Source of the DNA: Heterotrichella gracilis
Taxonomy: Eukaryota; Sar; Xanthophyceae; Tribonematales; Xanthonemataceae
Reading direction: 5' to 3'
NCBI GenBank assembly: GCA_032358255.1
Contig: JAULBX010001003.1
Location: 62,001 to 126,000 of the forward strand
DNA: 64,000 nucleotides
Each line of letters starts with the position of its first letter. Position 1 is the first letter of the stretch. This document shows positions 1-64,000 of the stretch, in pieces. Both the position numbers and the translations under genes were made by a program. The notes below the pieces were generated by a model. It had not been told where the DNA came from and ran no database searches. It saw nothing but the letters and a program-made list of their open reading frames with translations.

Positions 1-174
1 GCATGTTAAAGTTGATGCAGATCATGGCGTTAGGTGAACCCTAAACCCTAGCCAGCTTGCCAAGCAGGTGGACGGAGCCAGACCACCTGGTGGCTCCAAA
101 AACAATGCCCAGCATACCCCATGACACTCCCCCTCAGCTCCAACCCTAGTAACCCCCTTCCCTCCCATCTCCAG

Positions 175-3100
175 GCACCACCGCCGTCCCCCTTGAGATC
201 CGCAAGGCCGCGCTGGGCTCCATGCGCCGCCTGCTACCGCGCATGCAGCTGTCGGGCCACGCATCGGCGGTGCTGCACCCCTTGCTTAGGGTTCTGGATG
301 GTCCCCACGACGAGCTGCGCAAGGATACCCTGGACACTGTGTGCTCGCTGGCGCCGGCGGTGGGGGCGGACTTTGTCATCTTTGTGCCCACCATTCGCAA
401 GGTGAGGGGGGTGGAACGGGTGGCTGGGGAGGGATTTGGTGCGATGGGGATGGTGGAGAATGTGTGTGCTCGCGGGGTGTGGCTGTGGGAGGGGAGGTCA
501 TACTCAACACTGCATTTTTTGATCAGGTTTTTATAGCCCACCAGGGGACTGAGTCAGCGTAATAAGGGTGTAGTGCTCAATCCCTTTTTTCCCTGCTCCC
601 AGATTGTGCAGCGCCACCGCCTGTCCCACGACCGCTTCAACCTGCTTGCCTCCAAGCTGCTCCTGTCAGAGCCCCCCTGCACCAGCGACGTGGAGGACTG
701 GGAGGCGGCCAACGCGTGGATGGATGACCTCATCCCGCCTGATGCCGATGCCGCGCTCAGGCTGCTGGCGGAGCCGGCAGGTGGGTGGAAAGTACCCTAA
801 TGCAGGGTTTAGGGTGTCTGGGGATATTACAATGCACATTTCTGGGGGGTGAACCCCATCTCAGGGTTTGGGGATGGCAATGGTTCATGATGCGGGTCCT
901 GCATGATAAATGTATTGCTAACCTCGTGAACTTGCGCCACTTCACAACAACGCCTGCACTGCAATGTCTATTGGCCATTCTCCCCAATACCACCACACCT
1001 GGCCTGACACCCATCTCCCGACCACCCCCCAGGCCCCCCCTCCGCCCAGCGCCATGTGGTTAACGAGGTGAGCCTGCGTCGCGCCTGGGAGAGCAGCCAG
1101 CGCAGCACCAAGGAGGACTGGGCGGAGTGGATGAGGCACTTTGCGGTGGAGCTGCTGCGGGAGAGCCCAAGCCCCGCGCTGAGGGAGTGCACGCGGCTGG
1201 CGCAGGTGGGGTCTAGGGTTTGGTTGAGGGTTTGGTTTGGGGTTTAGGGGTTGCGGTGGAGCTGCTACAGGATCTGCCTGTCTGGATGCAGCATGGCAAA
1301 AAATACGGGTTACATCAGCTCTCCCCCCCGTCTTATCTCAAATCCATTATCGCTTGCAGATGCAGCTGACCACAGTACTCACCTCTCCCCTTCCAATTTT
1401 ACAATCACCCTCCTCGTTTCTGGTTTTTACTCTACCCTCGCTCCAGCCTACCCCTGGCACATTCAACACCCATGTATCTCTCTCTCCCTCCCCGTCTCCC
1501 CCCTCCCCCTTCTCCTCCCCCCGCTGCAGATGCAGCCCACCATGGCCCGCGACCTCTTTCCCGCCGCCTTCGTCTCCTGCTGGTCAGAGCTGGAGGCGGG
1601 GGCGCAGGAGGCGCTGGTTCGCTCCCTTGAGGCCGCGCTCGCCTCCCCCACCATACCCCCTGAGATTGTGACCACGCTGCTCAACCTGGCGGAGTTCATG
1701 GAGCACGACGAGAAGAACCTGCCGCTGGACTACAGGTGAGGGTTTTGGGTAGGGTTTGGTTACAGTCTGGGGTAGGGTTTGGGGTCGGCATGTGAGGTGA
1801 GTTCATGGAGCACAACGGGAAGAGCCTGCCGTTGGACTACAGGTGAGAGGGTGGGTAGGGTCTGGTTAGGGTCCGAGGTCGGGTTAGGATTTAGGGTAGG
1901 GTCTGGGTAGGGTCTGGGTTTTGCTGTTAATCTGGCAGGTGCAGAGCTGGCGGATACTTTTGCTTGGCTACGCCCATTGCCCTTGCACCGTACAGGGCGC
2001 CCTGCAAAGATTTTGAAGCAAGCACCTCTGAACCATAAATCCCAGCACCATACCTTAGGCGCTCTGGCCAAGAAATGACATGCGTGTGCCAAGGCGCTGC
2101 ACTAGTAAATGCTCTGCCGCTGCCAGATTTTCCACACCATTTTTTTGTTTTTGAAAACCCGAATTCCGCCCTCCACAGGACCCTGGGCGCCCTTGCCGAG
2201 AAGTGCCACGCCTTTGCCAAGGCGCTGCACTACAAGGAGCTTGAGTTCCAGACCTCGCCTCAGACTGCGGTTGAGGCGCTCATCTCCATCAACAACCAGC
2301 TGCGGCAGCCCGAGGCGGCGGTGGGCATCCTCACCATCGCGCAGCAGCGGCTGCACATGGAGCTGAAGGAGTCCTGGTACGGACCCTAGCTAAGGGTATT
2401 TGCATATAACAAGTAGGGTATTTTCTAGGGCATACTCACCATCGCGCAGCAGCGACTGCACGTGGAACGAAAGGAGTCGTGGTAGGAACCCTAGCATTAG
2501 GGTATTTGCGCCTAGCGAGTAAGGTATATTTTGGGCGTGGTAAGATGTTGCCCTAACCCATTGGGCAACCATAACGATGCGCTTTAGGGTATATATTTCG
2601 TCGCCTACTGCATGGAGCTGGTATTGTTAAGAAGCCTAGGAAACGCCTCCACGGTGTCCATAGCCAATACCCCAGGCGTACATTCCGGCATCATTGGCAG
2701 CAGCATCGTAGTGTAACGCTCAACCCTTGGCTTTTGACGCACTCCCCCTCCCCCTCCACCCAGGTATGAGAAGCTGCACCGGTGGGAGGATGCGCTGGAG
2801 GCATATGAGCGCAAGCTGGCGGCAACACCCGCGAGCTCACCGGCACACGTGGAGGCGCAGCTGGGCAGGCTAAGGTAACGGTGTAGGGTTTAGGGTTTAG
2901 GTTTTAGGGAGGGAATGGGTGGCGGGGAACAGGCTCACCGGCACACGGGGAAGCACAGCTGGGCAGGCTGAGGTGAGGGTGTAGGGTGTAGGGTTTAGGG
3001 TGGGAATGGGTGGTCTACCATTGCTGCACATCGGCCCTGGATTGCTGTCACCAACACAGCCATCAACCCACCCTCGCCGCCCTGCACAGCCCTGCCGCCC

Positions 3101-6100
3101 CCCCTCACCCCCCCACCACGCACACCCTGCCGCAGGTCCATCGCCGAGTGTGAGGCGCCAAAACCCTAAAACCTGATCCTTAAACCCTAAACCCCGCCCC
3201 ACAGGTCCCTGGGCGCCCTGGCTGAGTGGGAAGCGCTGAGCAAGCGATGCGCCAGCGAGTGGCGCCTGGTGGAGCCACATGTGCGCAGGGAGATGGCGCC
3301 CGTGGCTGCGCACGCCGCCTGGCACATGGGCCAATGGGGGGCGATGGCGGAGTATGTGGGGGCCATGAGCAGTAGCGGGAATGCTGAGAATTCTGTTGGG
3401 TCGTTCCTGCACGCCGTGCTGTCTGTGCGGCAGGGGGAGTACGACAGGGCGAGAGGTGAGGGGGGTGGGGCGAGGGATGGGGTGGGGAGGACAGTGTGAG
3501 TGGCGCCTCTTGTTGAGTGTCAATGGGAGGTGATGGGGGCGCATGGCAGAGGAGCACATTTTGCTGAGGAGGAGGAGATGGTAGCTACATGGCATTCCAA
3601 CATTCCCAACATTGGCCTCAACTGCGCCTCACACCGTCTTTGATATTACAAGAACCTGTTATATCTTAAGCGTCTCTGTCATCCCACCCCCTGCCCTCCC
3701 GCTCCCCACCCTCAACCCTCCCCAACAGTAGCATCCATTTGTAAGTGTCCTCACACCCCTGCACTTCCCTCTCCCCCTCACTCTCCACTCCATGTGTAGC
3801 GCTCTCGCAAGCTGCCATGGCCTTCAATTTTTTTAGTGTCCTCCCCCCCTGCCCTCCCCCTCCGTCAGTCCACATGAGCACTCCCGCGAGTCGCCATGGC
3901 CCTCACAACAAATTCAAATATCTTCAAAGTTCCCTTTTTTTAAGTGTCCTGGCACCCCTCCCCTCCCCCCCTCAGTCCACATGGAGCGCTCCCGTGAGCT
4001 GCCATGGCCAAAATGACTTGTAAATGTCCTCACACCCCTGCTCCCCCCCCCACCCTCAGTCCACGTGGAGCGCTCCCGCGAGCTGCTGGGCACCGAGCTG
4101 GCTGCGCTAGTGGGCGAGAGCTACGAGCGCGCCTACATGGACATGGTGCGCGTGCAGCAGCTGACGGAGCTGGAGGAGGTCATTGACTACTCGCTGGCGC
4201 CCCTGCTGTGCAACGGTAAGGGTGGGGGGGGGGGGGGATGGGCCGTAGGGGGGGGGGGGTTGGTCCCTGACTAGTCGCTGGCGCCGCTGCTGTGCCATGG
4301 TAAGGGTTGGTGCGGGTCGGGTCTGAGATGTGAAGGGCAATTGTTTTGCGACGGGGGGCACTTCCTGTGGGTTTGGGGACGCAGCTGTCTTTTTACTCAT
4401 CATACAACCTGCAACACCATCTAACTTGAAATAAACGAACCATTTGTATACAAAAGGAGTATCACTGTGTATTGGGCTGTAGAAAACGTGCACAAGACAC
4501 CTCAATATTCTTGGAATGCCTTTGAACATCTGCAATCTTCCCAAACCCCTACCCAAGTCCTGCACCCCTTGCAGGGGACGCCGCCGCCGCCGAGGCCCGC
4601 CGAGCCCTCACACGCGACATCTGGCGGGGCCGCCTGCGGGGCGTGCAGCGCAATGTGGAGGTGTGGCAGGCGCTGCTGTCTGTGCGGTCGCTGGTGCTGC
4701 CGCTGCAGCAGGACCAGGCCTCGTGGCTCAAGTTTGCCACGCTGTGTAGGAAGCAAGGGAGGGTGAGGTGCGTGGCGGGGGCGGGAGTTGGAGTTGGAGT
4801 TGACGGGGGTTGGAGTTGACGGGGTTTGGAATCGTTGGGAGGGGTGGGGAAACGGACTTTTTGTTGAAGCAAAGCGTGCGATGCAGGTTTTGATGGAGGT
4901 CATGGCGGCAGCGCACTGCAGTGAAAACATGAAAAAAGAATTGGGGAAAGGGTATAAATCATGGGAATTAAACAACTTGAATGATGGGGAAAGCAGGACC
5001 ATAGGCATCCTTTTCCGCGGGGCCACAACCTGCACATCCCGCCTCCCCTGACCCGCCTCCCCCACCCGCAGGCAAAGCCGCCGCACCCTCCTCCAGTTGC
5101 TTGATTACAACCCCCTGGACATTCGCTCGGAGGGGACGCCAGGGTATGGCGCGGGCTCGGGTGCACCCACAGTCATGTTTGGCTTTCTGAAGCACCTGTG
5201 GGCGACTGGGGACCACAACGAGGCGTTCCACAGGTGAGGGGTTGGGATGGGGTGATGGCAGGGTTTGTGTAAGTTGGTGGGAGGGTTCCCTGATGAGACG
5301 GGGGTATGCACATGAGTTTGTATTGGTTGCTTGCCTCCCGATTCTTTGTGCTGGGTCCATGCCCAGGCTCGTGTGTTGGAACGGGGCATGCGGGTTGGTG
5401 TTGCAACTAGAAAAACAGCACAATTAGTGATACATCTCCTACCACCTCATGCCTCACCACCACCACCTCCACCACCACCACCACCACCATCGGTCCCAAA
5501 ACCCATGGCCGCTCATCCCTTCCACTCCCTCCCCCTACATCCTCCTGCACCCACCCCACCCCACCAACTCCCCACCCACCCACCCCGCAGGCTGGTTGAG
5601 CTAGCGGAGGAAACCCTAACCCTGCCCCCCGAGAAACCCCCACTGGACATCACTGCGGGGCAGGTGCTCCCAGGGCTCATGGGATCAATCCAGGCGGCAA
5701 CTGCCATCCCTGGTCAGGCCTCCACCTACACGCACCCCCTGGCGGCCAGGGTGCACCTGCGGCTGGGGCTGTGGCGCTGGGCCATATCGGAGGTGAGGAC
5801 TAGGGCTTTTAGTAAGGGTTTTGGTAGAATTTTGGGCGATGGTTATGCATAGGGTGCACCTGCAGCTGGAGCTGGGGTGCTGGGCATATCAGAGGTGGGT
5901 GCTAGGGTTTGTGATAGGGTTTTGGGCTAGGGTTTCGGATAGGACGAGGAGATGACTGACAAGGTAATGCATCGCGTGGTGCAGGAGGTGTCTACCTTAC
6001 CAGCCCAACTTTACCTCCACCCCACTGCCGCCATCCCAAAAGAAAACTGTCACCCTCTTAACCACACAGCAGACGACCCATCCCCTCATGTGACTCATTA

Positions 6101-9100
6101 TCAAAACACCTCACCCCACCCGCAGGAGATGACTGACGAGGTCATCCGGCGCGCCCTTGAGGAGATGTCCACCTCCACCCGCACTGCACCCGAGTGGGGC
6201 AAGGCCTGGCACCACTGGGCGCTGTTCCACGTGGCGGCCATGGACCACTACGCAAAGGTGCACGATGCAGCGGGGGCGCAGCGCCACGTGGCGCCAGCGG
6301 TGACCGGCTTCTTCAGGAGCGTGGCGCTGAGCCAGAAGAACGCGGGTGGGTGGTGGTGGTGGTGGGTGGGGTAGGGTGTGGTGGTGATGTGGAGTGGTGA
6401 TGGTGGTGGTGCAAGGAAGATCATCGTTTTGGGATGGGGTTGGTAAGGGTCTAAAAGTTCAAGCTGAAGTCAGCTGCACATCTTGCCCATGTACGTGCAT
6501 TTCACTCTCCCATTTGTGAACCAATACCCCGCCATCATGTAGACCAGAACCCCCATGACATCCCCTCCTGACACCCCCCATCCCCATCCCCCCCCTCCAG
6601 GTGCCGCCGGTACCACCAACCTGTCCCTCCAGGACATCCTGCGCCTGCTCACCCTGTGGTTCACACACGGCAGCACACCGGACGTGGAGCTTGCCCTAGA
6701 GCAGGGCTTTGACAGGGTGGCAATTGACACATGGCTGGTGGTCATTCCACAGGTGCGGGGCAAACCTTAGGTTTGGCTTTGGGGTTTCAGTTGTGGTTAC
6801 GTAGCCATAGATACCTGGCTGGTGGTCATACTACGGTACATGTGGGGCGCACCCTAAGGGTCTAGCGTAGGTTTTCATTTTAGGTTGTCATGTTGCTTTT
6901 TCCCTAGGTTTTCTGAGCACCCTTGCTTCCCCCTCCCATACAAGCACCCCCTTGCACACTCCCTACAAACACCCTCCCACCCCCCCCCGCAGGTCATCGC
7001 CCGCATCCACACACCCACCATTCCGGTGCGCCGCCTCATCCACACCCTGCTTGTGCGCATTGGCAAGCACCACCCGCAGGCGCTCATGTACCCGCTGCTG
7101 GTGGCCACCAAGAGCCAGAGCAACGTGCGGCGGGCAGCGGCTATGGCGGTGATGGACAACGTGCGACAGAGCTACCCCACACTGGTCGAGCAGGCGCAGC
7201 TGGTAAGAGGGTGGTATACAGGGTTTTGGACAAATCCCGCTATTTTGCTGCGTTTACAGCGGGTACAAAGCTTTGGTCCTAGTGTCAGGGTATAGTTATT
7301 GCCCTAGGAGGGTTTTATGTATGGGCTGTGATGGACAACGAGCTACCCCACCCTGGTGGAGCAGGCGCAGCTGGTAAGGGGTTGATATCATGACAAATAG
7401 GGGTTACGGTTGGGTGTCTAGGGTTTGGGGCCAGGTTTTCAAGGGTTTAGGGTAGCTGTGATGACAACGTGCGATAGAGCTACCCCACCCTGGTGGAGCA
7501 GGCGCAGCTGGTGAGGGGTGGTGAGGTTTTGGGGTTGGGTGTTCGGGGGTTTAGGGCGATGATGGACAACATGAAGCAGGGCTGCCCCACACCGGCCCAG
7601 GCTCCAATCAAATCCACGGCTTTCTGTACGTTGCCAAACCCTGCTTAAAACCTACCAAACTCCTCGCAAACCCCACAGGTGAGCGGCGAGCTGATGCGCA
7701 TGGCGATTAGCTCCAATTGCCCTTTTCAAACCCTACCATACCCTACCAAAACCCTGTTGGCAAACCTCCACCCACCCCACCCCACCCGCGCAGGATCGGC
7801 GAGCTGATCCGCACGGCTGGAAGTTCTAATTCCCCTTCCAAACCCTACCAAGCCCATTTCAAACCCTATCAAAACCCCTGTCAAAACCCTGCAAACCCCC
7901 CCTTTGCAGGTGAGCGGTGAGCTGATCCGCATGGCCATCCTGTGGCACGAGCAGTGGCACGAGGCGCTTGAGGAGGCCTCAAGGCTGTACTTTGGGGAGA
8001 GCAACGTGGTGGGCATGCTGGGTGTGCTGCTGCCGCTGCATCAGATGATGGACACGCAGGGGCCGCACACGCTCAAGGAGATTGCCTTCGTACAGGTGAG
8101 GGGTTGGAGAGGGATATTGTGCTTGTCAAGCTTGATTATTTTAGTGTTTCTTCCAGTTAATAGTTCAAAATCAATTTGTTGATAAGCACTAGTTAGCTAT
8201 GAAAGTGGAATAATTGCTGGCTTGAAACATATTTACCAAAAAAATCAACCGAGACCAACTCCCCCCCACACACACACACACACGCACACTCTCCTTCCCT
8301 CCAGGCATATGGGCGCGCGTACGACTGGTGCATCAAGTACCAGACCTGAAAGCATCTAGCTTGATCTAACCTGATTTAAGCCAGTCGAATTCCAATCAAA
8401 ACCAATTCTCCTGCCCCCCAGGCCTATGGCCGCGAGCTGCAGGAGGCGTACGACTGGTGCATCAAGTACCAGACCAGCCGCAAGGACTCTGACCTGCACC
8501 AGGCCTGGGACCTGTACTACCACGTATTCAAGAGAATCAACAAGCAGCTGCCCAGCCTCACCGTGCTGGAGCTGCAGTACGTGGCGCCCGCACTGGTCAG
8601 GGCACAGGTGAGGGTTTGATGTAGGGTTTGGGTAGGGGTTGGTTGGTGGCATGGTAGGGCTCAGTACGTAGCGCCTGCGCTGGTCAGGGCACAGGTGAGG
8701 GGCCGGGCAGGGTTTGCAGTAGGGTTTGGGATGAGGACGGTGCCAGGGCTACAATATGGTCTGGTAAGACTTTGGAAGGGGTTGGATGGAGGCTGGAGTA
8801 AGTGGCACACTTGCGGTTCTTGGCACATGAAGGGCTTGCAGCCAAAGCAACAAGCTGTGATCAATGCACAACCCTTGTGCCTGCAGTGGCAGGATCTAAA
8901 CAAGCAGGGTCCATACCTCACAATCCCCCAACCCCCGCCAACCGTTTTTGCTCCATCCCCAGGGCCTGGAGCTTGCTGTCCCCGGAACCTACATCGTTGG
9001 CGAGCCGCTTGTCACCATCGCCGCCTTTGCGCCTCAGCTCCAGGTGATCACATCCAAGCAGCGGCCGAGGAAGCTGACTATCCAGGGGTCGGATGGGGCG

Positions 9101-11811
9101 GAGTATGTGTTCCTGCTCAAGGTGAGGAGGATTGTTTTGTGGAAGGGGAGGTCTGATGGCCAAAATGAGTTGAGGCCACACAAAAATGGGAAGATGATAT
9201 CCCAAAATTTATGTAAATTTACAGGAAATTTTGGGCTTGTAATACTGACAAAAGAAAATATATCGCAAAACACTTTTGCATTTTTTGTCAGTTTTAATTG
9301 GATTATTTATGTCCATCGTGCCCTCACACCCCTTCCTCAACCTTTGTAGGGTCACGAGGACCTTCGCCAGGACGAGCGCGTGATGCAGCTGTTTGGCCTG
9401 GTCAACACTATGCTCACCATGGACAGGATCACTGCGGAGAGGGACCTCAGCATCGCGCGGTTTGCAGTCATACCGCTGTCGCCAAACTCAGGTGGGTGCT
9501 GCGGGTTGGCTGGACAACACCACTATTTGCTACTGGGGTTTACTCCCGTTGTCAATTCTGATGGGCTCATATGATTGGATTGGGCCTAGAATGTGCTCTC
9601 CTGTGCATACTCTGCGATCTGGCCTCCCTGGATGCCATGTGGTCTGTGTGACATCGGGACGACCTAGCCAGGATCCATCCCAACTGTGACATCCTAAAGC
9701 CCACCGCCCAAACCCTACTGGACCAAACCCTCACCCGCAGGCCTGATCGGCTGGGTGCCCAACTGCGACACCCTTCACGCGCTGATCAAGGAGTACCGCG
9801 AGGTGCGCAAGATCCCGCTCAACTGGGAGCACCGCCTCATGCTGGGCATGGCGCCCGACTACGACAACCTCACCATCATACAGAAGGTGGAGGTGTTTGA
9901 CCACGCGATAGAGTCCACGCCAGGTCAGTGAGGGGAGGGGGTGGGGGTATTGTGGCGGGGGTGGTGGCGCCTTGGTTGTAAGGCTTTTGGACTTTGGCAT
10001 GCGTTCGTCTTGCATAGTTGTGCTGCAATGCCATCAAGATGCAGACAACCCTCATAAAATCTGCCAAAACCCGGAACCCTGTGCGCAAGTCCCTCAGCCC
10101 CCAGCCCTTGCAGCAAACTTCCAAAACCCTAACCCCATACCCTGGGCAACCTCACTGCACCCGGCAACTCCCACCCTTACCTCATCTGCCACAACCCCTA
10201 ACCCTGTACCCTTGCCACCGCAGGCGACGACCTGCACCGCGTGCTGTGGCTCAAGTCGCGCAACTCGGAGGCCTGGCTGGACCGGCGCACCAACTACGTA
10301 CGCAGCTGCGCAGTCATGTCAATGACAGGGTACCTGCTGGGGCTGGGCGACAGGCACCCCTCCAACCTCATGCTGGATAGGTACTCCGGCAAGCTGCTCC
10401 ACATTGACTTTGGGGACTGCTTCGAGGCCAGCATGCACAGGGACAAGTTCCCTGAGCGGGTGCACTTCCGGCTGACGCGCATGATGGTCAAGGCGATGGA
10501 GGTGTCCGGGGTGGAGGGGAACTTCAGGTGGGTGGGGTGGGAGATGCAGGGTGGGAGGGGGATTGGTGTGTGTGTGTGTTGGGGTGGTCACGGTGACGAA
10601 TAAGGGGGGTGGGCATGCGTTTAGGACGGTGTGCTGCACTCCCTTTCGTTTAACCCCCTCCTCAACCCATCACGCCCACACCCCACCCACCTACAAAAAA
10701 TGCCATCATTTTGGATTATTTTATAATAGCAGGATTTTTTTGTGAGCAATTATAGTATATTTTAGTCTATAATATTATTTTACTGCATTTTCCCCCTGCA
10801 GGTTCACGTGTGAGAACGTGATGCGCGTGCTGCGCTCCAACAAGGACAGCGTGATGGCCATGCTGGAGGCGTTTGTGCACGACCCGCTCATCAACTGGAG
10901 GCTGCTCAAGGCGGATGGACACGCGCCAGACGCAGCAGGTGGGTGGGGAAATGGGGCATGGGGGGGATCTAGAAAGCGTGTGCTATCTAAAGGTTGAGTG
11001 CTCTGCATCTACTTGTGTGTAGGCACAGCATCAGCACGCACCCGGCAGTGGCTCTCGGCCCCGCCATATGCACAATGGTGCAATTGCTCTGCCGCCCTTT
11101 GGGCGGAAGCTCTGATCCCTGAAATGACCCGCCTCCCTTTTGCCTTCCCCCGCAGGCCAAAGTACCCCTGCAGGTGGCACCCCTGCTGGTCCTGATGGCC
11201 CCCTGTCTTCCTCCCCTCCTGTGCACCACATTGGGCATGAGCCTCCTCGGCCGGAGCACCTGCACCCCAAGGGTATGACCTGCACCGCAAAACCCTAGCC
11301 TCAGTTGTTAGTTCAATCACTTGCGTTGTAACAGTACAGAAGCGCAATGTGCTTTGCGCCAGCCAGCTCTGCCCTGTGCCTGCCACTGAAAAAAAAACTG
11401 CGTTGTCCCGGTCAACACTGTTACAATTAGCAGCGGCAGCATATGAGTCCCAAACACTAGGTCCTAAACCCTAAAACCCCGCATGGCTACTCACCTTCCC
11501 CTCAATCCGCTGCACAATTTCAACAAACATCACTGCAATTCTAACCCCCTACGCCACCCCCATTGCCATGCATAACCCTGACCCTCCCTCCTCCACGCCC
11601 AGGCGACACCGCCGAGGTCCTGAACGAGCGCGCGGTGGCGGTCATGAAGCGCATGAGCGACAAGCTCACGGGGCGCGACTTTGCGCACGACGGCCTGCCA
11701 TCCACCCCCGAACCCGACGGCGTGCACCTCCAGGTGCAGCGCCTGATCATGAATGCAACCAGCCACGAGAACCTGTGCCAGTCGTACATCGGCTGGTGCC
11801 CCTTCTGGTGA
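175..11811 (+). CDS. TOR: Target of rapamycin (TOR) Ser/Thr kinase, C-terminal part, multi-exon
   Basis: PI3K-related protein kinase that couples nutrient status to growth as the core of TORC1. The 5' part lies outside the window. Approximate exons: 175-401, 602-780, 1032-1206, 1530-1734, 2179-2375, 2764-2876, 3205-3453, 4061-4213, 4576-4764, 5072-5232, 5591-5791, 6126-6343, 6601-6751, 6994-7203, 7910-8094, 8422-8608, 8963-9120, 9350-9490, 9741-9923, 10224-10526, 10801-10938, 11174-11272, 11603-11811. In order they encode HEAT repeats ([16 protein letters not shown]), the FAT region ([24 protein letters not shown]), the FRB domain ([30 protein letters not shown]), the kinase domain with catalytic loop [12 protein letters not shown] and metal-binding HIDFGD, and a FATC tail ending YIGWCPFW before TGA at 11809-11811. 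The FRB domain and the FATC ending separate it from ATM, ATR and SMG1. Exon edges were chosen by GT-AG sites and frame, so a few may be off by some codons. Introns hold many copies of exon edges. Confidence 0.96.
2400..3010 (+). repeat. Donor-side exon echoes in two adjacent TOR introns
   Basis: After the exon ending near 2375, a degenerate copy of its last 55 bases lies at about 2430-2485; it carries a stop in place of the exon's last residues. After the exon ending near 2876, positions 2930-3005 repeat that exon's last 40 bases plus the first 30 bases of the intron, including the gtgtagggtttaggg tract. The repeat unit therefore crosses the 5' splice site. Similar single copies follow exons at 1798-1860, 4262-4300, 5845-5895, 6800-6850 and 8664-8700. 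Confidence 0.8.
3737..4090 (+). repeat. Four-copy tandem array of a 3' splice site plus exon start in TOR
   Basis: Four imperfect units of about 80-110 bases begin near 3737, 3833, 3943 and 4022. Each runs aagtgtcctcacacccctg, then a C/T-rich tract, then (c)tcagtccac(a/g)tg and gagcgctcccgcgagct. The last unit is the true acceptor and start of the TOR exon at about 4061. The earlier three are degenerate copies ending in gccatggcc. Two of them keep a tcag acceptor. Confidence 0.85.
7310..7830 (+). repeat. Array of exon-edge copies on both sides of a TOR intron
   Basis: Downstream of the exon ending at about 7203 there are two further degraded copies of its last 50 bases with donor (about 7325-7375 and 7445-7515) and a third, weaker one near 7556-7600. 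Upstream of the FRB exon at 7910 there are two degraded copies of that exon's start (gagcggcgagctgatgcgc near 7680 and atcggcgagctgatccgca near 7795). The intron is thus built largely from copies of its two flanking exon edges. Confidence 0.8.
8304..8349 (+). pseudogene. Decoy exon: truncated copy of the FRB exon start with in-frame stop
   Basis: Preceded by a C/T-rich tract and ccag, this segment copies the start of the real exon at 8422 but lacks 12 internal bases (the codons for the ELQE stretch) and ends in TGA at about 8347-8349. In the frame set by the upstream exon it would read [14 protein letters not shown] then stop. Use of this acceptor would truncate TOR inside the FRB domain. I treat it as a non-functional duplicate. 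Confidence 0.75.
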
Positions 11812-13757
11812 GGGGGGGTGGGGACGGGGCGGATTGGAGAGGTGCCCTTTGGCATGTGGAGGCTTGCGGGTTGTGCAGGGGTGAGAGATGGGGGATGGGG
11901 AGAGGAGGGGATGGGAGGGTGCATTTGTTGAGGGAGTGGGTGGGGTGGGAGGGTAGAGGGATGGTTTCTGGGGACCAGTTGGGGTTTGGACCAAATTTCT
12001 CCCGGGATGGGTTTGTAGGATAAAGTTTCCTTTCCAGTTTCATTGTGATCGCCGTGGTGGTTGTGCTTGACATGTTGACACCCCAACACCGCGCATGTGC
12101 CTTTCTGGTGGTTTCACAAGCGTGTAGGGTTGACACCACATCCACGAGGGTTGTTCTTTCTGCGAGCACATGGCGAGATGCGCCCTTGTGCCTTGTACAT
12201 GACGTGTACATTGTACCATCTGTGGCGTGACGAGTGTAGGGACTTTTGTACCTTGTTGGGACATCTGAGCAAGCTGCAGTGCTCACACATAAAAGATGCA
12301 CTTTCAGAGGACAAATGCAATGCATGGGGGAGGGGAGTTTCAGGGGAGTGTTTGACCTGGCTCGGAAGACTTAGTTCAGGACCTGTGTGTTTATCGCAAT
12401 GCAATCCACGATTTGCCCGTCATACGTAGGCAGTTATCGACCATAATGGTCACATTGATTAAAAGGTACCCAGTCTGGTTTGCTATTAGCGTAGTAGGCT
12501 ACCTAGGTACCTAGATACCTAGAACGGCCCAACCTAGCCGCTGGAGATCAATTTCATTATTTGTAATGCGCATGTAAAGTGAAACTTTGGCATCATTGCC
12601 AGTGCTCTGCTTCTGGCCGTTGGTTTGTTGTGCGCTATGCACATGACTGCTTCAGTGAAGTCTAGAACCTGACAGGTTGTAGACTTCAACCTCACTTGTT
12701 GGACTGATTTTGTCACACTGCTGTCAGCCTTCAGACCCGGTCAGGAGGTTGGGTGGAACCTCAGGACGCTCAGCTAGGCTGGAAGGAATTGAGTGCATGC
12801 ATGCAACACCACAGGGATTTCAAGAAGTCGTTGCATGCAATCACTTGCAAGTGACAACCTCAGTGAGATTTCCTCCAATGGCATTTCTGAAGTGGATATC
12901 ATTGAATGAAAAATAATATTAAAACCAAATACTGGCCAATGGATGGCCTATTAGTTGACCTTGCTTAATTTGGCCAGTGTTCAGAACACTGTGTCACACT
13001 GACAGTGACTGCAGATCTGTCTCGAGATCACATTGCAATAGCAACGCAAGCCAGTGGCCACGTGGCACGCAGGCAATGAGCAAAGACTCCAAAATGAGCC
13101 ACACCTACTACCTTGTCCGGGACCCATGCAATGTCACCAACTTTCCTCTCTGTGTTGGCCCATTGTGGTTTATTGTCACACTGTGAAGCTGTCAGTCTTT
13201 AGTGCCCAGTCACAACAACACGTGTAGCACTCTTGTTTCTTTCTTTCTGAAAACATCCAATTGCAGTGCAGTACCTCTCACTCCTCAAAACACAACGCTC
13301 GAACAGACAACAAAGACGCACTCTCAGGGTACACTGCGCAGCAGCTACAGCTTGAAAAGATACTGCCTCACTAGCGGGAAAAAGGACTTGCAAGTGGCAG
13401 TAATTGTTATTTGAGGAAAAGCAATGTTGGAGGGTAGTGGTGGGCAGCAATCGCAGTGGTCCTCCCCTGAGGCTAGTGGAGGACCACCGCTGCAGCAGTA
13501 AATGAATGCCACTGCCAAAACGTGTCAAGAGATGCACGGTACACTCCAGCACAGTTGGCAATGACACCTCAGAAACAGCACTAAAGAATGGATGTATGGG
13601 TGCCTGGCTTGATATGGCCTCTTCCGACGCCACAGCAGTGGTGACTACAAAACGATATTGTCATCCACAAAAAACAGAACTGAGCTTACAGTAGATGGAG
13701 AAGAGGTATAAAATGCATGCATAAATCTGACCCTCATGTAGACACTCCTCCTCTTTA
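11812..13757. other. Intergenic region between convergent TOR and membrane-protein genes
   Basis: The region holds the 3' flanks of two convergent genes. No ORF here resembles a known protein or shows the exon-like composition of the neighbours. It becomes AT-richer after 12400. A short tract of repeated ctaggtac-like steps lies near 12490-12525, and a perfect hairpin lies at 13456-13487. Confidence 0.6.
13456..13487. repeat. Short perfect hairpin (10 bp arms, 12 nt loop)
   Basis: Arms gtggtcctcc (13456-13465) and ggaggaccac (13478-13487) are exact reverse complements. It lies about 270 bases past the stop of the minus-strand membrane-protein gene. It could fold in RNA from either strand; no function is evident. 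Confidence 0.6.
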
Positions 13758-15055
13758 TTACTGCATGCCCCCTTCTGCATCCCCCTGCCCTGCATCCCCT
13801 TGGGCTCCCCGCCCCTGCCCTTGGAACATGAACCCCCCTCGCACGCTCTTCTCAAAGTATCCCCCCTGCAGCGCCTCCTCCACCGTCACCACTATGACCG
13901 GCACGCTCACATTGCCCTGCGGGGGCGCGTGCCACACCAGCCCCAGCTGCTCATAGCCCGACAGCTCATCGCACTCTGAGGTGGTCTCAGAGGCCAGGCT
14001 GGGTGCTGACTCAGCATCTGCATCCGCCTCAGGTGACCCTTCCACTTGGGCGGCATCTGACAATGGCGGGAGGTCGGCGGCGACCTCGGTAGGGTTGGGG
14101 CAGGCTGCAACTGGATGGTCAGCTGCAGCGTGGAGGGGTTGGGCCTGGGGCAGTTGGCTGGTTGCGGAATGGAAGGCTTCCTCCCGGGAGGGTGTTGCCC
14201 CGTTGGGAGGGGCACCCTCTGGCACTGCCACCAGCTCAAGGATCACCTGCTCCTGCTGGCTGCCCTGCCGGTACATCTCGGACACCGAGTCGTTCTTCAG
14301 CATGCGCAGGGGCGCGTCTTGGTCGGGCTTGGAGCTGTATGGCAGCAGCCGGGCATTGGCGATGACCACGTCACCCCCAGGCTGTTGGACCACCACTGGC
14401 AAGATGACGCTCTTGACCAGCATGGCTTCAGGCTCTGTGCGGTCACAAACAAGGGTAAGGAAGAGTATATAGAGCAGGCTTGGCCCTCAGGCTTTGGATT
14501 CACCCACATGTTCAGTTGCACCCACCACTCACCACCCACCACCACCACCACCACCACCACCGTGGTGAGGTCCCCCTGCAGGCAAGCGGGCAGGGGCTGC
14601 ACAGCCATGCAACACCATCTTATCTCAAGCAACCCAGTGCATGCGGCAACCTACCTTGTTCAGCGCTCCTCCCAGCGCCTCCTCCTTGACCATGGCCCAC
14701 CCCACAGTACTTGTACATCAGAAAGCTGACGATGCCACACAGCAGGAAGCAGCCAAGGACAGCAGCAAGCGACAGGACGAGAGCTGCATGGCAGAACGCA
14801 AAAGGGAGAATAAGTCACAAGTTGATACTGTGCACGTGGGGCTTACGGCATGGGCGCGTTGGTTCCATCGATGCACACGGCCTGGGCTTTTCAGCCGCAG
14901 CAAGAAGGGGCAGGACACGTACCCGTGCTTCCACCAAGTCCTGCAACGTGTTGCAGCTTCGACAAGGAAGCTTTGGTGCCCACATCGGTGGCGTTTGTGG
15001 ACACCGTGTTCGTGCGGAGCCCCCTCGCCACTATGCCCATGTCCAGTGCCCTCAT
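13758..15055 (-). CDS. Unrecognised single-pass membrane protein (5' end uncertain)
   Basis: Three exons are supported by frame and GT-AG sites: about 15055-14930, 14785-14656 and 14437-13758 (stop TAA at 13758-13760). The protein has about 44 residues (ending near KLQHVAGLGGST), one strongly hydrophobic segment (ALVLSLAAVLGCFLLCGIV) followed by LMYKYCG, then about 230 residues that are probably cytosolic. The tail has a Pro/Gln-rich and acidic middle and ends with a better-ordered block containing VSVPVIVVTVEEAL. ATG at 15055 is the first in-frame start after an upstream TGA, but an acceptor just before it (cccaccag) would allow further 5' exons, so the luminal part may be longer. I recognise no family. 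Confidence 0.6.
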
Positions 15056-16376
15056 CGCGCTGGTGGGCAGTGTTCAGAACTGTATTTGAATGGGCTGCGT
15101 TCTTCTGTCCCTGTACACCAGTCCAATGTGGGAATGGTTAGTACCACAGGCTTGCTCAACGGCACAGAACTCAGGAGGCAAGTTGGTACAAGGGCCAGCA
15201 CAGCGCAACTCCGCCCACAAGGCTAGCGTGAAGAGCTTGTTGGAAGGCAGTCGGATGAGACCTACTATAATAGCAATTGAGTGGTCCGAGGCACTGGCCG
15301 TGGGGTATATCACAGCATGCTGGGCATGGTCTGCATGTACATGTGGGTGGCGGCAGGGTGGCAATGCACACCACAATGCACTACTACGAGGGTGGGTGCA
15401 CCAGCACATAAATACAACGCGTAGTTACGAGCTCGCAGCAGACGAACACTCAAGTGGCCTACCTTGTTTCAGAAGCTAAGCTGACTGCCAATCCTGAAGT
15501 TGGCGTTTGAACCGGTGAAGGGATGTCCGACTGGAATTATGCTGGTAATCGGGTATCTTGGTCACTATGAGGGCTAGAGAAACGAGGCTGTGCGCAGTGA
15601 CTTTGTAGAAAGTAGGTACAGTCCATAGTGAGCAGTATCAAGCTTTTGCCATCGTCTCGTCAGTTGCTCAATGCTGCAAGCCACAGTGTCGGAGCAGCTA
15701 GATCAACACAAGATCTAGGCAACAAATGCGCGTCAACACTTGGCAGCAACCGAGATAGGAGTAGTGTTAGCAGAGATGGTGTGCATCTTTTGACGACTCG
15801 CGCAGAAATATGCTCCCTCGTGTTCTGGTTTTGTTGGAGGCGAGGCGTGCTCCGGCAAGTTCTCGCTGGCTGAGCATCTGTGGGTGCCGCCTGCTGCCGG
15901 CGGGCAAAACGTGACGATGAACACGAGCCCGAATTGCTTGCCGCCGCAACCGCCGCCGCTGCACATACTCGAGTGCCTGTGGGGCCCCTTGTCACGTTGT
16001 GACGGTATAGTACCTGTCGTGCAGCTCTTGGCAACGAAGCTAACAGTTGCAAACAGCCATGAGGTTGGGCTAAATTACCCAACTTCGCACAGTGACTGCT
16101 ATCCCAACCGCTGCTAGCCTTGGCACCTGGTGTGGGCGTTCCCCATGAATGCAGTTCCCTGTGCAGCAACAAAATACCAGCCAACACAGCCACAGACAGA
16201 TGCCTTTTGTCAAAACCTGCTACATTGAGAAGCACCACGAGCCATCGCCTTAAGGGTGGCTAAAAACTCCAGCCTTGGAGTGAATGTGTGCCACCAATCC
16301 CTGCCCAACATGCACTGTCAACAATGCCCTGCAAACCCTACTAAACCCTTCACTGCGCCAGTCAGTGAACCTGGCT
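15056..16376. other. Unresolved stretch between two minus-strand genes
   Basis: It may contain undetected 5' exons of the membrane-protein gene. Minus-strand reading frames near 15170-15409 and 15733-15966 have Cys- and Ala-rich translations but no convincing splice-linked continuity. A hydrophobic stretch near 16180-16238 lacks an ATG. I could not assign a gene. Confidence 0.45.
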
Positions 16377-19300
16377 TCAGTCCTCAGACCCATCATCACT
16401 GCCGCTCCCATATCCACCCATCAGCCCCGCCAGGCCCTCCCCTGCTGGCGTATCCCCACCCTTCTCCCCTTGTGCACCACCCTCCTCCCCTTTGGCCTTC
16501 TTCACTGTGGGCCCCTTGACAGGGGCTGGCGCTGCTTTTTGCTTCACCCGCACCACAGGCTTGACAGCTGGACGCGCCACCGGTTTCTTGAGAGGCGCCA
16601 CCTGGCAATCAAATGAGCTCATGATGGTGAGTACAACATACAGAAAAGCAGCAGCATTCCTAACATGGCTCACGCATGCATGGCAGTAGGCCTGCTCGCG
16701 TGGCAGTGACAAAGCAATGACAAGCGCAGTGCAGCGGATGTTCTGCTGTGGAGAACGTCGAGCACCACGCATGGGGCTAAGGCAAACCATCCGCTTCTTA
16801 CAAGCGCATGTAAGTCAGCCAGCTCAATTCCAGGGAGATAAAATAGCACTCGATCCCCATGCAGATGCTACCATTCTGGTGAGACGATGCGTAATAGTGA
16901 TCCATGAAAGTCTCCGTTGCATTGTCCCGAATTCCCCAACCTACCTTCTGCTGTGGCTCGGGCTTGACTGGTCTTAGGGGCAGGTCAATCCCTTCATCGC
17001 CCTCTGGCCCCCTGACGGATGCCGCCTCCTGAGCCTGCACCACGTGACAAGGGTGCAGGGGTTCGGTCTCCAAAACAGGGCGGATCTGGGGATGCAAGGC
17101 AAGGTGCAAGACACAGGTGCCCATTGGATTGGGTGGGCATTCCCCATTGCATGGTACATTCAACCCCATCACTAAACCAAATTGTAGCCAACCCCCCACA
17201 TGGGGGGCCGTTGAAATTAGCCTGCAAACCTCAAACATGGCTGGCACAGGATAATATAGGGCCATGCAGACCAGGATCAGGACACCGTGGCACACTCCAT
17301 CACAACGAGCACCTGCCCCTCTGCGCCACCGCTCATCCCGACCCACAAGCGTAAACAGCACACAACCTCCCCTTGCGCCTTCCATTTATGAGAACAGTAC
17401 CCGTAACCGCACCACCCCCTTGTATCCAACCCCCTCCCGCACTCACCATGAGGAATGCCTCCATCTCGCGCCGCTCCTCATCCCTGGCCGCACGCTCCAC
17501 CGCCGCGCGCTGGTCCTCGACAGAATCAAGGAACTCGAGCTCGTCAGCATCAAGCGGCCGGTTCTTGCCTGAACAAGCAGGTACAGTGCAAATTCAAGCG
17601 TGCCCAGAATGCATGCTAATGGAATGCACTAAAACTTTGCAGGTCCAGGTGGGCGATTACCCATCACTGAAGTGAATGGCAGGGCAGCTGCGTTGCTGAT
17701 GCATGGTGATGCATGGCAAAGCGTCCAATCCTGATCGTTCCCCACCCTCCTGAAATTAATAAGCCTGCACATCCATCACTCCAGCAACCTCCAAAACCCC
17801 TGGCCAGTCCTCCCATTGGCAGCATTCTCCGCCTCGATTCCCCCTCCCGAACCCCAGCGCATACCACCATACCCTCCGTTTCACCTGCCTTCCCAGCCTC
17901 CATGCCACCACATTGCCGCTAACACCCCACATGCACCCACCACACCCCACTGCCTTGGCCCTCCCGCCGCCCCGTACCTGTTTTCATGCTCTTCCACACA
18001 TCCTGGAAGGCCTCCTCCTTCTTTGCCTTGTTCTCCATCAGGACCTGCGCCAGCGGTGGGGTACAATGAACAAAGGGGTAAGAAATCATAGGGTGGCGTG
18101 GGCTGAAGTGACCTCAACATCGCACAAGGTCCAAACTGGTAGAAACAGTTTCAGGACGGGACTCGTTGGCGCAGCATGTACAAGGCCGCCTGCTAATGTG
18201 GTTGCATTGCTAAAATGCATGCACCTCACCTGCGCCAGCGGCTTCTCGGGGGCTATGGCACCATCCTCAACACGCCCTCCGCGGCTCAACTTGATCTCCT
18301 CAAGCTACACATGGGAGGGTAGCAGTGATGGTGTGGAACAGGCAGGCACTGCGTGCGTCTCGGGAGCGAGGCCCCCATCCATCCATGCCCGCCGCAGCTT
18401 ACAGTTGTCTCCTCAAGAAAGACCTCATGATACCGCAAATGGGAAGGCATGCCAGCACCTCAGACTATCTTGGCAACATGCTAGACCCATGGTGTTGATT
18501 GACGGACAAAGGGTGCGTTACTGTGCCGCACAGCCATGCAGCAATACCCTCCAGGTACAAGGTGTGCAAAGCAATGTGGGCATATGAATGCATCACCTGC
18601 AGTTTGTGAACAAGGGCACGAATTGCCACCACTTTACTTGGGATGAGCACAATGATGGGTGGGATGCAAGGCGTGGATATCAGGAGGACAAGAATAAAGA
18701 AAACACAATTAATCATAATAAAAGTGTGCAGAGCTGAACCACCCGCGCCACCACCCCACCTGTGACTCTGATATGAATTTGAGTGCTCCAATCGCCTCCT
18801 TGGCCCTCTCTGTGTCCAGCGCCTGCGACTGTTTGTGCTCTGTGGGGAACACGGACGAGGTGTCGCGGCCAAGCATCTCCTCACGATCAAAGTATCGCTC
18901 CTCCCTGGAAAACAAAGTGCACCAGGTAGCAAGCGTCATGCTCAGCCCAGACTTTGTCCATGGAAGTATTTCACCAACGTTCGCTAGAGTTCGCTAGGCC
19001 TCCGGCGGGCTTGCCAACTGTATTGCATAGTTTGCCAGTGCGTGCTGACTATTCTACGTGCGCAGTGGTCCACAAGTGGCTCTGTTAACTTAGACAGCAT
19101 GCCGAGACAACCTCCTGCTGCAATGACCAATTATGGAGCAATTTATATCTGCATACCAGCACCACTAGTATTCTTGGTGACAATTATACACCCGCATGTG
19201 GGCATGTGCGGATGACTTTGCTGGGGATGGCTATGAGCAAGCACAACGGGTGGATATTATGAGCTGGGTATTGAGGTGTCACTGCACATGCTGTGTGGTG

Positions 19301-19380
19301 AAGGCCCAGGAAGGAACCACTCACCGAGGTATGCGGATCATCTCCACAGGCTTGTGTTCCTCTGCCTCCATCATGTCCAT
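16377..19380 (-). CDS. FAM192A/Fyv6-family nuclear protein (PSME3IP1/NIP30-like)
   Basis: Seven exons: about 19380-19325, 18904-18762, 18312-18232, 18048-17979, 17568-17449, 17093-16947 and 16601-16377. ATG at 19380 opens MDMMEAEEHKPVEMIRI. The family domain spans the middle exons: LEEIKLSRGG, then LMENKAKKEEAFQDVWKSMK, then a block with NRPLDADELEFLDSVEDQR and REMEAFL. This matches the conserved N-terminal domain of human FAM192A/PSME3IP1 and yeast Fyv6. The rest is a Pro/Lys-rich linker (VKPEPQQK; KPVARPAVKPVVRVKQK) and a Gly/acidic tail ending GSDDGSED. In animals the protein binds the proteasome activator PA28-gamma; Fyv6 acts in splicing. The role here is inferred from family only. The 40-residue N-terminal extension before the domain looks lineage-specific. 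Confidence 0.85.
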
Positions 19381-20236
19381 GTTGCTGTGAAGCACCCGGC
19401 AGGGGGCGAGACACGCAGATGGGCTCCTTCAAAGGTGGCTGGAGTGCAGGCTCTCTTCACACGCAGAAGGTTGTTGGAGAAGCCTGGCCCAGAGCCTGGG
19501 AGAACCCACTACTACTCGCCAAGTGCGGTCCGCACACTGGATAAGGGTTCCACCCACTGAGGGGCCAGGCTGTGTGTAGCTCAGAATTGTGTGCTGGCTT
19601 GTGAACTACTGACCTTTTGCCACCCTCTGGTCACCGTCCAGTAAACATGTGTCCCATATGCATGCATTGTGACGATCTGGACTTGGTACGAATGTGTAAA
19701 GCTGCCTCAAAGCGGTCACGCAGCCGTTGTGCGATATATAGTGTGTCGGATCACAGTGTATCTAGACAACCCACTTGTGCATTGTCGACAACGTATTGCA
19801 ATGACGCTGCCAGACTATGCCAACCATTGGTGACCGCAAAGCCCAAATGCACATTCGTTGTTACGGTAATCGCCTGCTCAGGGAGTGGATGGCTCGGGAT
19901 AGTCGTGTTTGCCTGTGGCAGAGCCAATCAGAGCAGCTTAACTGAAAAGGTTTTGCACGATAAGCCCATTAGCGGTCACTATGAATATGTATTCAACCCC
20001 AATTGCACAAAAAAAAGGTGACACCATTGTCGTGAGAATGGAGGCCTTTATTACAAAGGCCAGGAGAGCACTGCTAGTCCAGGACTTGATTTTGGTCGGC
20101 AGGATTGTGGTCGAGGGGTATGTGGGGCCTCGCAGGTTTGGCTCCTATGTGAGCTGTTGTCAACACATTGAGGTCAACAACGCATGCACAGGCACAGGCG
20201 AAACTTTGCCTTTGCAATTCTACTCTGCCTGTGACG
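19381..20236. promoter_or_regulatory. Divergent promoter region of FAM192A-like and DCAF12 genes
   Basis: About 860 bases separate the two start codons, which face away from each other. Both 5' UTRs and promoters must lie here unless an upstream non-coding exon exists. I see no TATA box that I would stake a claim on and no recognisable motif pair. Confidence 0.5.
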
Positions 20237-22321
20237 ATGGCGATGAGAAAGGCCACTGCTTATCAGACGGGCTCCCACGGCTCCCTTTTGCACAGCCTCG
20301 TGGAGACGGAGATAGGTTCCAGCCCTAGGTAAAACGGTAGTGGTGTTCGCATTCCTGCATGTCTTGAATTGCCCCCCCAAACACTGACGTTACTGTGCCC
20401 ACAGGGCGGGTGTGAGCCGACGAATACACGAGGAAGTCCTGGGAAAGTTGCCTGGTGTTCTAGTAGAGAGGGAGGTTGGCTGCCTCGAGTATGACAAGGC
20501 TTTTGCAGCTGTACGTTTGTCTCTTGCCGCTTTACCCCAAACAACGCAGACACCCTTTTCAGCGGTGACCCACGAGTTTGTCTGCAACAGGCATGGCTGA
20601 ACGACACTGAGGTTGTGGTGGCGAGCAAATGCAACCGGCTTATCAGAGTCAACACGAGTACGCGGAAATGTGCAGACATTGCAATGCCTGCTGCACCACC
20701 GAGACGAAGAAGCGAGGAGGCTGGGCCTTCCCCTGCTTGCGGGAACCACAGCCTCGCTTTCAACCCGTCTGGCACTCTAATGGTCACGGGGGGAAGCAAC
20801 CCTGCAGACGCCGTTGTGTTCAGAACCCCAGACTTGGTGCCTTTGCAAACCTTCATGGTGAGGAGGTGGTTGCCACCTTTGGCTGCAGTGTACTGACCTG
20901 CAGCTTTCTGACCTACTTCCCACGCATTCAGGACCACCAAGACTGGATTTTTGGGTGCGCTTGGGTCACTGACAACCACTTTATCACAGGTAACCTATGC
21001 TGCTTCTGCACTTAGATAGCCTTGCTAGCCAGTTTGGAGACACACCACTGCTTCTGTCTGGACAGGGTCTAGGGACAAGACAGTGAAGCTTTGGGCGGTG
21101 TTTGCTGATGGGCAAACAGTTGAGACCCAACCTGTCAGGACCGCAGCCCGACACAAGGTGGGTTGGCTAGGTGGGACAATTCACTAGGGAGTCAACGGCA
21201 GTGTATCCGAAGTTGTGCACTTGACAGATGCACTGCCATGCCACCTGCAGGGGAAGGTGAGGGATGTGAAGGTAGACCACACGAATGGAAGGGCTTTCTC
21301 CCTCGGCACCGACTCTAACCTGAAGATCTGGGACAAGGAGCTGAACGAAGTCAGCAATGTGAGTACTGACTTGGGGTTTGTTCTGTAGTTTATTTTTCTT
21401 CATAGAAGTTGTCACATAATGGTAAGGGATAGATCATAAGAAAGACAGGGAAGCACTGGTTTTCATACTTTCATTTCCTCTCCAGGTTGGCCTTCCATAT
21501 GACAGAGAGCTGGTGTGCATGGCGGTGAGCGAGCACTTGGTTGCTGTCGGCTCTCAGGCACACGTCACGCTCATTGACCCTCGCGTGGGAAAGAACAAGG
21601 TGGCTCGGACAATTGACAGCCTGGATGGGAACCATGTAAGTGTGGGAGAACAAGAAGGGCCATGGCTGCAGTCACATTGCTCGCTGCAATCAATATAAGA
21701 CCATGCTGCTGAATACTCTGCACCAAAAAAATTCCGCCCCATGTCAAACTGGGGGCTGCTGCATGCTGATCAATGCAATGCCATATGCTCGCAGGGCATT
21801 CGCTCCCTCAGCTTTGCGGGCCACCTGCTGGGTACTGGCACTGGCCGCGGCCGCTTGTCCTTCTATGACTTGCGTGGAAAGAGCCATGTGCCCTGCACCC
21901 CCACCCCCACTGGCTCACCCGCAGACCAATACCTGCAGACTGGCCCGGGCTGGCTGTCACATGACGATACCTACCTGTAAGTGGGCTAAATATGGGAGTT
22001 GAGGAAATGTTAACATAATGATATATTTGATTGATGAGCATGGTCGAATTTTGGTCAATTGGCAGTCCCCGCACCATGCCCTGTACCCCGTATTGACAGC
22101 GCAACCTGCAAAAATGTATGTGCATTGCAGAATGGCTTTGTGGTGCACCAACCATGTGCTTACAGTGCATGCTGTGTTGTTGCAGTCAGCACTTTTTCGG
22201 GACGCCTGTGTACAATGCCTGCTATGGCCATGCATGGGATCCATCCAGCACCAAGCTCTTTGCCTGTGGAGGGCCGCTTGCCTTTGGTCTCAAGGGCTGC
22301 TACATGGGCATCTGGGAATGA
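20237..22321 (+). CDS. DCAF12: DCAF12-type WD40 protein, CUL4-DDB1 substrate receptor
   Basis: Nine exons fit frame and splice sites: 20237-20328, 20405-20510, 20591-20857, 20932-20989, 21066-21157, 21251-21358, 21486-21635, 21795-21976 and 22189-22321, giving 395 residues. Hallmarks shared with human DCAF12: SLVETEIG and LPGVLVEREVG near the N-terminus, WLNDTEVVVASKCN, DHQDWIFGCAW, the blade motif GSRDKTVKLW, LVAVGSQAHVTLIDPR, GIRSLSFAGHLLGTGTGRG, GPGWLSHDDTYL, and the C-terminal GGPLAFGLKGCYMGIWE. The family forms a WD40 propeller that presents substrates to CRL4 E3 ligases; the human protein reads C-terminal Glu-Glu degrons. ATG 20237 is chosen because it is followed by a helix matching human sequence; the human basic N-terminal extension is not seen, so an upstream start is possible. 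Confidence 0.93.
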
Positions 22322-23770
22322 GCCTGTGTGGTCCAAGGAGGCAGTGGGCAGCCAGATCATTCAGACACAGGGTGTGTATAGCAGGTCAGCAGGCAGTTTA
22401 TGGTATTCTTGGATTGCCGATATGGCACTGACAATACGTGATGTCAGTTTCTTGTGACCATATATGTAGATGGGCGCCTTCATGAGCGTCAAATTACCTG
22501 TACCAATTTGAATGCCTTCACTGGAAATAATACCCCATTTCCCAAATGCCTATTCATTCGCCAGCATTACAGCAAAGTCAAGTCTGAGTGAGCATATATT
22601 CATGCGGTGGGTTGTGTGTGTCTTTGACGAGAGTGTGTGCGTGCTGGACAGTTTTCATTATGGTCTTCTGCATGTTTATCAGAGAGTCTTGTTGAAGCAT
22701 CCATGCAGGACTCAGTGTACTAAATTGTATATTTTTAGTGTTTTCTTAGCACCTCAGATTCCTTTTCAAGCACTTGCTGATCTTTTTTGGGGCGCTGGAA
22801 TTTATCAAACCCAGAATTATCACCTGGACATTGTCAACAGTGGTTATTTGCTAATACAGACCTGTAGCAAAAATGACAGTTGTCAACATCAGTATCATGT
22901 ATAGTGGACCTTGGAACCCTCGTTTATATCGGCCCAGTGTTTCAGCTGCAGTAGCCAGATTTCAATCGCATTTTTATCGCCGCGTCGGCAGCTGGTGCCA
23001 GATAGTCCGCACTGCACTAAATTTTAACACTAAGTGCACCTGCAAGTTGCAACCTTATTTTGTCCTAAAAGAAATCATGATGAGTCTGTTCTGCCCGGCC
23101 CAGCCAGATCAGCAAACATTCATCGTTGTGATGCACTGCCCTAACAATGGATGTTCATGATGCCTTGACGCAGCTAGCCCTGTGCTGGCACTCAGTAAGG
23201 CTTATACCACTGACCGTCTAGAGGTACCAAGGGACTTCAAAGTAGTAGACTATTAGTAAAGTTAGTGGTGCCCTGGACCAGGTGACCACACCAGGTGTGG
23301 GGGCCGCCGGTAGTGCACTGATCATGACAGTGACCCTTGACTCCGCCTTCATCGTTCCCTTCTTAAAAAATCAAGAAACTATTTTCCCTTCAAAGGTTGG
23401 CACAGGGCGCCGGGTCCCGGTGATGCGACGGTGGTGTAGGTTACCTTGATTTTCAAAGAAAGGGAATTGGTTTTTGCAAATGTCACCATCTTGCTGCAAT
23501 ATTGCCATATTGCATTGAAGTTAAAATTGATGTGACCCTGCTGGGTTTAAAACCAAAATTTGTGATTACCTTTGCCTTTCCTCCCTCAGGGCTGTCCCCA
23601 TTCCCCTTCAGAATCTGAATCATCATGCAGTCTGCACTGAAAGGGGATGCACAATTCTAATGCGGATTTACGTAATATGTATATAAGAACTGTACGTACC
23701 ACGAGTAAATGCCATTGGCCAACCCCTTGCAATTTGCAGGTGACCTCGCTGAAGGCTTCGGCCTTAAAAC
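22322..23770. other. Intergenic, AT-richer, no gene recognised
   Basis: This is the 3' flank of DCAF12 and the left border of the F-box/LRR array. Several 80-130 residue reading frames overlap but none has a recognisable domain or exon-like codon use. A weak direct repeat, ccaggtgaccacaccaggtg, sits near 23278-23297. Confidence 0.5.
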
Positions 23771-24094
23771 ATGCCAGTCATGCCCAGTCTCACAGAGCTG
23801 GAGATACACCGCAGCCATGGCGTGGTGCTGGAGATGCCAATCAACCCCAAACTGGTCATTTTGCCGGGGGAGGGGTGGCGCAGAGGGACGAAAGGCAAGG
23901 GGGTCAGCATCAAGGGGCGATACGGGGAGTACAGCATGGTGGTGGAGGATGATGGCAATGCGGTGGTGGCGACAGCGTGGCACCCGCCCCAGGATGCGCT
24001 TCCAGACGCTGATCGGAACCCTGAGGCAAGGGACGAGCAGGAGTGGTGCTGTGCGTGGCTGCACACGGCCGCAGCCATGCCTGTTATAGAATAG
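23771..24094 (+). pseudogene. C-terminal fragment of the F-box/LRR family (copy 1)
   Basis: This 107-codon reading frame matches only the last quarter of the array's family: MPSLTELEI, then the tail module with MPINPKLVILPGEGW, GKGVSIKGRYGEYSMVVEDD, and CCAWLHTAA near the end. No F-box or LRR region precedes it in this orientation. It is a truncated relic unless spliced to something unseen. A matching F-box start lies 200 bases away on the opposite strand. Confidence 0.75.
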
Positions 24095-24301
24095 CACTCA
24101 ATCCAATGTACTTGAAGTGCAAACAAATTGTCGGTGGGAGGGAGGGCAGGGCCTGTAGGAGGTATGCTTCACAACCTCGTCCTCTGTGCTTATTGGACCG
24201 AATGTAAAGTTTGGTCCAAAAAATATGGCTAGCCGGGCAGTTGCGTGCTAGCAGCATTTCCCCTCTACCCATCTATAATAGCTGACTCCGCCCAAGCGGC
24301 T

Positions 24302-24388
24302 TGGCTGCAGCAGGTGGCCCGGAAGGGAGTGGATGGGACACTGTGCATGCTGCGGGTCTTGCATGGCTTGGTTGCTGCTGGTGGCCAT
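24302..24388 (-). pseudogene. N-terminal F-box fragment of the same family (copy 2)
   Basis: On the minus strand ATG at 24388 opens MATSSNQAMQDPQHAQCPIH followed by SLPGHLLQ. This matches the start of the intact copy (MASSSSS..., INSLPEHLLQ). Similarity stops right after the F-box helix. The upstream bases also match the shared family leader (tgcag followed by cagctgagcc). Too short to be a gene. Confidence 0.65.
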
Positions 24389-26256
24389 ACTACTGACAAC
24401 TGGTACAGGCTCAGCTGACGGTGTGACAACTGCAGTGCGTGTTGGAACCAAGGGTAGTGTCAGCCACCGTGCCTTTGAACCAAAGTGGGCATGACCTGTA
24501 ACCAGCAACTCAGTGTACAGGTTGGTCACTGAGTCCAACTGAGCTCAACCTGATCAAAAAGCATGGTTCACCAAGCTTTCCATTCAAGACGTTGTCAAAA
24601 GTTGCACTGGTATTATGCTGGTTTGGAGCAATAAGCGCATATGCAACCTAGGAAGCTGACCTGCCCAGGTGGTTCTAAACTGATAGTGGACAGTGACAAA
24701 ATGTGAAAGCGTAACACCAACGAGGATATAGCACGCAGTTCTGCAAACACTGGGCACGGCCTTTACTTGACGCCACACGCATGCACATACGCATGCATAT
24801 CTCTACCCACCCATCTACCCACCTGCTACTGCTGCCGGTCAAGGTCCAACAATTTCCGAGTGTTTGGCATGAAATGATCAGCGGATCCACAACCCACCTG
24901 TAGTTGACCCTGCAAACTCCATATGCACTGAAGGATTGAAACTGTCACCCAAACCATTCTTGAAACAAATGTCGCATATTTGTATTTGTTTTAGCTGCAA
25001 TTTCTGGATTTTACAGGTGTTGGTCCCTGAGACTTTAGTTGTGACTTTACATCACCAAAACAATGCCCACAGTAATGTTAATGTCTTCGTCCAGTGCTCT
25101 AGGTTTTTGCAACAAAAGCTATACCCACCCGGAAGCCAAGTCTTAGCTAAGAAACTTTCTAAGAAATGAAACAGGAACCAACACTGTGAGTGGTGTGCAG
25201 AAATGCTGCACAGCAACAACGCCACAAAATAGTTCAGTACAGACCCAACATTCTGGCGGCAAGGGTTAAGCCACGGTCCCTTGTTGTCACAGCTGGATAT
25301 CGCCAATAAATCGTTACCACACTTGCCATTCAACTTGCCAGAGGCAGCGCCTCATTGTGCCCACTGTCGTTGGCAGGGTGACCCCACCCCTAGCTACAAA
25401 TAAGGCTTGGAAAATAGACCAACAAAACACCTGCAGCGCTCATGATGCCCATGGAAACAGCAGTGCGCCTGACACCAGCAGCAGGTTTTAATGTATATCA
25501 AGGTACACCAACACACGTCATGCGCCCAGGAATTATGCCAGTTGCGCGGGACAGCCACCGCCTTCAACACTCACGATGCATATTTGCATGCAGCTTGTGG
25601 ATGTCCACCTTGGAGGCACCTTCAGACTGCCACAGCCTGCTGGCTGCAGCGCCTTGAGCATCTGTACATGGGCCAGCACACAATATCAGGCCCGAGTCAT
25701 AACACCTATCGATGTATTGTCAATTTATTTGAAAATCTTCAAATACATTTGATGAGTGATTAAATTCATCCATTTAATACAGAAGGCTTCCACACCAAAC
25801 ACCGGCTTATACCTCATTGTGGTGTCAAGTAGTCAAGTCAGTCAGCAATGTGGTACCAGACATAGTGGTCAGATTGATCAGTGGTCATCACAAGCATACA
25901 TAATAGCATATGACAATTGAGGTGGTGCCAAGCCACTGGGTTAAAGGCCCCCAGTGCCCGCTGACCATGATCCAACTGACACGCCACAAGCAGATGAATG
26001 TATATGGAATCTCATGTCATGCAGCAGATGTGTTGAGTGCACATGCATTGATGTAGGCGACATGCTAAACCCTAAGTGCAAATGGCTGTGCTGGACCCTA
26101 GGTGCAACCCTAGGTGCAGTAGGCCAGGCGCTGGAGCTGTGGTGGTCTCACACCTTCCTTGTCCAAGTCAGCAAATGCGTCCAAATGAACAACAGAAACA
26201 GGGATCTTTCTGGTTTACCTGCCTCAGGGCTTGTGAAATCTTGGTTGGCGGGTGTG
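24389..26256. other. Intergenic within the F-box/LRR array
   Basis: The first 80 bases look like the 5' leader of the 24302-24388 fragment. Beyond that I see no gene. Composition is mixed, with scattered gcatgc motifs. A plus-strand reading frame at 25954-26835 is only the antisense shadow of the copy at 26257-27673. Confidence 0.5.
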
Positions 26257-27673
26257 CTAGGAGCCCCATCTTGCTGCAGTGTGCAGCCATGCCCAGCACC
26301 ATTCTCGCTCACCCCTTGCCTCCTGCACCTGCTCAGCACCTGGATCATCATGAAGAGCATCTGGGTCCAGGTGCCTGAGCGCCTGAATCTCAACGCCACC
26401 ATCCGCATCCATGACCATGCTGTACTCCCCATGTCGCCCCTTGATGCTGACCCCCTTGCCACAGGTCGCTTTCTGCCACCCCCCATGCGGCACAATGCAC
26501 AGGTTGGGGTTGATTGGCAGCTGCAGACGCACGCCAAGCAAAAGCTCAGGCTGGAACCGTGTGAGTCTGTTAAGGGTTTAGGGTGGCTGGGCATTGGGGG
26601 CAGCACCACTGGCTCCTCCACGCAGGATACTACCAATCGCTGGAGGTTGGTAAGGCTGGCTAGGGCAGGGGTCAAGCGCTGCATGCCGTCCATGTTCAAA
26701 TCGAGTGATGTCAGGTTGATGAGCTCCGGGAGGAGTACCATGGCATCCACAGGCATAGGATTAGTTTGGCCAAGGGCAAGGCTTTGTAGCGAGGTGGGAA
26801 AGCAGCCAGAGTGCATGTCCAGGCTTATGCCCTGAACATTTAAGCTCTTCAGCTGGGTGAGCTGCCGCAGGGAGGTGTGTAGTCTGATCTCCTCTAGCAG
26901 GTCTGCAGTATCATGTATGGTCAAGCTGGTGAGTGCAGGCTGGCGTGCGAACATTGGGACAAAGTCCACATGATCTGCAATCACCACTGCCATGCCCAGC
27001 TTGGGAAGACATGGGAGCTGTGGCCACCAGTGCTGGCTGTTGGGTGTGCCCCTGACATCAAGGTGCAGCTCTTCCAGGTTGACCAGTGCTGACATGGCTG
27101 GCATAAAGAGCGCCGCCTGCTCCGGGGTGCAGCGCAGGCACAGGTCCACGGTAGCAAGGGAGGTGAGGCGGAAGGTGGCCTCAAACAGCTGCCCAGCACT
27201 GTTCCCGCGGTATGCACCGACCTCCTTTCCAGGTCGTACAGGTACAAGGAAGTGAGACAATCTGGGTTGAGGCTGTTGAGCAGACGCAGCACGTCCTGAG
27301 GCTCGCCGCACTGAAAAAAGATGGACTTGGTGGCCCCCAGCCTGGATCACAGCCACTCTAGAACTGGTTTGGTGAGGGGAGGACAACAGACATCTTCCCA
27401 TGCCGCACTTGGGCCTGCCAGGGCGTGGTGCCAGCGCTTGCACACCAGCTGTAGCTGCAGCTGCGCTTTGTGTTTTGCAACCTGATCCCTCAGCACGCGC
27501 CTCTGCAGAGGGTAAATCATCTGTCTGGAGTTCATATGGATGAGGGTCAGCGGTGTCCCGAGGATGCGCTGCAGCAGGTGGTCGGGGAGAGAGTGGATGG
27601 GGCACCCTGTGCTGCGCTGGGGTTGAGCCGCTGGCCTGCAGCTGCTATCCATGCCTGTTGGTGACTGTTCCAT
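26257..27673 (-). pseudogene. F-box/LRR copy 3, disrupted
   Basis: Start ATG at 27673. It has the F-box CPIHSLPDHLLQRILGTPLT, then a family block QLQLVCKRWHHALAGPSAAW, LRR region (SALVNLEELHLDVRG, QLTQLKSLNVQGI, LTSLDLNMDGMQRL) and the tail module ending CAWLHTAARWGS at 26257. Compared with the intact copy it carries a TGA where the family has a Cys codon (near 27350), a frame change near 27230 and another near 26560. Three separate defects make it a likely pseudogene; sequence is otherwise well kept, so loss looks recent. Confidence 0.8.
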
Positions 27674-28930
27674 GCTAGTTGGTGTAATACACCTGCATTG
27701 CAATGGTGTGATGTCAATGCGCGTATCCACCATCCTACTTCAAAACCAACGCGCCAGATGGCTATGGAGAAACCTTAAACCAGTAGCCATCTGCACTGGG
27801 CCAAACTAAGTTAACCTTCCCATAGTACAAAACGCAAGCTTGCTATGCTATGTTTCTTTAGGCAGTCCTTGGTCGAAGCAGGTCTATCTGTTAGGCTGCT
27901 GTATCTGGCAAGCCTTGTACAGCCACATGCATGCATATACAAGGAGGTTGCCCCGACAAGCCGATTTGCCCAACTGGGTCACCCTGCTGGAAGATAAAGG
28001 AATACAAGCCTCGATCACTGTACAGGTGTCACCAACGCGCCAACCCTTCGCACTCTCGCAACCTTCGTCACGACCCGTGCCCCGCATGCATGCATGTGTC
28101 AACCCACCTCACCTGCCCACTCCGACAGTTACCCGGCTGCTGGCACGAGGTATCTGTGCGATCAAACGTTTCAAGCTTCTCAAATACCACCTACAGTTGT
28201 GCCCTGCACAGACTCATCATGGTCTAGAGCTTTTGACAGCGATGCCCGTAAAAATAAATATAGAATTAATTTACGCTGAAATGGATATAATTTTGCTTTT
28301 GCAGAGCATCGCTGTGAAAAGCTCGAGACCATACGATTCCGCGCAGGGTGCGCCGGCAGCTTGTGTCTTTAAACCACATGTGATCATCCTCGTGCCAACA
28401 ACCGGGTATTTGTCGGAAGTGGGCAGCAAGTGAGGTGGGTTGATACATGCATGCATGCGGGTTATGGATGCTGACGAAGGTTGCGATGGTGTGGTGATTT
28501 GCCCGTTGGTGCTACCTGTGCATTTAGTGACGTTTGCATTCAGTCATCCGACAGAGGTGTGTACCAGTTGGCCAAACCGGCTTGTAAGGATACCAGGACC
28601 TCGTTTACATATGCATGCAGTTCACATTGCACACCAAGGTCTTTGTTAGTTTGTTTTGTACACAGTGGGCACACATTGCTCCGGATAAAGCATCCTACCT
28701 GCTTTAATTGCTTTTCAGTGGCGACCAAATTGACTGACAAGTATAGCATAGCAAGGTTTGCTATATGTAGGTTGAAGCTCATGCATGGATCATATGGTCA
28801 TCCAGTGCACTGCAGGGTTTTGGGCTACCTGCCACTGCTTCACAAGCACAATGATTGATACACTTGTCTAAAAACCGCAACGCAGGTGTCGCCTACCAGC
28901 TAGCCGGGACCAGTCGCCCAGGGCTACGAG
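27674..28930. other. Intergenic between divergent copies 3 and 4
   Basis: Both ends carry remnants of the shared 5' leader of the family (a tgcag or cgcag acceptor followed by a caccaact or taccagct tract). The middle has several gcatgcatgc palindromes (near 27930, 28090 and 28450). Two imperfect repeats around 28240-28340 (aattttgctttt / gtgaaaagctcgagacc and neighbours) are partly inverted. No gene seen. Confidence 0.45.
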
Positions 28931-30250
28931 GGTTGCCCCATCCATTCCCTCCCCGACCACCTGCTGCAGCGCATCCTGGGGACACCACTGACCCTCATAA
29001 AGATCAAAGAGATCCGAGTTGTGACAAGGAAGCAGGTTGCAAAACACAAAGCGCAGCTGCGGCTACAGCTGGTGTGCAAGCGCTGGCACCACGCCCTGGC
29101 AGGCCCAAGTGCGGCATGGGAAGCCATCTGCTGCCCGCCGCTCACCAAGCCTATTCTGGAGTGGCTTTGCCCCAGGTTATGGGGCACCAAGTCCATTATG
29201 TTCTACAATGGTGAGCCACACAGCGGCGAGCCTTGGCACGACGTGCTGCGTCTGCTCAACAGCCTCAACCCAACTTGCGTCACTTGCCTGCGCGTGTGTG
29301 AGTTTGGCAAAAACATTGGTTCGTATCGGAGGGACAGTGCTGGGCAGCTGCTTGAGGCCACCTTCCGCCTGGCCTCCCTGACTTCCTTGGACCTGTGCCT
29401 GCGCTGCGCCCCGGAGCAGGCAGCGCCCTACATGCCTGCCATGTCAGCACTGGTGAACCTGGAGCGGCTCAACATTGATGTCAGGGGCAAAACGATGTTC
29501 AGCCAGCACTGGGGGCCACAGCTCCCATGCCTTCCCAAGCTGAGCATGGCAAAGGTGGTTGCCAACAGGGCAGACTTTGTCCCGATGCTGGTCCACCAGC
29601 CAGCACTCACCAGCTTGGTCGTACTTGACGTTTAAGACCTGCTTGAGGACATTACAGTATCCATCTCCTTGCAACAGCTCACACAGCTGAAGAGCTTGAG
29701 CGTGGAGGGCATGTGCCTGGAGATGTCGCCTGGCTGCCTCCCCACCTCGCTGCAAAGCCTTGCCATCGGCCAAATCAGATCCGTGGATGCCATGACCCTC
29801 CTCCCACAGCTCATCATCCTGACATCACTTGACATGGGCATCGACGGCATGCAGCGCTTGAACCCCGCCCTGGCCAGCCTCACCAACCTCCAGGAGTTGG
29901 AAGTTGGGCCCCCAGTGGACGAGCCGCTGGTGCTGCCCCCAATGCCCGGCCTCACACTGCTCAGGGTTTTGCATGGCCATGGCGTGCAGCTGCAGCTGCC
30001 AATCAACCCCAAACTGGCCATCGTGCCTCGGCAGGGGTGGCACAGAGAAACAAATGGCGAGGGGGTCACCATCAAGGGGCGACACGGGGAGTACAGCATG
30101 GTGGTGGATGAGGATGGCTCAGTTGAGGTTGGGGCCTCGCAGTGCACGCCCATGGGCACTCTTTCAGATGCTGCGCGGGTGCATGAGGCGAGGGAGGAGC
30201 GGGAGCGGTGCTGGGCGTGGCTGCACACTGCAGCAGCTTGGGGCTCCTAG
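28931..30250 (+). pseudogene. F-box/LRR copy 4, disrupted
   Basis: F-box GCPIHSLPDHLLQRILGTPL, then LQLVCKRWHHALAGPSAAW, LRRs and the full tail module ending WAWLHTAAAWGS (stop 30248-30250). Two defects: no in-frame ATG at the place where the intact copy starts (a TAG lies upstream near 28900), and a TAA near 29633-29635 between two LRRs. On each side of that stop the frame is open and highly similar to copy 3 (about one residue in six differs by eye). A role for the open N-terminal half cannot be excluded if an upstream exon supplies a start. Confidence 0.8.
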
Positions 30251-32760
30251 GACGCGGCTTTGATGGTTTTAAACAGGTAAAATTGGAGGGCATCTCAGTG
30301 GAGATGTTCAGGGCATACCTGTGACACTAGGAGGCATTGGCGGTATAGGTGGTGGCAATGCCCCTTGCACATTCCTTTCATTCCTAGCATACATGTCGTT
30401 GCTTCCTCCATCATATGCATGTAGCCTCAGGGCCTTCGCTGAATGAAACTATACTAGTTTGGTAGCATGCAGCATGGAAGGCTGTAATAGATTCATTGCT
30501 TTGTTTTATTTGCAATTTCAGTGATGTATTGAGCCTGTGCTGCTGTGTGTATCTGGAACCCACCCAGTACCTGGTTTGTCACCTTTGTTCCTATTTTCCC
30601 CCCTGACAAGCAGTTACTGGTTGCAGGATTGTGGGGGGGGACCTGCCGCCACCTGGCACCTCAGCCAGGGCTGCCCGCCGCTGGCGTTACTGCACCTTGC
30701 CCTTTGCGCTGGGCTAGCTGTGCAGACGACCGCGGGGCTACCCTACACCGTCACAATCTGAGTGGTTGGAAAATTTTCCCGTGGCAGACGGTCCCACATT
30801 GCAGCTGGATTTTGAAGATGTGTGTCTGCGTGGCGCTGGCTCGAGCTGATTTGATTCAGCAGGGGCGTGGCTTTCAGTGGGTGCAGATGCGGAGCATTAT
30901 GAAGGCCGCTGGGGCACGATGCACCGATCTGTAATATAACAAATGCGTGTTCGTTAGATGGCGGTGCCGAGGCGCAATAAAGTGGGCCCTTAAACCCCGC
31001 TTTTGTGCGTCCCGGGAGGGCCCTATCTTTCTTCTTTGTAGATTAAAAACCTGGCATGCCATCAGTGTATTGGTGAACATCTCTTGGCGTTTTTTTTTGA
31101 CTGCAAAACGGAGAATGAGTTTGCATATGCACACACAATCCCATGCACGCACACTCTAGAGATCTCCATGGAGAAGCTAGGCGCACGCGTAGTTGCAGCG
31201 TAGATAACAACCAGATAACTCAAGGCCTATCTTTGACCAGCCGTTCTGGCTGGTGTGGTGCCCTGGTGCGAGCCAGTGGCCCCCTATAATAGTAACTACG
31301 CCTCTGTGCGTTCCCTTCCTTTCTTTCTCTACTTAGCCTTATTGGTGTAGAGCTTGCGCTTTATTCACAATGTACCCTAGGTTCTTTAGGGCAAAGAAAC
31401 TTGCTTGTGTGGGACATTGTCACGGGCCACTGGCGGCCTGGCACTGAGTGTTTTGAAATGCGTTACTTGAAATGTCTGCCTCGATACATGTTGGGGATTG
31501 TCGAAATTCTAATTTGGCGTCCGGCCCGTGGTGGCCATCATGCTGGCAGAGTACCTGTAACCAGTTTATCCTGATCCACAAGCTTCTAGCTCCGCTGACG
31601 CCTTTTCACCCGGGTGTTTGTCGCCTGCTGACAGCCCATTTCTGCACACACCTAAATTTCAGATCACTTTAAACACCTCTATAAAAGAAGGATACTTTGA
31701 TTTGCACTATCAAAGCTTTCTCAGCCACCGTGTGGGTGGTCACACCCTGGTAGTTGTCAATCATGGTAATTGCCAACGGGGCGATGCAATAAATCCGCAT
31801 ACCTACAAGTTCTGCTTGAGGTACACACCCGGGAGGCCTCAAAATCCTGTTAATGAACATACCAGTACAAAAAGAGGAGAAAAGAAAATAAACGCCAAAG
31901 GCGTGCATATACATTAGTACATAATAGTGCCACCGTAGGCTACGAAGTGCAACGTAAAGAATTTCTTTCAGGCACATTAATTGCCTATAAGTATCAATCA
32001 GACTGAATTAATATGCAATATCTGGCGTTCACATGAATCAACAATTAACCTGCTCTCCTATATGCCCATTCACCTCCTGGCAGTGTGCGCATGGGCGCAA
32101 CTCGCAGGAAAACCCCCTTTTGCTGTGATACAAGCAGAACATTTGCCAAGAATGGGTTACCAACAAACCGAATCAGATGGCAATTGTCAACTTGAGTAGG
32201 TGGCACCTGCTGCACTGCACCAACTCCCAACCCACAGCCCCCCACGTGCACCCATTTACCCAATCAGTGGCATGCAACGGCAGGGCCTTGCAGCCATGTG
32301 TACTCAACACCCAGCTGCCAAGCCTGTGCTGCGCGGCTGCATGTCCACAGTTGCTACCCGGGCGCCAGTGAGCAAAGGCGTCACAGTAGGGCCTGCACCC
32401 AGCAAGTGCTCGTCAGAGATGTATACACAAAGCAGCACAGGCTCATTACCTCATTTGTAACTCTCATACCAGAAAGCAACTGATTTACCACAGCTTCCAT
32501 GCCACCAAACTCTTGTTGAATCTGGTCGATGGGCTATGCCTATTGCAGGAATCAGCAGATTGCAAAACAATAATGACAAGAAAATATGTGCTGATGCAAT
32601 TAACTGTGCCAGGCCCACCGCCACCGCCACAGCCTCCTCATGCCACACATGTGCCCCTGCACCCACCAACATTCGACAACACAGGTCCCTGGACCCACCA
32701 ACAGACCCTCCTCCTGGTTTACCTGCTGCAGGCCTTGACCTGTGATAGATGCCCAGCGCG
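30251..32760. other. Intergenic, 2.5 kb, no gene supported
   Basis: Reading frames near 30545-30934 and 32513-32843 are short, lack conserved motifs and overlap frames on the other strand. AT-rich tracts occur around 31860-32050. I looked for terminal inverted repeats and target-site duplications and found none I would support. Confidence 0.45.
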
Positions 32761-34074
32761 CTAGGAGCCCCATGCTGCGGCAATGTGCAGCCATGCCCAG
32801 CACCACTCCCGCTCCTCCCTCGCCTCATCCACCCAGTCGGCATCTGAAAGGGCGCCGGGAGGCAGGCGCTGCGATGCCCTGCACCGCAACGCAGCCCTCC
32901 GCATCCACGCCCATCTTGTACCTCCCGTGTGCCCCCTTAATGCTAATCCCCTTGCCAGTTGTGGCTTTGTGCCAGCCGTCTCAGGCAGGATGTACAGGTG
33001 GGGGTAGATTGGCAGCTCCAGCTGCACGCCCCGACAACGCCCTATTTGTATGAACGTGAGGCTGGGCATGACGGGCAGTACCAGGCGTTTTGGTAGGTCG
33101 TTGATTACCAACTCCTGGAGGCTGGTGAGCCTGGCCAGGGCGGGCTTCAAGCGCTGTATGGCTAGGCATTCCAGGTGGAGCGATGTCAGCTGGACAAGGT
33201 CTGAGAGGAGCGCCACTGCATCCACAGGGCCAGGAGGATCGAGGTACATGCTGAAATTCATGACGATGGCAAGGCTTTGTAGCGACGTGGGGAAGCTGCC
33301 AGGCAGTATGGCCAGGTGGCAGCCCCTCACAACCAAGCTCTCCAACTGAGTGAGCTGTCGCAACGAGGTGCTAGTTGTCGGGTCCTCAAACTCGACGACA
33401 CCGACTCTCAGTAATTCGAGGTAGGTGAGCGCAGGCTGGTGGGCCAGCATGGGGACGTAGTCTGCCCCGTTTAGCCCCACCAATGCCGTCCCCAGCTTTG
33501 GGAGGCATGGAAGCTCTGGCCACCAGGGTTGGATTTCTGGAGAGGGTTTCCAGACTTCAAGGTAGAGCTACTCCAGGTTGACCAGTGCTGACATGGCTGG
33601 CAGGCTGGGCGCCACCTGCTCCGGGGTGCAGAGGAAGCAAAGGTCCACGGTAGCGAGCGAGGTGAGGCGGGCCAGGGCCTCGAGCAGCTGCCCCGCAAGT
33701 TGCTCGTTCTCGATCATCATGATGATCGAGGGCAGGAAAGTGATGCACGCTGGGTTGAGGCTGTTGAGCAGGCGCAGCACTTCCTGCCGCTCGCCGTTCA
33801 ATCCTATGATGCACCTGGTAGCTCCCAGCCTGGGGCTCAGCCACTCCAGCACTGGAGTGCTGAGGATGAGACACTCGATCCGCCCCCAAGTCGCGCTTGG
33901 GCCTGCCAGGGCCTGGCGCCAGCGCTTGCACACCAGCTGCAGCTGCACTCTCTCCCACATGGCAAGCACGTCAATCTCGCTCTCGCTCGGCGTCCCAAAG
34001 ATGCGCTGCGGCAGGTGGTCTGGGAGGGAGTTGATGGGGCACCGCTCACTCCGCATGGCTGGGCCGGTGGCCAT
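32761..34074 (-). pseudogene. F-box/LRR copy 5, disrupted
   Basis: ATG at 34074 opens MATGPAMRSERCPINSLPDH. Then QLQLVCKRWRQALAGPSATW, LRRs (SALVNLE..., LTSLHLECLAIQRLKPALA) and the tail ending AWLHIAAAWGS at 32761. A TAG replaces a codon right after SALVNLE (33568-33570). In the tail module a pair of compensating frame changes between about 32870 and 32995 scrambles the GKGISIKG block before returning to frame. The rest is well preserved. The shared leader and ctgcag acceptor are present about 60 bases upstream of the ATG. Confidence 0.8.
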
Positions 34075-35490
34075 AGCTAGTGATGGGCTGTCCAGCATCA
34101 GCTGGTCTTGGTGAATTGATGTCCTGCAGGATAGTGGCAGGGTCAACATGTGTTTCAACACCTGTTCTTGTGTACGCAAAGTGGCCCATGCTGCGCTGCC
34201 AGCTGCCAGCAACACCAAAGGTGGAACTAAGACAGAGGGTGCTGTGCAGTGGAGCAACCTGGAATCAACCAAGGACTAACAGATTGGCTGTAATGGTGTT
34301 TGCAAGGCACACAATGGACCAACAACCAGGACTTCAAAATCCATTCTTAGATCTAGGTGCCTGACACACGAGGTCTGTTGCCGCTGCAAGCCGGTGGGCA
34401 CAATCTGGGCCAGTCTACTATCAGGTGAAAGTGTGACAGGTCACACCAGCGCAGCCACACACTTCAACTGTCGGCCATACCTTTACAGGACTTGATGATG
34501 GTGGGGGCACAATGCATGCATGCATATGCACCCACCTGACTCTGCTGCTACCCACTTGTTCAAAACGTTCCCAGAGTGTTGGTACGCGATAAACAGAGTG
34601 TGAGCTTTCGAAACACCACATAAATTTGCACCCTGTAGGCTTTTCATGGTGCCGGGGTCCGGTTCAACGGAGCTTGGGCTGTCAGCGCGCACCCTCAAAC
34701 CCTCCAGCAGGGTTTGGGCTGAACGAGGTGGTAGGCAAGGACCTTGCTAGCATCCGCCTACCAAAGTGCGGCACAGTGCTAACTCTGGTTTGTGCTAAAT
34801 TACCCTTTCACGATCCGTCAAGTTATACAAACCCACTAGGTTCTCTGTCCATTGGGTCCTATGATATGCGCCCGTATGGTCCAATGTCCATGACCATGGC
34901 AGCCAGGATTTGTTTTATTGCACAGTGACCGCGATGGGGGTCTAAACGGTCCGATTCGTTATTTACAACAAGTGTCAGCCATAACACACTCCAAGCTCTC
35001 AACAATATGACGACCCGTCAGCTTGATGCATGCATAACGTTTAGAGCATAAAAAGACTTTCTTTCTTCAAAGAAATAATGGGAGCACCCACAGGTCGATG
35101 CAACCTGCCGCAGCGTGCCCTGCCAGCCTCCTGTGATCACCAGATGGCATGCCAGTGGTTCAAAGCCTGACCCTGACTTGCCCTGAAGGTTTACATTACA
35201 CGAAATGTTTTGAACATGGTCGCCGTAGAGCAATACTGCTCACACCATCCTGCCGTGACCACTGCAGTGATGGGTGTCCGGGTGATCATCAACAAGCGTT
35301 CACTCAGCGTTTACTAAAGTAGTACTCAGCTTAGAAAGGGAATAGCCAGCCTGGTGATAACAAGTGTAACATAACGCTACACATACCAAGTGATTCAGTG
35401 TTGTGCGTTAGCAGGTGATCACACACCCAGTTTCGATTCAGTGTTGTGCGTTAGCAGGTGATCACAAAATAGGTCATTTTATATTACGCA
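34075..35490. other. Intergenic between copy 5 and the glycosyltransferase-like gene
   Basis: Left end: family leader of copy 5 (a 34-base stretch around 34130 closely matches the one before the intact copy at 42651). Right end: a 43-base tandem repeat beside the stop of the next gene. A gcatgcatgcatatgca tract lies near 34513. Nothing gene-like in between. Confidence 0.5.
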
Positions 35491-35506
35491 TTAGCAGGTG
35501 AACAGG
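35392..35506. repeat. 43-base tandem repeat overlapping the end of the glycosyltransferase-like gene
   Basis: Two units share an exact 32-base core (35392-35423 and 35435-35466) starting gattcagtgttgtgcgttag. A third, shorter and degenerate unit (35483-35506, attacgcattagcaggtgaa) contains the stop codon of the minus-strand gene. The unit therefore seems to have been copied outward from the 3' end of that gene. Confidence 0.8.
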
Positions 35507-38201
35507 TAGGGCCTGCCCTCCTTGAACCCATAGGTCACAAAGTGCTGCCACGCCTGGGCTGGGCGGTAGTCCTTGAACTCCACAGGGGAGGTGTTGATGT
35601 AGAACTCAGAGTCAAAGCACGCGGGGTCCTTCTTGCGAATGTCGTCCAGCTGCGAATTTGCAATGATGGTCCAATCATTGGTGGTGATGTCGGGGGGGTC
35701 CTCACCATTAGGCCCCCCTGCCCATTGCTCGTATTTGAGGGCCTGGTTGACCCCCGGCCAGTGGGTGACCACCATGCTGTGCTGCACCTTGAGGAACATC
35801 ACCTGCAAGGGGGAAAAGCCTTAGGACCCACATGGCTAGAGTTTCATGTCCATCACCATCTCATGACACCACATGTTAGGGTTTCCCTGGCGCTGCCATC
35901 GGCGGCCAAGCTCACAGGGGGTTGCAGGATCGCTGCAGCCGTGAGGTGAACATCCAAAAGATATGGTGCGCGCATGCAGCATGTTCAGACCCACAGCAAG
36001 GCATCGCATGCAGGAAATAACAGCAAATTAACCCCCTGCTCCCCAGGTCAGGCCCGACATACATCCCTGGTGCACCCAACGCCCTCAGCCAGCGCCCCCC
36101 CACCACACCCACCTCCCTTCCGCCCAACACCCCCACCGCCAGCACAAGAGGCACAGAAATTCCTAGCGCAACCCACACCTCTCCCACTGCTCCCCGCCCC
36201 ACCCACCTCCAGAGGATCCAGGCTCACGCCGTCGTACAGCTGGCGCATCAGCGGATCCAGCCCCGCCCCACAATTCCACTTGGACCGGTCACGCCAATCC
36301 ACCCCCTCATACCGCAGCATGAGGCTGCCCACATTGTGCCCCGCAGCCACCATGGCCATGGAGGCGGCGACCTCCCCGTGGCGGCGGTGCATGTGCCAGG
36401 TGGTGTAGCAGTTGAACACGTTGGGGTTGGTGTCCAGCAGCAGACGGATGCCGGCGCGGTCGGTGGCGGCCAGGTAGGTGTGCACGTGCGGGTGCTGCAC
36501 GCGCGGCTCCGAGGCGCTCACCTGGGTGGCGGGGGCCGGGGAGGCGGGGAGTGAGTGGGCGTGGAGAGGGATGGGGAGGGGCGAGGAGCCGGCAAAAAAT
36601 TGATTCTATTCTGAAACAATATGAACTGGGTTGAGACAAGCCCTGTCATGTTAACTTGGCAATTTGCTAAGCTGCAATACCCTTACATTGGTTACAAACT
36701 GCGCAGAACATGACGGCCAAATGATTATTATTGCCTTGAAGGTTAATCATCCTGTGCGTATGTATTTTCCAGCACATGGTGGGGGCCACAAACAGCTGGC
36801 GCCATGTGCCCCACCTGCACTGAGTTGCAGCTGATGATCGCGCCCACCACGTGCAGGTACATAGACACAAACGGGGTGGGGCCACTGGGGTCGCAGGGGT
36901 GGGTTCCTACATTGCGCATGTGCCCTACCTGCACTGAGTTGCAGCTGATGGTCGCCCCCACCAGGTGCATGTCCTTGGACAGCCTGGATGTGAGCAGCTC
37001 ATGCCAGCGCACGTGCTTGTCGCGGATGTATGCGGGCAGGAAGGGGCCACGCACACTGCTGTCAACCCACACCACGTACTTGTATCGCCACAGATGAACC
37101 TTGCCGCTCTCCTGCGCGCATTTTAGCCACAATGTTCAGAAGCCGGCGGCATACGTTTAGGAATTGCAACTCCTCATGGTGCAGGCCTATTATCCTTGAG
37201 ACTAGCATGCAAAACCACATCTAAGCCATTGGGGACTGGTGCGGTGTGGAGATTCGGGGTGCTGTCCAGATTGGATGGTTTGAGCAATTTGGGCCAGAAA
37301 TAAATGCATAAAAAGAAAAACGCACAGCATAGTGATGGCTGACAATCGCTCCATGCATGTAAGACTCTTCTCATCTCATGGCACTCGCCTATTGATATTC
37401 TATGCTTTTGAAATCATGAACAATAACAACTTATAAGGAATGGCGATATATACCCGAATCCATCGGGTAATGGTAGGTTGCATATAATGCGGGTGCTGGG
37501 GATGGCAATTGCTGCACCCAATGGAGCGGGCAAATTCTAGCAGGCCTTAATGCCAATGCAAATGGATTCCAACATGCACGGTGTGCAAAAATGTACTGGT
37601 TGCTGCGCCCCCATATCTATGCATGCGCATGCACTTCATGTCTATATGCCATGCTCAACCCTGGCTACCCAGCTGTGAAAATATCGTATGACTCAAGGTC
37701 AAGGATAAGGGTTAGGGTTTGCGGCGCCCTCAACGTAGGTTTAACCCCAACCACAATTTGGGGGTAACCTTAGAATTTGCGGTTGAGGGTTTTGTGGCGC
37801 CCTACCTTGAGGAACCATCCCACCACGCCCAGCGTGAAGCACCTCTGGGTGTGTGCAAGGTGGCGCACGTTACTAGGGAGGGGGGGCAGCTCCACCGCCT
37901 CCCCCACAGCCTCTTGCGTGAGCAAAATGACGTACTCCGCCCCATCCCCCTCCACCACCCCGTGCTTGAGGAAATAGTCCATGTTATTGAGGCTCTCGGG
38001 GTCATCGTTGTTGAACACGTAGATGATCAAGGTGAGCGATGGAGAGAACAGGAGGTAGAGGAGGAGCGTGGTGGCGAGGACTGCAAGGGAGGCGGCGAGG
38101 GCACTGAAGGTGGGGAGGGAAGGGCGGCCCCCGCCACTTGACCGGCCCCCACCGCTGTGGCTCCGCCCCAGGCCGGAGGTCGCGGCGCGCACGTGGCGCA
38201 T
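35491..38201 (-). CDS. Type II membrane glycosyltransferase-like protein
   Basis: Four exons, all in frame with GT-AG sites: 38201-37806, 37111-36929, 36521-36207 and 35802-35491, giving 401 residues. A short basic, Gly/Ser-rich N-terminus is followed by one membrane segment (about residues 33-55, ALAASLAVLATTLLLYLLF), so it should be a type II Golgi or ER protein. The lumenal part has IIYVFNNDDPESLNNMDYFL, YVVWVDSSVRGPFLPAYI, HVHTYLAATDRAGIRLLLD and LMLRYEGVDWRDRSKWNC. These resemble an uncharacterised glycosyltransferase-like family in plants, algae and some microbes, in which a VxxNSSVRGPF-type motif may hold the metal-binding site. The donor sugar cannot be told. The C-terminus is FVTYGFKEGRPYLFTC. 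Confidence 0.75.
36785..36945 (-). repeat. Echo of exon 2 end within intron 2 of the glycosyltransferase-like gene
   Basis: The end of exon 2 with its donor (36929-36975) is repeated at about 36800-36865. Both units read as HxVGAxISCNSVQ then the donor gtggggcaca or gtagggcaca. The intervening spacer is about 60 bases. The downstream copy keeps a GT donor, so exon 2 has two similar 5' splice sites, but no acceptor is evident before the copy. Confidence 0.75.
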
Positions 38202-39932
38202 CCCGGAGGCGATGGAAGGGAAAGAGAGGAGAAGAGAGGGTGCCTGTGCTCCAGCTCACATCTTGGGGCTGCTCAGGCGCCACTGTGGTCCTCTGTGCTG
38301 TTACCCGTCTGCAGTTGTTGCTGAAGGAAGTGGGTCTGTCTGCTGGAAGCTGTCACTGATAGCTGGGCATGCTGGGCAGGGAGGCTGTGCTGACCACTGA
38401 AGGGTGGCGTTGGTGGGAGAGCTAGTTGCCTACTTGTCTCCTGGCAGAGTTACCCTTTGCAGCGCTACTCCACGTGTCAAAATGTATGGCTAGACCGTGG
38501 CGTGGGGAGCTGGCGGTGGTCGCTGGTGTGGGTGGTGGCGTGGCAGGTGTGGCGGGTGCCGCCCTGTACCTTAGTGCCAGGCTGCTCTGCCTGGCTGCCT
38601 GGTAACACCTGCACAGCAGCAGGTGGGTGATGGGGATTGCACGTGAACCAGGAGACGGTGCACTGGTTCTATGGTCCGCGTATTGTGCTACTGGCGGTGG
38701 CCCTCGTCCAGCTGGCGAGTCAGGCTGCGCAGGTGCACTAGAGGCCAGGGCAAACCCTAAACCCTAATCTGATAGGAGTAGGTCAGGATACTGCAGAGTG
38801 TGAACCATCACTGATGGCATCAGCAGACACAGAGCCAAAACAACCTGCTGCACGCGAGCGCACGGCCAAGCGAGGAAGTGCAAACCTAGCAGGCCCATAG
38901 GACAGCCGCAGCAGTAGGTGTTGCAAGGGCTACCCAGAGCTTGTGGAGGGTTGAAGATTGTGGAGTTAAGGTTAAAGCAAGCTCTATGGCCTCTACACAG
39001 GATGAGCTTTAGCACTACATATATGCATGCATATGTATATGTTGACCAACTGGGAGAAGAGCACAAGCCCAACACGCACAGACCTTCCGGTAGTCGGAGG
39101 TGGGTACCAGCCACCGAATCAAGCTCAGGCTGCAGAAGTATCACTGACTTGTTTTTACATCATGCAAGAAACTGACGAGACTGAAGTGGCCCTGCTAACA
39201 TCAGGCAACTGCTGCTAAGTTCTGCCTACAGATTTCAGCGCGTTAGCGGAGAGCCTGGTCTCGTTATAAGCCTGGCTAAAAAATCAACACGACAGAAAGA
39301 TCGATACTGTCGGGGGGGTATACTTGTAATAATGGATAAAAACAACCATCAATCTTGAACCCTTGGGGTGTCGAACCACCTTCAACAGTCTGCATAACTG
39401 TAGAAGTACTGTAAACACCAATCACTACATTAACGGTATCGGCAAAGTTGCTGGCTTTGGAGTGAGGTGAGCGACGTGGCAATGGAAATATGCATGCACA
39501 CGAGTGGCATGTGCATGCATGTGCGTTCCTTGATGGCGTTTGCGAGTCTAGTTATGGACGCTCTAGTTTGCTCATAAACTTTGGACTGCGTGCTCCTATT
39601 TGCCCTTTTTCTGATGGCATTGCGACCCAAGTTGGGCAAGCCCACAACGTGTGAATCGTTTTGCATGCAGTCAGGCGGGGAGCACAGTGGCTTCAGAATA
39701 ATACCCGAAACGTCTGTAATTTGATATGGTGTCCCTAGTAGTGGCAATAACAACTGTGCATGAGTAGCGGGTTGAAACTTGGGCTGTACAGTGTAGTGAG
39801 TGTGGACTCTGTGTGGACTGTTTATTTCCAGCACGACAGCCATGGCAGTAATACTGCTGTATGACTTGCTCTTTATATTACCCTGCCCTGCAGTTATCGC
39901 CCACCAGTTGGCTGAGCCCTGTCTTCAGAGCC
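38202..39932. other. Intergenic between glycosyltransferase-like gene and F-box/LRR copy 6
   Basis: 38480-38745 is GC-rich and has two short hydrophobic reading frames (see the next entry). A telomere-like caaaccctaaaccctaatc tract is at 38751-38769. 39000-39900 is AT-richer with gcatgcata motifs and no gene. Confidence 0.45.
38486..38605 (+). other. Possible tiny hydrophobic ORF (39 codons)
   Basis: ATG at 38486 begins MARPWRGELAVV and continues as a Gly/Ala/Val-rich hydrophobic stretch ending LLCLAAW before TAA. A second open segment at 38644-38742 also reads as a membrane helix (IVLLAVALVQLASQA). A gt at 38602 could act as a donor but the phases of the two segments do not match with the obvious acceptor. 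A small two-helix membrane protein is possible; chance composition is as likely. Confidence 0.2.
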
Positions 39933-41251
39933 ATGGCCACCTTACTGTCCCTCCCAGCGCATTGCCTGCGCACTGTCAACCTACGGTGAGGATGACTTCA
40001 AAACCAGAGCGAAGCTGCAGCTGGTGTGCAGGCGCTGGCGCCAGGCCCTGGCAGGCCCAAGTGCAGCTTGGGCGCGCATTTATTGTCCGCCCCTCACCAA
40101 GCCAATTCTTGACTGGCTGTGCCCCAGGCTTGGAGCCACCACGTCCATCACAACTCCAACTGGCTGGCCCGGCAGCAAGCTCCACTGCCTGCGCGTGCTC
40201 AATAACCTCAGCCCATCAGTTCTCACTTCGCTATGGATGTATGGCCTCAGGGGGGTGGACTGCAGTGCATACTATGGACCAGATGCTGGGCCGCTGCTTG
40301 AGGCCACCTTCCGCCTCACCTCCCTGTCTTCCATGAATCTTCATATGCGCTGCACTCCGGAGCAGGCGGCGCCTTCCATGCCTGCCATGTCAGCACTGGT
40401 CAACCTGGAGGAGCTACACCTTGATGTCAGGCACTACGCTTGCGGGCACTACTGGTGGCCAGAGCTTCCCTGCCTGCCTAAGCTGGCGGCTGCATGGGTG
40501 GTAGTGAACGGGGTAGACTACGTCCCCATGCTGGCCCAGCAGCCTGCACTCACCAGGCTGGAAGTGCTTGCAGACAAGTCAATCAGATATCGAGACCTGG
40601 TGTGGGGCGCAACTATCGGCACCTCCTTGCATCAGCTCACCCAGCTGAAGCGCTTGACTGTGAAGGGCAAGCACTTGATTATACCACCTGGAAGCTTCCC
40701 CACATTCTTGCAAAGCCTCAGCATCATCAATTGTTTTGCTGCGGATATGGGCATGGATGCGATGAAGCTCCTCCAAGACCTCGTCCACCTGACACCACTC
40801 CACTTGGAGGGCTGTAGATGCATGGAGCGCTTGACCCCTGCCCTGGCCAGCCTCACCAGCCTCCAGTACATGATAATTGAATACGCAGAGCGGCTGGTGC
40901 TGCCCCCAATGCCCAGCCTCACACTGCTGATAATATCAAGTGTGCGGGGCGTGCAGCTGCAGGCACCAATGCACCCTAAGCTGCGCGTCATGGCAGGGCA
41001 TGATTGGCACACAGCGACTCTTGGCAAGGGGCTGAGCATCAAGGGGCATTACGGGGAGTACAGCATGACTGTGGGATTGGAATGACAAGGTTGTGGTGCA
41101 GACATCCCCTGGCATGCTCTCAGACACTCCTCCAGATGCAGAGGCTGACAGGGTGCACGAGTTGAGGGAAGAGCAGGAGCGGTGCTGTGCATGGCTGCGC
41201 ACTGCTGCAACATGGAAAATGGATTACTCAGTTTTCCCTCGTTCTCTCTAG
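39933..41251 (+). pseudogene. F-box/LRR copy 6, disrupted
   Basis: ATG at 39933 opens MATLLSLPAHCLRTVNLR, a shortened, altered F-box that meets TGA after 18 codons. From 40015 another frame is open for about 350 codons with LQLVCRRWRQALAGPSAAW, LRRs (SALVNLEELHLDVRH, QLTQLKRLTVKGKHL) and most of the tail (GKGLSIKGHYGEYSM). A one-base frame change near 41080 disconnects the end of the module (VHELREEQERCCAWLRTAAT). The F-box damage plus the late frame change mark a pseudogene, though the LRR body is intact. Confidence 0.75.
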
Positions 41252-42650
41252 AACCTCAAGAAGCACCGCTTGAATGTGCGCTGTTGTCAACAGTTCATCG
41301 TCACGCTGTCTACATAAATGTCTGGCATTGCACCGCAATAGCTCTGCATTATGCACCCCGCTATTTGTTTTTGGTAGCTACTAGCTATAGTCGACCTTCG
41401 CAGCAAGGGGACATCACTCCATGACTAATATACACCTGCACCTGTAGACTAATTTTAGCTCGCGCTGGGAACGCTGATCTCCATAGTCGTTCTTCAAACT
41501 CGTGGATAATGACCTGCAGATCTTTTTGTGGCCTAGAGTCTTGACACCACATTGTGGCATGTCATGAAAGGGCATTTCTTTTCACATGGTTTGTGAATAT
41601 TGCACAAGCGCTGGTTTGTGATGTGCCGCCTTTTATCTCTCTTTTGTTTGTATTGCTATATAGCAATTATCTGCAATATATCCTACCACCACTCACATGC
41701 CACGATGGTTTCTGGAATTGCCCAGAAGTTCCTACCCACATCAGTTATGGTGGGCAGTAATTCTGTATGTGGGCACCATGTGTTCACGCACCTACCGTAG
41801 GGTGAACGAGTTGAGTGAACTACCATTTAAAATCTACCAACAATTGTGCAATTTTTGAGTAAAACCAAGGTGGGTGGGGTATAGCGTGGTGGCTGAGCAA
41901 CACTCAATACTGGTCATATTGTGTTAATACCGAGCTCGCGGGTGTTATGGTTTCTCTTTTTCCTTATCCTGATGGCAAGCCTAAAGGTCAAGGAGCAACA
42001 TTAGAAAAGCCTTGTTCCAACACGACCCAGCCTAGGCTTGCAAGCTTGCAAGCAGCAGGCTGGGCCAAAACCCTTTGTGGTAATTGCCTTCACTCCTGCC
42101 TGGTAGAGCTGAGTAAATTGCAGACTCTAGTTCAGGGCGTATTTTTAGTGCGCTGGCTGATCTTCATCGTGCCAGCACTCTGGTATCATCTGAACCTGGT
42201 GGGCAGCGGCAGAGTAGGTGGGTAGCCTTGGGCGTATATGTGGGGTGTCTGATGCATGCATGTGCTTCTAGGCGGGGTATGTCCCAGAATAAATACTGGT
42301 GTTTAGGGTTCAAAACACTTAACACTGTTAGTTTAGGTGTGACTCGGCACCTGGAAACTGTTTGATATATGTTTCTTTCCCTTTATGTGTTGGGTGGTTG
42401 TCACCCCGGTTGGCAAACCCAGTACCTCATGCATGCATGCCGTCGAGGCGTTGGTTGCTCCAGAACCATGACGGTTGCTTTAAGAGACAATAAATGGTAA
42501 CAAAATAATATCAACCGGCTGCCCATATTGAAGGTTTGGTCAGGAAACTTTTTGGTTTCAATTCACAGTGCACAGCACAGCAACTCTCTGTACAAGGGCT
42601 ACTTGCAGAGCGTCGTACCATAGCCAAAACTGACCAAGATTATGGTTTTT
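41252..42650. other. Intergenic, AT-rich, no gene recognised
   Basis: Low GC compared with the gene bodies. Short frames at 41554-41800 and 41947-42225 have no recognisable motif. gcatgcatgc palindromes occur near 42250 and 42430. Confidence 0.5.
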
Positions 42651-42726
42651 TGACACGCATGTTGACCCTCCCACTGTCCTGCAGGTGCTACCCACCAGCT
42701 GAACCTGGAACCAGGAGCCGATAGCC
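42651..42726 (+). promoter_or_regulatory. Conserved family leader with 3' splice site upstream of intact F-box/LRR gene
   Basis: The sequence atgttgaccctcccactgtc followed by ctgcag, then gtgctacccaccagctgaac, precedes the ATG. Equivalent leaders occur before the starts of copies 2 to 6 (at about 24390, 27680, 28885, 34130 and 39890). The pyrimidine-rich stretch ending in tgcag looks like the acceptor of an intron in the 5' UTR, about 45 bases upstream of the ATG. Confidence 0.6.
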
Positions 42727-44031
42727 ATGGCCAGCAGCAGCAGCAGCTCAGCGCAGCAACAACATGGGGTGTGCCTCATAAACTCCCTCCCAGAACACCT
42801 GCTGCAGCAAATCCTGGGGACGCCGTTTCACGACGACCCAAACTTGCCTGATATCGAGCACAAACTGCGGTGGCAGCTGGTGTGCAAGCGCTGGCGCCAG
42901 GCCCTCACTGGCCCAAGTGCAGCGTGGCAAGACGTATGGTGCACGTCCTCCCGCAGACCAAGGCCCGATTGGCTGTACCCCAGGCTGGGAGCCACCAGGT
43001 CTATCACTTATGATGAAAGCGACGAGTCGCAGGGTGTGCTGGCCCTACTTGACAGCCTCAACCCAGGGTGCCTCACTTCGCTGACCATGCTGAAGGAGTA
43101 CAGCGGGGGCAGTTTTGGGGAACTGCTTCAGGCCACCTTCCGCCTCACCTCCCTGTCTTCCTTGCGCCTGAGTACCTACTGCAATCCGGATCCGGAGCAG
43201 GCGGCGCCAGATATAGTTGGCCTGTCAGCACTGGTAGACCTCGAGCGGCTCCACCTGGAAGTCTGGAACCACCACCCCTGCGACCAGGGCTGGTCAGAGC
43301 CTCCATCCCTTCCCAAGCTGAAGACGGCAGTGGTTGTGGCAAACGGGGCAGATTATGTCCCCATGCTTGCCCACCAGCCTGCACTCACCAGCCTGGAAGT
43401 AGAAGACTGCCACCCCAACAGGATCGAGGGCACAGGGGTCACTATACGTACCTCCTTGCATCACCTCACCCAGCTGAGGAGCTTGAGTGTGAAGGGCCGC
43501 CACCTAGGCATGCTGCCTGGCAGCTTCCCCACCTCACTACAAAGCCTGGCCATCATTCTGCATCAGCCTGTGTATGTGGATGCTATGGTGCATCTGGCAG
43601 ACCTCGTCCACCTGACATCACTCCACATAGAGTGTCCACGCATGCAGCACCTGACCCCTGCTCTGGCCATCCTCACCAACCTGCACCAGCTGAAAGTCAG
43701 TTTCCTCTTCCAGAGGCTGGTGCTGCCCGCCATGCCCAGCCTCACACGCATGGAGCTCTGTTGCGGGTATGGCGTGCAGCTGGAGGTGCCAATCAACCCC
43801 AGCCTGCGGATCCTGCCGCGGTACAAGTGGCGCGCGACACCATTTGGCGATGGGATTACCATCAAGGGAGAGTATGGGGAGTACAGCATGGACAGGGATG
43901 GCAATGTGGTGCACGCGGCGCAGCATCCGCGTACGGATGCTCCATCAAATGCTGACAGGGCACGCAGGGCGAGGGAAGAGCAGGAGCTGTGCTGTGCATG
44001 GCTGCACACTGCAGTGGCATGGCGGTCCTAA
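42727..44031 (+). CDS. F-box/leucine-rich-repeat protein, intact array member
   Basis: Single-exon 434-residue frame. Ser/Gln-rich start, then an F-box-like helix pair (residues about 17-62: LINSLPEHLLQQILGTPF, QLVCKRWRQALTGPSAAW), which in this class binds SKP1 in SCF ubiquitin ligases. Residues about 85-330 form irregular LRRs (LNPGCLTSLTMLKE, SALVDLERLHLEVWN, LAHQPALTSLEVEDC, LTQLRSLSVKG, LVHLTSLHIECPRMQHL). Residues about 335-434 form a tail unique to the array: GYGVQLEVPINP, GDGITIKGEYGEYSMD, AREEQELCCAWLHTAVAW. It is the only copy in the array without coding defects. The substrate is unknown. A function in SCF complexes follows from the F-box class, not from evidence here. Confidence 0.85.
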   Translation: MASSSSSSAQQQHGVCLINSLPEHLLQQILGTPFHDDPNLPDIEHKLRWQLVCKRWRQALTGPSAAWQDVWCTSSRRPRPDWLYPRLGATRSITYDESDESQGVLALLDSLNPGCLTSLTMLKEYSGGSFGELLQATFRLTSLSSLRLSTYCNPDPEQAAPDIVGLSALVDLERLHLEVWNHHPCDQGWSEPPSLPKLKTAVVVANGADYVPMLAHQPALTSLEVEDCHPNRIEGTGVTIRTSLHHLTQLRSLSVKGRHLGMLPGSFPTSLQSLAIILHQPVYVDAMVHLADLVHLTSLHIECPRMQHLTPALAILTNLHQLKVSFLFQRLVLPAMPSLTRMELCCGYGVQLEVPINPSLRILPRYKWRATPFGDGITIKGEYGEYSMDRDGNVVHAAQHPRTDAPSNADRARRAREEQELCCAWLHTAVAWRS

Positions 44032-44450
44032 CACTCCTTCCATCTGTTGTGTCACAGGCCCCTTACCAGGTAAGTTGAAAAGGGATATCTGAGGGTGGGT
44101 GCATATAGTTGGGTTAGTGGCTGGGGATGCACTACCATCCCCAAATGGGTCGCCTCTCTTTTCATGCATACTCCTCTATTCCTTGCTTGTTGACCTAGAA
44201 TCTGTGGGTGTTCGTTGCAGGTATTGGTTTGTAAAGCATTTGCTGGCTCAAGCTGGGCAGGACACTGCAGATGAGCTGCCTCTGATGAGCCACAATTTTG
44301 CCTCACAGCGACCAACCACGGAGACCCCTGTACGACTTCATGGCTGCGGTTGGGCGCACGCTGGGGTTTGTCAGCGTTGTTTGGCTCCTATTTTGCCACA
44401 GGTAATTGAGTACTCAGTGGTCTGGCAAGGCAGGCCTGGGTGGCACAAGC

Positions 44451-44485
44451 TGATCACTGATCACTGATCACTGATCACTGATCAC
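44451..44485. repeat. Perfect TGATCAC x5 tandem repeat
   Basis: Five exact 7-base units, each a palindrome centred on the GATC core, so the whole tract reads almost the same on both strands. Single strands could fold into several hairpins. Confidence 0.95.
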
Positions 44486-44707
44486 ACGTGATGTACGGGG
44501 TTACGCCATGCACCCGTTGAAAGTTGAAATCGACATTGGAAAATTGGGTGGTGCCTTTGGCTGGGCAATTCAGACACCCAGGCCTGCATTGTGTCCTGTG
44601 TTGTGAGTAATTCCCACCTGTCTTTCTCATTCTTACTGCTGCTTGGCACAGGAGGTGTGGCATCGCATTGGCCCACCAGGGGAGGCCTGCGGCAGCCGCT
44701 GTTCAGT

Positions 44708-44872
44708 GCACCTGGGATTGGGCGGTTGAAATAGTGCCGTAAGGACATGTTGTAGTTGCAGGTGCCTGGGCAGCGTAGGCCAGCTGCCATGTGCTACAGC
44801 CTGTTTCATCAACACCGGGTCCCCCTGCAACATGTCCTTGCAGCACTGTTTCAGCCGCCGAACCCCAGGTGC
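44708..44872. repeat. Imperfect inverted repeat, ~47-53 base arms, 65 base loop
   Basis: Left arm 44708-44760 begins gcacctgggattgggcggtt; right arm 44826-44872 ends gccgccgaaccccaggtgc. They pair over about 47 bases with a few mismatches and one small bulge. Both arms translate in the same sense on opposite strands to QHVLxALFQPPNPRC. RNA from either strand would form a long hairpin; it may be a relic of a small foldback element or of a locally inverted duplication. Confidence 0.8.
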
Positions 44873-45976
44873 AGGAGTCTCACAGCGGTGTTCAGGTGGC
44901 GCCCGGAGCTGTGGGATGCTGCCAGCTGGCACCAGGTGTGGCGTGGCTTGAACCAGTACGGCCAGGAGGGGGAGCCAGTGGGGGCAGTGATTCATTTCAA
45001 CAGCCATTGCAATTGCAGGCTGAGCCTGGTTATGCATTTCAAGCGTCACGCACGGTGCTGACATAATATGGATACTGCCAGTTGTTTACACGGTGTTTAC
45101 CAGATTGCAAAATCTGTTGCTAGTCACCAGGTGCCTTCAGCAGAGTATGTGTGTACATGCATTCAATGGACTTCTCCAACTTGCCGTGGCCATCATTTGG
45201 TGCCACTGGCAGGTAGTATTATATCACCAGGTAAAACTTTCCCACAGCAGCCACAACGTTGACCATTCAATTTCTTTAGTAAGTAAAGTAAAATATAGGG
45301 GGACGCGGACGTGGGGCAGAAAACCTGCACAACCAGTGCCCAGGAGACCACCAGCAGCACTGGCACCAGATGCAACACAAATGAGGGCATGGTATTGCTA
45401 CACGTCCATCGTGACGATACCACTGGTATGGTATGGTATTTTTAGCTGCTATTCGTTTTATGATGAGATATGATTAGCCTGCAGGGCAATCATGATTTCA
45501 GTCTCAGACTGCCAGCCTGGGCGGATGTGCACACATCATGTGGATCTTTGCGGCACTGCATCTGAGGAATGCACATATTCCATGACTCAGAGTGGACATG
45601 ATGGACTGTGTGGCGCTTGTGACACCTTAACAGTTGACTTATACCTTGGTGTACATATTTACACACAGTGCCCGCACTGCAGCAGCCGTGGCAGCTTGTG
45701 CCTGTAAAGCGGTCTGGAGATGACATGTGCATGCCATCATTACTGTGGATAATCCATTGAATTAAAGGTACACTGGCAATATGTCCCTAGTCTAAGAACA
45801 GGCTACCAACATCATTGATGATCACGGATGAACCAGGGATCTGCAAAGCACCTAAGCTGCCCATGCCTCCCCACACCCCAGTTTCCCTCTCCTAGCAATC
45901 CTCCCTCTCTTTGCCCCATGATTGCGTACTGCCAGACCAGCCATGCAACATGCACATCCTGAATGTCCCTCGCCCA

Positions 45977-48900
45977 TCACTCCTCCTTCTTGCTCACGAT
46001 TGCGTACACCGGCTCTGTGGTGACCCCACACCCCCGCCGTGCCTGGGCGATCTTGACGTACCCGCCATCACCCCAGTGCGAGGACCAGGAGTTCCTGAAA
46101 GAGGGAAAGGACAGGCATTATCAAACTGACCACTGCAGGGTTGTTTCAAAGATTAATCAATGATAATTTAGCTGCCCAGGGATGGTGTACATTCTATGTC
46201 CTATTTAAAGCCCAAGAGGACAAAGTTGGACCCGATACATCCCGCTTTCTCTCGTCTTCTTCCCTCACCTGGTTGGCCAGTACAGCTTCACCTCTTGCTC
46301 CCATATCCCACCAGGGTCGCTGCTTTGGGACTAGAGCATGAACTGTCCCCAGGAGGACTACAACACGGATTGTGCTAGTTTAATCTCCCTTTTATACCAC
46401 ACTTCCCTCCCCTCCTCACCTGATCAGCCAGTAGCCATTCCCGTTCTCACTCCCATACCCTACTAGGGTAACCGCATGGTCCAGCTCATCCGGCCGCCAC
46501 GCGCACTTGGGCTCGTCATACAGCCCCCTCGCGTAGAACCTAAAGGAGGGTTTGCTGGCATCTATGGACACAGCGATTGGCCCCCGGTTCACCACGGCCT
46601 CCTTGAGTGCATCGATGTCGTACTTGGGGATGTTGACGTAACCCTGTGGGGTTTTGGGGGGAGGAAGGGGTGAGGATGGGGTGGAAAAACACTGTAAGGT
46701 TCTGGGGAAAGCATTGGCTTTTTGTGTTGTAATGGTATGCATGAAGGGTTTGCATGCTGCCTATTCGGGTTGTGGAGGGGCGAGGGGTGTAGGTGGTGGA
46801 CACCACACAGGAGACCCTACCCTGGAGCTGACGGGTGAGTTGTGCTAGGGCTGCCTTGGAGCAAATGGTAGTGCTTCACGGGATTTCATGCAGGCATGGT
46901 GCCCGCTTAGGGTCAAGGGTTTGACACAACGTGGCTCCCTATATTGTGCTGGAAAAGGCTGCAGAGTGACGCAGCAGCTGGCTCACGTTTTGGGCCACCG
47001 GGGGCGATGGGATGCCTGGCAAGGGGATTTATGAGCGCCATGGGTGTGGTGGTGGTGGGTGTGATGGTGGGTGTGGGAGTGGTAGTGGTGGTGGTGGTGG
47101 TGAGGCAACGGCCCTAAAAGCTTTCCAAAGCACGTAACCCACACCCTCATTGCCGCAAAAGCCAATGCATAAACCCTTTCATGAAAAAGGACGAAACCCT
47201 TGCAAATGCTGGGCAGAGAGGAAAACAGCAGCATAACAATGGATTCAAACTTGTCACCGCATCATCCCCTTCCATCCACCGATGCGCACATGCACGCTTC
47301 CCCCCCACCTTGAACTGCACCCGCTCAGTGGTGGTGTTTGCATGGCACATCCCATCCTGCCCCAGGTAGGGGTACTCATCCTCGAATGCCGCCCCCCCCA
47401 TGTGGTGCAGGTAGGCAATGGCAGGGCCGTAGTCGCCCCCGTCACACGCCATGTTGGCACCATAGTCCCAGCTGCAGTCCATCAGCTGCTGCTCGGAGAA
47501 GGACGCCTGGCGGCCTGCGGGGTAGGGGGTGGATGGTGGTTGAGGGGGCGGTAATTTGGGTGGGTGAAGAGGGGTGGGTGAGGAATTGTTGGTAGAGGGA
47601 AAGGTGGTTTAGCAGTTCAAGCTGCAGTCCAGGAAGAAGGCCTGGTGGAATGCAGGGTGTGTGGTGTGTGGTGGGTGGTGAGGGATGGAGAGGACGAGGT
47701 GTGAGGGTACCACCTAGTCAGAGATGGACGCAATGACGCCGCACACACAGCCAAATTAAGCGCTGCATCCCTCCCTTCTTCCCACACTCACACCCATATT
47801 GAATGGCCCCTGCGTCCCCACCCTTCCATCCGTCCCCTATCCATCCACCGCCCCCCACTGCCCCTTACCCCTCCCCACCCACCTGTCGCCATGTAATATG
47901 CCCCCTGCATGGCCCCAGTGGCCCCAAACGCCCAGCACGACCCGCACACCGCCTGGTCCTTCACCCCTGGACCCTCAGCATCGGTGCCCCGCCAGCTGTA
48001 CTCAGCAGGCAGGTGAGTCAGCTCCGTCAGGGCGACATGTGGCAGCTCAGCGGCGACCACAGCAGGGTCTTGGCTAGGGTTTTGGGCGGGGTTCCCGGCG
48101 GCCCGGGCCGCGGCGTTGCGGCGGCGGTTGGGCAGCATGAGGGTCTCGTACTCCTCCTGTGGTTGCAGTAGAGTACAATAGGGTTTCCGCAATTTCTATA
48201 ATCAAGGTGCTGGTAGCGGGTTGTATACAATCAAGGTAGATGTAACAATTGCATAGACCAACACGTTCAAACTGGTGCTGCCAACCGAGCCTTTCAGCTG
48301 GACCCTTTCCTATAAAGGGCAGGGTCCACTTTACAACCCCAAACTAAAAACTCTAAACCCTAAACCTAACCCCACCTGTGTCCAGTCAGCGAAGCAGTTG
48401 AGCCTAAGGATGTGGGTGCAGTTCTCAATTCCCCGTTAAACCTACTTTTTTTAATACAAAAGTTCACTAAACCCTGAACCCTCACCTGTGTCCAGTCAGC
48501 AAATCGGTTGAGCCCCAGGGAGTAGGTGCGGTTCTCCTCCCCGTTCCACCGCTGTATCATGTCCACGTTGCTGTAGTACACGTTGCGCCTCAGGCGGTAC
48601 TCCTCAACGGAGGCGTGGGACCGCAAGTGGAGGGAGGAGAAGGAGTCGTACTCCTCGTCGCGGCCTAAGGCAGGGGCACGGGGTCAATGAGATTAACTGA
48701 TGGATGAAACTGCACCTTTCATACAACAATGCATATGTGTTTGCTTGTGCATGTGCATCCCCCATCTACAGTACCTTCCGTAGTGTGTGATTGCAGATGC
48801 AGTAATTATTTCAAGTGCTGTGTGATGATAGCGAGGCATGGCATTGCACAACGAGCATTCAAAGAAGTTAAATCTTCAAGTCTGATCATCTTCTTAGATT

Positions 48901-51097
48901 TCAATAGAATCGTACTCCTCGTCGCGGCCTGGCGTAGGGACACAGGATGATTGAATGGAAGTGCACCTTCACCTTTAGGATAAGCCCATGCCTATGCCTA
49001 AGATGCACGCTTTTTTGGTGTCTGGCGTGGAGGAACACGCCCTGTGTGTGTGTTGTGCCTGGCCGCCACCTGTGGGCATTTCCTTCAGTTCCTTTCTTTT
49101 CTATGCCTTTGCGTTCGATGTGCATGTGCATGTGCAGCTCTCATCTACAGTGAGCATTGATCTCCTATTATTGGTGTGCATGTCCATGCCACAATCCTAG
49201 CCCAAACCCTACGTTAGGGTACTCACCCAAGTGCGCAAAGGGCGTGAGGGTGCCCATCTGCATGGACAGGCTGGAGGGGTTGGTCACAGACACTGGGGAT
49301 TGGCCGAGGCACTCATTGGGGACCAAAAACATGTCTTCGTCCACTGGGCCAGGGGTGTAGGATGTGTAGCGAACCACGTACTCATCTGTGGAAACATGGG
49401 CTTGCATTTAAGATTGTTTTCAATCCCCAGTTGGACCGTCATATAAAAGGTAGCTAGCAAATGTCTTCACTTGCATTCACTTGCATGCAACATGCCCTGT
49501 GGAAGTCACACCCATGCTTCTAGCCACTACTACACACATGCAACCCTTGCGTGCATCTGGAAGACACAACAGTGGCGTACCAAAACATGTGGCCATAGAT
49601 GCATGTTCAAGGAGAGCGTGAAAGGAGTCTTTTTGAAAGGAGTCATTAGCCACTTTGCTGCACGCCAGAAGGGCTCATCAGCGCACTTGCTGATGCAACG
49701 CAACCTAGTAGGCCTGATTAGTGCCCACCAAAGCAGGCCATGGCAGGATCAAATGCTACACTTTGGGGAAATCACAGGTGTGATCATTTTGGTCATGCGC
49801 ATGCGATTTGGACCCAAGGCAGGTGAGAGGATCAAGAGGGTGGGAGGGAATCGCACCAAAATGCGCCCCTGTGAAAATGTCGTTGCCGTGCATGTGCAGG
49901 CGCAGGGGGGCATCATCCATGGTGGCATAAAACATGTAGCGCACATGCTTGTGCCCGTGCCTGCAAGCATGTTGTTGGTTAGAAGTAGGGTACACAGGGA
50001 TGGATGAGTCTACGTGGCTGTACCTGTAAACATGATGGGTGAGTGGATGACTACGAGTTGAATGGATGACTACGAATGGACATGGCGAACGCGTGTGGGT
50101 GGGTGTTAAAATGAGTATTGAATCATTCAAGGTGTGGACAACCGATAATGATTTGTTGTATGATAGAAATACAAGGTATCAGCGTTGATTCATTGCTGTG
50201 AACATTGTTGGATCATCCATCATGCAGGCCCTGCCATAGACCATAAGGCACTGCCACCACCACCACATGCCGTGCAAACCGCCATCACCACCATCACCGC
50301 ATATCAGCCCCCACCCCCTCACGCCCACCCCACCTCTCTTCATGCACCCACAGCCTTGCCTCCACCCCATCCAGCTCCTGCGTACCCTGGTACTCAAAAC
50401 CGCTCAGGTCGGGAAGAACCTGGGTGGGGGGTGAAGGGTAAATCGTGGGTATCACAAGCAAACGGTCTACACTGCAGCAGGACTGGGGTGGGTGGGGTAA
50501 AGGAAGGTTGTGGGTACAATAAGCAAAGGGTCTACACCCAATCAATTTCTATTCTCCAGTGGAGCTATGTGGTAGCGAGGGGGGTTGTGGGTCCAATTGT
50601 GCATCCAATACACCTGCAAGCCTTGAACAAGTTCCCCAGCCAACCACACTCGGAATTCGATGGCAATGATGATGTCATTATATTGAACATTGTGCCAGCA
50701 TGCACCCCACTCAGACAAGTATGGACATGCTACAGCTTCCAAGTTCCCCGCCATGTTTCCTCCCCACCTTTTGCGCCAGCAGCGCGTCATCGTCCCCTTG
50801 CATTTTCCACCCCATGCAGGTGGGGGTGGTAATGCGCGGGAACACCTCGTACTGGGTGCCCTGCAGGGCGGGGGGTGAGCGAGTGAGGGTGGGGAGTGGG
50901 GGGTGATGCGGGGAACGACCAGGTGCCTGTCAGTGCGTGTGTGTGCAAATACCCACACCCACTAGGTGGGGACCACACCACATATTGGTCGCTGCCCACC
51001 CACCTTCCCCCATTAGACCCTCACTCCTACATCCTAATCCCTTAATGATGAGGGCAATGCCAGAGCATATAGTCCGCCGCCCCGCCACCCCCCTCCA

Positions 51098-51136
<39 letters not shown>

Positions 51137-52247
51137 ACCCCTCCAGCCCACCCACCCCCACCTTAATCTCCACCAGCTTGTCCATGCCATCGTAAGAGTC
51201 CATACGCATGCGCCTCCCAGGGCCGTCCCTCCACACGTGCACCGGGTAGCTGCGGGTGGTGGGGTGGTGGGGTTTGTGTGCAGGGGCACGATGGGGTGGT
51301 GGGTGGTGGGAGGGGTACAGGACGTGATCCAGGCAGAGCTTGGATTTCAAATTATATTTTTGACTGGGGGTCCAAAGTTGTGAGCGTGCTGAGTTTGCCT
51401 AAAGGGAAAATGCAGGCCTGTCGGTGATGATGTCAACCCTAGGGTAGGGTTTGCCCATGTGGGGCAGGGTCTGAACTGGACTTTTCAGCCCGTGACCAGC
51501 TGGGTTCTAGGACACCATTTGATCTGCATATAGAACCAAGTAAAAAAAAATCACACACAGGTGTGCGGGTCAAAACAGTACTTCATGGTTTGTGAAATTG
51601 CCTGCCATCCAATCCAATACAGTTCAGGTTTGCACGCCCCCTGTTGATTATGAGGACAGTACGGTCGCCAGTTACTTCCATAACACTATGATGTTGCAGA
51701 AAGTCTGCTGCTTTCATCAGCAATTGTAACTACATTGAACCAATTTGATCTCATTGCTCCAAGCCACCTGTCCCGTATACACACTTGCCCCCCAACTACG
51801 GTTTGAATTGCTGACCGCACCTCATACCGTCCCGCTGCAGCTTCCTCTCGTAGGGAAGAGAAAAGTTATAGGAAACCTGGGACGTGGGTGTGTTTGTGGG
51901 GATGGGGGTGGGGTGGTGGCGCGAGTTAGGGTTTCCGAGTCAGCCCATGGCATCAGCATGCCAGGCAAATGGGTCGAGGGTGATGACGATGAGGTATCGA
52001 GACAAGGGCCTTGTGGCCGGCATTTAATACGCACATATGTAGGGTGGTATTCGAAATGGGGGTAGGTTGGCGTGCGGGTGTGTAATGCAGGCAAGCGGGG
52101 TACCGTACCCACCTCATAGCTATCTGGGAAGGTAGGGGGTTTGGGTGCCTGCGATAGGTCTGCTCCATCCTTGCTGGGAATACGAGCTGATAGCACTGCA
52201 GATAACGCCAATAGGGTTGCTATACCAACCACAATAAGGCGCCCCAT
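45977..52247 (-). CDS. Secreted papain-family (C1A) cysteine protease with CfaD/LolA-like N-terminal half
   Basis: Twelve exons, about 580 residues. Approximate exons: 52247-52113, 51876-51821, 51249-51162, 50860-50768, 50430-50357, 49963-49840, 49387-49224, 48665-48485, 48157-47882, 47517-47310, 46643-46420, 46097-45977. Signal peptide MGRLIVVGIATLLALSAVLS. N-terminal half (YPVHVWRDGPGRR, SYDGMDKLVEI, LPDLSGFEYQGTQ, LRLHMHGNDIFTG, DEYVVRYTSYTPG) matches the beta-rich, LolA-like region of Dictyostelium counting factor-associated protein D. An I29-type prodomain follows (LRRNVYYSNVDMIQRWN, YSLGLNRFADW), then the protease: oxyanion Gln and catalytic Cys in KDQAVCGSCWAFGATGAM, His in LDHAVTLVGYGSENG, Asn in NSWSSHWGDGGYVKI. 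Likely acts in the endomembrane or vacuolar lumen or outside the cell. Ends SKKEE. The middle exon edges (exons 5-7) are the least certain. Confidence 0.9.
48370..48500 (-). repeat. Echo of the prodomain exon end in a protease intron
   Basis: The prodomain exon's last 60 bases and its donor (about 48485-48545, on the minus strand) recur at about 48373-48440 with ten or so changes. A second echo, of that exon's start and preceding acceptor region, lies near 48905-48975. Both flanks of the same exon have been copied outward. Confidence 0.75.
51098..51135. repeat. (CA)n microsatellite
   Basis: About 19 CA units inside a protease intron, near the 3' splice-site side of the following exon on the minus strand (where the transcript is GU-rich). 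A shorter (CA)n tract lies at 8265-8290 just upstream of the TOR decoy exon. Confidence 0.95.
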
Positions 52248-52737
52248 GTTGTGTGGTGGCCTATCGCCCTCTGTGCAAGGTTAGGAAAGGGCGTCTAGGT
52301 GCAATTGGCGCCACAGGCGCAGCCACCAGCATTCCTATGGGCTCTCTAGAGCACAGTGAACTTCTCTCGTGCAGAGTGCCTTTGCAGAGTTAGCAAACAG
52401 GGTTTAAGTGGGGCTTTTGCTGTCGAAACAGTCTCTTGCGGGTGGATGTTTTATTAAATTAAATTAAATTAAATGATAAACCAATTTTTAAAAAGAGGAG
52501 CATTTTTTGCCAGCTCAAGCAACGTTGGCACGACGCAACAAAGGCTTTGGATAGGGCTGGTGCCAGCAGTTCTTACCTCTCCCAGTACCCCATCACCTCT
52601 TCTTCCTTTCCTCGCCCTCCTGTCTGCCTGGGGCTGCCGCCACAGACACGCATCACCCCCGTCATGGCTCGACTACCGAGCTAGCTACCACCCTCGGAAG
52701 CGCAAACCAGGGGAGAGGGCGCAGCAGTACTATCACA
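52248..52737. promoter_or_regulatory. Divergent promoter region of protease and Cu-ATPase genes
   Basis: 490 bases between two start codons that point away from each other. It includes an AT-rich core with AAATT pentamers (about 52452-52477, ttattaaattaaattaaatt), which could serve as an initiator or TATA-like region for either side, and a CT-rich part near the ATPase start. No copper-response GTAC cluster stands out; single gtac motifs occur within the flanking exons. Confidence 0.5.
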
Positions 52738-55700
52738 ATGGTCAGCCCCAAGTATCAGAGGCTGGGGACGGACGCGTTGGATGAGCTGGAGCTCGCAAAA
52801 ACCTCCAAGCCCGTGGCAAATGGGGCGCTGTACTCCAATGCAACGGTACGACGTACGAATAGCGCGCGTATTCCACGTGTACCCAACTCTTAGAGCGTAG
52901 AGCCCTTGATCGGCTCTGAACACTTTGGTTTTAGCTCATGATGAACGTCTGGTTTCCTGCAATGTGGTTTTCTAGTGCTGCTTTGGGCGCAAGGTGTGAT
53001 CCAAGGTTTTCGAAAGGCACGTTCCCATATGCATGCATATGCTCCACACGTCAAACCTTTGACTGCCATCCCGTCGCCCACCGGCGCCAACCCATTTGCC
53101 AACCCCAAACCCTACCCAAAACCCTCCTGTCCCTCCCTCCTTGCAGGTTCAGGTTGAGGGTATGCACTGCAGCTCATGCTCAAGTGCAGTGGAGAAGACC
53201 CTAAGGTAGGGTGACCGCAGGTAGTTAGTAGGGTATTTGCAATTGCAAGCACAGCCAGGCGAGTAGTCACTGTGGCACATATTGCGCCACCCATATCTAT
53301 TTTGCCAGGTCATGTACCATTTTTTATACTGGTGAGTTTCGAGGCCAGCTGTCTGCTTGCACTTGGAGAACCCCTTCTTGGCGTCCCACACGCAACCGAG
53401 TGCTGACCAATACATGCCACTCACATCCAGTGTGGCATGCTCCCGTTTGGTGCATTCATGCCCATGCCTGCACGGTGTGCACCTACATCCCCATCACAAT
53501 GCACTGGACACGCCACCGCTGCTACGGAGCTCGCAGCGCCACCTAAAGTTTTAGGGTAGAGTGAGGGGTAAAGTACAGCACACTTTGCACAGGGGGCAGT
53601 CTGCACCGCCATGTGACAGAATCCCAGAAAATTTCTCTCTATCGGGGGCCATGCCGCAGATTTTGTTTCGCATTTCCTGAGCCCTCGGGCCCCCCTTGTG
53701 CAGGAGCCTGTCTGGTGTGCAGAGCGCCACTGTGGACCTGCTGGCGGCACTGGCCAAGGTGGGGGAAATTACGTTAGCGAGTAGCTAGGGGGAGGGTGGG
53801 GACGGGGTGGGATGGGAGGAGTGCAGTTGACAATGTGGCGGGAGAGGGGTTGGGAAGGGCGGCAGATTGATGCATGTACAACGGCATGGGGGTTTGGGGG
53901 GCAGCAGACCAGTGCACTCTCAAGTGTGGGTGGGCGCCAAGGGGTGGAAGGGAGTGAGCTGAAATTTAGGGTCGCAGCATGGTGCACCCACCCTATCCCC
54001 GCACTGTTGTATAACTCCCCTGCCCTGCGTCTCTCGCCAGGTGGAGTATGATGGTGACATGGTCTCGATACAGGAGGTGCTGGAGGCGATTGAGTCAGCG
54101 GGGTTTGGGGCAACCCTAGATAGCGTGACTACCCCGCCCACAACTCTGCAGGTGAGCAAACCCTGCTGCAGGGCTTGGGCATGCTCATTGGCCTTGTGCG
54201 GTTCTCCCCTTCGTCTTAATATGAAAGTATTTGATCAAGATTTGAATTAAATCCCGCATGCGATCCTTTGAGACCCTAATAAAATCGTTGCACTGGATAA
54301 AACCGTTGCACGTAGGAAATGCACCGCACTCGCTGCTCTAAACACCCTTGCCCACAAATCCTACCCCAAAACCCTGCTGCAGGCTGTGCGCCTTGAGCTG
54401 GGTGGCTTGCACTGCTCTGCATGCAGCAGCGCGGTGGAGACTGCGCTAAGGGGGGAGAAGGGGGTGGTGAAGGCGGGGGTGGCGCTGGCCCTCAATGAAG
54501 CCAGGGTGGAGTTCGACCCCAGGGTGACGACAAAGGTAGGGTTTGGGATTGGGGGTGAAGGGTTTGGTTGCAGTACATTATTGAGGTGTCATTGGCGTTT
54601 GGTGATGGCTTTTGGGTTGTGTCCTGTGGTTGGCCGGCAAGGTTGTGAGATAGGGTGTGGTGAAGGCGGGGGTGAGGCTGGCGTTTAACAAGGGTAGAGT
54701 TTGACCCAAGGCTCACTATAAATGTAGGGTCAGAGTTGCTAGGGTTTGGAGTCTGGAAGTACTCATGTAGGGTTTTGTGGCGGCGCTAGCGCTCAGAGGG
54801 GCACAGGTAGAGGTTGGCCAGTATTTATTGCAGAGGGTATGGGATGTAGAGTTTGGGGTGTGGGTTGCGCTTGGGGGTAATGAGGTGCATGTGGCCTTTG
54901 ACTCATGGATGTCCTAGGAATGTTGTGGGAGGGGTGTCGGGTAGTGGTGTTCATGGCAGGACTAAACGCTGACTAAGGGTATGTGTTCATGGCGCATTCT
55001 TGCACGAAAGGAGCCCCAAACCCTGACCATGGGTTTTTCGCCTGCAGGAGGCGCTTGTTGCTGCCGTTGAGGATGCGGGCTTTGAGGCGCGGCTGGTGGC
55101 GGCGGTGGAAAGCGACGAGGTGGCGCTAAAGGTAGGGTTTAGGGTTTGGGTTCTCAGGTCAGGGTGGCTAGGGGTTGGTGCCTCTGGTGGCGGCGGTGGT
55201 GGAGCTCGACGAGGTGGCGCCCAAGCTATGTGGAGATATGGAGGCAGGTGAATCCAATGCAATGATTATTGGGACCCTAGCAAGGGTTTGGGGTCAACAT
55301 AGTCTTGGTCAAGTGAGGCAAAGTTGCGGGCATGACGTGCCGGGCCCTGCATGCCTGTCATTGCTCCTTTGGTTTGTCTTACTTGTAAAACATCTGTTCA
55401 TGGCCTGCCTGGCCATCTCCGCACCAGTCTCACACACCTACGCACAGGCACCCTCCTTCTCTTCCCATTCCTTGACCCCCCACCCCTTGCAGATCACGGG
55501 CATGACCTGCGGCTCATGCTCCGCTGCTGTGGAGCGCGCACTGGCGGCTGTACCTGGGGTGACATCGGCGGCAGTGGCAATCATGACACATACTGCGCAG
55601 GTGGGTGCACCCAAAACCCAACCCTGCTCCCTCTAGATTGCGCGTGTGGGTATCGTTACACACGGGGCGCAAGTGGGTGCCATCCTGAACCCTACAACTG

Positions 55701-58700
55701 CGTCGAAATGCGGGTGGGCAGCGGGGCGCAGGTGGGCGGCAGGGTGGACGGCCTGCAGGAGGTTGGGCGTGCACCACCCATGCAAAATTGTTGTGTGGCG
55801 ACCCAAACCACGCTTGCGCCAGGCTGTGGGTGATGGACCATATCCTCAAGGGTAATAAGATTATAACAGGTCCTATTGTTATCTGATTACCCTTGATATC
55901 CCGCACTGACCGGGCCTTATTTGGTGGTGCAATTCCTAGGACGTGCACCATCTCCCATGCTGCCCAGACTGTGCTTGCTGGCCCATTTTCAATATGTCCC
56001 GCATTCTTGCCTTTTGCAGGTGCATTTTGACCCCAGCGTGACGGGGCCTCGACACCTTGTGGCGGCGGTGGAGGATGCGGGCTTTGAGGCGGAGCCAATC
56101 ATTGGCAGCAGGTGGGTAGGGTCTGGCTGCGGTCCTTGGCAGGATTAGGGTTATGCAGCTAGGTTAGCAGGGATTGATAGGGGCTGAAATCAGGAACTGT
56201 CTGGCAGAGTTGTGTCTGACATGGTGACCTGACGCAGCCTTGTCCAACACAGGCAACACATATCATGCATGGCAGAAAACTGGCTAAATACCAATGAACT
56301 GCTGTTTACCGTACTTCAACCACAACTGCAATCTGAGGAAACCTGGCAGATCCTTGACCCCCAACCCCTATCCCCAGGGATCGCGTCCGGGACCACAGCC
56401 GGGAAGACAGCGCCCAGTGGTGGCACCTCTTCAGGTCATCCTGCACCTTCACCATCCCCGTCTTCCTCCTCGCCATGGTCTTTCCCTGGGTTCCGGGCCT
56501 CAAAACTGCCATCAGCGTTCAGATCCTGGGGTTCCCAATCAACGAGCTGCTCAAATGGGCCCTGACCACCCCCGTGCAATTTGTGATCGGCTGGCGGTTC
56601 CACCAGGGGGCGTACAACGCGCTGAGAAACGGGAGGGCCAATATGGACGTCCTGGTCTCCCTGGGCACAAATTCCTCCTATTTCTACTCCCTCATCTCCA
56701 TTTTACACCACCATTTCGCGATGCACCACGTGACCGGGAACTACACCCCCACGGATTTCTTCGAGACCTCCGCCATGCTGATCACCTTCATCCTGCTGGG
56801 GAAGTATTTGGAATCTGCCGCAAAGGGGAGGACATCGGAGGCCATCACTGCACTGCTGAACCTGGCGCCACCCCTGGCCAAGCTTGTGACCCTGGATGGC
56901 GAGGGGGTGGTGGTTGATGAACAGGAGATCCTGACTGCGCTGGTGCACAGGGGGGACGTGCTCAAGGTGGGTGGGGAGGGGAGGGGTGAACTGGCGGGTT
57001 GGAAGGTGGCGGTGGTGTGTGTGTGGTGTAGTTTGTGCACATGTGTGTCTGGGTGGTGGTGTGATGGTGGCAATGGTGGTGGTGGTGGAAGTGGTTGGTA
57101 ACAGGAGATTCTGACTGCACTGGTGCACAGGGCGGACGTGGGCAAGGTGGTGGGCGGGGTAGGGAAATGGGGGCTGTGGTGGTGGCGGTGGTGTGTGTGG
57201 TTGTGGTGCTGGGCTAACAGGAGATCCTGACCACCCTAAAACCCTGAACAAAACCCTTCCATCCTCGCAGGTGCTCCCTGGCGCGCGAGTCCCCACAGAC
57301 GGCGACCTGCTATCCCCAGCCGCCCACCTGGACGAATCCATGATCACGGGGGAATCCGCCGCGGTCCCCAAATCCAGCTCTGGGCCCGACCGCACCGTGT
57401 TGGGGGGGTCGGTAAATGCTGGGGGCGCATTTCTGATGCGGGCCACCAGGGTCGGGTCGGAGACAGTATTGGCGCAGATTGTGGGGATGGTGGAGGATGC
57501 ACAGGCAGGCAAGACCCCCATTCAGGCGGCTGCAGACGCTGTTTCGGCTGTGTTTGTTCCGGTGGTGGTGGCGCTGGCGGTGGGCACGTGGGCGGTGTGG
57601 TGAGTGGCGGCGGCGGTGGTGGTGGTGGTGGTGGTAATGCTGCTGTCTAAATACACTGCCCTGTGTGGCGCAGATGCTGCTTGAGTAACTTAAAACCTCT
57701 ACATCTAAATAATGTGACATTTACATTGATATATGTTTTGTTTTGGTAACTTGAGCCTGGCTACCTGCTCATTGATGCTCCTCAAGTTCTTAAACAACCC
57801 CAAGGAAAACCCTAACAGAAACCCTCTCCTCCACACGTATATGGTCGGCCTGTGCGACATGTACCCCGCCACCTGGCTGCCCTCCTCCAAACCCTAAACC
57901 AAACCCTACACAAACCCTCTCCACGGCAGGTACATGGTCGGCTTGTGCGACATGTACCCGGCCACCTGGCTCCCGCAGGGCGAAACCCTACACAAATTCT
58001 ACAAAACCCTAACAGAAACCCTCTCCACCGCAGGTACATGGCCGGCCTGTGCGACATGTACCCCGCCACCTGGCTCCCCGAAGGCCACACAAAATTCCTG
58101 TTCGCACTCCTCTTCGGCATAGCGGTCCTGGTGGCCGCCTGCCCCTGCGCCCTCGGGCTTGCCACCCCCACAGCGGTCATGGTGGCGACGGGGGTGGCTG
58201 CCACTAATGGGATTTTGATCAGGGGGGGCGACGCGTTTGAGCGCGCGGGGAGGGTGCGCACGGTGGTGTTTGACAAGACGGGCACGCTGACGCAGGGCAA
58301 GCCGTCGGTGGTGGCGTCGTGGGTGGTGGACCCTAAGGTAGGGTTTTGGGCATCATGGCTGCCATAATGCCATTTGGTATGGCAGGGGTGGGGTTGGGGG
58401 TGCAATCGGGGGTGTAATTGCTCTGCGCATGGTGAGAGGCTGTGGTGTTTCCTGTGGTTGCTGTGGAGGTTGAGTACCTCTGTAGCAGTGCGAGTGTGCC
58501 ACTGGCACTAGGCTTGAAGCCTCTTTAGCAGAGTGTACATATGAGCCCATTTGCACCCATCACCCATCCCCTTCCTCTCCTTTCCACCCACTCCCCTTCC
58601 CCCTTGCAGCTTTCGCTCCCCGACATCCTCCTCGCGGCCGCCTCCCTTGAGGCATCCAGCGAGCACCCGCTGGCTTCAGCCATCATGGACTGTGCACACA

Positions 58701-61229
58701 CCCACTGGACCCTATCCCACCCCCAAGAACCCACCGCCTCTGGTGCCGGTGCTGATTCGCCTGGCCCTGATTCGCCTGGCGCTGAGTCAGAGGCGTGGTC
58801 GGCGGCGTGGTCGGCGCCAGGTGGCGACGAGTCAGGGGGGTGGACGGCGGGGGGGAAGCAGGGGGTGGTGGGTGGTGGGGGCAAAGCGGGGGGTGGGGGC
58901 CGGCGCATGGACTGGCTGCGGCAGGTGTCGGAGGTGGAGGTGGTGGAAGGTGGGTGGTGGTGGTGGTGTGGTGGAAGGAAGGTTTGGTGTGGAAAATCCT
59001 GGGGATTGTGGTTTGGTTGATGTAATGGGGATAGGGAGCATTACATATGGAAGGCCCATCATGATTGCACATCCTAGATAGGGTTGGGCAAGGCGCAGAA
59101 AACCCTACGTAAGGGTGTATGGATGACACCCTACCCTGTGCTATCCTGACAGCTGCGTCCCCACCTCTCCCCCCACCCTCCATCAATGCGTGTTGCACCC
59201 CCACTGCAGGTGCTGGCGTGCGCGGGTGGGTACAAATGCCCCACCCCTCCTTCTCGTCGCCCCCCACCACCCCCACCTCCGCAGCCGCCACCCCCCACCA
59301 GGTGAAGGTTGCTGTGGGCAACAAGCGGCTGATGGTTGAGGAGGGGGTGGAGGTCATTCAGGAGGTGGATGAGTACATGCGGGAACAGGAGGTGGGTGCG
59401 GGGTGGGGGTGCGGAGATAGGGGGTAACTGCAAAGGCGGGATGACGCTTTTTGTAACACATATCTTTGTGGGGCTAATTGATGTGCTTTCTATTGTTCCA
59501 ATGCTGCAGTCTTACCCATTGTCAACTAGTGATACCTCCGACCCACAAAGATGTGCACACATCACAAAGATGGTCACTGGATCTGATCCTGCCAGATTTT
59601 CCTGGTGATCACTCATGTTCGCATGAAGCATCAAAACTGAAGCAGGGAAAAAAATGTCAAGAACGCACAAAGCGCCCGGCCCTGCATCAACCAATCTCTT
59701 CATCCCTCGCATTCACACGTTTGCAATCTCGCAGAACGGCGGCGCCACCTGTGTGCTGGTGGCAATGTCCGGCCGCCCCGCCGCAGTGCTTGCGCTGTCA
59801 GACGCAATCAAGCCTGAGGCGCGCGGTGTGGTGGCGGCACTGACAGCTCGGGGCGTGCAGGTGCGTAAACAACCCCATACCATACACAGTACAGTTCTCC
59901 ACTCAAAGTTACAAGATTTATGCACAGTGACCCATCCATTGGTGTTGGTAGTTGATCAACGACTGGGTAGCCGAACCTATCTGCTATGCTGCAAAAAGCA
60001 AACATCATGTAAGTCTGGTTTACTTTGATTTTGGCAGATCACATCACCTAGGCTCACCAGTCTTACATATGATTCCCCTCCCGCTGTGCCCGCAGGTGTG
60101 CATGGTGACGGGCGACACCTGGCGCACAGCCCGCGCGGTGGCGCAGCGGTTGGGTGTGGGGAGCGTGCTGGCTGAGGTGCTGCCCTCAGGGAAGGTGAAG
60201 AGGATCAAGGTGCGGTGGGAGGGGGTGGGGCCTGGCAGGGTGCTCTGGACGGGCGGAGAGGAACGGGCACGTTCATTGATAGCTGTGCGATATGTTATGT
60301 AATGAAGCATTGTGCTCATTGCTGAGAAATCATATGTGGCTCACTTTCATATTTCTTGCAGTTATGTCCTCGTTGGGAGCTTTGTTCGAACTGCAAAATT
60401 GTACATGTGCATCACCTGCCTGTCTGTTGTAGTACGACACCCCTTCTCATTACCGCAATTATTTCCCACTCCCCACTGCAGGAGCTCCAGCAAACTGGCA
60501 AGGTTGTGGCCATGGTTGGGGACGGTGTGAACGACTCACCCGCCCTGGCGCAGGCCGATGTGGGCATTGCCATTGGCTCGGGTACAGATGTGGCCATTGA
60601 AGCAGCGGACTTTGTGCTCATGCGGTCAGGTAAGGGGCAGGCTGTGGTAGTGGAGACAGTGGACAGAAAGGCGATGCCCTCTGCTAAATTATTGCGTTAT
60701 TGCAGCGCACGTGCTTTATTTTTTTTCAGCTGGCTGCATGACAGCTTTGAACGGAGTGAGCGAATCATAGTCCAATGATAACTATTGTATACACTTTCAG
60801 TTAATAGCACATTGCACATTTGTTAAATTTATTCTGTTTATCGCTTCCTCATATGTCTAATTTTTTACTTTATTGTTCATTGTTTAATTCATTATTTGTT
60901 AAATGATTTATTCTGTATATTTTACCTCCGACTTATTCATTATTTTATTCCCGCGCGCAGACCTGGAGGACGTGCTGACCGCCATCGACCTGTCGCGCAA
61001 GACCACCGCGCGCATCCGCCTCAACTACTTTTGGGCCATCGGCTACAACGCACTCACCATCCCCGTGGCAGCGGGCGTGTTCTACCCCCTGCTCCACGTG
61101 CAGCTCCCCCCCTGGATGGCGGGCGCAGCCATGGCGTTCAGTTCGGTGAGCGTGGTGATGTCATCCCTGGGGCTGAGGGGGTACCGGCGGCCGCCACCTG
61201 TCATGCGGGAGGTGGCGGTGGGCAGCTGA
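52738..61229 (+). CDS. Copper-transporting P1B-type ATPase (HMA/CCC2/RAN1-like)
   Basis: Seventeen exons in continuous frame give 1,056 residues: 52738-52845, 53148-53206, 53704-53758, 54041-54151, 54383-54535, 55048-55131, 55493-55600, 56020-56111, 56378-56966, 57271-57599, 58034-58337, 58610-58949, 59210-59391, 59735-59860, 60096-60209, 60482-60629, 60961-61229. Three N-terminal metal-binding domains carry GMHCSSC, GLHCSAC and GMTCGSC. Then eight membrane helices with the ion-path CPC ([15 protein letters not shown]), the actuator DESMITGES, phosphorylation site [12 protein letters not shown], the P1B-specific SEHPLA, MVTGD and hinge [20 protein letters not shown]. This set defines Cu(I)-type pumps that load copper into the secretory pathway; three HMAs and ~1,050 residues fit CCC2/RAN1 rather than plastid PAA types. 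A Gly/Ser/Pro-rich insertion follows SEHPLA. Introns are full of exon-edge copies. Confidence 0.95.
54640..55720 (+). repeat. Donor-side echoes of three metal-binding-domain exons of the Cu-ATPase
   Basis: After exon 5, 54650-54730 repeats its last 85 bases with indels (gtggtgaaggcgggggtgag; gagtttgacccaaggctcac). After exon 6, 55170-55235 repeats its end (ctggtggcggcggtggtgga). After exon 7, 55645-55690 repeats its end with donor (acacggggcgcaagtgggtg). After exon 9, 57100-57150 repeats its end (caggagattctgactgcact), and 57218-57238 starts another copy. Confidence 0.8.
57836..58080 (+). repeat. Three tandem copies of an acceptor plus exon start before the CPC exon
   Basis: Units of about 95 bases begin with aaaccctaacagaaaccctc-type tracts and end with the exon-11 start. 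Copies of the [15 protein letters not shown] codons lie at 57838-57886, 57931-57979 and 58035-58080. Only the third continues into the exon that holds the CPC motif. The second has a normal cag acceptor; the first has lost it (cacacg). Confidence 0.9.
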
Positions 61230-61357
61230 GGACACGCAAATGGGGAGATGGGCCTGTGGGTGGGACACAGCGTCGCGACCCCAGGTACTATACTCTGGGG
61301 GAGATGGGAGGAAAAGGGGGGAGATGGGAGGAAAAGAAGGGGCAATAGAGTTCATTC

Positions 61358-61458
61358 GCCATGGCGTTCAGCTCCGTGAGCGTGGTGATGTCATCCCTGG
61401 GATTGAGGGGCTACCGGCGGCCGCCACCTGTCATGGGAGGTTGCGGTGGGCAGCTGAG
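61358..61458 (+). pseudogene. Duplicate of the last 100 coding bases of the Cu-ATPase, including the stop
   Basis: atggcgttcagctccgtgag at 61361 matches 61131-61150 with two changes, and similarity runs through gtgatgtcatccctggg, ccggcggccgccacctgtca and the stop region (gtgggcagctgagg). Lies 130 bases downstream of the true stop, in what is probably the 3' UTR. The copy has a small deletion in the final codons. It is an exon-end duplication without an intron. Confidence 0.85.
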
Positions 61459-62334
61459 GGCGGCACATGGGTTATTGGGTGGCGCCATTTTTGCAGAGCA
61501 TTTCTTTCCTTTCAGCAAAGTGGGGCCCATTCGCCATGCTGGGTGGAGGATGCGTCGGGGTGTGATCCCCAGGGGAGCTGAGCTGGGTTGGGATCCCCGG
61601 CGCACCCGGTGGGGGCTGCGGGGGATACCAGCGCCCATCGCCCACCTTTGGGCGGTGGGCGGCAGTAGGTGCCTGAGGCCCTAAATGGGTCCCATGCAAG
61701 GGGGTGTTCAAATTCGAGGTGGGGGATGTTGGGACCCAGTGCTACCCACCTTAGTGGTGTGTGCGCCGGGGGCTGCCGGTGGGTTGTGTATTTGTGTGTG
61801 CGCCAGCCAGTCAGCTGCAGAGCAAGCATGAGAGGTGGAGCCATGTGGCGGGTGTGCTGCTGTTTGGGCCTAGACTAAGTGTGTGAGTTTCTACTTTGGC
61901 TTGAGTGGGGTTTGTTTGTATTTCAGAAGAACACGGTTGTGAGATGCGCGTTGTGCCTGGCTGCCACCTGTGGGCGTTTCCTTTCTTTCTCACTTCTCTT
62001 CTTAGAGTCTGGTCTCAACTGGTTGCCACACGGCTTTGCTTTTCAACAGCGACACATTGGAAGCAGAGAGGCATACTGGTACCACTGACTAGTCAGTACT
62101 GTGACAGAGCGATAGTTGAGGATGAATTTTGTTTTGTTTCCTTGTTGTTGAGGGTGAAAGGGCTGCAGTCTACTGTCACACTGTGGACCAGCATAGGCCT
62201 GCAGGCACACTGGTTGTCACCCATGAGTCATGAGGCACCACACGCCGTGACGGTGAAAGTAAAAAGAAGGTTGTAAAGAAATCCCTTCGAAATTTGAGCC
62301 AGAAAGATCAAGCAGGAGCTTTGAATGTACCATG

Positions 62335-62404
62335 CGAACATGCGTGATTCGAACTCCTGACCTGCCAGGCAATCCAGCGTACTCCACGTCAGTATATGCT
62401 AGGG
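62335..62404 (-). other. tRNA-derived sequence, degenerate
   Basis: On the minus strand a B-box-like gttcgaatcac follows a possible A box by about 40 bases, and a GCC triplet sits where a Gly anticodon would be. The acceptor, anticodon and T stems do not pair properly, so this is not a working tRNA. A decayed tRNA or SINE relic is possible. Confidence 0.3.
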
Positions 62405-62707
62405 TGGCTCCTACTTGCGTCAGAGCACCGGAAGCTCGGCACAGCGGAGAGCTTCGTTGCCTGGTATCTTTCTGGCTGCCCACTACGTGTTTTTCGTGGG
62501 TTATATTACTTGTTGGGCGATGGATGCATTCCCCCAAAACGATCAGACTTGACAGTGTCCCAGACACACGGGATAACTTATTGGCCGGGCGGTGGGATCT
62601 TATAAGTCAAGTTGTCAGAAGTGTCAACCTGCGTACTAGAAGTCACAACCTTGCCAAACATGGTACCGGTTCTGGATATTTGTGGTAGGTTGGTCCAACT
62701 TGGTTGC

Positions 62708-62780
62708 TTGGACATCGAACCCGTGTGATGATAGAAGTGGTAAAGAAAAAAAGTCGGACCACACTCATCAGCCCATACTA
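62708..62780 (-). other. Second tRNA-like segment
   Basis: On the minus strand gggctgatgagtgtggtccg is followed after about 30 bases by gggttcgatgtcc, an A-box/B-box spacing typical of RNA polymerase III promoters. A run of seven T lies between the boxes, which would stop Pol III early. Probably a SINE or tRNA relic. Confidence 0.3.
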
Positions 62781-63329
62781 TCGTTACAACCCCGCGATGC
62801 ATGCAATGTGGCTGGGCCCATAAAAGTGGATAGAAGTAGGGTAGCTGCTAAACCATCCATTATCCCGATGCATGCATGCATGTGCGATCGAAACCTACGT
62901 AACAATCACGCGATATGTACTTGCTTCTGCACGGCTGTGGTAGCGTGAATTTTTTTACCCCCAAGCACACGTAGACAAGGTGTCGCCAGAGCGTCTGTGC
63001 ACCCGCACACCAAACCGTGTACACACAATAGGGTTAGTAACCCTGGCCGCGAGCTCACCCACCCCCTCCACGCGCAGGTTCATAACTTTCCTTCCTGGCT
63101 TGATTTATCAAGTTTGCTGGTCTCACCCCGTTTCGACGGGCGGCTAAGCTCTCCTTCTACCGGTACTCCTTCAGGCGGCAGGGGCCGTACGGCCGTACCT
63201 TAACAACACTGCCACTCAAAAGTCACAGAGACCACCGATGTCGTGCGCCAGCCTCGGGGGCTGGACGTACCCTCTCCATGCCCCTATTTCCCCAGTGTGA
63301 AGTCAACCACTCCTTGAAAGCCTGCTGCC

Positions 63330-64000
63330 ATGGTGGGCATGCGTAGGGGCCAATCAGGGCAAGGGCAGGGCCCCACCACCCCACCCGGACCCCACACCAG
63401 GTCACCCCTCACCAGCACCAGCCTTGGGCGCCTGCGCTGGTGGCACAGGGTGCAGCCACTGGCCTTCAAAGACAGCCAGCTGGAGGCAGATTTCCTGGTG
63501 CACCGCAGCGCAAGCGCCACCATGCGGCTTGGGGAGGTGATGTTTGCGATGCTGTACCTGGTCGCCACGCCATCCTTGCTGCTCCGCTTGGCGGTGCGCA
63601 GCGACATTGACATGCTTACCATGGCGGCGGCAGGTGCGCTGGGTGTGTGTGTGCGCTCCTGCAGGAACCCCACGCACGCTTCAAACCCTAGGGCACCTGC
63701 ATGGCACCAAAGTGTGCGTGGCTGATGTGTGCATACAGCATACATATACGTGCATACAGCATGTACCTCCTTTGAGCACCGCCTGTTGCCGGCACCCAGG
63801 TTTTTTGCTTCGGTAGATCTGCACAGTCTTGCACATACGCCGCCAAGCACTTAACTCCTGGGGCACAGCTTTAACTGTCCATGCATAGCAGCTGGGTCTG
63901 GCCCCTGACAGTTACCCTATGTGGTTGCAGGGCTGATGTCAGTTGGGCTGGTGGGACCGAGTGTGCTGGCGCTATGGTTCCAGGTGAGCTTAGGGTTTGG
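63330..64000 (+). CDS. Unrecognised multi-pass membrane protein, 5' part only
   Basis: A possible start at 63330 opens MVGMRRGQSGQGQG, a Pro/Gly-rich lead. From about 63415 the frame reads LRWWHRVQPLAFKDSQLEAD, FLVHRSASATMRLGEVMFAM and a membrane segment LYLVATPSLLLRLAVR, ending at a donor after MAAAG (about 63632). An acceptor at 63930 continues in frame with LMSVGLVGPSVLALWFQ, a second membrane segment, and another donor near 63983. The gene leaves the window. I recognise no family. An upstream exon near 63078-63200 is possible, so the start is provisional. Confidence 0.5.

Follow-up and report, generated by a model that had tools for sequence, protein, structure and literature searches.

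Exon-edge echoes in introns: local tandem copies across splice junctions and their association with the telomere repeat

At about twenty places in the window, the 64-kb stretch of DNA analysed here, introns appeared to carry degraded copies of the edge of their own flanking exon together with the splice site. The locus raises the question whether such exon-edge echoes are real, how widespread they are and how they could have arisen. The window was studied together with 22 further loci of the same genome, giving 23 sources, 284 kb and 343 introns. Exons were ab initio gene-finder predictions, while local repeats could also be detected independently of the gene models.

Occurrence of the echoes

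Exon-edge echoes are real and a property of the whole genome. A degraded direct copy of the intron's own flanking exon edge was present in 60 of the 343 introns and in 14 of the 23 sources, in unrelated genes on both strands, as originally predicted. Donors and acceptors contributed in roughly equal numbers, with 35 and 33 of 343 edges, respectively, matching their own intron. Against these 68 edges, shuffled introns gave no match in 1715 comparisons for donors or in 1715 for acceptors, and introns of other genes gave 1/1715 and 0/1715. Reverse-complemented sequences matched at one of 343 donors and one of 343 acceptors, and the far ends of the exons at 0 of 88 for each. According to these controls the copies are direct, adjacent and local, as in tandem genomic duplication. 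An ungapped self-scan of the window found 19 local repeats after low-complexity filtering (32 unfiltered), and that of window and sampled loci together 141 repeat pairs, at least six of them counted twice (L004 lies inside L029); five Markov shuffles of the window and five shuffles of the larger set each gave none. A bacterial contig was not a useful negative control, as several eukaryotic loci likewise had no repeat pairs. In a comparison of paralogues, one F-box/LRR gene stretch had 77 matches.

All 20 places listed in the original prediction scored above all 500 controls when aligned to their own 500-nt flanks (Smith-Waterman scores 15.2-80.8; top control per interval 10.6-20.0), and the partner segment included exon bases in each of the 20. 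The gene models place 17 of these intervals in introns, and 16 scored as echoes. The interval 55645-55690 fell under the echo threshold, and 57100-57150, 61361-61458 and 36800-36865, which the gene finder calls mostly coding, are candidate intronic copies. The statement that introns are built from such copies was too strong, since only the 60 introns above have an exon-edge echo and 81/343 any local repeat pair. Serial copies are a minority, with two or more copies at 12 of the 68 edges and one at the other 56. Of the four named genes, Pfam domains identified TOR (FAT, FRB, PI3/PI4 kinase), the copper-type P-ATPase (three HMA, E1-E2) and a papain-family protease (Peptidase_C1, I29), whereas the "glycosyltransferase-like" protein had no Pfam match. 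The individual sites are given in Table 1.

Table 1. Echoes and tandem pairs in the window (source segment -> copy)
Feature	Position	Strand	Details
TOR donor echo	1692..1888	+	exon edge 1692-1782 -> 1799-1888; telomere-like G-rich tract between
TOR acceptor echo	2052..2232	+	exon start 2180-2232 -> 2052-2104
TOR donor echo	2323..2509	+	2323-2403 -> 2428-2509
TOR donor echo	2835..2999	+	2835-2901 -> 2933-2999
TOR acceptor echo	3938..4086	+	4018-4086 -> 3938-4002; additional degraded copies upstream, from ~3737
TOR donor echo	4178..4321	+	4178-4237 -> 4262-4321
TOR intron, donor and acceptor echo	5748..6190	+	donor 5748-5835 -> 5851-5938; acceptor 6124-6190 -> 5947-6015
TOR donor echo	6717..6871	+	6717-6782 -> 6801-6871
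TOR intron, serial copies	7146..7938	+	donor near 7340, 7455-7522, 7552-7600; acceptor 7635-7707, more towards 7860
TOR acceptor echo	8290..8475	+	8407-8475 -> 8290-8346
TOR donor echo	8564..8723	+	8564-8636 -> 8652-8723
Acceptor echo, minus-strand gene, absent from original list	18241..18417	-	18241-18304 -> 18355-18417
114-bp tandem pair, "glycosyltransferase-like" gene	36803..36981	-	36803-36867 / 36917-36981; copy mostly coding per gene finder
Protease donor echo	48353..48550	-	48467-48550 -> 48353-48442
Protease acceptor echo	48643..48954	-	48643-48690 -> 48907-48954
Cu-ATPase donor echo	54455..54730	+	54455-54542 -> 54647-54730
Cu-ATPase donor echo	55077..55228	+	55077-55134 -> 55171-55228
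Cu-ATPase acceptor array	57806..58079	+	~2.8 copies of ~100-bp unit with CCCTAAA-type tracts; exon edge 58003-58079
Pair at end of Cu-ATPase model	61131..61458	+	61131-61230 / 61361-61458; copy mostly coding per gene finder

Geometry, decay and the telomere repeat

The original prediction missed two features, the geometry of the unit and a link to the telomere repeat. The typical duplicated unit is about 105 bp long and centred on the splice junction, with about 43 nt of exon and 57 nt of intron, and uniform placement was rejected (p 2.8e-6, 35 units). Boundaries were analysed in 65 echo rows, three of the 68 having been dropped because they aligned best outside the exon after extension. In two genome-wide pattern lists, 90 sites included 11 close pairs where 0.23 were expected and 87 sites included 12 where 0.18 were expected, in both cases with a spacing that matches the unit; five of these 23 pairs fall in loci already sampled. 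Introns with echoes were longer by about one unit (median 380 compared to 276 nt), in agreement with the predicted growth of introns. What is observed is the lengthening of existing introns rather than intron gain.

Differences per site between exon and echo were 0.108 for the first, 0.098 for the second and 0.227 for the third codon position; this roughly twofold excess at third positions is what would be expected if the exon is under selection and the echo drifts. The copy spanned the junction at 28 of 35 donors and 20 of 33 acceptors, thus carrying the splice site as tandem genomic duplication would have it; GT was kept in 25 of the 28 and AG in 15 of the 20. These direct, local, junction-spanning copies support the original proposal that stretches across splice junctions were repeatedly duplicated in tandem. 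The offsets of the echoes had no frame bias (remainders 0, 1 and 2 in 26, 17 and 25 cases), and coding use of the echo sites was rejected on this ground.

The telomere repeat of the organism is TTTAGGG, and seven contigs begin with (TTTAGGG)5. Its heptamers cluster in the 60 nt next to splice sites, with a strand bias, G-strand words at the 5' ends of introns and C-strand words at the 3' ends. Interstitial telomeric sequences made of the organism's own repeat occur at intron ends. A telomere word at an intron end predicted an echo: 30 of 106 ends with a word had one, compared to 38 of 580 without (odds ratio 5.6, p 1.6e-9). The association held in a within-gene permutation (p 2e-4) and persisted outside the window and outside L023. 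Other G-rich tracts and generic G4-like ends had no association with echoes (GGTGGTG, one echo in 44 ends), and generic G-quadruplex potential or G-richness was rejected as the driver. More than half of the echoes (38/68) were at ends lacking the word, and units with and without telomere words had identical geometry, indicating that the telomere repeat is not what sets the geometry. In 26 of 49 cases the word lay in the gap between the copies and in 18 of 49 beyond the last copy. Outward-oriented words were accompanied by an echo at 5 of 34 ends and inward-oriented words at 28 of 100, a difference that was not significant (p 0.17); the inward bias is also present in introns without echoes. RNA pairing of intron ends was set aside as an explanation: it was slightly better between real intron ends (mean -29.2 kcal/mol) than between swapped ends (-27.4 to -28.3 kcal/mol), but telomere words did not co-occur at the two ends of an intron (p 0.48).

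Possible origin of the copies

The sequence features suggest, with somewhat more for this reading than against it, that the echoes are fossils of recurrent ~105-bp tandem duplications straddling the junctions, produced by fill-in end joining at a rate raised by the telomere repeat. A small tandem duplication would straddle the splice junction, and the exon-side copy would remain in use under purifying selection; the other copy, inside the intron, would decay neutrally and leave the intron longer by about one unit. The duplications may come from fill-in end joining of staggered breaks, in which the two strands would be nicked at points about 100 nt from each other; experiments have established this route for small tandem duplications. 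The telomere repeat, which often lies towards the intron-side end of the unit, could raise the rate if it attracts telomere-type end processing, which might be CST/Pol alpha fill-in or telomerase. Why breaks should occur on both sides of splice junctions is not explained by this mechanism. CST-Pol alpha fill-in would depend on CST, Pol alpha and Ku. Matches to a Ku domain were found on C380 and also on C771, which has stops and may be bacterial. A CTC1_2 search gave no match, which does not imply absence of CTC1. It is a tentative possibility, and a rather doubtful one, that telomere-type end processing acts at splice junctions, with telomere repeats marking filled-in staggered breaks and introns growing in ~105-bp junction-centred steps, which would amount to a telomere-guided engine of intron growth.

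Small tandem duplications could instead be uniform everywhere, those at exon edges only being easier to see since conservation of the exon copy keeps such a pair recognisable for about twice the time. The slower change on the exon side seen at third positions agrees with this, as do the 43 intron-internal pairs among 138 collapsed pairs. Uniform duplication is nevertheless unlikely: exon-richer units should be easiest to see and yet the units are centred on the junction, unassigned DNA had 5 pairs in 91 kb compared to the 43 in 107 kb of intron (a number that includes some secondary pairs from a single array), and the telomere word predicts echoes. Still less probable is an origin that needs no staggered break, in which short direct repeats, a GGG-like one in the exon and another in the intron tract, recombine by unequal exchange or cause slippage during replication. 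Exon-side boundaries have a mild enrichment of GGG (2.93 compared to 1.78 per position), which may leave room for microhomology, and by eye the exon of some acceptor copies runs into AACCCTAA at exon AAC or ACC; however, this signal is weak, the other G-rich tracts are unlinked, and slippage does not predict a narrow unit length.

The donor dinucleotide, unchanged in 26 of 28 junction-spanning copies, could suggest that echo splice sites are retained as functional decoys or alternative sites. We regard this as very unlikely, as the donor retention does not depart clearly from the ~0.81 expected from codon positions 1 and 2 (p 0.15; p 0.03 against 0.75), a quarter of the junction-spanning acceptor copies have lost AG, and the offsets show no frame bias. 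Mobile introns (introners) whose terminal inverted repeats are telomere-like would account for the placement of G-strand and C-strand words at opposite intron ends, which resembles inverted termini. The copies derive from the local exon, however, and intron-vs-intron BLAST in the 284-kb sample found 16 pairs with E<=1e-6, the longest match being 66 nt, making this origin highly improbable. An assembly or gene-model artefact has next to no probability: one array in L023 is broken by an N gap and the exons are predicted ab initio, but the repeats are visible without gene models and the median identity of echo and exon, 82 %, is too low for duplicated reads. This divergence and the spread over 14 of the 23 sources speak against mis-assembly.

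Relation to known systems and meaning

Tandem genomic duplication is already known as a type of event, and is a model of intron gain (Rogers 1989, as cited; review PMC3443670; potato RdRp PMC4974935; Drosophila PMC2891723). As in the echoes, local tandem duplication with AGGT or splice sites alters intron structure, and the potato RdRp gene has an 83-bp tandem duplication within an intron (PMC4974935). In the cases described, duplicated exon sequence gives rise to new introns, singly or in small numbers, whereas the echoes extend introns that already exist, 60 of the 343, by a ~105-bp junction-centred unit. In mammalian cells, CST-Pol alpha fill-in of 3' overhangs yields small tandem duplications, which like the echoes are short direct copies of tens to ~100 bp; they arise at Cas9-induced breaks in mouse and human cells, and no link to splice junctions or to telomere tracts at the break was found in the parts of that account considered (PMC8355091). 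Interstitial telomeric sequences of horse and human were inserted at repaired breaks and share with the echoes telomere repeats at internal sites and duplications among the flanking changes, a simple duplication being given for 3 of 66 horse loci (Table 5, PMC7215372). Their intronic members are compatible with random insertion, whereas here the words are concentrated in the first and last ~60 nt and strand-biased. Tandem repeats likewise accumulate towards intron ends in Chlamydomonas and Volvox, but with units of 1-50 bp that survey does not reach ~105-bp exon-edge units (PMC3887541). Introners, mainly found in fast-evolving lineages such as green algae, also act on introns genome-wide, as families of similar introns at many sites (PMC9860276); intron-vs-intron BLAST of the 284 kb showed no such families. 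For the density and geometry of the echoes and their telomere link, searches of a library of open-licence papers found no precedent.

Intron lengthening is usually inferred once its traces are gone, whereas here the steps are still legible in about one-sixth of the sampled introns. Such readable traces offer a clock, in the decay relative to the conserved exon, as well as a geometry and a sequence predictor, and together these allow the growth of introns by tandem duplication to be tested as a rate process. They also suggest that telomere biology is connected with the structure of genes.

Exon-edge copies in the adjacent introns

The window's contig, C12, is part of a 68.5-Mb eukaryotic assembly of 903 contigs, and the window itself has a GC content of about 55 %. 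A green alga is a plausible source, judging by the genes present, the GC content and the telomere repeat TTTAGGG. The sample consisted of the window and 22 ten-kilobase loci, 284 kb in total, all from one genome. Contig C1 (894 kb; loci L009 and L010) has a GC content of 36 % and long open reading frames without introns. These frames presumably resemble Bacteroidota outer-membrane and TonB-receptor proteins, and we take C1 to be a bacterial contig within the assembly.

Gene models were predicted ab initio with a purpose-written, self-trained hidden-Markov gene finder, whose last training round comprised 443 introns with the consensus MAG/GTRNG at the donor and CAG/G at the acceptor. The predicted models include TOR, a copper-type ATPase and a papain-family protease, each with its own Pfam domains. 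Exons shorter than 36 nt were merged into introns, because the finder at times read an echo, i.e. a degraded direct copy of the flanking exon edge inside an intron, as a tiny exon. After merging there were 361 introns, of which 343 were tested (80-2000 nt, no N) and 18 dropped.

When the last 100 nt of each exon were compared with the downstream intron and the first 100 nt with the upstream intron, 35/343 and 33/343 introns, respectively, matched their own exon edge. The original prediction, that introns carry such copies more often than shuffled introns do, was borne out: shuffled introns gave 0/1715 and 0/1715. The same templates matched introns of other genes in 1/1715 and 0/1715 cases, and reverse-complemented templates gave 1/343 and 1/343. 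Among exons of 200 nt or more, no far end matched the neighbouring intron (0/88 on either side), compared to 11/88 and 6/88 near ends. The copies are therefore direct, local and bound to the adjacent edge. At least one echo was found in 60/343 introns (16/72 in the window and 44/271 elsewhere), in 22 of 67 gene models and in 14 of the 23 sources, nine having none; locus L023 was echo-rich (10/15 introns). Two or more copies were present at 12 of 68 edges, and 57 of 68 copies reached to within 10 nt of the junction.

For all 20 intervals originally named as echoes in the TOR, Cu-ATPase, protease and glycosyltransferase-like genes, the match of the interval to its 500-nt flanks outscored each of 500 controls, and the partner segments contained exon bases in 20/20. 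Their intronic position held for 17 in the predicted models, three being called mostly coding; 16 were counted as echoes and one fell under the threshold. A low-complexity-filtered scan for local direct repeats found 19 in the window and none in five shuffles; with the loci included there were 141, compared to none in five shuffles. Owing to an overlap of two loci, 6 or more of the 141 were counted twice.

In a search of the genome that used no gene models, CAGGTR with GGGTTTAGGG 2-30 nt further on gave 1343 occurrences against 3 for the reversed control; with CCCTAAACCC in that place there were 1080 against 7. The first 100 matches of each were merged to 90 and 87 sites, respectively. Among these matches listed, same-strand neighbours within 300 bp numbered 11 against 0.23 expected and 12 against 0.18 expected, many of them 85-118 bp apart; 5 of the 23 close pairs fall within already sampled loci.

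Unit anatomy and decay

The duplicated unit was measured in 35 cases (units no longer than 140 bp, next to exons of 100 nt or more). It was 105 bp long (quartiles 85.5-113), with medians of about 43 nt for its exon part and about 57 nt into the intron for its intron-side end, the join. Units were alike with and without telomere words, and introns with echoes were about one unit longer (380 compared to 276 nt). Over all 68 rows the median offset of the copy was 113.5 (quartiles 100-172), larger because some matches jump past a decayed copy. In young arrays the unit is cleanly visible.

Repeat arrays and other features by position
Source	Position	Feature
L023	6230-6750	Young array; 104-bp copies, TTTAGGG tract at the end of each
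L029	7960-8400	Array; perhaps repeats of a small exon plus intron rather than echoes; not relied on as an example
L017	2457-3060	Degenerate array of ~69-bp repeats; predicted intron sequence, no exon similarity
L032	5363-5680	Three or more tandem copies of a 93-bp unit; predicted intron sequence
Window	25900-45000	Cluster of F-box/LRR-like genes, both strands, domain named by reading of the sequence; one 1951-bp piece is matched 77 times at DNA level genome-wide
Window	44450-44485	5.1 perfect copies of CTGATCA, a non-telomeric heptamer

Uniform placement of units was rejected (p 2.8e-6, the 20-nt detection limit allowed for). Units could also be centred on junctions through selection on splicing. 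The donor dinucleotide was intact in 26 of 28 junction-spanning copies, which is not clearly beyond the expectation for neutral echoes (p 0.15 for an expected 0.81, p 0.03 for 0.75). Exon-echo differences per site were 0.108, 0.098 and 0.227 at codon positions 1, 2 and 3, respectively; the position-3 excess ratio was about 2.2, and roughly a doubling at most is expected where the exon is under selection and the echo is neutral. Repeat pairs were intron-internal in 43 cases in 107 kb compared to 5 in 91 kb of unassigned DNA (p 2e-7), a contrast that is approximate, since the latter mixes UTRs, genes that escaped prediction and intergenic DNA, and since the 43 include some secondary pairs belonging to the same array.

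Telomere words at intron ends

Seven contigs have (TTTAGGG)5 within 10 bases of their start, and TTTAGGG is therefore the telomere repeat of the organism. In introns of at least 300 nt, TTTAGGG heptamers had a density of 26-41 per kb over the first 40 nt and of 0.4 per kb at 60-80 nt, and CCCTAAA was clustered ahead of intron 3' ends; exons had 0.15 and 0.54 telomere heptamers per kb. Echo-free introns had telomere words placed likewise, more weakly.

An echo was present at 30/106 intron ends with an inward telomere word and at 38/580 other ends (odds ratio 5.6, p 1.6e-9). The link stayed under within-gene permutation (30 against an expected 17.8, p 2e-4), in the loci alone (p 2.3e-6) and in the loci minus L023 (p 2.6e-5). 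Echoes accompanied 28/100 ends with inward words, 5/34 with outward words only and 33/546 with none; outward-only ends differed significantly neither from those with none (p 0.06) nor from inward ones (p 0.17), and their counts speak against a simple orientation rule. In the same set of intron ends, G4-like ends without telomere words had no link to echoes. GGTGGTG/GGGTGGG near intron 5' ends and CCCACCC/CCACCAC near 3' ends were as frequent as telomere words, and these runs had no link to echoes in the introns of the window and loci.

Telomere words were present within the scanned 40 nt upstream of the copy start. In the gap, 34 donor cases had on the sense side the G strand in 20, the C strand in 3 and none in 11; of 31 acceptor cases, 17 had none, 1 had G alone and 13 had the C strand (together with G in 3, by itself in 10).

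A possible route of duplication

Tandem genomic duplication with AGGT is an accepted route of intron gain (PMC3443670, PMC4974935, PMC2891723), and repeats with 1-50-bp units have been described near intron ends in Chlamydomonas and Volvox (PMC3887541). Titles and abstract openings from an open-licence full-text library included no account of exon edges copied serially, nor of splice junctions bearing telomere repeats. Earlier work reportedly dealt with human introns from tandem arrays (Zhuo 2007) and with internal duplications (Gao and Lynch 2009).

The echo facts agree with small tandem duplications. The groups of Puchta and Bennetzen have reportedly found that paired nicks give such duplications in plants, and natural rice insertions are said to look like products of this kind. 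In mammalian cells, small tandem duplications arise as 3' overhangs of paired nicks are filled in under CST-Pol alpha (PMC8355091). TERT- and Ku-domain matches are present in the assembly, one Ku place being possibly bacterial; a CTC1 search was without match, which is not evidence of absence.

Microhomology may contribute to the duplications. Under CST fill-in of paired nicks, an overhang with a G-strand telomere tract close to its 3' tip would be what the CST machinery naturally acts on. The tract lies close to the unit's intron-side end, which would be the place predicted by such fill-in.
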